A DNA stretch of 64,000 bases from contig JAIWND010000066.1 in assembly GCA_025330725.1 (NCBI GenBank), positions 1 to 64,000 of the forward strand, in the 5' to 3' direction. The notes under the pieces are model-generated. The model did not search any database. It was not told the origin of the DNA and was given only the letters and a program-made list of their open reading frames with translations. Positions 1-64,000 of the stretch are shown here, piece by piece. Each line of letters begins with the position of its first letter. The first letter of the stretch is position 1. The DNA is from Chlamydoabsidia padenii (Eukaryota > Mucoromycota > Mucoromycetes > Mucorales > Cunninghamellaceae). The translations under genes were made by a program, and so were the position numbers.

Positions 1-3
1 TAT

Positions 4-14
4 CGGGATTTGAA
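4..14 (+). promoter_or_regulatory. CGGGATTTGAA element, eL31 promoter
   Basis: Exact copy of the window-wide CGG-NN-TTTGAA element. It lies about 75 bp before the probable donor of a 5'UTR intron in the eL31 gene, which places it close to the expected transcription start. Confidence 0.6.
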
Positions 15-89
15 TATTTATAAAGGCGGGGGGACATTCCGAGATCCCACTTTCTTCTTTCCTTTATTCTTCGAATCCACACTTTTAAA

Positions 90-257
90 GTAAGTGCTTG
101 ATGCGGGATGGATAGATGAAAACATGTAGATGTATGATTGGATGAATTGATGAAATGGATGGATAAACACATATTGGCGGATGGATGGACTACATGATAT
201 TTTGAAAAGGGGGTGTTGACAATGTCCGACTAATCATCATTCCTTGCTTTTTTATAG
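90..257 (+). other. Probable 5'UTR intron of the eL31 gene
   Basis: GTAAGT at 90-95 and a TTTTTTATAG acceptor ending at 257, one base before the ATG. No coding potential between. Leader introns are common in fungal ribosomal protein genes. Not confirmed by transcript data. Confidence 0.55.
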
Positions 258-769
258 ATGGCCAAGGATCAAAAAACCAACAAGCGCTCCACCCTCGCTG
301 ATGTCGTTACTCGTGAATACACTATTCATATGCACAAGCGTGTCTTTGGCCGGTAAGGAAGAAAAGGAAAGGAAAAATAAAAAGGCCAACACTAATGCTC
401 TCTCTCTCTCTCTTTTTTTTTTTTTTTTTCGACAGTGCCTTGAGAAAGCGCTCTCCTCATGCTGTTAAGGCTGTCAAGGAATTCGCTCAAAAGGCTATGG
501 GTACCTCTGATGTCCGTATCGACCCCGCTTTGAACAAGGCTTTGTGGGCTCGTGGTGTCAAGCACACTGACCACCGTATCCGTGTCCGTATCGCTCGTAA
601 GCGTAACGATGACGAAGATGCCAAGGAAAAGCTCTACTCCTATGTCACCTACGTCCCTGTTGCCTCCTTAAAGGGTAAGACATGATTTATAAAAGTCATA
701 TTATGGTATACTCATTTTTTTCCCTTTATTGTTATAGGTCTCGAAACTTCTGTTGTTGACGACGAATAA
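258..769 (+). CDS. RPL31: 60S ribosomal protein eL31
   Basis: Structural protein of the large cytosolic ribosomal subunit. Three coding exons: 258-352, 436-674 and 738-769. The spliced product is about 121 aa, the usual eL31 length. It carries the family landmarks [11 protein letters not shown] near the N-terminus, [17 protein letters not shown] in the middle and [20 protein letters not shown] followed by YVTYVPV near the C-terminus. The ATG is preceded directly by TTTTTTATAG, and a GTAAGT donor sits at 90-95, so a 5'UTR intron (about 90-257) probably ends exactly at the start codon. Codon use is strongly biased to preferred C-ending codons, as expected of a highly expressed gene. The first coding intron has a long T tract (about 412-429) before its acceptor. 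Identification is secure; the 5'UTR intron is inferred from splice consensus. Confidence 0.95.
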
Positions 770-1287
770 ATTGGATCGATTATCACCTCATATCTTCACT
801 AGTGATAGATTATGTGTATTATTTGGAAATATTGATTAATAAAAGAAACTTGATATATCTTTATCATGCTTGTTTGGTTTTATTTGTTGTAGCATTCGTT
901 TATTGGATAGGGGAGGGGGATAGGTTTGAATGTATGGATTATATGGTCAACTTTTGCATTGATCGTTTTAAACTCCGAGTGCCCGACTTCACTCTTTTTT
1001 TCTTTAATGTGCTGTCCAATGGACAAAATCATTATATTTAAAGCACATGTGGTCAATCAAGTTATTAAAGTTGTGTGATCGATAATGGGGGATTTCTTTT
1101 GCATAATGAACCCGTCAGCTTCACGTGGCGCCCAGCAAATCATTCATTTTAATACCAGACAACATTGATGTAACATACCATCTCATGCAATCTTTATACA
1201 ATCTTAAGTGAGTTTACCGACAAGAAAGTCTTTGATCTTTTACCAAGTTATAGGAGCTTGACTGGGAATGCTTCAAAGGTCATGGAT
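770..1287. other. Intergenic, eL31 to NVJ2-like gene
   Basis: 3'UTR/downstream DNA of eL31 and the promoter of the next gene. AT-rich; no convincing reading frame or RNA gene seen. Confidence 0.5.
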
Positions 1288-1298
1288 CGGGACTTGAA
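1288..1298 (+). promoter_or_regulatory. CGGGACTTGAA element (one-base variant)
   Basis: Variant of the shared element with CTTGAA in place of TTTGAA, 95 bp upstream of the NVJ2-like ATG. A TTTC-repeat/poly-T leader follows it. Confidence 0.5.
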
Positions 1299-1393
1299 TT
1301 ATTTGGCACATAAATTTCTACTAGGTCGACTTTTTTAGTTTCTTTCTTTCTTTCTTTCTTTAAACTTTTTTTTTTTTTCTTCTTCTTCCTTGT

Positions 1394-3438
1394 ATGGATT
1401 GGATTGTTGGTTTATTCTTTTACTTTCTGGGTGCATTTACCTTTCTTCCTCTGGTAATATGGATTACTCAACTTTACATTACACTGACACGATCTACACC
1501 ATCTGCCATTATTGAACGGAATGTACACAATGTCGACGACACATCTTGCCACAAGTATGATACAAAACAAGGTTGGATATATCTTTCCCCTACTTATCAA
1601 TCAAAACTACCTTTGGTTGGTGCAAAAGGACAATCTTTTGGGCGGTATGGACACGGTTACGGTGTGCTCAAACACGGTCTTCTCAAGATCTATAGCGACG
1701 AAATGCAACGACTTTGCGAATGGACTCTTGACTTGAACAAATACAACGTCTCTCTCTATCCCTCTGGACGACAAGAACACATTTTATTTAGTCGCTCGGT
1801 GGCTTTACGACTCACACGCAAACCAACAGCGGCAACAGATACCACCACGACTGCCATTCAAGACGATAAACTCTTCTTCTCATGCACTCGGCCGATCGAC
1901 AAGGAAGATTGGTACTTTGCTTTTTTATCCGTGACCGACTTTTCTTCATCTACACCTGCTATTTGTCGTCATACCATACCATTTGATCCTATAGCTGTGG
2001 CGTCTCTGATCACGTCTGTCAGCAAGGAATCCGATACTGCTATTCCATGGTTTAATGCGATACTAGGACGGACATTCTTGGGTATTCAAAAGACCCACCG
2101 ACTACAACATTATGTCTTTGAAACCCTCTCAAAGAAAGCAAACAAGATGACAACGACACCTGGCTTCCTGGGTAATATCAATGTCCGTAGTGTAGATATG
2201 GGACATGCCATTCCTTATTTTACCAATCCTACTCTTGTTGCGCTTGATCCAGATGGCACGTTGGTATTGGATACTCTGGTGGATTATACTGGTGGATTCA
2301 AGGTGGTGATTGAAACGACGATGGGTAACGGTGCTCTCCGACTTCCTTTGGTGCTCTCCTTGACACTTCAGTCATTGTCCGGTACGATCCGATTCAAAAT
2401 TAAACCTCCTCCAAGCAATCGATACTGGGTTGGATTCTGCACGATGCCGAGGATGAAATGGTCTATTGTGCCTGCTGTCTCGAATTACAATGTCAAACTT
2501 ACTTTGGTGACCAAGATCATTGAATCCAAAATCAGACGAATGATGGCCGATAATATGGTGTTACCTAATATGGAAGATATTCCATTTGCAAGATCGGATG
2601 GGTTGGGTGGGATCTTCTTTGGCACGGAAAACGACAAGAAAATGACCAACTTGATAAATAGCAGCAACAGGATTGGCTCGACTAGGTTCCAATCATCTGG
2701 GAACGATCACTCTGATAACGACAATAATCCAGTCAATCACCATACATCGCCGGCAACAACTTTAACTTTTGGTTTATCATCTGGTCGCTGGTCTAAACTA
2801 TTCACCACTCGCCGACGGAAGAACACCACATCTAATTCATCGATTTTAAATGGTGAAGGTACACCAGTTGGTGAGGGGTTGTATAACAAAGTAAAGGACA
2901 AATACAAGGTAAGCCAAGAAAAGAAAGAGAGAGAGAAAAAAAAAAAGAGGAGGGAAAAAACTAGATGGTGAAAACTAGGACTAACAAAGTGTATTTCTTT
3001 TTTTTTTTTTTATATTCCTCTTTTAAATAGCAGACCGAAAATGATCAAAAAGCCAACAGAAAGAACATAATATCCTCCAATACTAAGGACATCAATGGCG
3101 ACTTACCTATCGACAAATCCTCTGTAGACTCGACAAAGACGGAAATGACATCCAATTTACCAACATCTACACCATCATCATCATCTACATCATCGATTTC
3201 ATCTTCCTCATCGACAAACACCGTATCAGATAACACACATTATTCCCTCGTCACTGATCCCGAATTTGGAAAAACAACAATGACATCACTTGATGCGATT
3301 ACCAATGATAACATCCAGACCATCTCATCAAATCACTCTCATTCATCACTGGACAATACTTTACCACTGCGATTAGAAGACGAAAAAGGAAAACCACCAT
3401 TACCACCTCGACCCAATACACATCGTCAGATCCATTAA
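1394..3438 (+). CDS. PH-SMP lipid-transfer protein (NVJ2/TEX2 family)
   Basis: Probable tether and lipid-transfer protein of ER membrane contact sites. Two exons: 1394-2908 and 3031-3438, about 640 aa. An N-terminal hydrophobic segment (about residues 4-30) would anchor it in the ER. It is followed by a PH-like region (about 88-190, including GYGVLKHGLLKIYSDEM) and an SMP/synaptotagmin-like lipid-binding domain from about 215 to 400. SMP-like stretches include WFNAILGRTF, GFLGNINVRSVDMGHAIPYF and LDTLVDYTGGFKVVIETTM. The C-terminal third is Ser/Thr/Asn-rich and probably disordered, ending near a proline run (KPPLPPRP). TM-PH-SMP order matches yeast Nvj2 and animal TEX2. The start is the first ATG after a T-rich leader. 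Family assignment is by recognition of domain order and motifs; the exact cellular contact site is not known. Confidence 0.82.
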
Positions 3439-3772
3439 ATAACCAAACCAGTAAATAAATCACAACCCTTTGATATCATCAACAAGAATCCTTGAAATGG
3501 ATATACCAGTATAGATTATAGTTAGTAGTTGAATAGATTATAGTTGTAATTAAATATTTGTTAGTTATAGTTTTATTACTATGTACTGTTTTTTTTTTTT
3601 TTGGCTTGCTACCACTATTGAACAAATAAAAAACACATGTAAAATTCGAACAAACAGGGATGGATGAGACTTTGTGTATTTTGCAGTGTCATTCTAATCT
3701 ACCATGACTCTTCCAAAAAAAGTAAATCCATCATTCATGCAGATTCGAACGCCGACGAAACTTTCAAAAGTG
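3439..3772. other. Intergenic between NVJ2-like gene and tRNA
   Basis: AT-rich 3' region with a short poly-T run at about 3591-3602. Only the element variant at 3744-3754 stands out. Confidence 0.4.
3744..3754 (-). promoter_or_regulatory. CGGCGTTCGAA element variant near tRNA
   Basis: On the minus strand reads CGG-CG-TTCGAA. It lies 3' of the tRNA-iMet gene, not upstream of an obvious protein gene. TTCGAA also resembles the core of a tRNA B box, so it may be coincidental. Confidence 0.3.
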
Positions 3773-3778
3773 AAAAAA
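3773..3778 (-). terminator. Pol III T6 terminator of tRNA-iMet
   Basis: Six consecutive T on the minus strand, two bases after the tRNA discriminator base. Confidence 0.75.
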
Positions 3779-3779
3779 G

Positions 3780-3851
3780 TAGCTTGTGGAAGTTTCGATC
3801 CTCCGACCTATGGGTTATGGGCCCATCGCTCTTCCCCTGAGCTAACAAGCT
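3780..3851 (-). tRNA. Initiator tRNA-Met (CAT)
   Basis: 72 nt cloverleaf without intron or encoded CCA. The acceptor stem AGCTTGT/ACAAGCT is perfectly paired with discriminator A, and the D arm is GCTC/GAGC. The anticodon stem is ATGGG/CCCAT around the loop CCCATAA (anticodon CAT). The T arm is GGAGG/CTTCC with the loop ATCGAAA. Initiator hallmarks are all present: A1-U72, three consecutive G-C pairs next to the anticodon loop, and A54 instead of T54 in the T loop. Position 33 is C, as I recall for vertebrate initiators, where S. cerevisiae has U. Elongator tRNA-Met is excluded by these features. It stands alone, not in a tRNA cluster. Confidence 0.92.
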
Positions 3852-4210
3852 ATCTATTGAAAAAAAAATCTTGAAGTGCTATATAAAGCATATGATCGGG
3901 GTTTCAAAAAATCACGTGATCGTTTTTGAGTGGGTGAATCACTCCCACTTTTCAATTTAATTAGTTAATCATCAAGTAAAGAATGTGCTGATCATTTATT
4001 GTAAGAACAAAGAAAGAAGAGAGAATAGTGGTGATATGATTCAAATTAGCACTTACTTTTGGGAAAAGAAAGGGGGTACATTATGTGATAATGACAATGA
4101 AAGAGCTTCCAACTGCAGGTCATTCTTACTGTTTTCATTTAATCATCCAATTGGGGGCAAACTATATCCCCTTTTTGGGATGCACGAATTGGGATTGAAA
4201 ATAAAAGGTC

Positions 4211-4242
<32 letters not shown>

Positions 4243-4566
4243 GTTATTTTCATTCCTATCTCTTTCTTCCTCTCTTCTTTCTTTTTTTTTTTCTTTCTTT
4301 CACTCGATCCTTTTTTTCTACTCTTTATGTATATACCTTACTTATAAAAAACATAACTATTAGAATATAACATTGTATTCCACTTATCATACACGTAACG
4401 CAATACCCATTCTTATTACCCCTATTCCGTCGAATCACTGTATAAAACAAGGTAAATCACAACTCATTTTATAACCAACAGACTCGACAAGAACCACTAA
4501 AACATCGTGGATATTTTAACATATATTAACCATTATCTCTTCTCCTCCTTTTTGTTTGGTGATAGT
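3852..4566. other. Intergenic with T27 tract
   Basis: Upstream region of the next gene. Contains a T run at 4216-4242 and further pyrimidine-rich sequence to 4320. The 120-codon frame across this run is low-complexity and not a gene. No exact shared promoter element found here. Confidence 0.4.
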
Positions 4567-6210
4567 ATGTTGTACGTTCCACCTCCTTATTCGTCAGGGA
4601 CCAATTTATCTGTATGTGAACAAGGCAAATATACAATCACCACTCCACCATCGCCACCCACAGCACTATTGTCTTCTGATCTTCACTCTCACAATGAAGC
4701 AACCGATTGTCAACCTTACCTCTTGACGGATACCAAGGACTCGATCCAGGAATCACCACCACTGACGCCCAAACAAGCAGCTGAATTACAAGACCCCGGA
4801 CCTTCTCAAACAACAACAGGTGTGGTTGACAGCTTTTACAGTGACGGGGACTATGTATTTTACAACAACCACAATGGATTTGAAGATACTACAGACGACG
4901 AGGATCACCCACAACAAGGCGGCTATGTATACGAACCTTTTTATTCAACACCAATGATGACGAACGATTATTTTGAAACCGCCAATCGTGCATTCCATGC
5001 CACTATCAATAAATTCTCACGACAGAATTACCCGGAACATCGAAAACGAAACATGTACAACTTTTTGGAAAATTGGCACCTTCACAATATATATAGTAAA
5101 TCCCAACAAGTCTTACTTGGTATTCCACATGTACGTCCTATGGTTTTACTATCTGGTGATGATTTTATGTTTACACCTCCTTTACTACAACAACAACAAC
5201 AATCTGATGAAGATGATGATGAATACGAGGATGGTGGTGGTTATATGGAGGATTATGTGGATGATCATTATCAGCAGCAACTTGGGTATCTGGATCAATC
5301 AATGCAAATGGAATGGATAGATGACGATGGACAAATGTTTGAAGATAATGGCGGAATCTCGGATGATGGTGTTGTCATCATGTCTGCTCCTGATCCCCCT
5401 CTTATGGCTCCACCACCCATATCGTCAGTTTTAAATGAAAATGTCTGGATGAAGAATCATATGAACTTGATCTCGGAATCTTTTATACTGAATGATGACA
5501 ACCAACAACAACAACAACAACAAGAAAAAGAAGACGCATCTTTCTCTACTGGTGATCAATCTCCCCATTTCCTTGGTGCAATCACCTCTGAATTACTCCA
5601 CTGGTATCGCACATCGGATCGAGGACGACCACCTTCGACTATTATGGAAAACTATGGGAACGATGAAGAAGAAGGACACACGGTGACACCAATAATGCTC
5701 ACTAATGATTACGATAACAACCAAAATACAAGCGATGATGATCTGGATACTAACAACAAGAAAATGAACACTCGCCCAACACATGCTGACGACTCTATCA
5801 AGCTCATACCAAAGCACGATTCTTTTACACCCATCTCATACCAATCATTAGCGGATATTGTTAACCACTCATCCACATCACACGATTTATTGCCACCTGA
5901 TTATGGATCCACAGCATATACTGGTCAGCAGGAATTGAAAAAGCACCAACGTCAAAAAAAGGGTCTCAAACACCAAATGATGGCAGCTTCAAACTTGGCA
6001 TTGGCAATGGCATCGAATTATCGGTCGGAGGGCAATGCAACACCAAGCTCATTTATTCGCTGTGTCTTTCGGATATGGCATGTCTTTATGTTGACAGCTG
6101 AAACAGTACTTGTAGGTCTTTGGGGGCAACCACCACAATCCGCCTCTCTCTCTACCAACACCAAATCCAATATACGGTCATCCTCGGTCCAATCTATTCT
6201 CCCCTTTTAA
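4567..6210 (+). CDS. Lineage-specific low-complexity protein, function unknown
   Basis: Single-exon frame of 547 aa starting at the ATG 4567; the frame is open back to 4507 but only from a GTG, so ATG is preferred. I do not recognise a family. The N-terminal 100 residues are Pro/Ser/Thr-rich (PPPYS, TTPPSPPT, SPPLTPKQA). A more ordered block lies at about 130-210 (ANRAFHATINKFSRQNYPEH, ENWHLHNIYSKSQQ). Long Asp/Glu- and Gln-rich stretches follow. Near the C-terminus a hydrophobic/aromatic helix (FIRCVFRIWHVFMLTAETVL) precedes a Ser-rich tail and could associate with membranes. PPPY and PTPP-like motifs could bind WW or SH3 domains. Real coding is supported by length and codon quality, not by homology. 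Confidence 0.6.
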   Translation: MLYVPPPYSSGTNLSVCEQGKYTITTPPSPPTALLSSDLHSHNEATDCQPYLLTDTKDSIQESPPLTPKQAAELQDPGPSQTTTGVVDSFYSDGDYVFYNNHNGFEDTTDDEDHPQQGGYVYEPFYSTPMMTNDYFETANRAFHATINKFSRQNYPEHRKRNMYNFLENWHLHNIYSKSQQVLLGIPHVRPMVLLSGDDFMFTPPLLQQQQQSDEDDDEYEDGGGYMEDYVDDHYQQQLGYLDQSMQMEWIDDDGQMFEDNGGISDDGVVIMSAPDPPLMAPPPISSVLNENVWMKNHMNLISESFILNDDNQQQQQQQEKEDASFSTGDQSPHFLGAITSELLHWYRTSDRGRPPSTIMENYGNDEEEGHTVTPIMLTNDYDNNQNTSDDDLDTNNKKMNTRPTHADDSIKLIPKHDSFTPISYQSLADIVNHSSTSHDLLPPDYGSTAYTGQQELKKHQRQKKGLKHQMMAASNLALAMASNYRSEGNATPSSFIRCVFRIWHVFMLTAETVLVGLWGQPPQSASLSTNTKSNIRSSSVQSILPF

Positions 6211-6390
6211 ATAGTTTTATTTGTATTCTTTACCTCTCTTGTTTATTCTATTCCTTTATATATGTCTTCCATCTCTCTCTCTCTCTCCTTTTTTATATAA
6301 CTATATATATCCATGCTAACAAATTGATCAATAAAAAAACCCGCCTTTATATAATCTTTATTTATGTATTGTGGGGTATTTTTTTTATAT

Positions 6391-6630
6391 TTATAAATGT
6401 TTGTCTTCTGGGGAAATAGGTAGAGGTTTTTTGTTGAAATGATCAGTGCGTGCTTTGAAAATAGCCAACTGTTCGGGTGATAACTGCAGGATGGGTGCTA
6501 TTTCATCTTCAATAGGTGCTACAATGCATTTTAGTTCATTATTTAGGATTTCCATATATTTACCTGCATCTGTGATGATGTTGGCATAAACAAATACAAG
6601 TGATAGTAATATGAAGAATTGGAAATACAT
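6391..6630 (-). CDS. Small putative secreted protein
   Basis: 79-codon frame converging on the preceding gene. It begins with a clear signal-peptide-like stretch (MYFQFFILLSLVFVYA) followed by a mature part of about 63 residues with a single Cys, an amphipathic Glu/Leu-rich centre and a polar C-terminus. A pyrimidine-rich leader precedes the ATG on the minus strand, as for other genes here. No known family recognised. A GTAAGT on the plus strand at about 6635 could belong to an opposite transcript instead, so the gene is plausible but unproven. Confidence 0.4.
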   Translation of the reverse strand: MYFQFFILLSLVFVYANIITDAGKYMEILNNELKCIVAPIEDEIAPILQLSPEQLAIFKARTDHFNKKPLPISPEDKHL

Positions 6631-6716
6631 GAAGGTAAGTGAGAGAAGGGAAAATAATACTCTTTATGGATAGATAATTTGTCGTACCTGTTTCTTTTTG
6701 GCCGCGGAAGGTTTTA

Positions 6717-6751
<35 letters not shown>

Positions 6752-7230
6752 CTTCAATAGATCCGACACATCCTTATCAATTTCAAGTACAGTTATTAGG
6801 TGATTCACTTTTTTTGCATGACATCTTTGGTGGTTCGATGTCAAACATCACACTTTTTGCATGAAAAGTCGGGATTTGAAAAACAAGAATTTTTTCTTTC
6901 TTGGAAAGTGTTTTCCAAAAATAGATTGCAAGGTACATTTCCCACATCGTATACATAGTTTTGGTCCAAATGATCTGTCTTATTAGGAGGGAAGGGATAG
7001 ATCCGGCCAATATGATGAGCAAGGTTTATCATTTTACCCTATTGGGTCAAACTCTACCTCTTGTCCCTTTTTTCTTTTATGCTCAAATCAATCAAAGGAA
7101 GAAGCACAGTAACATCATTCTAAATTATACATGGTATATCTTTATCAAACTTGATGTATCATAAGAAAGTTATTTAAGAAAGGGGTAGCAACATGGTGGA
7201 TTACTCGTGGCATTCCTTTGTGCTGTCAAG
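6631..7230. other. Intergenic with T33 tract and orphan element
   Basis: Contains a T run at about 6719-6751, followed by CTTCAATAG that looks like an intron 3' end, and an exact CGGGATTTGAA at 6870-6880. Short frames here do not look coding. It separates the small minus-strand gene from ERV46. Confidence 0.4.
6870..6880 (+). promoter_or_regulatory. CGGGATTTGAA element
   Basis: Exact copy 240 bp upstream of the small minus-strand gene and 440 bp upstream of ERV46. It may serve the small gene. Confidence 0.45.
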
Positions 7231-7241
7231 CGGGATTTGAA
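7231..7241 (+). promoter_or_regulatory. CGGGATTTGAA element, ERV46 promoter
   Basis: Exact copy 81 bp before the ERV46 ATG, followed by a C/T-rich leader. Confidence 0.65.
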
Positions 7242-7322
7242 TTTCGTCCATGTCTCCCTCTCTCTTTTTTTTTGGTCCCCCTCCCCTTCCTTTCCCTTTT
7301 TCATCAACTCCTTCCATCATCC

Positions 7323-8914
7323 ATGCCACCCAAGTCTTTTTTTAATAGACTGAAACGACTGGATGCCTATGCCAAGACACTGGATGACTTTCGTATACGA
7401 ACAACCACTGGTGCGGTAGGTAAGTACCATAGATCGTTCTTTTACATCTTATCAATTAACTTTTACTCTTATCTACTTTTTGAAATAGTGACACTGATTA
7501 GCACAGTTATCATTGGATTCTTGGTCATGATTGAAGTATGGTCGTATCTGACGCCGGTATTGAAACCAGAGATCGTGGTTGATGGTGGCAAGATGGAAAA
7601 ACTACCCATTAACTTTGATATTACCTTCCCTAATCTACCCTGTCACTGTAAGTCAAACTCCCTTCCACCTTCTCATAAAATGAAAATAATCCCATTTTTA
7701 TATATATAGTACTCAGTTTGGATGTAATGGATGAAAGCGGGCAACATATCAGCAACTATGAACACGACGTATTCAAAGTACGCTTGGATGAAGACGGCAA
7801 AGAGATCGAAGCGGAAAAACCATCAGGTAAAACACACACATACACACACAAAGGGAACCCTCTTTGTTTGTATTGTATTGACTTATTATTTATGATATTT
7901 AGTATTAAGCAATCCTAATGTGGCAGGTGACTTGGCCATCCATCAAGAAGATACAAACTATTGTGGACCTTGTTATGGCGCTGCTCCTGATAATGAATGT
8001 TGTAATACCTGCGAACAAGTCAAACAAGCCTATGCCAAAGTATCATGGGCTTTTAAACCAAATGAAATCGAACAGGTAAGGTAAAACTCAAAGGGAGGGC
8101 GGGAAATAACTAACCATATTATTATTATTAGTGTATTAAAGAAGGACTTGTGAATGGATATGGGGAATTATCAAAAGGTGGATGTCGTATGTATGGTCAT
8201 TTACTGGTGAACAAACTTCGCGGCAACTTTCATTTCTCACCAGGTCCTTCCTTCAACTATGGTGCTCAACATGTCCATGATGTACGCGCCTATTTATATT
8301 CCAACTTTAACTTTAAACATACCATTGATCATTTACAATTTGGTGATCAAACACAACATCAATTACACAAGCAAAAACGAACCAAGGCTCTTGCTTTGAC
8401 AAATCCATTGGATGGGACTAAATGGGGTGGTGATGAAGGTAACTGGAAACCCCCCCCCAAGACATAAATCAAATACTCACTTTATGTAATAGCTGTGGCC
8501 ATGCATCAATACTTTTTAAAGATAGTACCCACTCAATTTGACTTCCTTAGTGGTCAAGATCATCTTCGCACATTCCAATACTCAGTCAATCGGCAAGAAC
8601 GCAGCTTAATGCAAAACTCGGGAGCTGCCGGTGGTGTGCCCGGTAAAGAAGGGGGATGGATGACTAAAAAGGAAATGAATGATATTAACAGTTGGCTCTC
8701 TCTATAAATCTTTTTTAATATAGGTGTCTTCTTCCATATGGACTTCTCGCCAATGCGTGTCATCTACACTGAAGAACGGAAATCCTTGGCCAGTGTATTG
8801 GTCAGTGTTTGTGCTATTGTTGGTGGAATCTTTACTGTGGCAAGCATAGTCGATGGATTCCTTTACAAGGCCGCTTCCTTACAACAGAAGAACCAAATGG
8901 GCAAATCTTTATAG
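7323..8914 (+). CDS. ERV46: COPII vesicle/ERGIC cargo receptor Erv46
   Basis: Membrane protein of ER-Golgi vesicles that works with Erv41 in retrieval and sorting of cargo. Seven exons: 7323-7419, 7489-7647, 7710-7826, 7903-8075, 8132-8438, 8493-8642 and 8724-8914. The product is about 397 aa, normal for the ERGIC3/Erv46 family. The N-terminus carries the conserved FFNRLKRLDAYAKTLDDFR block and a first membrane segment (about 35-55). The lumenal domain has the Cys-rich YCGPCYGAAPDNECCNTC signature near residue 145 and GCRMYGHLLVNKLRGNFHF. The second membrane segment (SLASVLVSVCAIVGGIFTVA) is near the C-terminus, ahead of a short cytosolic tail ending in Lys-Ser-Leu. The acceptor of exon 4 could alternatively be 24 nt further on, in frame. 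Identification is secure. Confidence 0.93.
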
Positions 8915-11129
<2,215 letters not shown>

Positions 11130-11367
11130 ATATTGAAATACATCACATAACACTCCCAAACATCCCCCATTTTTTTTTACATTAGTTAGTATTCTTCCCC
11201 CTTTATTAAAAAAAGACTCTTTTAAGTTTTAGTCTTATTTTTTGTTTGAAATAAAAAAAACTAGCCATTTCAAAAGATAATCCAATAGATGATGTTACGT
11301 GGTGGTCGGTCATTCCGGGGTTGTGTAACAAAAAAAGTATGGGTAATTCAAATTCCGGCGACTGAGG

Positions 11368-11410
<43 letters not shown>

Positions 11411-11672
11411 ATTATTCGGAATGGTGACATGGCATAGTAAAGTAACAAAACAGATGGACTCGCCTTGATTGTCCTAAGCATAGACTGGTGATTTGAATGA
11501 TGGGACCTTCTTGAAACAAGGTAAGAGAAAAGGAGGTAAATCGTATTGGCGTGTATACTCGTCAATGCGACTGGTTGTAACCGTGGGTGTCGGGCATTAA
11601 ATATATATATATTTTGATCAACCAAGCAGAATTTCTGGAAAACCCCTTCTTCCTCTTCTTAAAATTCATCCC
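11130..11672. other. Intergenic with T39 tract
   Basis: Enolase 3' region, a T run at about 11371-11409 and an exact promoter element (11347-11357). The minus-strand frame over the T run encodes poly-Lys and is not a gene. Confidence 0.45.
11347..11357 (-). promoter_or_regulatory. CGGAATTTGAA element
   Basis: Exact CGG-NN-TTTGAA copy, reverse orientation, 315 bp before the voltage-sensor-like gene: further than usual, with the T39 tract between. Confidence 0.45.
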
Positions 11673-12644
11673 ATGGATTATGATGAAGAACAACACTTGT
11701 ATAAAAATGGGTTTAACATTAAAAGGTAAAACAGAATAAAATGAAACTAAACAAAAGGTAAAAGGAAACCCAACAAGTTAACTGGTATTCTATAGAGCCC
11801 GCTTTTTCTCTTCAAGAACACAACATGGTTTGACTCGTGCTGAGATGATCCAGGGGATGGCCAATCGACTATTGTACTCCAACTTTTATATTGCCTTGTA
11901 TTTATGTCTTGGTATACTAAGTCTGGTGTCTATTATCATGGTAAGGTAAAAAAACAAAAAACCAGGTAGAAAACAAAAGGTCAGACTAATATAAAACATT
12001 ACTTGTCAAGTCTAGTGTCTACAAGAAACATGGTAAGAACCAAATTATATATATATAAAAAAAAGTCCTACTAACACCATATAGTCCTTCAAGAACATTC
12101 ATCTTATTTGAAGCCATTATCAACTTTGCTATGATCATTGAAGTCACTATTCGGGTATTGGCTTTAAGAAAGGTAATGTATACATGCAAATACACAGAGA
12201 GGAGAGTATTAATTTAAAACAAGATCTTTATATAGACCTATTGGCAATCTCTTTGGAATGTGGTGGATATTATCTTGGTAGGATTATGTGTAATCACATT
12301 GATTTTATTAGCGACGGGCTGCTCTACCACCGAACGAACCGAAGCCATCTTTGATTCTATATTACTGATCATCCGGAACTGCTTCCAATTCTTCCGACTC
12401 TGTAGGATGGCGAAAAAGTAAGTAAGGAAATAATCTCTCCCTTCCTTCATGGTGGTGGTTAATCAACTTTTTTTGTTGCTGTAGGAACAAGTACTCAATC
12501 TATGCCAAGACGACTCGAATCGATTTTAATAATCTACCTGACGAGCGACCTCCTTCCAATGAATACTCAAGAGACGATCGATTACGACAAAGCTTTTATT
12601 TGGATGATGATGATGATCCGGATCTTGAACAGGATCGATTTTAA
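11673..12644 (+). CDS. Voltage-sensor-like four-helix membrane protein
   Basis: Six exons: 11673-11725, 11796-11940, 12016-12032 (17-nt microexon), 12085-12172, 12236-12417 and 12485-12644; 214 aa. The spliced protein has four hydrophobic segments: SNFYIALYLCLGILSLVSII, FILFEAIINFAMIIEVTIRV, NVVDIILVGLCVITLILLA and a weaker fourth (DSILLIIRNCFQFFRLCR). The E..IR and WN.VD motifs match S2 and S3 of the ion-transport/voltage-sensor fold. The fourth helix carries only sparse Arg residues (IRN..QFFRLCRMAKK), so sensing strength is uncertain. There is no pore domain and the C-terminal tail is Asp-rich, so it resembles stand-alone voltage-sensor proteins. The microexon is needed to keep the frame and gives the CPS motif before helix 2. 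Function in fungi is unknown to me. Confidence 0.65.
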
Positions 12645-12979
12645 TTACACTGCCTATAACTAGTTAGTCCTTCCCTCTTTACTAGATTAGATATTACCTT
12701 TATTTTTATATATTGACTGTAATAAACGTATAGTTTTTTATGTTATCATGATAATACATTGTTAATGTTGACATACAATGAATACTGGGTAGGTAATTGG
12801 ACCCTGATTTTTTATATATGTGTTCAAACCCCGCCGATCGTCCCCTTCCATCTTTCACACCCACCCATTTGATTATATAAAGACCCATTTATGACAAATA
12901 AAAAAAAGAAAGGTAGAGACAACCTTTCCAATTCAATTTCTTTATTAATGTATTTATTATATAATATCCAACTATTAAT
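12645..12979. other. Convergent intergenic region with orphan element
   Basis: Lies between two convergent 3' ends. It contains the exact element at 12823-12833 but no start codon context on either side. Confidence 0.4.
12823..12833 (-). promoter_or_regulatory. CGGGGTTTGAA element, orphan
   Basis: Exact match lying between the 3' ends of two convergent genes, so it is not a conventional promoter copy for either. Confidence 0.35.
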
Positions 12980-14354
12980 CTAAGCAGTCTTTTCAGCAAA
13001 GACATCCACGAGCTTGCCATCCTTTTGAGCTTGTTCGAGTTCCTTGCGGAGAGATTCCAAACCTTCGGCAGTCTTGTTCTTGTTCAAAAGATCATCGAGC
13101 TTGAGCAATTGGAGATCAATGACATCAGGAGTGACATTGGTGCCTTCAGCGACAGCATAGTTGTTATCCTTAAGCAAGTTCTTGATGTTCTTCTTTTCCT
13201 TCTTGATGATACGTTTGATGGCTTCCTTGTCCTTCTTGGCGTTAGCAGAGGCTTCCTTGGCGGCGGCTTCGGCAGCTTCCTTGGCGAGACGTTCTTCTTC
13301 TTCCTTGCGAGCCTTTTCTTCAGCAGCAGCCTTGTCAGCAGCAGCCTTGGCGTCCTTCTTTGCGTTTCTGCGTTTCTTTTCTTCGGCCTTGAAGATGGCG
13401 ATACGAGGATCTACACTGAGACAGACATCCACCAAGGTACGAAGACGGGCATTATCTTCCTTCTTGAGTTGAGCACGTTGGGCACGGTTCTTCTTTTCTT
13501 GGTAACGCTTGTCATCACGGTTATCAGATCCTTCGGCACCTTCCTTGTCCAACCATTCGAATGAGCGCCAAGAGTCAAAGTTGTACCAAAAGTCATAGAA
13601 GGATTCGACTTGTTCCTTGGTCGAGTTGGCATCACCGAGAAGAGGCACAGGTTGTTTGTTGGAGAAACGGGATTCACGTTCAAAGACGGGTTGCCATAAT
13701 TCGTAAAAGTCACCTTCGCTCTTGGCCGTGGGCACATCTTCGTCTTCCAGAGTCATACCAAAGTCAACAGAGTCGTATTGGCGACGAGCAATAGGGTTGG
13801 TCAAAGTATCGTGAGCCTTGGCAATACACTTGAAGAAGGCATCGTCGTTCTTGTCTGCCTTCTTGTCAGGATGATGGAGGAGAACCATACGGCGATGGGC
13901 CTTTTTGATTTGTTCAGCATTGGCCTTGTATCTGAGCTTGGTCAAACCCAACACAGCATAGTTGTCTTGAGTTTTCCATTGGGTGGGATCTTGGTTGACA
14001 GAGGTAATGTCGACATCTTCGTATTCAAAGTCCACCTTTTCTTCATCGACAACTTGGTTGGCCTTTTCGGTAGCTTGGTGGAGTTCATCTTCAGAGAAAG
14101 TACGGTTGTGGCGCTTTCTACGGGCATGAGCGAGGAAGTGTTGTCCAACAGGTTCAAGGAGACGATCAGTGGTAGCTAGTTAAAAAAAAAATAAAATAAA
14201 AAAGAGTAATGGGTCAGTTTAGTTATTTCTTTGGTGAGAGAGAAAAATAAAGTCAATTTTACTTACCACTGACGGAAGCATGAGTAACGAAGGGTTGTTC
14301 AACCTTGTAAGAAGCAGGAGGAGGAGGAAGTAAAAAGTCGAGAGTCAAAGCCAT
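12980..14354 (-). CDS. ZUO1: Zuotin, ribosome-associated J protein
   Basis: Hsp40 partner of Ssz1 in the ribosome-associated complex, which stimulates Ssb at the nascent-chain exit tunnel. Two exons on the minus strand: 14354-14267 and 14175-12980; 427 aa, close to yeast Zuo1 (433). The N-terminal segment contains a poly-Pro stretch (DFLLPPPPAS) and is followed by the FLAHARRKRHNRTFSEDE region. The J domain (about residues 97-170) includes NYAVLGL, the helix II basic stretch, the essential HPD in LLHHPDKKAD, and ARRQYDS. Next come the zuotin homology domain (SFYDFWYNFDSWRSFEWLD), a long Lys/Glu/Ala charged helix (about 255-335) that contacts rRNA, and a C-terminal four-helix region. Identification is secure. 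Confidence 0.95.
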
Positions 14355-15368
14355 GGTGGATGTGTTGTGGAAGAGAGAGAAAAAAAGTGCCTCGAAAAAA
14401 AAAAAAAAAAGTTTGCTTTCATCAAAAGCCACAAGCGGGATTTCAATCTATTCATCAGTGAGAGAAAACTCCCCCTCCCCTTGGGGTGGACTATTATGCA
14501 TGCTATTAAAAGTTATTAGAACAAGCCAAAAGTGTCCATTCATACAATATATAGATTAATCAGAATGAAAAGATGTTGTCTCTCCACTTGAATAAAGTGG
14601 TATTGTCGAAGAGAGAAAAGAGTTCATAGTCGGGACTTTAATTTTCCACCTTGATTTTCATGCATATGGCTTTCCCCGTGAGAGATCGCCAAGAGTGAGT
14701 GATGGCGGCTGTTTAAGAAAGCAGGGCATTATCTTGGGACTATATAATTCTTCTTATGACCTATACTAGTTTGTAACTCGATTCTATTTCTACGGACATG
14801 CTACTCTCGACATATACATGTTCTCGCTAATCTCATTTACACTAGTACTTAAAGAAAACACCCCCAATGCGCATCTCATCTGAAAACAACTGTTTTTTAA
14901 TTTAATTGGCCAATTCCTTTTTTTTTTGTGGTATAGTTAACAGATCAAAGTGATTTAGTAGCATTTGAAATAACAACAGGTACAGATCAAATTGAAAAAC
15001 CGACAGACAAAAAAAAAAAAAAAAAAGCTTACCAACAGAGCGGAATGACACGGAGGGGACGAACCGAAATTCATGTGAAAAAAAAAGTAAGATCTACCCC
15101 ACAATTGGACATCCATTAGGTCATCGTTTTCCATTACACAAAACCAAAAAGTGGTAGGATAAAGCCTATCCTAGGAAGAAATTCAACTCTGACCTAGTAT
15201 GTCCTTGATTTTGCATTTACATAGTGCGAGGTGTGTCTTGGAATCAACATATGAAAATTTGGAACCTAGCGGAGTTTTCATCTTTGTGGATTTTTATTTC
15301 ATTTAAAAAAAAAAGCTCATTTTCCTTTCTTCTTCTTTTCAATCAATCAATAACTTTTTATTCTCACA
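14355..15368. other. Intergenic, divergent zuotin/carrier promoters
   Basis: About 1 kb between divergent genes. Element variants at 14436 and 14631 lie on the zuotin side. No exact copy on the carrier side. An A18 run is at about 15009. No coding exon recognised. Confidence 0.45.
14436..14446 (+). promoter_or_regulatory. CGGGATTTCAA element variant, zuotin promoter
   Basis: One-mismatch form (TTTCAA) 81 bp upstream of the zuotin ATG. A second looser form (CGGGACTTTAA) lies at 14631-14641. Confidence 0.45.
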
Positions 15369-16516
15369 ATGAGCAAGAACAACCAACAAGAAAAGACACC
15401 TTTACTCACTCATTTGGTAGCTGGTGGTGCTGCCGGTTTTATGGAAGCATGTACCTGCCATCCCCTCGACACCATTAAAGTCAGAATGCAACTTTCAAAA
15501 AACATTCAACGAAACCCTTCTGTAAGTACTTTTTATACTTTTAGGTATATGGCATAAAACTCAACTCTCTCTTTGTAGGGTCGACGATTAGGCTTCTTTG
15601 GTGTTGGTGTCAAAATTGTCAAACATGAATCCTTCTGGGCTCTTTATAAAGGTCTTGGTGCAGTTGTTTCTGGTATTGTACCTAAAATGGCTATTCGATT
15701 CAGCTCTTTTGAATTATACAAGGAATGGATGGCGGATGAAAATGGGAAAGTAAGCACTTCGGGTGTCTTCTTTGGTAAGTGAAAAAAAAAGGGGTGTGTG
15801 GAATAGTTACCAACTTTTTGTTTCTCTCTCTCTATTAGCCGGTCTTGCTGCTGGTACGACTGAAGCTGTGATGGTTGTCTCGCCCATGGATTTGATCAAG
15901 ATTCGACTTCAAGCTCAACGGCACTCAATGGCTGATCCTATGGATTTGCCTAAATACCGCAATGCTCCTCATGCTGCCTATACAATTGTGAAAGAAGAAG
16001 GGTTCCGGGCTTTATATAAAGGCGTCACACTGACGGCCCTTCGACAAGGTAAAATCACATACATGGAAAAAAAAAAGGGTAGGATATTGACCAAGATGTT
16101 TATTCATAGCCACCAACCAAGCCGCCAACTTTACCGCTTATCAAGAATCCAAAGCGTATGCAAAAAAGTTACAACACCTGGATGAATTACCTTCTTACCA
16201 ACATTTGATCCTTGGTGGTATATCTGGTGCTATGGGTCCTTTATCAAATGCGCCTATCGATACTATCAAGACACGTATTCAAAAATCCAGTGCTAGGGGA
16301 TCAGGGTGGCAACGATTCCGTATTGTCACCACTGAAATCTATGCAAACGAAGGTTTACGGGCTTTCTACAAGGGATTGACTCCTCGCGTGCTTCGGGTGG
16401 CTCCTGGTCAAGCGGTTACCTTTATGGTTTACGAAAAGGTCAAGACTTGGTTGGAAATTCTACGTAGCAATGTCAAGGAGGGTGGTGAACTCACGGCGAT
16501 CATTGCAAAAAAGTAG
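15369..16516 (+). CDS. SFC1: Mitochondrial succinate/fumarate carrier
   Basis: Inner-membrane antiporter exchanging cytosolic succinate for fumarate, linking the glyoxylate cycle to gluconeogenesis. Four exons: 15369-15521, 15579-15774, 15839-16048 and 16110-16516; 321 aa, the size of yeast Sfc1/Acr1. Three mitochondrial-carrier repeats are visible, each with its PX[DE]XX[KR] signature: HPLDTIKVRMQ, SPMDLIKIRLQ and APIDTIKTRIQ. The first-repeat sequence AGGAAGFMEACTCHPLDTIK is characteristic of the succinate/fumarate type. No cleavable presequence. Substrate assignment rests on recognition of that subfamily sequence, so a related C4-dicarboxylate/tricarboxylate carrier is the alternative. Confidence 0.88.
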
Positions 16517-16708
16517 TTTAAAAGCTCTTACTATATATACACCTAAAATAGATAACCCCTTCCCACTGTACTATAGTATTCTTGTTTATATTACCAATAA
16601 TAAAACTGTCTTTTTTTTATTTTACTAATCATCATTTTATTTCATACTAACGGTTGACTATGATGATGATGATCACTTGCCATGACATAATTTCATTCGC
16701 ACGTGAAT

Positions 16709-16719
16709 CGGGATTTGAA
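16709..16719 (+). promoter_or_regulatory. CGGGATTTGAA element, orphan
   Basis: Exact copy about 190 bp downstream of the carrier gene stop codon, with no assigned gene following. Confidence 0.45.
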
Positions 16720-16893
16720 ATACAAACGCATGAAAAATGGGGTTCCAACAGGGTATGATTCTGATGTCCATCTTCAGTGATTGTTAGCTATCATACTTTT
16801 GTTTTTTTCTTCTTGCCATATCATGTTTGTCTTCCTGCCCGAGGGTCAGTTTTTCCTCATCAGAGATGTGTATGTATAGGCGAAAAGACGAGG

Positions 16894-16904
16894 CGGTGTT
16901 TGAA
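16894..16904 (+). promoter_or_regulatory. CGGTGTTTGAA element, one of a facing pair
   Basis: Exact CGG-NN-TTTGAA copy, 12 bp from an oppositely oriented copy at 16917-16927. Confidence 0.45.
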
Positions 16905-16916
16905 GAAAAATGATAG

Positions 16917-16927
16917 TTCAAATTCCG
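16917..16927 (-). promoter_or_regulatory. CGGAATTTGAA element, one of a facing pair
   Basis: Exact copy in reverse orientation. It is about 90 bp before a short ATG frame (near 17010) that soon ends. Confidence 0.45.
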
Positions 16928-17102
16928 CTTTTGCTCATGCATGGATTTTGCTCCTGTAATAAAAGACAAATAATACCATAGCCATAAAAGAAACTTTTTT
17001 TCAATAGAATGAAATGTGTTATTTGTCTCAAGTTAGTGATTGATTGTGTGTATCAATCCTTCTTCTCTCGTTGATCCGTTCCAGTTGTCCATTAGTAAGT
17101 AC

Positions 17103-17380
17103 CGTCTCCATCTCTTCTTTTTTTTTTTTTTTTAAATGACTAAAATCAACATTACTCGACAACCAAAGATTCTTTTCTTTTTCTGTTTGTTGTGTTACGT
17201 TTCTGAAGTTTATAGCTTTTGATTAAGCTAAAAAAAAACTACATGCCCATTATCAGTTTCCGTTTTCATCTCTTCTCTTTGTTATAATTCACTAAATCAA
17301 TATCACTCGACAACCAATGTCCCTTTTTTCTTCTCTCTGTTGATGTTGCCTGTGTATTGGGTCACTGACTTTATAACATT
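17103..17380. repeat. Diverged direct duplication
   Basis: Two copies of about 120 bp share CATCTCTTCT, an ACTAAATCAAYATYACTCGACAACCAA-like core (positions about 17138-17164 and 17290-17316) and a following pyrimidine tract. Copy A is about 17103-17220, copy B about 17262-17380. Confidence 0.5.
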
Positions 17381-17472
17381 TTTAATAATACCATTTTTAA
17401 TGAAAACTTGTTTGATCATCGTTTTTTTCTTGAATATCATCATTGCTAGTGGTGATTATGCCTTTGTTTTAG

Positions 17473-17588
17473 CTGGTCGCAAATCGGTAACATTTTAAAC
17501 CTCGACAGTGGCACCACACCCCGAAAATTTAGACTGACACCCCAAGATGTTAAGAAAGCCCAAGAGGCCATTACATTTTCGGAGTGTG
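17473..17588 (+). pseudogene. Orphan exon-like segment
   Basis: 116-nt open segment bounded by a TTTTAG acceptor and a GTAAGT donor. It would encode a hydrophilic peptide containing DSGTTPRKFRLTPQDVKKAQ. No flanking exon in a compatible frame was found; an upstream ATG at 17400 gives only a 32-aa signal-like frame. Family not recognised. Probably a gene relic or part of an unresolved gene. Confidence 0.25.
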
Positions 17589-18062
17589 GTAAGTGGAGTT
17601 ACGATCGGATCTTGAATATCACTAGACAATTTGCATAAACGGATCCACTATTACCTCATCATAAACCCAACAGTCTTGTATTTCAAGTATTTATTAGTTA
17701 AAATTGATAGAGTTATACACTGTAAGAGTAAATTCAGAAGTATGGTAGGTCGACTTTTTCTCTATATCTTGTTATCGACTTTCAACCCACCAGACAATTG
17801 GTTGAGGTTTCGAAAAGATGCAGCCCATTTTTTGATTACGTTTTGAGTTTTACAAGAGTGGTAAAAGAAATAATGAGAGGTAAATTTGGTATTGCTTTAC
17901 AAATATATAGTGTTACAATGTTGTCAAAAAAAAAAACATTGGCAACATTTTACCGACCACACATTAATAAGATCACACATTAGATAAGACGGTATTAGTT
18001 ATATTAAAAAAAAAAGCATGTTTATTATAAATTGTTGTATGTAAAAGGGGAAAGGGAGGATT

Positions 18063-20633
18063 TTATGGTTTATATACTAGTTCTTCTACAAAAAAGCCAC
18101 AGTTCTTTTTCAATGCGTTCACGATACTGTCCGCATTATCGTACTTTTTAAGATGTCGATCAACTAGGGCCTGGGTAAAGTTTCTCGATATTATCCGTCC
18201 ATCACGAGTCGTCAATAGTTCCTTGTATGTCAAAGATTTGAGTCTGCTGTGTATTTTTGGGTCGAACCTATACAAATAAAACGATTAGCTTGTGTTCTTC
18301 TTTTCTTTTTCTGGAGGCTTACTTTTTCAAAAGATCATTAAAGTCAGCATCAAATAGATGTATCACTAATGATATTGCTTGGGCCAAGAGACTGATGAGT
18401 TGATAGAGCTCTTGTATGTGTGGTGTTCTAGAGGATGATTGAGGGTCGATCGAGCTGCTGCTTTCACTATAAATATAAAAGACATTATTCAGTTTCTTTC
18501 GTACCATTCGTTTTTTCTTTACCTGTCCAAGTAATGTCGTAGGCGTCTTAGTACTTGTTGGATAGTTAATAGATGTTGTCGGTTTGTTGTGCTTTGATAC
18601 TGATGTTGATTTGTGCTGATAGGTCTATAGTGGAATAGTATTAAAAAGTAGAGGTTAGTACAGTAGTTAAGATTTTTAAAAAAAGCAATCATACTTACAC
18701 TTCTTTTATAATTGGCCGAGTCCATATACACCCAATCACACGATAGAGATACAGAGCTAGACCATCATGGAAGCATGTACTTTGTGATTCTTGTGAAGAA
18801 GGGTGATGTCCATATTTATTCAGTAGATCAGAAGCGCCTTTTCCCTTGTCGATTGAGTACTGGTCATTCCATAACACTAATAAAAGATTTAGAGTAAACA
18901 TTAGCAAAGTGTCCTTTTGTTTAATGAGATCAGACTTACATTCAAGTCCGTTGGGAATGACAGAATCAGCATGACCGATAATCCTAAAACACAAAGAAGA
19001 GACTTGAGTGGCACCAAAATGTTCAATAAAAGCATCAAAGTCAGTTGCTCGGCGATGAATATCAAGTCCAGAGGCCATCAATAGATTTTGTAACATTTCC
19101 AACGGTCGTTGCTTCAATAGTAGTATTATACCCGTTGTTGTGAATACCAGGAATAGTCGTGGGGTGTTGAAAGGTGTTGATGATGCCAATTCGTCAAGGT
19201 GGAATGGAGATGTTGTGATTTCAGATATAGAGATAATGTTGCCTTCGATTGCTTTACTATTATACATTTCATGGAATCCACATCGTCCGCCCTATTATAA
19301 AATGTAGGGTGAGTGAATAAAACAGTTGGCCGAGTCTTTTTATTTATTCTGGGAAGTTACCTTTCGAGCCATGTAACCAATATCTGGACAAGACAAAGTC
19401 AAAGTCTCGATACCATTATACGAATTCGCCAACATAAAGACGCCATTATTGTAGAAAGACTTGGATATTGATGTTGGTTGAGTCGATGTAGCCATGGGTG
19501 GTGGTGTTCGGACATGAACCAGTTCGATCCCATTTGGTGTGCCATCGAATGGAATGGTTGAATCGTGTTTAAAGTGCGAAAAGTATAGTCGACAGCCGTT
19601 AGAGGTGACAGCTACAAGTTGGTAATGTTTGGATTCATTGGGTAACGTCGGATGGATCGATGTGATGGTAAAGTTGTTGTTGTTGTTGATCAAAGGACTA
19701 TTTATACACATATGTTTGGCCTTTTCACCGATTCCTGTTCCACTAGCAACAGTAGTAAATTCTTGACCATTTCTGCCAAGATAGGATACCTTGTGTGTTA
19801 TTATAAAACAAAAGAGTATTGTTATTCAGGGCCATATTTCATTATCTTTGCTTACCTTAATAGTTGATCTTTGGGTAAGTTGATATAAAACGTGTCCGTC
19901 ATTACTGAGGGCAATAGAAACACAAGGATCTAATAAAAAGGAGAATCGAATCATCAATACCATTGTTATTCCATTATATGTGATTAGTTGAAGATTACCA
20001 TGTATCCCACCAAAGAATAGTTTCATGCGATCACCAGTATGATTCATCTTATAGCATTGACTTGTAAACCACCCTTCATCACTCTATTAAAAAAAAAAAA
20101 AGAGTAATCAATACAAGTCATTTCGCATAATTATTCTTCTTTTTTCTTACCTTATAAACCAATTCCCATACGTTCCCATCACTACCAGTCATAAAGACAC
20201 GACCAATGTTTGTTCCCATGATACTAGTGAATCGAATACCGTCAGAGAAAGTTTTAATCCCACTGTTGTAAAAAGTGATAGAGTCAACCAAGTTGTCGTC
20301 ACATTTATAGGCCAAGGCGATAATCTTGATGTCCTGAGTCGTGGCGATAATAAGGACATGAGTGATATCCTTGCTGAATACATTGGGTTTTGGTTTGACA
20401 ATGGCGACGCTAATAATGTCATGGGTGTCGTCGTAGGTGGTGGGTTCTTGACTAAAACAGTGTATAAAACAGTGTGGAGAATGTAAGTAACTTGTCAATT
20501 ATTCTTTTAATGAGTTCAGTTTACCTATTATTATAGTTCCAGAGCATTAATCGTTTATCCACAGCAAGGTAAGCACGGTTGATTTCAGAAAAGATACCAG
20601 CTGGTGATGAAGGTTTGCCTACAAACAGATTTA

Positions 20634-20699
<66 letters not shown>

Positions 20700-21050
20700 G
20701 TTCAGTTGATCAAGTTTCATAATTAGATATAAACTTACGTTGTTCCATCAGTCCCAACAAATCAGGAGTTGCAAGAAAGGTGAATCTCGTAATTATGGGT
20801 TCCACCGGACCATTCTGACAGATTGTATATTCACCAGAGGAATACGCTAGATAAAAATAAAGGGTAAGATTGGATGCGATTAGTATACATAAAAGATAAA
20901 GAAAAAGCCTTTTTTGTTTTGTTTTGTTTTACCTTTGAAAGTGTCACCAATATCAGGAAAGCCTTTATCCAAACGAGCCACCTGTTCAAGAGTATCCGAT
21001 GCCTTGTTGATTGCTTCAACGATAATTTCTGAGGAAGAAGAGTTTATCAT
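18063..21050 (-). CDS. Nup155/Nup170-type nucleoporin, C-terminally short
   Basis: Inner-ring scaffold nucleoporin. Twelve minus-strand exons: 21050-20933, 20846-20739, 20618-20525, 20451-20151, 20083-19999, 19929-19856, 19789-19361, 19291-18940, 18876-18699, 18624-18523, 18466-18323 and 18267-18063. All junctions keep frame, giving 729 aa. The N-terminal beta-propeller is clear: GIFSEINRAYLAVDKRLMLW, DIISVAIVKPKPNVFSKDIT, NIGRVFMTGSDGNVWELVYK, DEGWFTSQCYKMNH and LELVHVR-like PNGIELVHVRTPPP. The start of the alpha-solenoid follows (DLLNKYGHHP, HDGLALYLYRVIGCIW, VLRRLRHYLDR, KSLTYKELLTTRDG). The family normally runs to about 1,300-1,400 aa; here the frame stops right after the C-G-F-F region and a poly(A)-type AATAAA follows. 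The C-terminal half of the solenoid is missing. The gene is otherwise undamaged, so a split or truncated paralogue is inferred. Confidence 0.85.
20635..20698 (-). repeat. A64/T64 homopolymer in a Nup155 intron
   Basis: Uninterrupted run of 64 A on the plus strand (T on the sense strand) inside the intron between exons 2 and 3, just before the acceptor. Length may be inflated by assembly. Confidence 0.8.
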
Positions 21051-21350
21051 ATTTGATGGCTTGACTTTTGTCGAGGAGGGTTGATATTGAGTACGGATAT
21101 ATAAGGAGTGTAAGTAGTTGAAGAAGTGAAGATAGCGATCTATCAACGCGTATTCTTTTCTTTATTCCAAAAAAGAAAAAAAAAAAAGGGCAAGTATAAA
21201 GTAAAAAGAAACGGAAGAATGAAAAAACGGGCCCGAAAATTTTAAACAAAAAGCGTCACTGCGATCAAAAAGCGGGATTTAAATAAAGTCGCTTTCTTAC
21301 TTTTTTGGGGAAATCCATTTTCTTCACTTCTCTTCCCACTTATGCATACA
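21051..21350. other. Divergent promoter, Nup155 and VPS16
   Basis: Shared 300-bp intergenic region. The only element-like site is a variant at 21273-21283 (CGGGATTTAAA), 78 bp before the VPS16 start. Confidence 0.5.
21273..21283 (+). promoter_or_regulatory. CGGGATTTAAA element variant
   Basis: One-mismatch form with TTTAAA, which is also a permitted CHR core in animals. Positioned between divergent starts. Confidence 0.45.
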
Positions 21351-21425
21351 ATGACACTTTCTCCAACTGCAAACTGGATACAATTAAACGTAAATACCAA
21401 AACATAACTATAAAACTGATACATA

Positions 21426-21460
<35 letters not shown>

Positions 21461-24400
21461 CAACTTGTTTTTTTCTTTTATCAACTTTGTAGGACCGTTT
21501 TTACAGGTAAAGGCACCACCACCCCTCCCTCTTCTCTATTCTCTAACACGTTTCACAATCTCAAGCACTCTACTTTGTCTTTTTTTCCCTTTAATGTAGG
21601 AAACAAGAAGTATACCCACTTTTATGGAATCAGACTGATCTCTCCAAGTTCGTAATCTCTGTTGCTTTTAATGGTGGTCCTATAGGTAAAAAGATATATA
21701 AAATTGGTCTTTTGCATTGGATTTAACCCCTCTTTTAAACCACGTCCCGACAAAGCCATGATACGAGACGACAAAAAGGTGCTTTTGCTGCAAAAACAAC
21801 ACCCAATCAAGCCAACGATTTTTATATACACTGCTTCCGGGAAACTTGATAATCAAATTCAGGTATGAGAAGAAGAAGAAAAAAGCACTTTGCGGGGGGG
21901 GATATTAATGCATCACTTCTTCTTTGTGTTTTTGTGTGTGTGGGGGGAAAGTGGGATAAAGGCCGCATTGTTACTTTAGGATGGTCTGATCAAGAACAAC
22001 TAGTTGTCGTTGCTGAAGATGGCATTGTCCGGTTATATCCACTATATGGTGATCACACTCAATTTACACTTGGGAAGGTATGTATATGAAAATAAAATGG
22101 GATGGAAATGTTGAAAACTAAATACTTTATATCATCTATCTTCAATTGGTAGGAAGCTGAAGAGTATGGAATCATTAGCTGCCAAGTATGGGGTGGTGGT
22201 TTGATGGCGATGACAGGAAACTATCAACTGATCGTGGTGGACAACTTAAACGAACCGCAACCGAAACCAATGGCCGAAACTGGGTTAATGGAGCTGCCTC
22301 ATAGCTGGACAATTATTCCTCCTCAGTACACACTTAGTCGCCATGTGGAAGTGCTCATTGCTACTGGAACCACTATACTGGTGGTGGATACTAAAGAATC
22401 TCAAGATCAGGTACAGTCAATCGGGGGGTGGGGATCAACTTTACCAATTAGATGTTTTATTTATGTATATGTAACATAGTTTTTACAAAAAGGTCCTTTT
22501 ACAAAGATGACTGTGTCTCCAAATGGCAAATTCTTGGCTCTCTTTACCGCCGAAGGCAAACTCTGGGTGGTCTCGGCTGATTTCCAGAAGAACATCTCTG
22601 AATTTGCTACAAAGTCAAAGATCCCTCCTCAACAACTTGTATGGTAGGTGTGGAAAAAAATGACTGCACTTTTACCAGACAACTAATCTGATGGCTTGTA
22701 TGATATTATTGTTGTTTAATTTAGGTGTGGTACTGACTCTGTTATCATGTATTGGAACAATATTGTGTTGATGGTTGGGCCCTTTGGTGACTGGGTCAAG
22801 TTTTCGTATGATGACCCCATCTTTCTATCCTCTGAAATTGATGGTGTTAGGATCACAAGTAATGATAAATGTGAACTACTACAAAAAGTACCAGGTAATA
22901 GAACAAAACAGGGAACAAAAGTAAAACAATATAAGATATTAATCGTCATCTCTTTCTCTTTCTCTCTACTATCTATCCTAATATTAAACCATATTATCCT
23001 ACAGCTGCTACCGAGGATATCTTCAAGATTGGATCAACTTCACCTGCTGCGATATTGTTTGATGCTCTCGATCATCACGAGGTAATATGTAGTATAAAAA
23101 AATCAGCAAGCAGCTATTAATTAACATTTAACTTTATACATTACAGAAAAAAAGTCCCAAAGCTGATGAATACATTCGATCTATTCATGTAGAATTAGCA
23201 GAAGCTGTTGATTCTTGCATTGATGCAGCGGGGTTTGAATTTAATCATCATTACCAGAGATCACTCTTAAAGGTAAAAACAAGCTGTGGATACCATGATG
23301 TAACCAGAAACTGATTTTTTTTATATAAGATTAGGCTGCATCTTATGGTAAATGTTTTTTGGATCAATACAATGCTGATCGATTTGTGGATATGGCTCAA
23401 TCTTTGCGGGTATTGAATGCTGTTAGACATAATAAAATTGGAATCCCTCTCACCTACGCGCAGTAAGTTGATTAAACAAAAAAAAGAAAACATTCATACT
23501 AACCCACAAATTACTTTTTTTTTTTTTTTGAACTTTTAATATTCAAACAAGGTACATACGCTCTCCCGAATCTCTTGTGGACCGACTTATTCAACGACAT
23601 CAACATTTATTGGCACTTCGCATTGCAGAACACCTGAATATCAAGACAGACAAGATCTTGATTCACTGGGCTTGTGCAAAGGTAAGTCATGGTTGAACTA
23701 GACAAAAGAAGGTAACATAAAAACTCTTCTTCTTTTTTCATTCTTATCGTTTGTTATTGGATATTTAGATCAAAATCTCGTCCAAGGATGAAAATGCGAC
23801 TTGTAGGATGATTGCAAGAAAACTCACTATATCCCGAGGTCTACCATTTGCCCAAGTTGCCAAGGCTGCTTACAATATGGGCCAAACTCGACTTGCATTA
23901 AAGGTAATAGAGAAAAAGGAGTGGGGGATCCAGGGGGGGGGTGGATTGGGGTAGGGACCGAAGGGGATAACAGGAAAAGAAGATGAACATATCTTCTGCA
24001 TATGTAGTTACTAGAATATGAACCCCGTAAGGCCGATCAGGTACCATTGCTAATCTCTATGCAGGAAGATGAAGCATCGTTGATTAAATCCATTGAAAGT
24101 GGGGACACTGACTTGGGTAAGCATAAATATACATAAGTGCTTTACTCTTTTTTTTTTTTTTTAATGTTACTAAACTTGGATATTCTTTTTTTAGTCTACT
24201 TTGTCCTTTTCCACCTCAAACGAAAATTTGATATGGGTGAATTCTTCCGGATGATCAACAACAAACCTTTGGCATGCAGATTATTGGAGGTGTATTGCAT
24301 GAATCAAGATCGGGAACTACTCAAGGACTTTTACTATCAAGATGGTCGATCAATTGAAAGCGCTAATGTTACCTTATCTGAAGGATTCGATCACAATGTA

Positions 24401-25275
24401 AGCAAGACAGAAATAGGGAAAAGAAGAAGTAAACTAACTCTTAATAACCAATAGGATATGAATGAAAGGATCATCAAACTGAAGATTGCCGGTAAATCCT
24501 ATCAAGATGACAAGGATTATGCATTTGAAGCCAAAACTGTGGAAGAAGCTGTCAAACTACTCCAACTACAAACTCGGCTCGAAAAGGATACTTATCAAAC
24601 ATTCTCTGGCTTATCAGTCAGTGAAACCATTTACAAGTGTACGGTTCTCGGCAAACATGGAAAGGCTTTCAAAGTCAAAGCGGAATTCAAGGTGAATGAC
24701 AAACGGTAATACATTATAAATCGAAACATACATGCTGTTAAATCTTTAACTGCTTTTATCTAGGTTTTGGTGGGTAAAGTTACGGGCACTGGTCCAAGTC
24801 AGGGACTGGGAACAGCTGGAAAAGTTGGCGAAAAGTAAAAAATCACCCATTGGTTACGAAGTAATGTATACATGATATAGTTTGACACATGAAGGGAAAA
24901 AAAAAAACGCATTTATTTACTTATCATACTCACCTCCTTTTTTTTTGATGAATTGACAATGTAATTAGCCATTTGTCGAGGAATGCATCAAGGCCAAACA
25001 ACACCAAGAAGCTTCAAAATACATTCTCAAGTGCGATCCATCTAGCCGTCCCATGTTATTTGTCAAGATTGGTGCCTTCAAGGAAGCTGGGGAACAAGCC
25101 TTTATAAACAAAGACGTGGAAGGATTACGGTAAGTAAAGAACAGCCAAAAGAAAAAAGCATCATTAACGGGAATATGATATTTTTATATTACATAGACAA
25201 GTACGTTCCAAATGTACAAATCATACTGTGGTCCAAGAATTGGATTCCCTACTGGCTCAACTTTATGCAAAATGA
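21351..25275 (+). CDS. VPS16: Vacuolar sorting protein Vps16 (HOPS/CORVET)
   Basis: Core subunit of the HOPS and CORVET tethering complexes for endosome/vacuole fusion; it binds the SM protein Vps33. Nineteen exons, the most in this window: 21351-21389, a 14-nt microexon 21493-21506, 21600-21685, 21756-21862, 21952-22077, 22153-22410, 22480-22643, 22725-22894, 23005-23081, 23147-23272, 23335-23462, 23552-23681, 23769-23903, 24008-24116, 24195-24397, 24455-24705, 24764-24860, 24969-25129, 25197-25275. Junctions are in frame; about 819 aa (human about 839, yeast 798). The N-terminal propeller shows [30 protein letters not shown] and [19 protein letters not shown]. The C-terminal Vps16_C solenoid shows [20 protein letters not shown] and [19 protein letters not shown]. 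An in-frame ATG at 21342 is an alternative start. Confidence 0.93.
21430..21457. repeat. (AT)n microsatellite in VPS16 intron 1
   Basis: About 14 AT units within the first intron. Confidence 0.85.
23919..23966 (+). repeat. G-run cluster in a VPS16 intron
   Basis: Several G runs (including G9) on the sense strand just after a donor site; potential G-quadruplex former. Confidence 0.5.
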
Positions 25276-25319
25276 ATGGTCCTTTTTTTAGACTGGTGAT
25301 GACACAAAAAAAGTTTGTT

Positions 25320-25330
25320 TTAAAACCCCG
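25320..25330 (-). promoter_or_regulatory. CGGGGTTTTAA element variant
   Basis: One-mismatch form 124 bp before the vezatin-like ATG. A short upstream frame (ATG at about 25422, six codons) lies in the leader. Confidence 0.4.
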
Positions 25331-25454
25331 AATTACCATTTGGTTTTAAACTTTGGCTGGCAATCTTTTTTGATTCTCGCTTCTTTTTCTCTTATTCTCT
25401 CTTTTTATTATCATTAATCCATGAACGTGGGTATCAAATAAAACAGCATCACTA

Positions 25455-26215
25455 ATGTCGACTTGGATATCACTTTTATGCCCTTCCTTCCTTTACACAC
25501 TCTTTTATATATCCCTTCTCTCTTTGATCCTTTTATCACTCCCTCCTTACACCTCCATACAGAATCTACTTTTATCTACTCCCCCTTCCTCTTCTTTACC
25601 TTTTACAACAGCTCAATTATGGACATTCCTATTCTCACACATGGGCAGCGCTTGGAATCAAACTCGCTTGTTTTTGACACAAGTTACTGGCAATCTTTAC
25701 TTGAAAGGTGTCGCCAACTTGAAGGTAAAGCATTAGTAAAAGAAAAAGAGAAGACGACTTAATCTTTCTCTCTCTCTCTTTTTTTTTTTTTTTCTAGATC
25801 TTCCTCAGCTTTGCACTACCGGAAAGCGAAGAAACTGGGTTTGAAGAACAATTCAAATACTGTATCGTGACCTCCTCCGTTTTGAACGAAATATCCTCTC
25901 AACAATCGACCAACAGCTCAATCAGTGGATCAGCACCCAAGACTGTGAATTCACCAACCTCCATGACAACACAGGCAAACCAGCGACCTATACCATTGAC
26001 AATCTACTATGCAGCGATAGGACTGATAGTCTTCTCCAGTGTCCTACTCTTTGTATTCTCTTTTGTCAACTTTGTCGGTGCCTTGTGCTTTCATTGGACT
26101 CATCCTTCCTATTTACCACTTATTATTGTACAAGCATCCTTTCTCAGTATTCTATTTATAGTTTACCGAAATTTAGTAAGAGAAAAATGTATCAGTGCTG
26201 TTTAAATTTTTACTT

Positions 26216-26256
<41 letters not shown>

Positions 26257-27783
26257 TTTGCTTCTATAGCGATACATCAAGATACGAAGGACTTATCAAC
26301 ATTTACTACAACACTTGAAGCAAATCATTCATGACACTGGTGCCAGCGATTATTTGATGGATCAAGTTATCGACAAGATACGTGATGTAGAAACGATCTC
26401 TCAAGGATATACCCTCACGCCAGCAAACTCGACACTGGAGCAACCACGATCTCACCACTCACCACAAACACGGGGCATGCAACTTTTGGCTCGTTCTATT
26501 CTGATTCCATACTACAAATCAATCACAAGTCTCCTACAAGAATTGGCACCGCATACTCATTCTATCAATTTGGCGACCTTGCGTGGGATGTACAATGTAA
26601 AAGCACCTCTTACTGATGATGATGACGACTCGACCTCGATGGATGAAGAACAAGTCGACTATTTGGTGTATATGATTCGAACTAGTAGGCGGGAATGGTT
26701 TATGCGCTTATTGGCTTTGGAATTGATGACATTAGGTCATGATTCTGCTCGTCGGGATTATGAAATGATGCTGGATAGGGTCGAACGACTGATGATTGAT
26801 ATGGAACACCAAACTAAACTTGTCACCAGAAACATGAAAAAAGTCATGATTTCTGATCTTTGTAAGTATCAATTAAAAAAAAAAAAGGGGGGGGGAGGAG
26901 GAGAGGAGGAATTAGGTCTAGGAGAGATAGAGAGAGGGGGGGGTAACTAATCTTCACTTGGACTAACCAACCTGGTTATCTTTTGTCATGGCTTTTATAT
27001 ATATCTAGATGATGAACCGACAGATTATATGAATGAAACAAAGCCTAATCAGCGATCTCGAATGGTGTTAAACAAGTTAGTCCTTCTTGAAAAACACCTC
27101 CGCAACCTACAAACAAAGATTGTATTATGCCGACACGATGCTCAAGGAATCTCACATGATAAAGGTAATTATGACTGAATCTGGTAATTGGTTATCTTAC
27201 TTTCTTTCTTTCTCTTAGGTGCTGATTACTCTTTTAATCGTATTGGCGATCGATTTGGAAGCATGGAACAAGATATCTCTCATCTGCTGGCTCAGTGGGA
27301 CGAAAATAAGAATGTCATACATAATATCATCAACAGTAAACAATCTTCAACTTTGTTACCTTCTCCACCATCTTCACCTGCTACTTCAATCGACGGTACT
27401 GATACTTCATCAATGCGACCGCATGAACGTATATTGGCACCAATACCACCGAATCCTAGGACACACCCTTTGCCTCCTCTATCATCAACAGAGCAATCAT
27501 CACCGCCAGCCATACAACTTCCTTATATGACACCCACATCATCAATCTCGGATTATCAACTTCTTTCTGTAGCCACTACGAATTCAAATCTATCAAGTCG
27601 ACAATCCTGGATCACTGCTGCTGCAGTCGCCTCCTTTCTTGAAAGTAGACGTGTTTATCGGATGCAGACACAACATAAACAAAAGGTATTGTATAAAATG
27701 ATTAAAGTAAAACATGGCGGTGACACTTAATTCTTGTTTTATTATCTTGATAGGAAATATTGGTTGGATCTGATCTGATCTGA
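25455..27783 (+). CDS. Vezatin/Inp2-like myosin-binding membrane protein
   Basis: Exons 25455-25724, 25798-26175, 26270-26861, 27009-27164, 27219-27685 and 27754-27783; about 630 aa. The frame is fixed by splicing to ESEETGFEEQFKYCIVTSS; the competing overlapping frame from 25463 hits a stop after the first junction. An N-terminal hydrophobic stretch is followed by two central membrane segments (IPLTIYYAAIGLIVFSSVLL and YLPLIIVQASFLSILFIVY). Next is a vezatin-type helical region with DQVIDKIRDVETISQGYTL, then a Ser/Pro-rich linker. Members of this family (yeast Inp2, animal vezatin) are membrane receptors for myosin; peroxisome inheritance is the yeast role. If the last intron is retained, the protein ends at 27730 instead with a different tail. 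Family call is by motif recognition, moderately sure. Confidence 0.65.
26219..26255 (+). repeat. T37 tract in vezatin-like intron 2
   Basis: Poly-T run on the sense strand, 14 bp before the CTATAG acceptor. Confidence 0.75.
26887..26943 (+). repeat. Purine/G-run cluster in vezatin-like intron 3
   Basis: G9 run, GGA repeats and a second G9 run on the sense strand shortly after the donor. Confidence 0.5.
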
Positions 27784-28579
27784 TAGTCCTGGGCTTTTGC
27801 ATACCACAACTCTTATACAATAGAATCTTTTACCCCTTTATAGTAGCGTTGACTTTGTATAATAATAAAAACATTTATTTAAACAGTATCTTCTAAAGTG
27901 ATTGTAATGATGATATAAATTACCTTTTAGGGTACCAGTTATCACATATCAGTGGCATGTAACAGATTAAGACCAGTCGATTAAATCTTTTACTGCAGGT
28001 GATGGATGTACTTGAACACATAACATTCATGCATCTACAGCATACGGGACGTCAGCCCTCAACCCCGTGAAAGAAAGGATCTCATGAAAAACAAGGAGGA
28101 GCTTACGGAAACTAGAGAAAACAACCTAATGGTCTGGTGTATTCTTTTCTTTTTTTTCATTAACCTGCTTTTTTTTTTTATTACTTAATCATCGTCTAGA
28201 CTTGACTTTAGACTTCCCCGAGTGGCATGTATTCAATATGAATCCACGTAAGTTGAAAAGAATTCTATTGGTTGCATCATATGCATTATGTCGTCCATTT
28301 ATCTGGATACAATCAAACGTTGTTTTGTTTCTGTCTCTCCCTTCATCGTTTGTTTAGTCTCATTTAATAGTAAAAAGGGACATTCATGCTAATTTAAACC
28401 CAGGTCACCCTGCTGCTGTACCATGGAAGTTTCTTTCGATAGCTATGTTTGACAGTTCTAAATAAAGCATTTATCAATTAGGGTTAACGACTATCATATA
28501 TTTCTGAAAGGAACACTGATAAATGACATATTATGTCTCTTCTCCCCATTTTTACTATTTTTATACTTTGATGTGTACT

Positions 28580-28621
<42 letters not shown>

Positions 28622-28822
28622 TAAAACATATTCCAGGAGAGGGAGCATCAACACTACTGAGTCTCATTTTAACAGTGAAGAAACCATAACAGTATGAAAA
28701 TAACAATACTCGTTGTAGAGCATCTTTTGCATTGACATGTACCAAAAAAGGGACGAGCCTTTCCCTTCCCCCCAAAATCACGTAAATTGAACTCCCACCA
28801 GGCTTTGAAAGAACAAACTTAT
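27784..28822. other. Intergenic, no convincing gene
   Basis: AT-rich with a T39 run at 28582-28620. Frames crossing the run encode poly-Lys and are rejected. GTAAG- and TAG-like sites exist but define no open exons I can support. Confidence 0.4.
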
Positions 28823-29066
28823 TGCAAACCCCGCTTACCCTCGCCTTTAATCTTAAGAGAGCTCTACTGCCTTAATAGACAAGTGATGCTCATGACAAAA
28901 GTGACCATAAGCATTCCCTAGCCTATTTCCAACAAAGTTTACATGATGGCCATTGTACCAAGTCCACTGTATGGAGCAGTATAGCCTCAAGATCGTTTTA
29001 CCATGACTTTTGTAAAAAAAAAAAAAAGTTGCAGAATGGAAAATTGACACACAAGATAAAACTTAC

Positions 29067-29077
29067 TTCAAAACCCG
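29067..29077 (-). promoter_or_regulatory. CGGGTTTTGAA element in tandem repeat copy 2
   Basis: Exact CGG-NN-TTTGAA match at the repeat-unit start. Confidence 0.45.
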
Positions 29078-29315
29078 CTTACTCTCGCCTCGAATCTTGA
29101 GAGTGCTCTACTAGCTTAATGAACAAGCGATGCTAATGACAAAAGTGGCGATGTAGACATTATAGCCTATTTCCAACAAACTTTACATAATGACCAATAT
29201 ACCAAGTCCACTGTATGGAGCAGTATAGCCTAAAGATCGTTTTACCCTGGCTTTTGTAAAAAAAAAAAAAAAAAAAGTTGCAGAATGAAAAATTGACACA
29301 CAAGACAAAACTTGA

Positions 29316-29326
29316 TTCAAAATCCG
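29316..29326 (-). promoter_or_regulatory. CGGATTTTGAA element in tandem repeat copy 3
   Basis: Exact match at the start of the third unit, 249 bp from the copy 2 site. Confidence 0.45.
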
Positions 29327-29919
29327 CTTACTCTCGCCTTGAATCTTGAGAGTGCTCTACTGCCTTAATGAACAAGCGATGCTAATGATTAAAGTGGCGA
29401 TCTAGACATTATAGCCAATTTCCAACAAAATTTACATAATGGCCATTGTACCAAGTACCTTGTATGGAGCAGTATAGCCTCAAGATCGTTTTAAGCTGAC
29501 TTATGTGAAAAAAAAAAAAAAAAATTGTTGAATGAGATTGCGATTCGACGGTACTCATTTTCAAGCCTGGCCGGGGTTCAAATTATTCCTTTTTTTCTTT
29601 CTTTCTTTTAAACATTATCTACCAAGTCAAGGTGCATTCGTAGGCTCAACTTGAAACGAAAAACAAACAAACAAAAAAGAAGGTAATAATCAATAAAGTA
29701 CTAGTATAAATGTACTAATGTGCCCTTTGATAAAGACTTACGCAATAGGATCCTGAATGTGTCTGATGCAATAGAGTACAAATTCATGGTGGCCTCAGTA
29801 TACAAGGAAAGGCTTGGTTGTAAATAACTAGTCAAGTGAAATAACTTGGAAGCTTTCACGATAGGTAAAAAGGCTTTATGACTTTATATTGATGCGTACT
29901 AACCATTTCCTTTTTAACT

Positions 29920-30512
29920 AGAATCCCACGTCTATCTAACTCGTCTCATTACTACAACATTGCAACTCGGTACTTTGTTTGACAATTCTCAAGCACAGCT
30001 GAATGATGGTAAGCCAAAAGACGAATCAATGACACTTCACTCTAAACTCTTTTTTTTTATGAGGGGGTGGACCTCTTTAGTCTTATCGAAGATCAAGTCA
30101 AAGCAGCAACCACTTCTCTCTCTTCAAGAATGCGAAACCCAATTGCTGGACACTAGCAACAATAAACCACACAAGAAAACGATCGACTGGAAGGAACTGT
30201 ATATCGCCATCACTTACGACCGGGATTTAAAAAGAAGCTCACCGTGACCTTGATAGCCTCTGGCTTTGATGGCATACTACTTCGGAACAAGATGTGGCTC
30301 TTTGTTATCTATCCCCTTACATAATGCCAGCGGATTCAAGGGAAATCAGTCCTTTGAAAGGTAAGATGACGGATGGTTCAAACAATTCATGTCTAATCGA
30401 TTGTCTTTTGTTTTTTTTTGTTTTCTTTTTACAAGGAAACATTAATTGGCGGGGGCACACTTTGTACGTTGGTGGATTCGACAATAATGGGCGCATAGAT
30501 GATTCTCAATAG
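29920..30512 (+). pseudogene. Unrecognised coding-like fragment
   Basis: An acceptor at about 29921 (TTTTTAACTAG) opens a frame containing ESHVYLTRLITTTLQLGTLF. A possible intron (donor after LND at about 30008, acceptor near 30079) continues it through LSLQECETQLLD and DWKELYIAITYDRD to a stop at 30247. In another frame the sequence right after reads LTVTLIASGFDGILL, suggesting a frameshift. A further open stretch near 30435-30512 contains INWRGHTLYVGGF. Composition looks coding but I recognise no family and no intact start. A decayed gene is the simplest reading. Confidence 0.3.
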
Positions 30513-31446
30513 AAAAAAAAAACACCCTCAATGCTCGGCACACGTATCAAGAAACCGGATATTGAATAGTGATAGCATAGGAAATGGTTAATTACTTTAA
30601 TAAAATGATGTTATTTACGGAACACGGACTCGTAATGGTAGATGTAATGTAGCTCGGTAAAAAAAGGGTCATTGCTTTTTCTTTGGTAAAAATGTTGATA
30701 CCTATTTTTGTTGTTGTTATTAGACGTGGCTTCATGGTATCAAAAAGAATGAAATCATGCAAAGCGACACTTCAATCTCCTCCATGTCCGCTTTTAAAGC
30801 ACCTGGACCCTGAAGTCACGTGACAACCTCTCCACCAATAGAATCCATTTGAAACTTTTTGATATCCATTGAAAAAGGATGGGAAAGAAGCAAAGTATGA
30901 TTTCAGAAGCAAAGACCAAAAAAAAAAAAAAAAAGTAGGTCCCCCGTTAATCATTAGTGGAATAGCAGTGGCAATACACATTGATGTTATAAAGGTCAAT
31001 TATTCTTTTATTAAGGAATTCTTTGGTATAACATTTATTTAATACTACAGAGATGGTGAGTTATAACTAGTGGGAAGCGGGAGGGGAGGGGAAGATGAGG
31101 AGAAGGAATGTCTAATGTGTAAAATGTAACTAGAAATCCAACTAAGGATTACAGGAATACCTGGATGCTAACTACTTCTATTGCTAAAGAGACAAAGACA
31201 GATATAGCAGGTCTTACAAGGTTGTCCAGCATTACCTACAGAGACAAAATCAAAAAAAAAGGAGAAGGATGAGAGGTCTAGTGTGATATTATTTGCATTC
31301 CACCCACTCTGTATAAAGTACTATACCTTTTGATTGACTATGGTAGCATGTTCCAGTGGCAGCAGTTGAGTAACGATGGCAGAAAAAAAAGAAGAAGTGA
31401 AGAAAGTGAAAGAGAAGGAAGGAAGGGAAGAAAGAAAAAAAAACGC
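30513..31446. other. Intergenic, nothing recognised
   Basis: AT-rich sequence with short A/T runs. No RNA gene or protein exon could be supported. Confidence 0.4.
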
Positions 31447-31457
31447 CGGGATTTGAA
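31447..31457 (+). promoter_or_regulatory. CGGGATTTGAA element
   Basis: Exact copy 54 bp before the short ATG at about 31512, with a C/T-rich leader between. It supports a transcription unit here. Confidence 0.55.
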
Positions 31458-31511
31458 TTGTCACTGCACGCTATTATTTCTCCTTCTCTTTCACTTCCCA
31501 TGTAGCTTTTA

Positions 31512-32047
31512 AATGCTTGTGTAAGTACCCTCTTCCTACTTCATACAAAACAAATTAACTATTCTTTTATATATTTGCTTGTACTAAACCACTCTCTTCT
31601 TTGTTATTAATTATGTTGTAGTCTACCCTCCTTTGGGTCAACAAGATCTTTATTGGCATTCTCTTGACTTTGTGGACTGAACCCTGGTAGGAAGTTGCTC
31701 TATCTCTTTGGACTACTTGGTTGTATCTTTCTTTTGCTATGTCTTAACTACATTCAAGGTACATAGAAGTGAATGGAACTATGTGGAAGGTGTATGATTG
31801 TTATACTAATGCTCCCTTTGCTTTTTATCATCAGTATCATGTTACCCTCCTGCAGAAGAATGCTACCAAGGTCATGACAAAAGTAATCAATCATGAAGGC
31901 GATCGATCCTCATACAACATACTTATCTATCCTCCCCCCCCCTTTTTTTTATATAGAAATGCCCCTTACTTTGCTGCCATATTGCTTAAAGAAAAGAAGT
32001 ACGGATGCCTGTTATGTATTACTATGGATCAAGTTGCTGTTTGGTAA
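31512..32047 (+). CDS. Putative small multi-exon gene, structure unresolved
   Basis: A GTAAGT donor follows ATGCTTGT. The acceptor at about 31620 opens a frame reading STLLWVNKIFIGILLTLW, a likely membrane segment. A donor after the TG of a Trp codon (about 31689) joins to an acceptor at about 31758 (TTCAAG). The join gives EPWYIEVNGTMWKVYDCY and then AFYHQYHVTLLQKN. The standard donor leaves the first ATG out of frame with the membrane segment; a donor two bases earlier (GTGTAAGT) would fix it. The 3' end may be at 32047 or include another splice. No family recognised. Confidence 0.3.
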
Positions 32048-32446
32048 ACGATGATGATACCTCCCCTCTTGCTCAACAATGAAACTCAAACCACCTTATT
32101 GATGATGCTCGTCATGTTTAATTGACAATCAGTACAGGTAAAGGACCTTGCCGTTTGCCCTTTGATGCTGCCATCGTTTACTAACTGATGCTTTTGTCTT
32201 TTTTTTTTCTTTTCTTTTGTAGATGATGACGATGGCTACTCCCTCCCCTCAAAAATGAAATACAGGCTACCTGATGATGCCTCTCTTATCCATTGATGAT
32301 GATGACCTTGCCGATTGATGCTGCCATCGTTTGCCTCTAATGGTGCTGCCTTTTTATATGTATATATACTAATGAATGCTGATATCTGTAGTATGTAATA
32401 TAGTTTAGTATGTAGTATAGTAATAGTATAATACAGTTTAGCCCCC

Positions 32447-32490
<44 letters not shown>

Positions 32491-32836
32491 TAAAAACCAT
32501 CCAATAAACGAACAGTTTGAAAAGCAATATTACCGTACAAGACAACATACAGGAGCGTATGGAAGCGTATGGGAACGTATGTATGGTTTTAAGAAGGGCT
32601 GTAAACCAATACTTGACTGCATGTATCGTAAATAAAGGGTAATAGTATATATATCGTCCAACGGTGCGTACAGTGTATAACGTGTATCAAACCTGGCCCA
32701 TATCTTACCCACATCTGGCCCCGTTCTCGGTCCGGATTTTATGCAGGCACCAAAAACAAAACTTGGGCTCTAGAATGAGTCAAATTGGGGTCTAACGGGG
32801 CCGGAATTTTTCCGCTCGTGGGCCATTTGTAGTGGA
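32048..32836. other. Intergenic with degenerate duplication and T39 tract
   Basis: Two related segments (about 32045-32180 and 32215-32335) share GATGCTGCCATCGTTT (32164-32179 and 32317-32332) and similar flanks. A T run is at 32451-32489. No gene seen. Confidence 0.4.
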
Positions 32837-32847
32837 TTCAAAGCCCG
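32837..32847 (-). promoter_or_regulatory. CGGGCTTTGAA element, BBE-like gene promoter
   Basis: Exact copy, reverse orientation, 124 bp before the oxidoreductase ATG. Confidence 0.6.
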
Positions 32848-32971
32848 CAGATCCCAATAAATATCAGCGCTCTGAGGATTTTCCATCTCTCTTTCTTTAC
32901 GTTTAAAAAAATCTCTCTCTTTCTTTCCCTTTTATATATATAAATATATATATTTAAATTACTCATCCATC

Positions 32972-33344
32972 ATGTGTCAGTTTTGCGGTGTTGATCCAGA
33001 ATTCGCTACTTTCTTTGATAAAGAAGGCGCGACAACAGCAACAGCAACAACAACTACTACCACTCAACAGACAAGCGCACCAAACTATTTCCGCCTTAAA
33101 CCTGATCATCCACAGTACACCAAACTCACTACACCTCAACTAACGACATTTGCCTCGAAATTATCTTCTTCTGCTCAAGTCTTGTTGGCATCTCATCAAG
33201 GTGATGCTTTCCAAAAGGCTTCTCAACGTTGGTCAAATCAGGCTGTCAAAACTGCACTGGCCATTGTTAAACCTGCTACCCCTGAAGACGTGTCTAAAGC
33301 AGTAAGTAATAAACTAATGACATTTTATACTTGACTGACATTCG

Positions 33345-33385
<41 letters not shown>

Positions 33386-34699
33386 CGAATAGATCATCTT
33401 GGCAACAAGTCATGATATTCCTTTTGTTATCAAATGTGGTGGTCATTCCCCTAGTGGTGCCTCTAGTGTAGAAAATGGATTGGTGATTGATCTTGGTTTG
33501 ATGCGTCAAGTCTCTGTCAAGGCTGAAGAACAATTGGTGATCGCTGACGGAGGTTGTCTTTATGGTGATGTTTGTAAAGTAGCTGCTGATCATGGTCTTG
33601 CTTGTGGTAAGTAATTAGTACTGATGTTAGGGATTCATCCATATTAACCTTCTCTCTCTTCTGAATAGTGGGAGGCTCGACAAGTCATGTTGGTGTGGGT
33701 GGTCTTTCTCTCTCTGGTGGATACGGTTACTTGACTGGCGAATATGGGTAAAGCAAAGCAATATCAAAAGAATTCAATCGAAATATCACGACTAATTTTC
33801 TTTTCTTTAATCTTTGTAATAGATTGGCAACAGATAACATTGTAGGGGCTCAAGTAGTAACGGCGGAAGGCAAGATCCTGTGGGTGAACGAACAAGACCA
33901 TGCGGATTTGTTTTGGGGAATTCGTGGGGCAGGCAATCGACTGGTGGCCGTGACTAAACTTATCTTCAAGGCACATCGTATCTCTTCATCGGTATGGGGT
34001 GGGATGATTCAATTCAGTGGACAACATACAACACAAGTGGTAAATGCGTTGAATCAATGGTACCAACAAAAAGACGTCAAAGCAGCTGCTGGTGTGGTCT
34101 TGGGAAAGGTAGCTGATGGCCAAGCAGGATTGATTGTCTTCCCCTTTTACAATGGATCCACTACCGATGCCGAAACTTGTTTTGCTCCTCTCCTTGCTTT
34201 GGCTCATCTCCAATGTGATGTATCTTCTATGCCATTCTGGAAAATCAATACCCTCTGTGATCAACCTGGTTCTCTGTCAGGAGCACATATCGAATTCGGC
34301 TCGGCCAACATTCGTCCACCTTTACACGTCGATCATATTCAAGCCATATTGGATAAAGTGAATCAACAACTCGCTGCTGGTGCTTATATATTGATGATTC
34401 AACCCGATGGTATTATGAAGCATCAATCGACTGATATGGTGTTCCCTTGGCGTGATGATCACTTTGACGTCGGGATCTCCGTGGCGTGGCAGGAACCAGA
34501 GTTAACTGGCAAAATGACAGATTGGCTACACAAGGAATTCCAACCCGTGGTAAATGCACAAGGTCAGGTAGGTCGGCTTTACAGTAATCACTCTGACTTT
34601 AAGGGACCGGCAACAATGGAATTTGGTGACAACTTTGATAAATTAAAATCACTCAAGACCAAATGGGATCCCAAGGATGTATTTAAAAGTCTATTGTAG
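32972..34699 (+). CDS. FAD-linked oxidoreductase, BBE-like
   Basis: Flavoprotein of the PCMH/berberine-bridge group; substrate unknown. Four exons: 32972-33301, 33393-33606, 33669-33747 and 33823-34699; 499 aa. The FAD-binding half shows IVKPATPEDVSKA, the KCGGHSPSGASS loop with the His that usually binds FAD covalently, and VGGSTSHVGVGGLSLSGGYG, NIVGAQVVTAEG and LFWGIRGAGNRL. The C-terminal BBE segment is seen as GRLYSNHSDF...FGDNFDKLKSLKTKWDPKDVF. The second attachment Cys found in bicovalent members (C before P/T-VGVGG) is replaced by Ser/Thr (GGSTSHVGVGG), so mono-covalent FAD is predicted. No signal peptide; the N-terminus (MCQFCGVDP) has two close Cys and a Thr-rich spacer. Likely intracellular. 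Confidence 0.85.
33349..33385 (+). repeat. T37 tract in BBE-like intron 1
   Basis: Sense-strand poly-T run directly before the CGAATAG acceptor. Confidence 0.75.
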
Positions 34700-35000
34700 T
34701 AGTTTATAATAGTATATATAATATATATCATTGATCTAGTTAAATAAAAGCCTTTATTTTATTTGTTGTTGTAATACATTGATCGTACATGATTATGCAT
34801 TATCACCGACCTCTTTTTTTTAAAGGAGTAGTTAATTGGATCTTTATTTATGTTGGGTTTAAATAATAGAGGAGATATGTTAGGAGAGAGGGCATGGTAT
34901 ACATTTGTAAATATAAAAAAGTAATAATAGAATATGTATCATGTATGTGTATATGTAAAAATAAATAAGGTCAAAAGAGAGAGAGAAGGGGGAGGGGGAA
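34700..35000. other. Convergent 3' region
   Basis: 300 bp between the BBE-like and HSF stop codons; AT-rich with an AATAAA-type site. Nothing else seen. Confidence 0.5.
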
Positions 35001-36626
35001 CTAACCTAAACTATGACCACCATCCAGAGAAAAGGAGTAGGCATCATTGGGCAACAGTTGTCCATGTTGTTGTAATTGTTGTTGCTGGTGTTGTTGTAAT
35101 GTCGGAAGTTGATTCATCATACCACCATTCGTAGTCATTTGTTGTTGTGATGATCCAATGTTATTGGGAGTATGTGGAGAATGAGGACTATAAAGACTTG
35201 GACCATCGTCATCCGATAAAAAGGCGTTGGGACTAACCGGTGTGGATGATAGTGGCGTATGATAAGCACTATAAGAAGGAGATATAGGTGATCTTCCATC
35301 TCCAAGGAATGTCATATCCAATGTTGATGATAAGTTTTGTGTTTGTACTGTTAATGGAGTTGTTCGTCGAAGGGTTTGTTTGGTATTGTTGTGGAAATGT
35401 TGCTGTTGTTGATGATGTTGGTTTTGTGAAGATAATATTGGTGCCTGCATAAACGAGGATGATGAGTGTTGATCTTGCAAAGGTAAATAATAGTTTTCCA
35501 TTGAGTTTGAATTTCCGACATCTGGTGAAGTAATGAGTATAGAAGGTGTTTGATCTGTTGTGGTAGTTGATTTGGTCATATCGAAATCAGATGGAATGTG
35601 GACTATTATCACCAAATATATATATAAGAGAGAGAGAGAAAGAGAGAGATTAGATAGAACTCATTCTATATATATATATAAAAGACACTATACTTACATT
35701 GAGCACCTTGTCTTTGTGATAAGACTTGCATCATTGTCTTCATCATTTCTTGTTGTTGAGCCTGTCGTTGTTTCGTTTCCTCCAATTCCTGGACAACCTG
35801 ATTAAAGTTTTCCTGTAATCGACCCAATTTTTGCATGATATCCGATTGAGTCATTTGCATCATAGAGAGATGAGATCCCACATCACTAGAATCACGCCTA
35901 ATAGTATCCGTTTCCAATGCCTTTCGTTTGATCTCGTCCAGCAAGTCATGACGGTCCCGCATAAATTTTGGATGTGAGAATTCCCATATTTGATTTTCAG
36001 CCAGTGTTCGATGTCCACGGGGTGATTTGTTGACCTTGTGAAATCCATACCTATATATATAAAGAGTAGGTTTTAGTTATACAAAAAAAAAAAAAAAAAA
36101 AAAAAAAAAGATCATCCTTTTACTGTTTCTTACATGTTTAATTGGCGTACAAAACTACTAAAGTTATTGTGTTTAAAATGTTTAGGTAGAACATCACGAG
36201 AGAATTCCACAATGTTGCAGACAATAAAGGACGCATCGGTATAGTTCCAAGATATCAAATGTTGGTAGTGTGGATCAATAACCATACTATATATGTATAT
36301 GTTAGTCGGTTATCTCTTTAGTTTCTTTTATTATTATTATTATTAGATAAAGTGACTTACTTGAATAGTTTGTGTACAAAAGTATTGTTGTTTGCCTTGG
36401 TCGTTTGCTGTTGACTTGGTGGTTCCAGGGACATCTTTTGTAAAGTTGAGGTTGAATCCATGGGTGAGTCTGTAGGAGACACATAAGGTGATATGGTTGG
36501 TGAAGGTGAACTCATGGGTGAGCCTGATGAGAGTGGACTATCAATAATATGACCAAAATTAACGGGAATACAAGTGTTGTTGGTTGCAGCGAGTGACGAC
36601 AAGGAAGAAGATCGACCATGTTCCAT
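35001..36626 (-). CDS. Heat-shock-factor-type transcription factor
   Basis: Sequence-specific nuclear regulator. Four minus-strand exons: 36626-36361, 36286-36134, 36050-35698 and 35602-35001; 457 aa. After a Ser/Pro-rich leader of about 80 residues comes an HSF DNA-binding domain (about 82-180): FVHKLF, HYQHLISWNYTDASFIV, LPKHFKHNNFSSFVRQLNMY and GFHKVNKSPRGHR. The recognition helix is FSSFVRQLNMYGF. A Leu/Gln heptad-type coiled coil (about 215-250, KLGRLQENFNQVVQELEETK) follows for oligomerisation, then a Gln/Ser/Asn-rich C-terminal region as in activation domains. The short coiled coil and the lack of a response-regulator domain argue against SKN7. HSF1 versus SFL1-type is not resolved. 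Introns interrupt the DNA-binding domain twice. Confidence 0.88.
36082..36109 (-). repeat. Poly-A/T run in HSF intron 2
   Basis: About 28 A on the plus strand, T on the sense strand, within the intron between exons 2 and 3. Confidence 0.7.
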
Positions 36627-36740
36627 AGTAAGATGGAAGAGACAAAACGAATGGTGTAGTGGTGAGTATCGAAGGAATGTATATAAAAAGACTTGATTCA
36701 AATAAAATAAAAGTTTGTATATTACCAGATGAATATAATG

Positions 36741-36774
<34 letters not shown>

Positions 36775-37199
36775 GGGAAGAGAGAGAAAAAGGGAATAAT
36801 GGAAGGGGGAGGGGAATAAATACCACCTGGGAGGGTCCACCAACCAGCGAAAGGCCACTAAATTCAATGTCCGCACATTTGCACCACTATCCTTCCCCCC
36901 TTTTTCTGATCCCCTTCAAGGGTACTCGCCACTTTGATAAGGAGTAGGACCATGTTAAAAAGACAATGAAGTGGCGTATGTTTTCTTCCTTGATTGAATG
37001 GTGGATCTCCCATTCATTCACTTGAATCAGCCTAATCCCTCCCCGTGGCTTTCTTTTTGCTATCGTCTCTTTATGCACCGAAGTGATTTCTTCTATAGGT
37101 GACCCAAAATCGGCGTTTGAAAATCTCTCCCTCCAAAAAAAAAAAAAAAAAAAAAAAGGAAATGCTCTGTTTTTTCTTTCTTTCCTGTAATTATCTCTA
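36627..37199. other. Divergent promoter, HSF and NST-like gene
   Basis: Contains an A24 run (about 36750-36773), an element variant on the HSF side at 36863-36873 (CGGACATTGAA) and an exact element on the NST side. No gene seen. Confidence 0.5.
37111..37121 (+). promoter_or_regulatory. CGGCGTTTGAA element, NST-like promoter
   Basis: Exact copy 78 bp before the ATG. Confidence 0.6.
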
Positions 37200-38423
37200 A
37201 TGGCATCGCATCTGCCTTTACCTAATGCGATCTATAGATACGACAATTACCTTCCTTTTATTGTCACAGCATATATCACTCTCTCATTATCAGCCGTATT
37301 TGTGAACAAGTACCTCACCACGGCCTCGGAATACAAATTCAACTACTCTACTATCACAGTTTTACTACAGCTCATCATCGCCTTGATCATTACACAACTC
37401 TGGAAACGAACACAATCAAGGTAAGAAGAAACAATAAAATACAAAAATACTTGTCATAAATAACCATTGGAATGTATTAGGCTCAATTTGCGACCACGAT
37501 TACCCGCACTTGAATCGGGAGGCTGGAAAAAAGTGTGGCCCTGCACCAGTGTCTATTGCACCCTCGTCCTACTCGATCCTCACTTTATCACCCGGGTATC
37601 AGTGATCAAGTATATCTCCATACATGCCACGGGTCTTATTTTTACTCTTGTCCTCGGTTTGGTATGGAAGAAACGACCAGCAAACACCACTCGAACCAGC
37701 AAGTCAGTGTGGGCCACTTGTCTCCTTCAATGTGCCAGTACCTGGTTGATATCTTCTGGTTTATCTCCTTGGTTGATCTACCCTTTTATTGTTTCTATTT
37801 ATGGTCATGTCATTCAACGTACTTTGGTGGCATTTAGGAACAATCTGGGTCAACTCTTACAATGGCACCTGATCATGGCCTTCCTGGTGATACTTGTTCT
37901 GACGGTGCTTTCGGGTGAATTGGTCACAGTGTATCGATCTGTCTTGTTTTTGGATGAACTTGGTTTTTGGATTCAAATGGTAAAAGAATGAGATATAATA
38001 GAGAGAAGAAGGGGGGAATACTCATCTCTCTCTCTCTTTTATAGGCGATTGGATCTATCTTGGCTATGGCTACTCATGTTTTAATGGTGATGGTAATCAA
38101 GTCTTCGTCTCCGCTTACATTTATGGTCGCGTCCACTTCAAAGGTAAAAAACAAAAGGAGGGTGGGATGGGTTAAAGGAATATGAATCTCATGTGATTTA
38201 TGATAGACATGTCTACAGGCCATTCTTGCATTGCTTGTATTTAGAAACTCAATGTCCGGATATGTAAGTAGTTACTTGACATCTATGATGCACATACAAA
38301 GAAACTCATCTTTTCTTCTTTATAATATAGCAATTCTCCTGCCTCTCCATCTCATTGCTTGGTGCAGCATTGTATTCTATGTCATCTACAACAAAACCGG
38401 TGAATTCTGTTTATTCCATGTAA
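37200..38423 (+). CDS. Nucleotide-sugar-transporter-like membrane protein
   Basis: DMT-superfamily (SLC35/TPT type) transporter, presumably Golgi/ER; substrate not determinable. Five exons: 37200-37420, 37481-37979, 38045-38143, 38207-38263 and 38331-38423; 322 aa, typical for the family. About 9-10 hydrophobic segments are visible. Family-like features are AVFVNKYLTT in the first helix, FNYSTITVLLQL in the second, and the late SSPLTFMVASTSKTCLQAIL followed by GAALYSMSSTTKP. The middle of the protein is more divergent than in GDP-mannose transporters. Exon 4 could start 12 nt later at a second in-frame acceptor. The C-terminus lacks an obvious dilysine signal. Confidence 0.7.
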
Positions 38424-38810
38424 TCACAAGTACCTGTTTTTTGTATATCGAACTTCCCCACCATCACCACCACAATAGCACTGATACCATTTAGAATAGA
38501 TATAGTATAGATCTCTCTCTCTCTTTAAATTAACAATAAAATATTACTTTGTAATCTATTTCCTGTGTTGAATTCATGATCTTTTTTTTTTTTTTATGAT
38601 GGGGGCGGATATTCAGGTACCCTCCTCCGTAAATCGAATTTTCCACCACTCCCATCATCAAACAACTCTTATTATTATTATTATTATCAATAATATGCTA
38701 AACCTACTATGTTGATAATACACTAGCTATTACAATAAAGTTGATCAGGAAAGGAAGAGGCAGGACGCCAACCTTCACGTTGTATAGCCGTCTTGGGTCA
38801 CTTATGCAGA

Positions 38811-38821
38811 TTCAAATACCG
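38811..38821 (-). promoter_or_regulatory. CGGTATTTGAA element, orphan
   Basis: Exact copy with no assigned gene within 300 bp on either side; nearest end is the NST-like stop codon at 38423. Confidence 0.4.
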
Positions 38822-39039
38822 CCAGAGAGACATCATAAAAGTTGCCTTCTTGTTTCATACAAAGTATCAAGATAAACCTACATACTTTATTTAGTGAGAA
38901 TGGTAAAAAAAAAAAAAAGAAACCTATATATTTTATAACAAGGGGGTAGAGAAGAGTCTATTTTCTAGGGGAAGACCAAATATACTATACTATACTAAAA
39001 CCAGACTATTCCTAGATCAAAGAGAAGAGGTCCATCAAG

Positions 39040-39625
39040 TCCAATGGTAAAAAGAGTTGAGATTGGTGGATTATGTCAAATGCCCAAGAATCGTGGTATC
39101 CATTCGATCCCGTAAAAAGCACAGTTGCTGGTTCTAGATACCTTTTATACATGATAACAAGCCTTGGGCCGTATTAGCACTGCAAATCACCAAAATTCCC
39201 TTTCTACCCAAGGCATACTAACTATTGTTTCCCATGATTAAAGAGGCAGTACGATAGAGATAAACGTAAATAAAGGGGTTAACTTACTTTAGCATACCAC
39301 ACTTTGCACATCAAAGGACATGTCCATTCTTACCTAGTAGAGATCCCCCATTCATAAGCACTCCAACCAGGAACTTGAAGAAAGACAATATTTGCAATGG
39401 AAGAGTCATCCGTGAGTCCACATTCATAGTTGACAATGTCTGTTGTTTGCAAATCGAATTAGTCGAGTTGGGTGTAGTCGTCAAGGTTCATTCAAGTTGA
39501 TATTTACACAAGGAGAGACATACACACCAACTTTAGTTGTTTCCCTTTAGTTTTGTCTTACTTGTGTATCATTGCCGAATGCTTTGGTTCCGTTTCTTCA
39601 TACATTAAAGTGGTCCATTTCATAG
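39040..39625 (-). other. Possible minus-strand gene, unresolved
   Basis: Divergent from MID1. On the minus strand a C/T-rich leader precedes ATGAAATGG (about 39625), followed by a GTAAG donor. The next possible exon (about 39455-39347) has a CAACAG acceptor and a GTAAG donor; in one frame it reads CGLTDDSSIANIVFLQVPGW. A last open block contains VLFTGSNGYHDSWAF and ends near 39010. The first junction does not keep this frame, so the model is incomplete or the gene is decayed. No family recognised. Confidence 0.25.
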
Positions 39626-39703
39626 CTGGTAAACTGCGTTGTCGTTTGCAGGGAGAAAAGAAGAAGGGAAAGAAGGGCCAACCAAGTGATTGAAAAAAAA
39701 ATG

Positions 39704-39714
39704 CGGCGTTTGAA
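39704..39714 (+). promoter_or_regulatory. CGGCGTTTGAA element, MID1 promoter
   Basis: Exact copy 90 bp before the MID1 ATG and about 80 bp from the possible divergent minus-strand start. Confidence 0.6.
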
Positions 39715-39804
39715 AAATCACTTTCTTCAAAAGATTTGATCGCTCATTTCACCACTTTTCTCTTCCTTTCCCTTTAATCTAATATACCACCCCCTCCCCC
39801 CAGC

Positions 39805-41415
39805 ATGATTCCATTCAACCTTCTTATATTTATAACCTCCTTGGTTTTATCCTTCCTCATGTCTGTTTATTCACAATCAACCAATGCACTCGAAAACAAT
39901 CGGATTCTTTTATCCAATATCACATCCAGTGGTCAACAACACTTTTACTTTAACACACAAGGATCCCTATCAAAACGACTAGTGACTTTTAACGGTGGAT
40001 CTTTAACAAAACGGGCACCTACGACCATCTACTTGACACTTACCAGCTGCACTCAACCCACACCACCACTCAATTACCAAGGAGAGATTCCCAGTATCGA
40101 TCTCTACCTGTCGACTGTCAACAGTAATCCTCTTCCTGGACCTACCAACCATCAAAACAACAACACTGTGGACGATACCCTTCCAGGACGAATCAGTTGG
40201 CAAACCAACTCGGGGTCTATACCTGAACTATGGATTGGTGTAGCAGCACCCACTTTGACTCCTGGTTGGACTGGACAATGGACATATGAACTGGCTATTT
40301 CGACAAGTCGTAAGTGAATCTCACAATATATATAAAGGAAGGCATTGTTACTAATATATATATATATATATATATATACTTTATACTTAAGAATGGATGC
40401 ACCCTTTAAACCTGCAAAATGATACAGTGGCTTTGGAAGATACTGATAACTCACACGCTCTCCTTGTCACCAAAGATACAACAATCAATATGACAGCATT
40501 GATCACACAGGATGTCCCAAAGGAATTGAAGTACTCTTATTGTGCGGCGAAATCATATCAAACTGTAGGTGCAACTACCAACAAGACGGAAACGAGACGT
40601 GGTAGTGGTGGTTTACGACAACAAATGATGATAGGCAATCTCACTCAAGGACAAACTTACCAAGTCTACATGATACAACAAACTCCTGCTACCCAGATCA
40701 CAGGCATTACTGTCCCTTTGACCATACAAACGTTATCAGGTAAAACCCTTTCCTTCTCCTCAGGCTCAAGGGGATTTCCTACTAAATTCTTTCTCTCTTC
40801 CTCTTAATAGATCCTCATTGTCGTATGATATATGATTTGGACTTTTGTAGTGATGTAGCATATAGCGTCCCTACTGATCCGAACCAAGACATATGGAACA
40901 TTACCCGCGCCTATGATCAACAAGCCCAAGCCGTCTTTGCCCCATTCGCCGCTGCACTTTCCCAATTCAACTGCAACAATACTCAATACTCTTTGGTACG
41001 AAACTGCGACGATTGTTACCGGGACTATAAACGATGGCTCTGTTCAGTGACGATCCCACGATGCACATCTCCATCACCATGGGTCGATACCCGCAACGTC
41101 ACCAACTCACGTAATCCATGGATCGACACGACTTATCAACCAGGGGGATGGACAGAATTACTACCGTGTATCGACGTATGTTACCAAGTCGTTCAAAGTT
41201 GCCCACCTTTCCTCCAGTTTAACTGTCCCGAAGGTGATCTGGCTGCACAACAATATGGTTATTGGAATGCTTCTGTTCGTCATCCACCTGCTTGTAATCG
41301 ATTGGGTATGAATGAATCTCTCTTGGTTATCAGTGCTGGTGATCTGATGGCTCGCTTCTCTGGGTTGTTATTGCTTATTTGCTGGGTATCACTCTGGATA
41401 TATAAAATAGAATAG
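39805..41415 (+). CDS. MID1: Mid1-type stretch-activated calcium channel subunit
   Basis: Plasma-membrane regulatory subunit working with Cch1 in calcium influx under mating, cell-wall and ER stress. Three exons: 39805-40309, 40392-40739 and 40811-41415; 485 aa. An N-terminal signal peptide (FNLLIFITSLVLSFLMSVYS) is followed by many N-glycosylation sites. The C-terminal Cys-rich domain matches Mid1: CRMIYDLDFCSDVAYSVP, FNCNNTQYSLVRNCDDCYRD, YKRWLCSVTIPRC, LLPCIDVCYQVVQSCPPFLQ and FNCPEGDL. A hydrophobic C-terminus (FSGLLLLICWVSLWIY) could be a membrane or GPI-type segment. Identification is strong from the Cys pattern. Confidence 0.92.
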
Positions 41416-41881
41416 AATTCGTAAATTGCTTTATTAATTAATTAAATAAATGGATTGTATTCATGTCATATGGCTGTATTGGGTTTTATAAAAAGTAGAA
41501 TGATAACTTTTTATGCCTTCAAGGCGGATGGGGGTGTGTGTAAACCAGCGCCACACAGATATGGAGAATGCATGCCCGCATAAGGACGAGTCAAATCATG
41601 CATTCTATTTTAAATGCCCGCGCTGATTATGTCCCTCGGGTTGGCTAGTCAAAAAATAAAAATAAAAAAGAGTCGATCCTCAAATAGACAACTACTTTAG
41701 ACTATTCATTCTTTATATAAATAACTATAATATCAAGTGTATTGGTATTCTCTTTCGTCATAAAAGAGCAAGTTGGATTATCATTGCTTGTGATGACAAG
41801 AAAGGAAACACTACTTTTTTTAATTTTGAAACAGCGCCGTCTTAATTTTATTTTTCCTCCTTGTCTCGCCTCCCCCCCCCC

Positions 41882-41917
<36 letters not shown>

Positions 41918-41958
41918 TTTCTCTTTCTCTTTACTTTTATCATTAATTCCTCAACACC
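41416..41958. other. Intergenic, MID1 to OSH gene
   Basis: Only a loose element-like site near 41609 (CGGGCATTTAA-type on the minus strand). A C10 run and a T30 run (about 41887-41916) lie in the probable leader. No gene seen. Confidence 0.45.
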
Positions 41959-43692
41959 ATGTCACCTCACTCTTCCGATAATCAAAACAATACTGAAGAA
42001 TTAGAAGAAGGTTCTCGAAACATCTTGTTGGCTATTGCTGGTCAATTGACCAAAGGCATGGATTTGGTAAGTGATTGACCAACTAACACTCGATTGACTG
42101 ACAACTTCTTTATTATTACTATTATCAATTAGCAACGTGTGGCCTTACCCACTTTTGTCCTTGAACCTCGTAGTATGCTCGAACGTATCACTGACTTTAT
42201 GGCTCATCCCGAACTATTATTCAGGTAACTCGTCAATGTCATGGGGTAGGAAAAAAAAAAAAGTATACTAATATTTATTGGGGTAACCGTGTCTGTGTTC
42301 CTTTTTTAGTGCTAGCAAAGCTGACGATCCTGTAGAAAGATTCATTGGTGTGCTCCGCTATTATCTATCAGGTTGGCATATCAAACCCAAGGTAAACTAA
42401 CAACAACAACAAAAAACTCAAGGGGTGGGGGGGGGGAGAAGAAGGAGGGAGGGAGGGAGGGGGGAGGGACACGTAACTAAGCAACTAACTGCACTTTCAA
42501 ACATTTAGGGTGTCAAGAAACCATATAATCCTGTCCTTGGAGAATTCTTTCGATGTCAATACAAGTACTCTGATGCATCTGAAGGATATTATATTGCAGA
42601 ACAAGTCAGTCATCATCCACCCATGTCGGCTTATTGTTATTCTTGTCCTGCTCACCACGTGCTTATCTCGGGCGACATTCGTCCAAAGTCTCGATTTTAT
42701 GGTAATTCCGTGGGGACTATAATGGAAGGCTCTTCTCATGTCATCTTGGTCGATAGATACAATGAACGATATGACATTGAAATGCCCAATATGTATGCTC
42801 GTGGTGTATTGTAAGTAGTAATAGGATCAACGAGACGGATGGTTTGTTTATTATTTATACTTGTCTTTAGGTTTGGCACCATGACACTGGAACTAGGCGA
42901 TAAATCTAAAATATCATGTAAATCAAGCGACTTGTCATGTGAACTCGAATTCAAGACAAAGGTATGTAAGAAGAAGAAGAAGAAGATTTGGACTAACCCT
43001 GCTTTACATCTCTCTGTTAGGGATTTTTCTCTGGTCAATGGAACTCTGTGGTGGGTAAAATCAAGAAAGAAACGACGCAAGAAGTTTTATATGAAATCAG
43101 TGGACAATGGTCAAATGAACTCTACATCAAGAACTGCAAGGTAAAAAAAAAAAAAAAAAAAAAAAAACACATGGTATGGGATATAACAAGTAACTGATTG
43201 GAAGTGTTTTATTATAGACTTCCCAAAAGGATCTGTTTTTCGATGCTAAAACTGCTGTTGCTGTACCCAAGACCGTACTCCCCGAAGAACAACAAGAGGA
43301 ATACGAATCTAGAAAGTAAGTAGGATAATAAAGAGTAAGCCATGATCAGCTAACGCCCCCACCTCTTTCTATATAGGCTTTGGTCCAAACTGACAGAGGC
43401 TATCAAGAATCGTGATATGGAAGGTGCGACGGATGCCAAGACAGCTGTGGAAGATCATCAACGTCAACTCGCAAAGGAAAGGGAAACCAAGGGTACAGTA
43501 TGGAAACCTCGATTCTTTGAAGAAGAACATGATGATTACCGTTTGAAGGCTTTAAAAAAGTAAGTACTTTATATGGGTGGGATAAGGATAGATACATAGA
43601 CTCACTTTTTTTATAGCATTGATACATCAAACATTGATCAAATGAAGTCGCAAATGGAACAAATTGTCTTCTCCAAACCACCCTCAGCATAA
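41959..43692 (+). CDS. Oxysterol-binding protein homologue, ORD-only
   Basis: Sterol/PI4P exchange protein of the yeast Osh4/Kes1 type. Nine exons: 41959-42066, 42133-42224, 42310-42391, 42509-42810, 42871-42961, 43021-43140, 43218-43315, 43377-43559 and 43617-43692; 383 aa. The protein is only the OSBP-related domain, without PH or ankyrin parts. The diagnostic fingerprint [13 protein letters not shown] is intact, as are [35 protein letters not shown] and [14 protein letters not shown]. An N-terminal lid-like segment precedes it. Cytosolic or membrane-peripheral. Identification is secure at family level; the specific OSH number is not. Confidence 0.93.
42422..42469 (+). repeat. G-run cluster in OSH intron 3
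   Basis: Series of G runs (G10, then GGGA repeats) on the sense strand shortly after the donor; fits a G-quadruplex pattern. Confidence 0.6.
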
Positions 43693-44056
43693 TTACATAC
43701 TCTCTTTATATACTCTTCCCTTATTACCTTCCCTTTATACATACACTTCCCTTCCACCCCTCCCTTCATCTAGTATGTTGGTGTGTATGTGTTTTTATTT
43801 TATTTTACTTATAGATAATATTACAATCATTGTTTTTAAATAAACACAGTCTTTTACTACTTGTTTTTATCATGGTGTGAAACCACCAGCGGTCATTGAA
43901 AAAGTTAATGATTATGCATCAAACGTTGCTTAATAGATTATGGACGATATGACCCCTTCCAAGACAAATAAATAAATAAAAAAGGTATGAATAATGGGAA
44001 TGTTTATTATTATATATTAAAAAAAAAAAAAAGAGAAAGAGAGATCTACACTAAAT
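43693..44056. other. Convergent 3' region, OSH and kinase
   Basis: AT-rich, with AATAAA-type sites and a short A13 run near the kinase 3' end. No gene seen. Confidence 0.5.
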
Positions 44057-45960
44057 CTATTGAAGGACACTTTTCCTATCCCGTTCCCGCCGTTCCCTAA
44101 AGCTCCGTGTGCTTTGTTTCTTCCTAACCCCTTGTAAAGACAAGGCATATTCTTCACTGAGGCTAGGCATTTGTTGATCATCGGAAGGCTTTTGAGAATG
44201 ATAGGTACCGAGACTTCGTCGTTTCCGCACCCGTTCTGCCATATTACTACTAGTACTGTCAGCTGGAGTGTCCACCAAAAATCCAGCTCTTGATGCCAAG
44301 TTATTTGCGGAAGCCGATCGCCACAAGGACCCATGGATCACAGCCGCCTCCTTTTTCTTTTCAAATGTGTCGAGAGGATCTTGTTCAATACGAGTGATCG
44401 GTAAGAGGTCACGTTCGGCACCAGCAAAGGCAGGTTTGACCCAATCCGGAGGTTCACCTACCGTGCGTTTGACAGGATCCTTGAATCCTTCGTATTTTTC
44501 AAAGATGGTAAAGTCGAATGGTTTGAATTTCTCCAAGATCATGGTCCTTTCCGTCGATTTACATTGTCGTTCACCACCAAAATCTTCCACGACCATTTGT
44601 TCCAAGTCAAAGGTAGGATCAAAGTTGTTCTGGTTCGTCGCTGGTTGGAATGGGGGTGTTAGTGTTTTGGATTCCAGTCGCCGCCAGTCCACGGATCGGA
44701 AGAAGGGATGTTGTACTAGATTGACCCATCCTTGATCGCCTTGACCGAGTCGTTTGGAAGGAGTCATTTCTAAAAACTATAAAAAGGTGGTCAAAAGAGT
44801 CTGTTTTTTTTTTAGGGGGGGGGAGAAGTTTCCTACTTACACCTTGAATCGCCGCTAGACATTCACCAGATACTGATCGTTTGTTATTTGAATAGTGCAC
44901 ATGTCCTCGTCTAATGGCGGCTGATAGTTCATCATTGGTTTCATGTTCAAAAGGTTTCTATAAAGTATAAATGGGTTAATGGTTGTTGTGTTTCCACATC
45001 CCCCTATATGATCCTATTACCTTTCCATATACACATTCATATAATGTCACCCCCAAACCCCACCAGTCCACTGCTTCATTATATCCACCACCTTTATAAA
45101 CTTCGGGTGCTACAAAAAAGAAGAATGAATCAAAATTATACATAAAAGTGCATTGCTTTTTTTTTTTTTTTTTTTTACCCATGTAGTAGCTTGTGCCTGA
45201 TCCAGAGGTTAAAAGTCGATTGGGTTGTAAATAAGTAGCAATGTTAAAGTCCGCCAGATGCACATGTCCCCATTCATCCATCAAGATATTCTGAGGTTTG
45301 ATATCACTACAAGATAGGAATATAAGATTAGTTAGTGTGTTCTTTTTTTTTTTTTTTTTTTGTGATAGATCAAGTCACTTACCGATGTACTACCCCATTA
45401 AAATGAAGATATTTGACAGCAGATGACAGTTCGGCAAACCAAAATCGGAGCACATCTTCAGAAAAGTATTGATCTGCTGATATATGATAATACAGATCGC
45501 CGCCCAGCCTAGAGAGAGTTGGTAAGTATCATTCTATCAAGTCGTACTTCTTTACTACTTACATGAGATCAGTTACCATATACATACAAAGGTTATCTTG
45601 AAAGGCAAAACGTAGTCGACATAAGAATGGGTGATCCAGTTGTTCAAGTATCATTCTTTCGCGAATCACGTTGCGTGCAGCATCCATTCGAATACATTCG
45701 TCTTTGCTAATGTACTTCATGGCGTATAGTTGATGTGATTCCCTGTGTTCGACAATCCGTACCTAACCCATCAACTTTTATTAGTCATTTTGTCTTTTCT
45801 TTGTATATATTTACCTTGCCAAAAGCACCACGACCCACCACACGCATTAGTTTAAAGTGAGATATACGAACGGATACTATAAAGAAGAGTAATTAGTTTA
45901 TAATCCTGGTCAGTAATAAAGACTTTTTACCTTCACCATCATCAGGTCTTTGGTTGGCGC
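44057..45960 (-). CDS. STK32/YANK-type AGC Ser/Thr kinase
   Basis: Protein kinase, minus strand, with exons at 45960-45931, 45876-45815, 45762-45563, 45508-45383, 45306-45179, 45109-45021, 44956-44841 and 44776-44057; about 490 aa. Catalytic landmarks are complete: glycine loop GRGAFGK, the VAIK-type Lys in [11 protein letters not shown], the catalytic loop VVHRDIKPQNI, and the magnesium motif as DFN rather than DFG (HLADFNIAT). The activation-loop end is [24 protein letters not shown] is typical of the STK32 subfamily. The C-terminal part has an AGC-tail-like FDPTFDLEQ and a basic tail ([10 protein letters not shown]). The start codon is unresolved: the first exon begins after a TTTTCAG acceptor, and STK32 proteins often start Met-Gly, which needs a tiny upstream exon I cannot place. 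Confidence 0.82.
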
Positions 45961-46188
45961 CTGAAAATGCCGTCGAAAAGAGTCCAGTAAGAAAGCGAAT
46001 TTTGAAGGCAAAAAAAAACAAAAAAAAAAAAAGTGAGGAAAACAAAAAAAGAAGAATAGAAAAAAAAGGGGGGAAAGGTGATTCTACCTACCCCAAAATT
46101 CAAACCCCGGCTCCGGTTCATAAAAAAGAAAAGCTCCTTCCCCCTCTCAAATTTTTTTCCTTCTTCTTGTTTATTTTTACTTTAAATC
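45961..46188. other. Divergent promoter, kinase and ATP10
   Basis: Purine-rich (pyrimidine-rich on the minus strand) kinase leader, exact element, then the ATP10 leader. Confidence 0.5.
46099..46109 (-). promoter_or_regulatory. CGGGGTTTGAA element, kinase/ATP10
   Basis: Exact copy 79 bp before the ATP10 ATG and about 140 bp from the kinase first exon. Confidence 0.6.
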
Positions 46189-47304
46189 ATGATATTGCAA
46201 TCTACTAAACACCTTATCACCAAACCTCATTGGATAAGGTCAACAACACCATCGATATCACTACTTCGACTCTATTCAACTTCTCCACCTGAAGCTCCAC
46301 CTCCTCTTTTGGGTCAATTCCGTGAAGCACCTTCCATCCTTGGTGCCAGGGATCCACCTGTTGTCGACAAGAACAGTTGGTTACAACGCAAGAAACAAAA
46401 ACTACGAGACTTTACTGATTACGAAAAAGCATTTGCTGCTCATGCTGCTGAACGTCGCCATTTGTAAGTTCAATGATCTATGAATGACTTTGATCTTTTT
46501 AACTTTATATTTTATATAGAGTGGAAGAAGCTACCAAATCATACTTTGCCGATGTCCATGGTAAGAGGAAGAAGGATACAATGCTACTACTATAAAATTA
46601 CTAACCTTGGATACTTAGAAATGCGGAAACATGGGGGGAAAATGTATTATGCCAGTAATAAACTCACTCAACCAGAAAAAGCAGGTTATATGCCTGATTT
46701 TGAAGGGTCGAATGTGAATCGTGAAAAGGTGCATACGACGGATAAATTACTTGGAAAGATCTCTCTCATGTCCTTTGTTTATGCAAAATATGGTGAACCT
46801 CATGTCAATTCATTTGTTGATCCTTTTTTGGCCAAATACAAGCATACTGATGGTATACAATGCATCGAGGTAATTTCCCCACACACATACGATTTGTATG
46901 ATACTCACTCACTTGATTTTTTTAATAGTTGAACGTACAAGAAAATGTCTTGAAACAACTGGTATTGAAGGCCTTTATTCCAAGTATCCGAAAGAACCTC
47001 CCTGATAATCGCAAGGTAAAGAAAAGAAAGAAGAAGAAAAAAGGTTGATAGGTGATTAATGATTTTGTTATTGTTGTTGGGTGGGGTATAGGACAACTAT
47101 ATGTTTTTATTCAAGGATATCACAAAGACTCGAAAAATGCTGGACATGACGAATCAATACATTGGCTATGTCTTTCTGGTGGATGAAGATTGCAAGATTC
47201 GTTGGACGGCTCATGGAGATGCGACACAAGAAGAAGTGGCTAATATGTTGGCCATGACGGATTACTTGAACCAAAAACGAATCAAGGGTTTAGGTGTCAA
47301 ATAG
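46189..47304 (+). CDS. ATP10: ATP synthase assembly factor Atp10
   Basis: Mitochondrial inner-membrane protein needed to assemble the Fo sector (Atp6) of ATP synthase. Five exons: 46189-46463, 46520-46560, 46619-46869, 46929-47015 and 47092-47304; 288 aa, the usual length. The N-terminus is a mitochondrial presequence rich in Ser, Arg and Leu (RSTTPSISLLRLYSTS). Conserved parts are SWLQRKKQKLRDFTDYEK, LGKISLMSFVYAKYGEPHVN, IQCIELNVQENVLKQLVLKA, MFLFKDITKTRKMLDMTNQY and IGYVFLVDEDCKIRWTAHGD. Identification is secure. Confidence 0.94.
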
Positions 47305-47422
47305 ATTAGATTAGTATAGAATACATTATTATAATAATAATAAAAACATGGACTCTTGTTGTATATCATTCATCATATAAAAAGACTTTATTATTATTAT
47401 TATTATTATTACTGGGATAACA

Positions 47423-47926
47423 TTAGATAGTAGCATTACGGACAACGAGGACAGGACACGGACATTCATGCACACATTTATCAGATACGGAGCCTAAAAA
47501 CACACTTTTCATGGTACTCAAACCACGAGACCCTACAATCAACAAATCCACCTTGTGCGACTGACTGTATTTTGGCAACACCTCCTTGGCTTCTCCCCAC
47601 AAGATATGTTGTTCACTGGAAATATGTGCACTTTTTAATTGGGCAGCCATGGATTGTAATAATTCACGCGCTGGTTTGTCTTGGTGATGGGTGTCTTTCT
47701 CCACTTGCTCAATGGCTTCGTTCACTCGAGTAGGGGTGGTGGAAATCATCGGTAGGCTGTCACCTTTTGATCGGGCAGTGCGTGGTAGGGCAGAAACGAG
47801 AATGACATGATCCGTGCGTTGGTTGACAATGTTCTTAATCGACCAGTCGAAAAGCTTATTGGCATCTTCTGTACCATCATAAGCTATGACAATGCGTCTT
47901 TTTTCGGTAATAGAAAGTTCACTCAT
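47423..47926 (-). CDS. Universal stress protein (UspA family)
   Basis: Single-exon gene of 167 aa, unusual in this intron-rich window. The fold is complete: RRIVIAYDGTEDANKLFDW at the N-terminus, a central variable loop, ILWGEAKEVLPKYSQ, VDLLIVGSRGLSTMKSVFLG with the Gly-rich ATP-binding pattern (GSRG...GSVS), and CPCPVLVVRN at the end. Predicted soluble nucleotide-binding stress protein. The start chosen is the ATG before SELSITEKRR; the frame extends upstream only through the A29 run (about 47991-48019). Target pathway unknown. Intronless structure could reflect retroposition or old bacterial ancestry, but codon use is like its neighbours. Confidence 0.87.
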   Translation of the reverse strand: MSELSITEKRRIVIAYDGTEDANKLFDWSIKNIVNQRTDHVILVSALPRTARSKGDSLPMISTTPTRVNEAIEQVEKDTHHQDKPARELLQSMAAQLKSAHISSEQHILWGEAKEVLPKYSQSHKVDLLIVGSRGLSTMKSVFLGSVSDKCVHECPCPVLVVRNATI

Positions 47927-47985
47927 AGTGTTCAAGTTTATTGGTGGAGGTAAAAAAGAATGAGGGTGGGCAGGATCCTTTTTAT

Positions 47986-48023
<38 letters not shown>

Positions 48024-48260
48024 TTTGAGGCAGGTTTTAGGTTTTCAAGCACCGACCCCTGCTCCCTTTCAAAATGTCAGCTTATTTTCCTTCTTTACTT
48101 TTTTTCTTTCATGATTCTTTGGAAAAGTCTATGGTTGGAGAAAAGGCAGCTGGTTTTACTCGAGATCGATCTTGGGTACAGCGGGAATTAAAAAAGTGAA
48201 CTTTTTTTGTCCACATGCATGACTGATGATCCATTGGGAGAGACTCTTTATTTGCCAAGC

Positions 48261-48277
48261 CGGAATTTCAAATCCCG
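48261..48277. promoter_or_regulatory. Overlapping double element (inverted)
   Basis: CGGAATTTCAAATCCCG: the minus strand carries an exact CGGGATTTGAA (48267-48277) and the plus strand an overlapping one-mismatch copy (48261-48271), forming an imperfect palindrome. Confidence 0.5.
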
Positions 48278-48638
48278 CTTTTCCCCACAGCATTCGTTGA
48301 TTGGATCCACAAAAGGTACCAATCAGTATTAGGTCAAGCCTAAATGTAAAAAGCTTTCTCAAGAGCGTGACACACCAAACTTTATGCGTACTAATGATCC
48401 CAGGTCATTCGATGTTATTGGCTCAATTAGGTTGGTATCCCCTTTGACAGGTTCACCAAAAAAACATTACATGCCCAGGTGGCTTTTAGTACAACCAAAA
48501 TGCAATCAAATGAACAAGAAGATGAATAGCATGGTTAGATGATTATCATATACTAGGATGCAATGCATAATGAAGAGAGGGGAAGTCGTATTTGGGAAAT
48601 TCTTGATGATGAGTGGGATGTGAAAATAGTGGTAGATG

Positions 48639-48649
48639 CGGCGATTGAA
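48639..48649 (+). promoter_or_regulatory. CGGCGATTGAA element variant
   Basis: One-mismatch form 108 bp before the ATG at 48758. Confidence 0.4.
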
Positions 48650-48757
48650 AAAAGTTTTCTTTTTTTGATCTTGCGATCGTGTGAATCACAAAAGCACTTG
48701 TATAAAAACCCAAAAGCCTTTTCCCTTGCATTCTCTTCTTTCTTCCCAACATTCATC

Positions 48758-49087
48758 ATGACTGTCTTCTTTCGCCACTTTCGATCCTTTGCTACCGAAG
48801 CACCAAGAAAAAGCACTAGCTCTCGTAATAAAAACCTTCAAGTCAAGATCAGTAAAGAACCACCTACTATTCTTTACTTTGAACGAACACATGGTGAAGA
48901 ACATCAAGAATATATATTTGATCCAATGGTTCGACATGATGAAGAAAAGGATCATCCTGATCTATTCAAGCAATCCAACAAGCCCTGGCAGAAACCACCT
49001 TATTGTCGTAACCAAGATACCACTCTAATGAAACGATTGACTTGTATGATGCGAATCAAATCATCATCCTCTCCTATTGTAGCATAA
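48758..49087 (+). CDS. Small protein, probably mitochondrial
   Basis: Intronless 109-aa frame. The N-terminus (FFRHFRSFATEAPRKSTSS) has the Arg/Ser/Ala character and RSFAT-type cleavage region of a mitochondrial presequence. The mature part is polar, with YFERTHGEEHQEYIFDP and three Cys late in the sequence. No family recognised; mitochondrial ribosomal or assembly proteins are possible but unsupported. An element variant and a pyrimidine-rich leader precede the ATG. Confidence 0.5.
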   Translation: MTVFFRHFRSFATEAPRKSTSSRNKNLQVKISKEPPTILYFERTHGEEHQEYIFDPMVRHDEEKDHPDLFKQSNKPWQKPPYCRNQDTTLMKRLTCMMRIKSSSSPIVA

Positions 49088-49374
49088 TTATATCCCTATT
49101 GTATCATAGACTTAATTGAATAACCTTTTTGTAAATAATAAAAAACATTTTTTGTCCAAGATTCCATTTTTCCATCTTATGACTACATACTCCACCCATA
49201 ACGATGTGTGTCACTTTGTACCTTCTTCCTAATGGTTACACTTGACATTCCTCCCCCATAGTTATTTCCCCATCATACATAGTAGATCAAATTTTTACAT
49301 TTTTATTATTATTATTATTATTATTATAAACAACAGAGATGATACTAGTTATATGTATCTAGGTCTATCACTAA

Positions 49375-49612
49375 TTAGATCCACACACACACCCTAATAA
49401 GAATGCATGACACGAAAAGGTTAGTTAGTACAGTCCAAAAGTGGGATTTGGTATGTATGTGAAACCCAAGTGATGGGACCACTTCCGAGGCCACACTATA
49501 CATTTTCCCATACATACAAATCGAGTGTCTATCCATTAATGGTGTACAAGATACAATCGTTTCGGATGGCGATCGAGTCAGTTGAAGAATAGTAATGTGT
49601 TCACCAACCATG
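49375..49612 (-). CDS. Putative small minus-strand gene
   Basis: Frame from an ATG at about 49611 encodes about 78 aa (MVGEHITILQL..., with SICMYGKMYSVASEV in the middle) ending at 49375. Upstream on the minus strand there is a TTTC-repeat leader, an ACAAG/GTAAATA donor and a GATTAG acceptor, consistent with a leader intron. A second splice near the 3' end is possible, since a TACTAAC branch-type site and TTATTAG lie there. Central residues are reminiscent of small OB-fold subunits, but I cannot assign a family. Confidence 0.3.
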
Positions 49613-49732
49613 GTGACCAATGTAAGTGGAATGTACAATTACTAATCAATATCCCTCCTTTCTTTCCACACAGCCCCCTTTTTTTTTATTTACCTTGTAA
49701 AAAGTTTCACAGGTCGATTGATTTTACTTAAA

Positions 49733-49757
49733 AGAAAGAAAGAAAGAAAGAAAGAGA
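49733..49757. repeat. (GAAA)n microsatellite
   Basis: About six GAAA units, giving a TTTC-repeat leader on the minus strand. Confidence 0.8.
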
Positions 49758-49802
49758 GAAAATGAGTTTGGCAGATTTATAAATAAGTTGGGCCCCATAG
49801 AG

Positions 49803-49813
49803 CGGGATTTGAA
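49803..49813 (+). promoter_or_regulatory. CGGGATTTGAA element
   Basis: Exact copy, first of three sites (with 49859-49869 and 50014-50024) between the small minus-strand gene and the CLYBL-type gene. Confidence 0.55.
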
Positions 49814-49858
49814 AATCAAATCTTCTTCATTCATGACATTGCAAGTCGATACTAAAGA

Positions 49859-49869
49859 CGGGATTCGAA
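49859..49869 (+). promoter_or_regulatory. CGGGATTCGAA element variant
   Basis: One-mismatch form (TTCGAA), 56 bp from the exact site at 49803. Confidence 0.4.
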
Positions 49870-50013
49870 AAAAAATAACCACAAAACCACAAGTTGTTGT
49901 CCTTCATAACATCCATCATCAAAATCAAATGGAAATGATAAGGACATGTCTTCTTTTTTTAATAATGATGACGATGATGATGTTTGATATCATCTCATTC
50001 CTAATAGACTTAT

Positions 50014-50024
50014 TTCAAATCCCG
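50014..50024 (-). promoter_or_regulatory. CGGGATTTGAA element, CLYBL promoter
   Basis: Exact copy 102 bp before the CLYBL-type ATG. Confidence 0.6.
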
Positions 50025-50126
50025 CACTAGGGCATGATTTTTTTTTTCCAACTTCTTTTTAGGCGTCCAAAAAGAGACCCCGGCGCTTCTCTTTCCTTTT
50101 TTCTTTATTTTTTTTACCCTCACACC

Positions 50127-51771
50127 ATGCTATCAACTAGATTGGTATTATCAACAAGACCTTTTCTAAAGTTGGACCGTAAGTAATCAACCACTTGACT
50201 CTCATATGAAGGAATTGAATCTGTTTTAATGTTTTTATATTAGGTACACGTGCTGCTGGTTTTATCTATTCAAGGCGTACCCTCTCTACATTACAACAAC
50301 CAACTCGAGAAACTCGCTCAAGACGGGCTCTTTTTTATGGTAAGATAATATTGTATGGTAAAAAAAATAAAATAAAATAAAAAAAATAGACTAACCCAGC
50401 TCTCATCTTTAATCAACCTAAAGTACCTGGTAGTGACGAACGGAAGATTCATAAATCGATATCCATTGGTGCCGACTGTGTGGTATACGATTTAGAAGAC
50501 AGTGTGTCGGCAAACAAAAAGGGAACTGCACGACACTTGACTATTGATGCTTTAGAGGTAAAAAGAAATGGGGAGGGAGGCAAAGTACAAGAAGAATTGA
50601 CAGTTTGGTTTTAACATAGGCATCTGAACATGGCAAAGCAGAAAAGGCGGTTCGTATCAATGCTATTGGCTCAGGTAAGGAAGCACAAATGATAATGTTG
50701 GGATATATATATATATATACTCATCTTTATGATTGATATAGGTCATGAACTGGATGATTTAAATGTGATTGTAAGTCATCTTGACCTTTTATACATAGAA
50801 TACAATTGATTCTTACTTTATATGTAGCTTCATTCCAAAAGACTACAAGCTATTGTTATTCCCAAAGTACAAAGTGCCAAAGACGTCCAATTTGTCAGCA
50901 GTATGATCGATGCCGTCGCGGTGGATTCACAGTAAAGTTATATAGAAATGGGGTTATGATAATAACTTGCCAACTCTTTTTATTATATGTTTTAATAGGA
51001 AACAACGTATACGATTGATTGCTTCCATAGAAAGTGCTCTTGGTCTGATGAATATCAAGGAAATTTCACTGGCAGATGAACGACTGGATGCTTTGATTGT
51101 AAGTATATATCATTATATCAACTAGGAAGGTGCACATGACTAACAAAGAGTTTTCTATCTTTACATGAATAGTTTGCTGCCGAAGATTATTGCGCTGATT
51201 TGGGATTGATTCGAACTCCAAGTAGGAAAGAAATGCTCTATGCTCGACAAAGCATTGTCAATGCGGCAGGTGCTTATGGATTACAATCGATTGATCTTGT
51301 CTGTGTGGATTATCAAAATGAACAAGTACTATTGGAGGAATGTCAAGAAGGTCGTGAATTCGGCTTCACCGGTAAACAAGCTATCCATCCTAATCAAATC
51401 GACATTATTCAGAAACAGTTTTTACCAGCTGAAGCAGGTAAAGAAAAGAAAATGAAGAAATGATCATTCTCTTCACTTGACCTAATATATGTATGTTTAG
51501 ATATCACTCGGGCTGTACGGATCATGAATTCATTTGAAGCTCATTCTGCTAAAGGAGTAGGTGCTTTTGAATTGGATGGCAAAATGTAAGTTTTGTTGGG
51601 ACTTTAACAGTATATTTATATATATTGACAATGGAATGTTTTTTTTTTGTTTTTGTTTATAGGATTGATATGCCTGTGGTGAAATGGGCTGAAAAGGTGA
51701 TTGGCAAAGCTAAAGCGGGTGGATTGACTCTTCCAACAGACGACGATAAAACCAAGAATGAAAAGAAATAG
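50127..51771 (+). CDS. Citrate lyase beta-like protein (CLYBL/malyl-CoA lyase family)
   Basis: Mitochondrial TIM-barrel CoA-ester lyase/thioesterase of the HpcH/HpaI group; animal CLYBL handles citramalyl-CoA. About nine exons, beginning 50127-50178, 50244-50339 and about 50425-50557 and ending at 51771; about 340 aa. The N-terminus is a presequence (STRLVLSTRPFLKLDR...). Family motifs are RRALFYVPGSDERKIHKS, VVYDLEDSVSANKK (metal/substrate Asp-Glu), VIPKVQSAKDV, LIASIESALGLMNIKEIS (catalytic Glu), AAEDYCADLGLIRT and GFTGKQAIHPNQIDIIQKQF. All key residues are visible. Exon 3 coordinates may be off by a base. Confidence 0.9.
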
Positions 51772-52228
51772 TCCTATGGTTACCATTATTGTTGTTTACT
51801 TTATATTTTATTTTAAATACATACAATAAAGAACCTTGTCTACAATTTTAATACTGGCGACTATAAAAAGTAGCTGCATTTGAAAATAGTGTATGGACTG
51901 AACACATGATACAAGCATCCTTTATTGGCACAATATATATATATATATATATTATGATGTGCATAGATGATAGACATGACGATACAAATACTGCTTTTCG
52001 TTGAATGTCGATAACGCCAATCGACAGAATTGGTGGTCAGATAGACGTTATCCATGAATTGTTATTGTTATCATGCAACATGCAAATCCCTTTTTGTCAT
52101 AGTATCAAAAAAGAGTGCCTTGCATGCGTTGATCCGGTAATCTTTTGTTTCTTTCTCCCTTTCTCTTTCTCTTTCTCTCTCTTTTTTTCTTTTTCCTTTT
52201 TCTTTTCTTTCTATTGTCTTTATTTATC
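51772..52228. other. Intergenic, CLYBL to LEA2-like gene
   Basis: Short (AT)n at about 51930-51952 and a long TC-rich leader (about 52142-52220). No exact element here. Confidence 0.45.
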
Positions 52229-53287
52229 ATGTCTTCCTCGACTCCTCCACCCCCTCCACATCATTCTTACCATGCACCCTCACCTACTGATGAGTTACGA
52301 CAACCGATCTACTCTAGTCCAAGTCCTATTCTACCCACTTATGAAGAAACAATACAGCCCAGACGACACAGACAAGGTAGGAGTCAACATGAAATAAAAA
52401 TCATGCATACTGACAATATATTCAAATCCCGCCGTCCTTTTTGGGAATCACAGTGATGGATATCGAACGACTACGGGGCTCGACGCATGAAGAAAAACCA
52501 TCCACAGAATTACAAAGAAGAAGGAGGAAAATACTATCCTACCTTTGTTGTATCTGTTGCCCATGTTGTCCCATGTGGACTCGATATTTGTGTTGTTTCT
52601 TTTTATTTGCCATGATTGTCTTTGCCATGACGGCTGGGATTCTCGCTGCATTATTTCAAATGCCGACTGTCACCTTTCATGGTCCCATTGATCATCCAGA
52701 AGGTCTACCGCGATTCCAACCTTTGGGTACGATGGGTGTATTCAATATCAATATGGGGTTAAACTTTACTATATCCAATCCCAATCTGGAAGGATTGATG
52801 TTCGATAAAATTAAAGCCATTGTGAGTGAAACAAGGAAGAAGAAGGAAAAAAAAAATGCAATGTCTAATCTCCCCCCCCCTTCAGGCTTACTACCCACTT
52901 CAACCCAACCAAGCATTAGGTGGTGGAAATATGACCAATTTATATATTGAACCAGGTACGACCAGTCAGTTTGTGTTCCCTTTCCAACTTCATTATGATC
53001 CGGTGATGGATCCCGGTCATGCCATTTTGTTTGATATGATGACAAGGTGTGGATTACTGGCATCATCCCAACAGCAGAATCTTTTAGTCTATTACGATTT
53101 AAAGCCCACTGTGCGTGTCATTGGTGTGCCTATCTCTCCTACTATTCATCAATCTGCGTCTTTTCCATGCCCTATTCAGGTACAGACATTTATACTATGG
53201 AATAGTAAATAATACATCAACTAACTAACCAACTTTCTATAATAGAGTGGACAATTGACAATGCCAAAAGGATTAGTTTCGGTTTGA
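52229..53287 (+). CDS. Membrane-anchored LEA2-like protein
   Basis: Four exons: 52229-52376, 52454-52821, 52886-53179 and 53246-53287; 283 aa. The cytosolic N-terminus is Pro/Ser-rich with PTYEET-type sequence, followed by a Cys-rich juxtamembrane stretch (LCCICCPCCPMWTRYLCC) likely to be palmitoylated. One membrane segment follows (FFLFAMIVFAMTAGILAALF). The outer domain has LEA14/WHy-like beta features: NMGLNFTISNPNLEGLMFDK, NMTNLYIEPGTTSQFVFPFQ and DLKPTVRVIGVPISP. Plants and fungi have similar single-pass LEA2 proteins; the function is unclear. An exact promoter element inside intron 1 suggests a second, shorter form starting at the ATG 52456. Confidence 0.72.
52421..52431 (-). promoter_or_regulatory. 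CGGGATTTGAA element inside intron 1
   Basis: Exact copy within intron 1 of the LEA2-like gene, 24 bp before the ATG at 52456. Confidence 0.5.
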
Positions 53288-53333
53288 TCTTTTATGTTTA
53301 TCCCATACTGGTCAACCAATAAAACTCGTTTAT

Positions 53334-53344
53334 TTAAAATCCCG
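53334..53344 (-). promoter_or_regulatory. CGGGATTTTAA element variant, HINT promoter
   Basis: One-mismatch form 83 bp before the HIT-protein ATG; lies only 47 bp past the previous stop codon. Confidence 0.45.
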
Positions 53345-53427
53345 ATGTTTTCGGTGGGGGAGGTAAAATGGCCCCGTCTTTTTTTTTTTTTTTCTTTTCT
53401 TTTCGCTTTTCTATACTTATTATTATC

Positions 53428-54276
53428 ATGGCTCACCAACATTTGACCGACGATTGTCTCTTCTGCAAGATTATCAGGTAAAATATATCTTGAACTCAGC
53501 TTATTTGTTAGGAGGATGGAAGGTTAAACGCGTACTTACATTATTATAGGGGAGAAATTCCTTCCAACAAGATTGCTGAAACTGATAAAAGGTAAAAGAA
53601 ACTGATATGTTTATTCTGATGGTAACAACTGATTAACTTTCACTCTTTCTCTCTCTTTTATTTATCTTGAACTCTAGTTATGCCTTCCTTGATATTAATC
53701 CTTTAAGTGAAGGCCATACAGTAAGTATACATGGGCGGTAACACCTCCTTCCCCGGCTGATGTGTTTAACGGAACTAACGATTCTTTATTCAATGTGTCT
53801 AGCTTGTTATCCCCAAATGTAAGTCCAGACAAAACAAAATACTTGCTTTTGTACCCACTCACCATTTTCTTCTTCTTCTTTCTTTTGTAGACCATGCCGA
53901 ATTCTTCCACCAAGTCCCTGAAGATTATCTTGCGGATATCTTGCCTTTGGCCAAGAAGGTGGCTGTTGCTCAAGGATTTGATCAATATAACTTGTTGCAG
54001 GTAAACAAGAAAGTTAATATTGATGATCCTTCCTTTACTTTAACTAACTTGCTTGCTTTTATATAGAACAATGGTCCTATGGCTCATCAAGTAAGTTGGA
54101 TTAGATAAAAAGGTGTCATTGGTTTACTAATCAATCTATAGGTCGTGAAGCATGTCCACTTCCATATTATCAACAAGCCCAACAAGGAAGAAGGACTTGG
54201 TATTGTCTGGCCTCAACAACAAGTGACTCAAGATCAATTGAAGGGTACCTTGTCCAAGATCAAGGAAAAGTTGTGA
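53428..54276 (+). CDS. HNT1: HIT-family nucleotide hydrolase (Hnt1/HINT1 type)
   Basis: Adenosine-5'-phosphoramidase. Seven small exons: 53428-53477, 53550-53591, 53678-53720, 53803-53818 (16-nt microexon), 53891-54000, 54067-54090 and 54142-54276; 139 aa. The family features are CLFCKIIRGEIPSNKI (zinc-type Cys pair), SYAFLDINPLSEGHTLVIPK and the catalytic histidine triad HVHFHI near residue 100. All junctions keep frame. Identification is secure at family level. Confidence 0.93.
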
Positions 54277-54611
54277 TTAGAATAGCTCAATATAAACAAT
54301 AAAACGTTTGTCTTTTTTATAATATATACAACATGATTTGGGATTTTATGGTTTTTTTTATTTTTATTAGGATGATCTGTACAAGAAGACAAAACTGTGG
54401 GGACTATACTGAAGAGGGGGGTGATGGGGGTTTAAAGTTTTGTACTATCCAAATGGGAGGTAAAATAAAGCACGATGATGTCCAATGTTGACATCATGGC
54501 GAGAAGAATAAATAAATAAATAAAATATACAACTAAAATGGATCAAGGGGGAGGGAGTGGGGTGGGAATACAGTTGGAATGATGTTTGTGTGTGTGTGTG
54601 TGTGTGTGTGA
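54277..54611. other. Convergent 3' region with (TG)n
   Basis: Between the HIT and UPS1 stop codons, with a (TG)12-type microsatellite at 54587-54610. No gene seen. Confidence 0.5.
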
Positions 54612-55439
54612 TTAGAGTGACATTCGATTACCCGCTTGTTTATCCCGAATCATTTGTAAGATATGTCGCATACCTTTACGAGCCTATAAAGTAAAGTAAA
54701 GTAACATAAATGGAGATCAGTAAAGAAGAGTGACAATAAGAGACTCCACTTACCTTGGAAGCATTAGCAGCGAAGCTTGATTGACCAAATCCTTCAATTC
54801 GACTTGTCATTCCCCACCCAAACCTGGATATAATTCTAGCTTCTGTCTTGCAGTTAGTCGTTTCACCATGAGCTGTAAAGGTTTGCGTTTCTTCGATTTG
54901 CATGATTCGCACATGATTCAAGTTCTTGGTTCGAGTCACCATGGTTTGTGTTTTCGGATCCACTTCAGATTCTTCAATCACAAATGCTTCAGAGTTTTTG
55001 AGAAACTAGATATATAAAGACAAAGAAAGTTAGTATCATGTAGAGAGAGAAAGAGAAAGAGAAAGAGAGTTGGATACCTACCGTTTGAGGAAACCATTTA
55101 GGTGCCTTGCCTTTTTTTAGTACCAGTCGTGTTGTTTTCAATACACCCCGTTCGTCCACATATCGATCCAATACGTCCACAGCCAACACTATTTCAAACA
55201 GAGTTGGTTATTCATTATGTATAAAAATGGTTTCCGAGAACTTACCGTGAGAAGCAAACGGATTAGGATATCGAAGCCAAAAGGCAAGGGTGACATTTTG
55301 CCATGGGTAACTAGTAAAAAAAAAAAAAAAAACATACACCATGTCAGTAAAACACCTAAACTATTCTTTTTTTTTTTTTGTCCACAGGGTTAAGATAGAC
55401 TTACTCGTAATTAAATAGGTGTTGATAGAATTTGACCAT
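54612..55439 (-). CDS. Ups1/PRELID1-type mitochondrial lipid-transfer protein
   Basis: Intermembrane-space phosphatidic acid carrier that works with Mdm35 in cardiolipin synthesis. Five minus-strand exons: 55439-55405, 55310-55246, 55188-55082, 55005-54754 and 54683-54612; 176 aa, normal for PRELI/MSF1 proteins. Motifs are VTLAFWLRYPNPFASHVLAV, RYVDERGVLKTTRLVLKKGK with APKWF, VIEESEVDPKTQTMVTRTKN and TNCKTEARIISRFGWGM. The RYPNP block is characteristic. No presequence is needed in this family. UPS1 is favoured over UPS2/3 by general similarity but not proven. Confidence 0.9.
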
Positions 55440-55793
55440 TGTTAAAGGGATAAAGAGAAGGTGTTATGTTAAATATATATAATGTAAGAAAGAATAATGG
55501 AATTGTGTCAGAAGAAGGGAAGGAAAGAAGAAGAAAAAAAAAAATGAGCTGATCGGCGATGGAAAATAAAACATCCATTCAACGAGAATAGCCGACGAGC
55601 GGGATTTGAAATCCAGCCATCAGTGATTGATTATGGAAGGGGGGAAAAAACCGTCCCACAGGAATCATTTGTCATCCAAGCATGAAAACCCCACCTCTTT
55701 TTTTTTTTTTTTCAATTCAGATTTTCTTCTTCTTTCTCTTTCATTCTATTTTCCCCCCGTCTTATCTATCCATTCTGTTATTATCTTTACATC
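55440..55793. other. Divergent promoter, UPS1 and bZIP gene
   Basis: 354 bp with one exact element near the middle and a T/C-rich leader before the bZIP ATG. Confidence 0.5.
55600..55610 (+). promoter_or_regulatory. CGGGATTTGAA element, UPS1/bZIP
   Basis: Exact copy 160 bp from the UPS1 start and 183 bp from the bZIP start; probably shared. Confidence 0.6.
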
Positions 55794-57479
55794 ATGTCTT
55801 TTACAAACCCAACACCTGACTTTGATAGTAATGTCAAATTAAACTTGAACCAGTCCACCATTGACTTGCTTAACGCCGCTATCGCCAGTCATTCTCAATC
55901 ACAGTTACAACAAGTACAACAACTCTTGTTATCAACATCCAACATACAACCAGAACAATTACTTAACATTAAACAAGAAGCACAAGCAGTATCTCAAGGT
56001 AAAAAAGAAAAAAAAAAAAAAGAAAAAAAAAAAAAAAAAAACTATCCAATAGTATTTGGATGGGTATGTTTGGCAGCCAATGAAACATGCGTCTGACTCG
56101 TAACCTCTCTTTATCATTTTCTCACGCAGGGACAGCGGCATCTAGTAAAAGATCTATTGATAGCACGGATGAAAGTAAGTCAAAACAAAGGAGAAAGAAA
56201 GGGATGCATATGTTGACTATCCAAAAGTGGTGATAACTTACGTCTCTCTTTAACTTTATAGGTGATGCGAACCCAACCACAACCCCGAAACGCCCTGGAA
56301 GAAAACCATTGGAAAAAGCAACAGCATCGGTAAGTCAACTTTTAGAAACACAGCCCCAACATTGGTAGTGTGCATTGATTGGATTATCTGATCATTATTA
56401 TAACAACCACTCACATGATGACTATTTTTATGTAGGACTTGGCAACGGCGGATCCTAAACAGAAACGAAAAGCTCAAAATCGTGCTGCGCAACGTGCCTT
56501 TAGGGAACGAAAAGAAAAACATGTGGCGGAACTACAAGAAAGAATTCGGGAATTGGAGGAACTGACATCGAAAACTGACGAAGATTTGATTAACGAAAAC
56601 AATCGACTCAAGGAACAACTCAAGAAATTGGAAGAAGAAAACTATGCTCTCAAGGATGCCAAATTCACTTTTGAATTCCCTGTCTCTGATCTGAAACAAC
56701 AACAACAACAACAAACATCTGATAATAATAATACTTCTCCATTATCACCACCGGATTCCTTATCATCACCTACCACCACGACTCTATCAAACAACAACGA
56801 TATACAAGAGGACACTTCTAGTAGTAGCTGCACTGAACAATCACCACGCTCATTGAACCAAGAAGATGATTCCGACACTCCCATCACGAAAACACCCACC
56901 AGTTTCCAAGATCCCTCCAACTTTTTATCTTTTGGCTCCATTCAACCTTCACAAGACTTTGACTTTTTGGCAGTCTCTGGTAACAATAGCAACAATGGGA
57001 ACGATACGTCTAGTTTTTCCAACTCTGGTTACGACATGAAGGATCTCTTCCATGGCAAGGACGATCTATTCACTGGTTATCGAGCATCAGGAACAGATGA
57101 TGGTTATACGGACGATGTATTGGGGACAAACGCAGCATTACCCGCCTTGTTTGGTGGTGGTGGATTCGATGATGATCTCTTTGGCTTTACTTCACAGCAA
57201 CAACAACAACAACAGCCATTTGTATTGGATCAATTCTATATGCCCGATGAACCTCGACCTCAGATTCGCAAAGAATCATTGGAAGCCTCTTTACAACGTG
57301 CAAAACAAAATGGCGTGCGTGCTTATGAAGTCCAGGAACAACTCAAGAACTTGCCCGATTTCAATCTCGATGATTTGTGTGCGGATCTAAAAGCCAAGGC
57401 CACGTGTTGTGAAAGCAAATATGTATTGACGGAACATGATGTGGAATCTTACTTGCAGTGCTTTGGACAACAACTGTAG
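55794..57479 (+). CDS. Yap1/Pap1-type bZIP transcription factor
   Basis: Oxidative-stress-type transcriptional activator. Four exons: 55794-55998, 56130-56174, 56262-56329 and 56436-57479; 453 aa. The fungal Pap1-type basic region KRKAQNRAAQRAFRERKEKH (about 115-134) is followed by a leucine zipper (LQERIRELEEL...LKEQLKKLEEE). The centre is Ser/Thr/Asn/Gln-rich. The C-terminus carries a Yap1-like Cys-rich domain: DDLCADLKAKATCCESKYVL and then SYLQCFGQQL, with four Cys. This domain normally masks the nuclear-export signal on oxidation. Only one Cys lies between zipper and C-terminus (SSSSCTEQ), so the paired N-terminal Cys domain of Yap1/Pap1 appears absent. Identification of class is secure; redox behaviour is inferred. 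Confidence 0.9.
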
Positions 57480-57501
57480 TTTACCCCTCAACCTTCCCCT
57501 T

Positions 57502-57544
<43 letters not shown>

Positions 57545-57674
57545 CCTTCCATAAAACTCCCTTCCATCATTCACATAGTTAGGCATCATTCCCCCTTTAT
57601 ATCTTCATACATATATAGTCTTTTTTTTTTATATTACTCATGCTGCATTCGTCTCTTTTAACTATATGACTACA

Positions 57675-57678
<4 letters not shown>

Positions 57679-57714
<36 letters not shown>
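57679..57714. repeat. (TC)n microsatellite
   Basis: About 18 TC units. Confidence 0.9.
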
Positions 57715-57716
<2 letters not shown>

Positions 57717-57928
57717 TTTATTGTTTATTCTTTTATAGGCTTTTTGTTTTATGTATATGAATAAAGAATTAAAATAAACCAACAGTAGTACCACGATAAG
57801 TTGATGTTTAATGGGGTTGTAATATCAGGTGTATCTCTATAATAGGAAACCTTCCCTCGCTATGGCCATTGATCTGATTATCAAGTCTCCAACGTCGATC
57901 ATGATCATTCATGCAAAACGAAGAGCGT

Positions 57929-57939
57929 CGGGATTTGAA
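57929..57939 (+). promoter_or_regulatory. CGGGATTTGAA element upstream of carboxylase relic
   Basis: Exact copy about 450 bp before the first recognisable relic exon; a variant (CGGGATCTGAA, minus) lies at 58138-58148. Confidence 0.5.
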
Positions 57940-58379
57940 AAATAGTTCTTGCAGGTTTTTGGTTTGCTTCAACATGCCAAACCCCTACTTGAACTCTATC
58001 GTTTCTTTTCACCATCTGCCATTTATCATTGAATCTATCATGCATTTTCATTCTTATGAATGGGATGGGATACTGATCTTGGTTTGCTATCGACTTTTTT
58101 TTTTTTTTGCTCCTACAAAAAAAGTCGCACGTTCATTTTCAGATCCCGCAGGTCGTGACCTGAAGAGTCCCACGGGATTCTTTTCTCTTTTTCTTTTTTT
58201 CTTCATTCCAATACACCTTTTTTCTGTCAAGCTTCGAAAACGCGTCTACACCCTCTTTACATGCACGCATGTCCTACCCAGTTCAATACCAAGCTCTACT
58301 ATTCCTCTCAACTAGGTTAACTGACAATAGTATAATTACACCACCAAACTCAACCTCCTGTCCCTTTTATTTTAAATAG

Positions 58380-58965
58380 AACGACATGCTTTATTCGAAA
58401 AGGTGTTGATTGCAAACAGGTAAATTGCCAATCATTCATTCATTAATGCTATAAACAAGTTTTTCTTCTTTATAACTTACACTTTATATATGTAGAGGTG
58501 AAATTGCTTGCCGGGTGATGCGTACAGCCAAAAGGTTTGGGTCTCAAGACAATGGCGGTTTACAGTGAAGCCGACGTTCATGCTTAACACGTCCGCATGG
58601 TAAGTAGATCCTCACACACACACACACACACACACACGCTCACTCACTTTGGTTATTCTTTTTTTTTTATATCATAGGCCGATGAAGCTTACTTGATTTG
58701 TCCTGCCCCTTCAGCCCAAAGTTATCTGGATATCAACAAGATCCTTTGTAATTGGAGGTACAGATGGAGCGGGATCAGTGAAAACGCCCATGCCTTGCAA
58801 GATATCCCAAGTGATGATCAAGTCTGGACAAAACGTGTAAAAAAGGGGGGGGCAACTATTATGGTCTTGGAAGCGATGAAGATGGAACATGTCATTCGGT
58901 CCCCGGTGGATAGTGTGATTGATCCAGTGCTCTATAAGGTGGGCGATCTGGTGGAAGAAAATTAG
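58380..58965 (+). pseudogene. MCCA: 3-methylcrotonyl-CoA carboxylase alpha relic
   Basis: Decayed biotin-dependent carboxylase alpha subunit (leucine degradation, mitochondrial). Recognisable pieces in order: exon 58380-58419 (LFEKVLIANR), exon 58496-58599 (RGEIACRVMRTAKRFG), then exon 58678 onward (ADEAYLICPAPSAQSYLDIN). The last piece runs almost directly into the biotinyl domain, MVLEAMKMEH, with its biotin-accepting Lys, and ends YKVGDLVEEN at 58965. Disabling changes: a frameshift after RFG (the sequence resumes in another frame as TMAVYSEADVHA), a stop replacing the next Leu codon, and loss of nearly the whole biotin carboxylase domain (several hundred residues) between SENA and the biotinyl domain. 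Splice sites are still good, so decay looks fairly recent. A functional copy elsewhere is expected. Confidence 0.85.
58611..58637. repeat. (CA)n microsatellite in relic intron
   Basis: About 13 CA units within the intron between the second and third relic exons. Confidence 0.9.
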
Positions 58966-59530
58966 GCTTTAGTGATGTTTGCTGATTCAGAATAGAATGT
59001 GATCATTATAATAATAATAAATTTGCTATAGAATAAACTTTTTTTTTTTTTGAGTGTCTGTACACAAAGGTTGGTACTTGGTCTAGAATGCCATATGTGT
59101 GGTTTGTATGATGTTGGGTATTGTGTTTTAACCTAGTTGTTGGTATGTAAAACCCCTTTCGTATCTTGGTTTGATCTTCATCCATGTTCATTTGTCATTT
59201 TTGTAGTTACTAGATTGTATGTACATATTTTATTTGTATTATATTGTTAAAGTTAATGAAGATTGATTATTGACTATTATGTATGTTTGCTAATCTACAA
59301 GGGGGTATACTATTCTGTTATAAATCATTAAATCTTACTTTATTATTTATATAAATAAAAAGGAAGAGAGAGACAGAGCCGTCATTTGCCAAATTGCCTA
59401 GTTGTTCAGTAGCTTGGTTCTTGATGGTTTTGGTGATTCCTGTTTTGAGTTTCCTTATTTACTGGTGATATCACGTCGTATCCCCACCACCACCTAGATT
59501 CCTTTTTGGCATGTCTTTATTCGATGGTGA
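58966..59530. other. Intergenic, relic to SRS2 3' end
   Basis: AT-rich, with no convincing gene on either strand. Confidence 0.45.
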
Positions 59531-62500
59531 TTAGTGTGTTGTTGTTTTCTGCTTCTTCACCTTTTCATTGTACATGGTTGATTTTGATGGTCGAGTCGCC
59601 ACTTCCCTCTTTATTAGTTGTTGTCCTAATTGATTTGGTATTGTGTCATTCCTGATAAAGTTATCTTTTTGCTGCACAAACGTGGTTGCTGCCAAAGAGG
59701 ATTCTTTTTTGATGTGTTGTGTCACTATTGTGTTAGCTTTTGGTTTGATTATAGCTGATGATGTTGTTGTAGAGGTGGTGCGTCCCGATGTTGTAGAAGA
59801 GCTGCAGCCTTCGATTGTGATGTATTCTTCGTCATAATACAAATATCCAAAATTAGCATCATCGTCTTCATCTATATAAAAGTTGTCATAGTCATTGAAT
59901 TCATCATAAAAGTCATATTCAGCATCTTCGTCTTCGTTTTGATAAAAGTCGCCATAGTCATCGAATTCGTCGTGATAGTCATATTCACCAGAGTAGTAAT
60001 TCCTGTATATTAGAGAGAGAGAAAGAAAAAAAGCAACACGTTAAAACACGGTGAGTACCCTGATCCCATGCCTTTGGTTTTATTTTGACATTTCCTTACC
60101 TTCCACTTCCTCTGTCGATTGTCATGCCAGCGTCTTCAAGATGAAGATCCACGTTTTCCACATAAGGCAGCCGTAGCATTTGAGCAGTCCATTTCCGTAC
60201 TTCCTTGTTCCAAGCAGGGGTACGTCTTTGATGTACATGGCCAGGAAGATCTTTCAAGTATGGAGATATTTTTGTTTCTGAGGATCCATCCCAACGTTGT
60301 CGTTCATCGGCAAGAGTACAATATAGGAAGCATTTAGCACGAGTCATACCAACGTACAGTACCCGACTATATGTAAATGAAGAAGAGTGAGTCAGATCAT
60401 CAATCATTATCTGCCTTTTTTTTTTTTTTTATTATTTGCCTACCTTTCTTCAAAATCAATTTCGTTCCTTGACATTGGAATAATACCATCTTCACAACCA
60501 GGAATAAACACACATGGCCACTCCAGTCCCTTGGCAGAGTGAATGGTGCTAAGTGAGATGTGCTATGTATAAAGAAAGAGGAAGATATTAAAAACTTGGT
60601 TACTTGAGTTGTGCATAGGTAGTCCAGCCCGTGATTTGACCTGATGATACATTTGACTTACCCCTCCTTTTGCTTCTTTGTGTTCTTGAGAGTGACTAGA
60701 GAGAGAGCAGTATTCTAAAAATCGTCCAACACCGTCAAACCCACTAGAAGAGTCAAAATGATAAAGAAGCATCAGTTATGTTAATATCAGGTTAAGAGTG
60801 TACCTACCTTTCACCTTCTGGACCTTGTTGTACCTCTTCCTGATTCGCAAGTATAATCAGCTCCTCGACGTTTGCTTTTCTGGATTCAGGGTCTTTTTCT
60901 TTGTATTCGGTTTCCAGATACTCCATATACCCAATAGCATCGACGATATACCTTAAGATTTTACCAGGTGTTTCCTACCGAAGAAGAAGAAAAGAATCAG
61001 TATATTATAACAAGTTTCCTCCCCCCCCCCTCTTGAGTTCTTTTTTTTTTTTTTTTTTTTTTTTGGTTTACCTTTTGGATCATCATCTCCTCCACTTCAT
61101 TATATAAGATCAACAGGGTTTTTAGCAGTACTTTGGATTTTTCCATGATTCGCATAGATGTTACTGCAGGATGTCCATCCACAATATGACCCAAGGTTTC
61201 CAATAAAGACCAATTTTGTTCTGCAGCCACTGATTGTATTTTTTTGATAGAGGCATTCCCCAAACTACGCTTAGGCACATTGATCAAGCGAAGAAAGGCG
61301 GTGAGATCACGAGGATTATGGTAAAAGCGGAGATAGCCTAAAATGTCCTTCACTTCCTTGCGATCAAAGAATTTTGTACCATGACACTAATGGAAAGAAT
61401 AATACTTTAATATCACAATGCATTATATTCCTTGATGTTGGTCTTACCAGTATATACGGTATTTTTGCTTGATTGAGGGCACATTCAAAGTTGAGAGTTA
61501 AAAAGTTCATCCGGAAGAGAATGGCAATGTCCTTGTTGTTGATCAAACCGTTCGAGTACTTGATGATGCGCTTAATTTCATCCACCACCACGTTTGCTTC
61601 ATCCAGTTCCGAGCTTGCTTTCAGAACTGAGATTGGTACACCGGAATGATTCTTGGTAAAATGCACCCGAGGTTTGCGAGATTTATCTATTTATATACAA
61701 ACAGGTTAGCATGCATTTAACATCATATCTAGTTCTTTACCTATTTCTAGCACCCTAGTTGCACCGGAGATGATGTTTGCTGTGCTGCGATAGTTTTCCC
61801 TTAGGTCCACCACACGAATTCCCTTGTAATCAGATCCCAACGATTCAAAATGTTCCTTCTTTGCATTTCGCCATCCATATATGCTTTGATCAGGGTCTAT
61901 AAGATAGAGAGAAAAAGTGATAATTAGTCACTTGTGATTTAATTTTTAGTATATTTTTACCTCCAACGACTGTTAATGCTTTTCGTCCTCCGTCTGTCAA
62001 AAGCCATGTTATTTCATACTGGATAGTGTTTGTGTCTTGAAACTATATATGTATAAAAAGGGAAAAAATATGTGAGTTGACCCTGCCTGCCTGGGGGGGG
62101 GGGATTTGATGTTATTTCTATGACTTACTTCATCTACCAAGACATGTTTCACAAAGTTAACACATTGAGGATGATTTCTAAAGAGATCACGACCAAATAG
62201 CAAAAGACCATCAAAATCCTATAAAGATCATATTGTTAGTGGGTTTCATTATCATGGAATTGATTATTACTTACAACCATATTCAGCAGTAGGAGTTTTT
62301 CTTCATAAGCACTACAAAGATAAAGAATAAGATGAGTGAATGATTTGCTTTTGCGTCTTCTTCATACCTGAATATCATAGCGACATCTTTTTCAAAGTCC
62401 TTTTCCCCATGCGTTGCCATGTATCGGTGATGATCCATACCTTTATTTTTGGCTTTGCTGATAAGCTTATGGTATATAGCTACCACCATACACACACAAA

Positions 62501-63055
62501 AGATCAAAAAGTTAGTTAAAAGTTGTACCAAGTTAAAGAAGTAGAGTGGGTCTGTACCTGGCTTTATGCTTCGGCCATATGCAGATAGGCGAGGTTTGAG
62601 TTCATTAAAGACCAAGTTTACGAGATGTTTGCTTTTATTGGCATTGGCAATAGAGAATCCATCCTTGAGCGGTACCCAGTCCAAATGACGGTGAATCATC
62701 CAACAACAGAATCTATGAAAGGTGCCGATTCGGAGGAAGTTGGTGTGTGCACCAAGTAGTGAGGGTTGTTCCAATCGTTCCTTCATTTCCTTTGCAGCTT
62801 TTTTTGTAAAAGTCACCACAACAATAGAAGAGGGTTTGAGATTATTTTTCTTGATAAGCCATGTCACTCTGGTAGTTAAAACTATAGTATAAAAAAGTGG
62901 GCATACATTAGTGTCAAGTCCTTGTCAACACGTTTTATGTTACCTTTGGTTTTTCCGGAGCCTGGTCCAGCCAACACCTGGAGATACTGATCGCCCGCCG
63001 TTACTGCTTTTTTTTGGTATTCATTGAGTTGATTAATGTACTCCAAGTTCGCCAT
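59531..63055 (-). CDS. SRS2: UvrD-type 3'-5' DNA helicase, Srs2-like
   Basis: Superfamily 1A helicase that strips Rad51 filaments and limits recombination. Minus strand, about 14 exons starting 63055-62944, 62881-62558, 62479-62368 and ending with 60002-59531. All helicase motifs are visible: motif I LAGPGSGKT, Ia VTFTKKAAKEMKERL, Ib IGTFHRFC, II VLVDEFQDTNTIQYE (split by an intron), III VVGDPDQSIYGWRNA, IV DIAILFRMN, V LSTIHSAKGLEWPCVFIPG and VI RVLYVGMTRAK. After the helicase core the last exon encodes an acidic Tyr/Asp/Glu repeat region, then a Ser/Thr-rich tail with NQLGQQLIK. Srs2 is favoured over bacterial-type UvrD by eukaryotic context and the C-terminal extension; classical PCNA/SUMO motifs are not certain. 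Confidence 0.9.
59862..60002 (-). repeat. Acidic Tyr-rich 22-residue repeat in SRS2 tail
   Basis: Two near-identical units, EYDYHDEFDDYGDFYQNEDE and EYDFYDEFNDYDNFYIDEDD, each ending in an Asp/Glu run. The DNA shows the matching imperfect tandem repeat of about 66 bp. Confidence 0.8.
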
Positions 63056-63152
63056 ACTTGATCAAAGGCAGAGGAGGGTGGGTTTTTGAAAATAAAATAA
63101 GGAAAGGAAAGAGAGAGTTTCAGATTCTCGCATGTTTATAGATTTATTATGT

Positions 63153-63163
63153 CGGGATTTAAA
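63153..63163 (+). promoter_or_regulatory. CGGGATTTAAA element variant, SRS2 promoter
   Basis: TTTAAA form 97 bp upstream of the SRS2 ATG. Confidence 0.45.
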
Positions 63164-63477
63164 AACGCAGACTTGGGCAAAGAGAAGTTACGACGGTACT
63201 GAACATAACAATGAATTATGCACACACACACTCTATACATTGCAATTATTACTCGCCTCTCCCCCTTAAAGGCGCAAATAGATACTACTAATTGATTTAC
63301 CTCGCTTGTTCCTTCTTGATTCTTTTACCGTGTAGACTTGCTATTCCCTCTTATGTCTGGTATGCAAGGTGGGTGGGTGCATTATAGTCTCAAATATAGT
63401 GGGAACAGCAATGTCTGTTGGGGGAGGTCGAATAGTAGATAGCGATAGTAAATATATCTTTTTAAAACATTATCCAG

Positions 63478-63729
63478 GAAAATGGGCATTCGGTCGAAAA
63501 GTTTGATCGTTGGATTCGTGTCCCTGAAAAGAACGTCAAAGAAATCATATCGGTGATCAAATTAGTGCATAGCGTAAGTGGCAATTTAATCACCGACGAA
63601 GAAAGAAAATTCAGGGGTACCCCGCTATTGATTCTCACTTATTCCCATTTCGTATACAGCTCTAGGAGAAAATTCCAAACCAGAGAGAATAATAGATATG
63701 TTTACCTGTATCTATTCAATAAAGAATAA
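63478..63729 (+). pseudogene. Exon-like open frame without start
   Basis: 83 open codons following a TATCCAG acceptor, reading SVEKFDRWIRVPEKN near the start and ending in YLYLFNKE. There is no ATG. An overlapping 33-codon frame just upstream (ATG near 63410) reads YIFLKHYPGKWAFGRKV and could be the same protein with a frameshift. Family not recognised. Relic or internal exon of an unresolved gene. Confidence 0.3.
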
Positions 63730-63922
63730 AACTTTTATTGTTTTGGGGCACGCTGGGAAGTGGATACTGAAAGTCCGCTCGTCATGCAAAAATTAGCACC
63801 AAAGAGGCTAACTGTCATATGATGTCCTCTTATCAAGAACGAGAATTTTATGATTCAGATATGACATTGGTTGATTGATCCATAAAGAAAAAGACAATTA
63901 ATATAAGAGAACCCTCATATGG

Positions 63923-63933
63923 CGGTGTTTGAA
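63923..63933 (+). promoter_or_regulatory. CGGTGTTTGAA element near window end
   Basis: Exact copy 67 bp from the window edge; may serve a gene beyond it. A looser CGGGATTACCA lies at about 63982. Confidence 0.45.
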
Positions 63934-64000
63934 TTAAATGACCTATCATATAATAATAGAGGTGAGGGTCGATCAATAATGCGGGATTACCAATCGGCCT

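Follow-up and report, generated by a model that had tools for sequence, protein, structure and literature searches.

The stretch of Chlamydoabsidia padenii DNA analysed here, called the window, is 64 kb long. On its two strands together it holds 26 exact copies of the 11-mer CGG-NN-TTTGAA (CGGNNTTTGAA). Dinucleotide shuffles hold 0.70 on average, and 3 at most (n = 100 shuffles). The preliminary description listed 24 starts. All of these are real, but two copies were missed, at 23229..23239 (+) and 52655..52665 (-), both within predicted coding sequence. For all sites in the window, distances run from the 11-mer to the ATG of our own gene models.

Eleven genes had been named as carrying the motif 78-124 bp from their ATG. 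Exact copies are found at seven of them: ERV46 (7231..7241, +, 81 bp), enolase (9338..9348, -, 116 bp, in the opposite orientation), the BBE-like gene (32837..32847, -, 124 bp), the NST-like gene (37111..37121, +, 78 bp, divergent promoter), ATP10 (46099..46109, -, 79 bp, divergent promoter), the CLYBL-type lyase (50014..50024, -, 102 bp) and MID1 (39704..39714, +). The other four carry forms with one mismatch. These are CGGGACTTGAA before the NVJ2-like gene (CTTGAA form, 1288..1298, +, 95 bp), CGGGATTTCAA before zuotin (TTTCAA form, 14436..14446, +, 81 bp), CGGGATTTTAA before HINT (TTTTAA form, 53334..53344, -, 83 bp) and CGGGATTTAAA before the SRS2-like gene (TTTAAA form, 63153..63163, +, 97 bp). 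For MID1 the distance is 144 bp with the modelled ATG, or 90 bp with an in-frame ATG at 39805.

Pfam matches were obtained for ERV46, enolase, zuotin, BBE, ATP10, the CLYBL-type lyase, HIT/HINT and RPL31, and MID1 was confirmed in a separate search. The NVJ2-like, NST-like and SRS2-like genes are presumed to be such from the earlier naming and a reading of their translations, without a family match.

Further exact sites lie farther from these genes: 442 bp upstream of ERV46 (6870..6880, +), 313 bp upstream of the CLYBL-type lyase (49803..49813, +) and 867 bp upstream of the SRS2-like gene (63923..63933, +). The site at 4..14 (+) is 243 bp upstream of the RPL31 ATG, a gap explained by a likely intron in the 5'UTR (about 90-257). 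Two others precede unnamed genes, one 315 bp upstream of the gene at 11673-12644 and about 221 bp beyond the stop codon of enolase (11347..11357, -), the other 180 bp upstream of the gene at 52612-53322 (52421..52431, -). Between the divergent PRELI gene and what we take to be a bZIP-like gene, going by its translation, the site at 55600..55610 (+) is 160 and 183 bp from the two starts.

Convergent intergenic regions have sites as well. One region of 335 bp holds 12823..12833 (-), with no facing ATG. Another, of 1.5 kb, holds 16709..16719 (+), 16894..16904 (+) and 16917..16927 (-), and a third, of 2 kb, holds 57929..57939 (+). The sites at 31447..31457 (+) and 38811..38821 (-) are distal intergenic, the latter about 320 bp past a stop. 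At 28809..29511 (-) there are three repeat units of 245-249 bp. Every unit has a site, either exact, as at 29067..29077 (-) and 29316..29326 (-), or one letter off. Finally, 48267..48277 (-) overlaps an inverted variant at 48261, and 55600..55610 is likewise overlapped by an inverted variant at 55606.

Number and strictness of the motif

The excess over background that had been proposed is plain in the whole genome (34.2 Mb). CGG-NN-TTTGAA occurs 4,075 + 4,141 = 8,216 times, and the reversed pattern 84 + 73 = 157 times. Finer counts were made on a sample of 264 kb, consisting of the window and C1:1-200000. The spacer of 2 stands, and it is strict: there are 89 copies at this length, and 0-5 at each other length from 0 to 12. 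The spacer reads GA in 40 of the 89.

The estimate of about a dozen one-mismatch forms was too low. The window has 35, of which 19 belong to the five forms named at the time (TTTAAA 4, CTTGAA 4, TTCGAA 2, ATTGAA 5, TTTCAA 4). With a 16-position profile, trained on the same DNA as was counted, 212 sites are found in the 264 kb and 8 in the control. The consensus is approximately [AG][GT]CGG[G][A]TTT[G>A>C]AA[AT][AT][AT]. Position 9 of the motif varies, with G at 60%. Among 191 sites, the TTTGAA half has A as its first letter in 13%, C as its third in 4%, and C or T as its fourth in 20%. An unguided count of k-mers upstream of genes returns pieces of the motif as the most over-represented 7- and 8-mers.

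Beyond position 14 there is no second CGG, and we therefore take the motif for one asymmetric site. Nor do columns 15-17 prefer CCG, which makes single sites the rule and rules out a dimeric CGG-N11-CCG site. The overlapping inverted pairs at 48261 and 55600 do take that form.

Position relative to genes

Gene starts are predictions of our own gene finder over 0.8% of the genome, and position counts omit predicted genes with a CDS below 240 or 300 nt. The 245-bp repeat was masked in the analyses of pyrimidine tracts, base preferences, the intergenic table, stop distances, cross-validation, proximal and distal sites and inter-site spacing. It was left unmasked in the counts of spacers, profile sites, coding placement, orientation and intergenic class, k-mers and site-to-ATG distance.

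In the 264 kb, sites are scarce in coding DNA, in introns and immediately 5' of ATGs. Their density peaks 60-150 bp upstream of the ATG, where 24 sites have the orientation of the gene and 24 the opposite one. The preliminary description spoke of an element shared, in either orientation, by promoters of genes of unrelated function, none of them cell-cycle genes. This is borne out. The element is common to such promoters, about 80-120 bp upstream of the ATG, and the ten window proteins that were checked, PRELI among them, have unrelated functions.

Once repeats are masked, a site is present 40-400 bp upstream of 71 of the 98 genes, about 42 being expected at random, and the remaining 27 have none in that interval. 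A site at 40-180 bp is found for 53 of 95. In cross-validation, 13 of the 43 intergenic sites that a C1-trained profile finds in the window lie 60-150 bp away from an ATG (4.6 expected, p 4e-4), as do 29 of the 113 intergenic sites found on C1 with a profile trained on the window (10.3 expected, p 2e-7). Repeats unmasked, sites are present in all 23 divergent intergenic regions, in 39 of 47 tandem ones and in 10 of 24 convergent ones.

Promoter-proximal sites are accompanied by a pyrimidine tract, 45-85 bp away on the gene side, whichever way the site points (29 same, 27 opposite). Mean C+T at +45..85 on the gene side is 81%, versus 54% in the mirror stretch. If the better side is counted, C+T of at least 75% is seen at 43 of the 54 proximal sites; for distal sites the figure is 21 of 112, and for control positions 8.7% of 2,330. 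From motif to tract centre the median is 56 bp, with a 10-90% range of 46-85 (46 of 64 genes after filters). Pyrimidine content differs little between genes that lack a proximal site and genes that have one (0.64 vs 0.68, p 0.10), which makes the tract independent of the site.

Of the 167 intergenic sites, 113 (about two thirds) fall outside the promoter-proximal range. They share one profile with the proximal sites and score alike (p 0.54). That they are hidden promoters is mostly ruled out by how few have the tract. Since so many sites are distal and mostly lack the tract, the data do not show a purely promoter role.

Adjacent sites avoid spacings below 150 bp (9 of 55 vs 19.6 expected) and are enriched at 340-380 bp (8 vs 2.2 expected), in bins picked after the data were seen; this is only suggestive of a nucleosome-depleted region at the site. 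One tRNA gene has flanking sites, at 31 and 51 bp.

A putative general regulatory factor

The motif is long, strict and present genome-wide, and it lies upstream of unrelated genes independently of orientation, as the site of a general regulatory factor should. Our favoured reading, taken with fair confidence, is that one abundant putative factor of this kind, a sequence-specific DNA-binding protein, binds CGG-NN-TTTGAA in C. padenii. A putative protein that opens promoters probably lands on the motif. Such a protein would contact the CGG in the major groove together with the adjoining A/T-rich TTTNAA, and would exclude nucleosomes at the site. The transcription machinery would then assemble on the gene side, and transcription would start in or just past the pyrimidine tract, some 50-60 bp beyond the site. 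At distal sites the same protein may delimit transcription units and set the phasing of nucleosomes, like Reb1-type factors of yeast.

The closest likeness is to the Reb1, Abf1 and Rap1 sites of Saccharomyces cerevisiae, which are also sharply defined and upstream of the starts of unrelated genes. The sequence is different however, the Reb1 core being CGGGTAA, and here one motif lies upstream of 71 of the 98 sampled genes. Reb1 sites are reported to occur also near polyadenylation sites (PMC7618759), and yeast general regulatory factors at directional promoters (PMC9481977).

A wider claim is more tentative, and could well prove too broad. On this view, a single putative DNA-binding protein would organise promoters and intergenic space almost universally in this Mucorales lineage. 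One word upstream of most genes would set the transcription start, and further copies would mark transcript edges and phase nucleosomes, work that is split among several factors in yeast. A single word at many gene starts would allow direct promoter finding in the genomes of early-diverging fungi. It would also help to isolate the factor, and to test how one promoter organiser gave way to another as fungi evolved.

In the literature searched, mostly non-subscription, no description of such a promoter grammar in early-diverging fungi was found, and no report of the element in fungi is among the matches listed. The 11-mers in the listed papers look like chance matches (primers, tRNAs), going by titles and the openings of abstracts. 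The available portions of a Mucorales 6mA paper (PMC11258239) and a yeast promoter motif paper (PMC3170328) have nothing on it.

Alternative readings

The site could be a boundary or terminator element first and a promoter element second, where a bound protein stops read-through and keeps neighbouring units apart. The promoter peak would then follow from promoters starting at the points of separation. The first 150 bp 3' of stops are depleted of sites, which are denser farther on: 8 sites fall in 14,225 bp at 0-180 bp, and 17 in 5,992 bp at 180-300 bp (p 8e-5, omitting sites up to 250 bp from an ATG). Of 19 tandem intergenic regions at least 600 bp long, 5 combine a site no more than 160 bp from the ATG with another that lies 187-300 bp beyond the stop. 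The flanked tRNA gene and the avoidance of short spacings fit as well. The 3' peak, convincing in the intergenic table, is however not significant against the other distal intergenic DNA (p 0.055). In addition, 14 of 24 convergent regions have no site, and the tightest positioning is to the ATG and the pyrimidine tract. As the primary role, a boundary function is rather unlikely.

The same tight positioning would suit an element of the core promoter proper, recognised by general (TFIID-like) machinery and fixing the start site. Position was judged here to the ATG and the tract. Such an element should have a fixed orientation, but the sites are indifferent to it, and equally strong ones occur at a distance from any start as well as in convergent regions. 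For these reasons the preliminary description, right about a promoter element, was too narrow in calling it a core promoter element. We consider the core promoter reading improbable.

CGG triplets are typical of the Zn2Cys6 family. Gal4 binds CGG-N11-CCG, and Stb5 a CGG with an A/T-rich extension. The motif likewise has an obligatory CGG, an A/T-rich extension and, at 48261 and 55600, the CGG-N11-CCG arrangement, and the genome has 46 Zn_clus matches. It might be an ordinary, if very widespread, activator site, for example one for a Zn2Cys6 protein. The sites are mostly single however, far more numerous than a regulon would need, and precede most sampled genes (71 of 98); the ten proteins checked have unrelated functions, and a second CGG is missing. 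The chances of this reading are small.

The tRNA B box, the TFIIIC site, is GGTTCRANNCC, and the reverse complement of the motif, TTCAAANNCCG, resembles a T-loop. TFIIIC is ruled out by which letters are invariant: in the motif these are CCG, and the invariant C of the B box is the complement of the variable position 9.

The resemblance to the animal CDE/CHR element, bound by DREAM/MuvB through LIN54, consists of a CGG followed by TTTGAA, and E2F/DP genes are present (6 matches). The analysis argues that it is superficial, and the kinship proposed earlier does not hold up. The animal spacing of 4 occurs 320 times genome-wide, close to its control of 176. Base preferences point to TTTNAA (191 sites), and not to the CHR consensus TTYRAA (PMC4974476). 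A search of the genome for a LIN54-type CXC domain (family PF03638 and the human LIN54 domain) gave 0 matches, as did one for the LIN9 DIRP domain; the tool used did find E2F/DP and the Zn_clus domains, the latter of like length. The search ignores introns and 14 control genomes likewise had no CXC or DIRP match, which leaves absence likely but short of proven. LIN9 is reported to have been lost in Fungi (PMC7225089). The site-bearing genes among the ten proteins checked are housekeeping or metabolic (enolase, ERV46, RPL31, ATP10, HINT, PRELI), not late cell-cycle genes. An animal-type element bound by MuvB/LIN54 is thus very improbable, and we treat it as largely ruled out.

It is hardly credible that the sites were left behind by a transposon or another dispersed repeat, since the flanks of 61 of the 89 exact sites match those of no other site and the profile and positional peak remain with the 245-bp repeat masked, which rules out such an origin for the bulk of them. 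The 245-bp repeat family does carry the site; its strict marker occurs 378 times genome-wide, and 22 of the 89 exact sites (264 kb) belong to one flank-homology group. A laxer, earlier flank comparison grouped 30 of the 89 and a stricter one 28, including a pair that shares only 20 bp. The match between 16709 and 16894 is an artefact of overlapping flank windows.

The word and its abundance

The word CGG-NN-TTTGAA, counted on either strand, occurs 8,216 times in the 34.2-Mb genome (95 contigs). Its reversed counterpart occurs 157 times, which makes for a 52-fold excess. The preliminary description had reported 24 exact copies in the window, far above expectation, and had called for a genome-wide count against background. 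The enrichment stands at both scales; the count in the window is 26 rather than 24, against 0.70 in shuffles of these 64 kb.

The spacer is strict. Over the 264 kb formed by the window, bases 1-64000 of contig C63, and bases 1-200000 of a second contig (C1), a spacer of 2 is found in 89 cases, and every other spacer from 0 to 12 in 0-5 cases each. Applied to the DNA on which it was trained, a 16-position profile built from the exact sites yields 212 sites, compared with 8 from the reversed profile at equal threshold. Cross-trained, the profile and its reverse find 48 and 3 sites in the window, and 134 and 5 on C1. Among 191 sites, CGG, TT at positions 7-8 and AA at positions 10-11 are near-invariant (95-99%), and position 9 is G in 60%, A in 20%, C in 14% and T in 6%. 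The exact word accounts for less than half of all sites. Multiplying 8,216 by 212/89 would put the whole genome at roughly 19,000-20,000 sites. This figure extrapolates from a 0.8% sample with more exact copies per kb (0.34) than the genome at large (0.24).

Overlapping inverted sites at 48261-48277 and 55600-55616 of the window form CGG-N11-CCG, or nearly so.

Position relative to genes

The positional analysis covers these 264 kb of one species, the C1 part of which lies at a contig end. Genes were modelled with a self-written gene finder, a hidden Markov model whose training set was the long frames of this same DNA. Clear Pfam domains in all 10 window proteins submitted support the models. 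Chlamydoabsidia padenii matches the predicted MID1-like protein (39859-41415) at 97% along its entire length, with Absidia second by score at 60%. The source is therefore C. padenii or something very close to it within the Mucorales.

By these models, 81 of the 89 exact sites are intergenic, 6 lie in coding sequence and 2 in introns. Of the 212 profile sites, 62 are in divergent intergenic DNA (23 kb), 105 in tandem (54 kb) and 18 in convergent (14 kb); coding sequence (137 kb) has 20, introns (33 kb) have 4, and 3 lie at ends. The first 60 bp before the ATG hold one profile site in 5.6 kb; the stretch from 60 to 150 bp holds 48 in 8.4 kb, 24 in each orientation. This peak survives cross-training between window and C1 (p 4e-4 and 2e-7). 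Once repeats are masked, a site lies 40-400 bp upstream of 71 of 98 genes, where random intergenic scatter would give about 42. Pieces of the word also top an unguided ranking of the 7- and 8-mers found before 96 genes.

On the gene side of proximal sites, those near a facing ATG, lies a pyrimidine tract. Across 56 gene-oriented site-gene pairs, mean C+T is 81% at +45..85 and G is only 2-5% at +50..79, alike for the 29 sites oriented with the gene and the 27 opposite ones. In the 46 of 64 genes retained after filters, the tract centre lies a median 56 bp from the site, and the positions of site and tract are correlated (r 0.70). Pyrimidine content is similar in genes that lack a proximal site. 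RPL31, with its site 243 bp from the ATG, seems an exception, but a likely 5'UTR intron, judging by GTAAGT...TAG (about 90-257), directly precedes the ATG. Ahead of this putative intron, the site, a TATA-like stretch and a pyrimidine-rich stretch follow in the usual order.

Many sites are distal: with repeats masked, 113 of 167 intergenic sites have no facing ATG within 180 bp, and their profile and strength equal those of proximal ones. They are scarce in the first 150 bp after stops. Site density 180-300 bp past stops exceeds that at 0-180 bp (p 8e-5), and is not clearly higher than in the remaining distal intergenic DNA (p 0.055). Using post hoc bins and a simple null, neighbouring sites are less than 150 bp apart in 9 of 55 cases, against 19.6 expected, an avoidance that weakens with stricter thresholds (p 0.046 and 0.098). 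In this comparison, spacings of 150-260 bp number 18 against 10.7 expected (p 0.015; cluster near 183-248 bp), and those of 340-380 bp 8 against 2.2 (cluster near 353-374 bp). After the fact, it is as if whole nucleosomes fit between putative bound sites.

Profile sites flank a tRNA-Met gene (3779-3851, minus strand; window 3744-3907), one lying 31 bp beyond one end of it and the other 51 bp ahead of the opposite end.

Repeats and the animal CDE/CHR element

The word might simply have been spread by a transposon, as the preliminary description had considered. One flank-homology group, mostly a tandem repeat of about 245 bp, indeed takes in 22 of the 89 exact sites. Three more pairs match in their flanks, one merely through overlapping windows and one over 20 bp. 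The other 61 exact sites share no flank, which argues against this origin for most copies. The repeat is dispersed, mostly with 2-4 copies per place, and its strict marker occurs 378 times genome-wide. Its places (set L031-L050) include window 28809-29511 and C1 9469-9908, 27034-27501, 46004-46569, 62743-63678, 83840-84273, 156595-157492 and 177799-178308. Among 21 copies identified through similarity of the whole unit, 15 carry the site exactly and 6 with one letter changed; it ranks third in conservation among 201 windows of 11 bp. The repeat may represent a mobile element's promoter-like monomer.

Kinship to animal CDE/CHR is not supported. The animal spacer is 4 rather than 2, and here spacing 4 occurs just 320 times genome-wide, against 176 for the control. 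The LIN54-like protein that had been proposed as a search target was not found: the genome has no match to the CXC family, nor to the human LIN54 domain at E up to 10. It has no DIRP (LIN9) match either, in agreement with the lack of LIN9 in Fungi reported in PMC7225089. The same search tool found six E2F/DP matches and 46 to Zn_clus (39 positions), so an overlooked short domain is unlikely, a conclusion tempered by the 14 control genomes, none of which was positive for CXC or DIRP.

A candidate general regulatory factor

The sequence, number, position and free orientation of the word are observed directly; likeliest, it is the putative site of a general regulatory factor (GRF). A protein would recognise the word, remove nucleosomes there and place transcription starts, and may also act as a boundary. 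Yeast Reb1 comes closest to this proposed behaviour: PMC7618759 presents it as a proposed promoter opener and polymerase block, enriched near some poly(A) sites. GRFs favour promoter direction, according to PMC9481977.

From the CGG, our guess is that the binder is a Zn2Cys6 protein. As a separate observation, paired Zn_clus matches, of equal open-frame length and separated by a short gap, occur at C12:838259-838531, C17:327872-328138 and C51:27544-28092 (three further contigs), and are possibly proteins with two Zn2Cys6 clusters.
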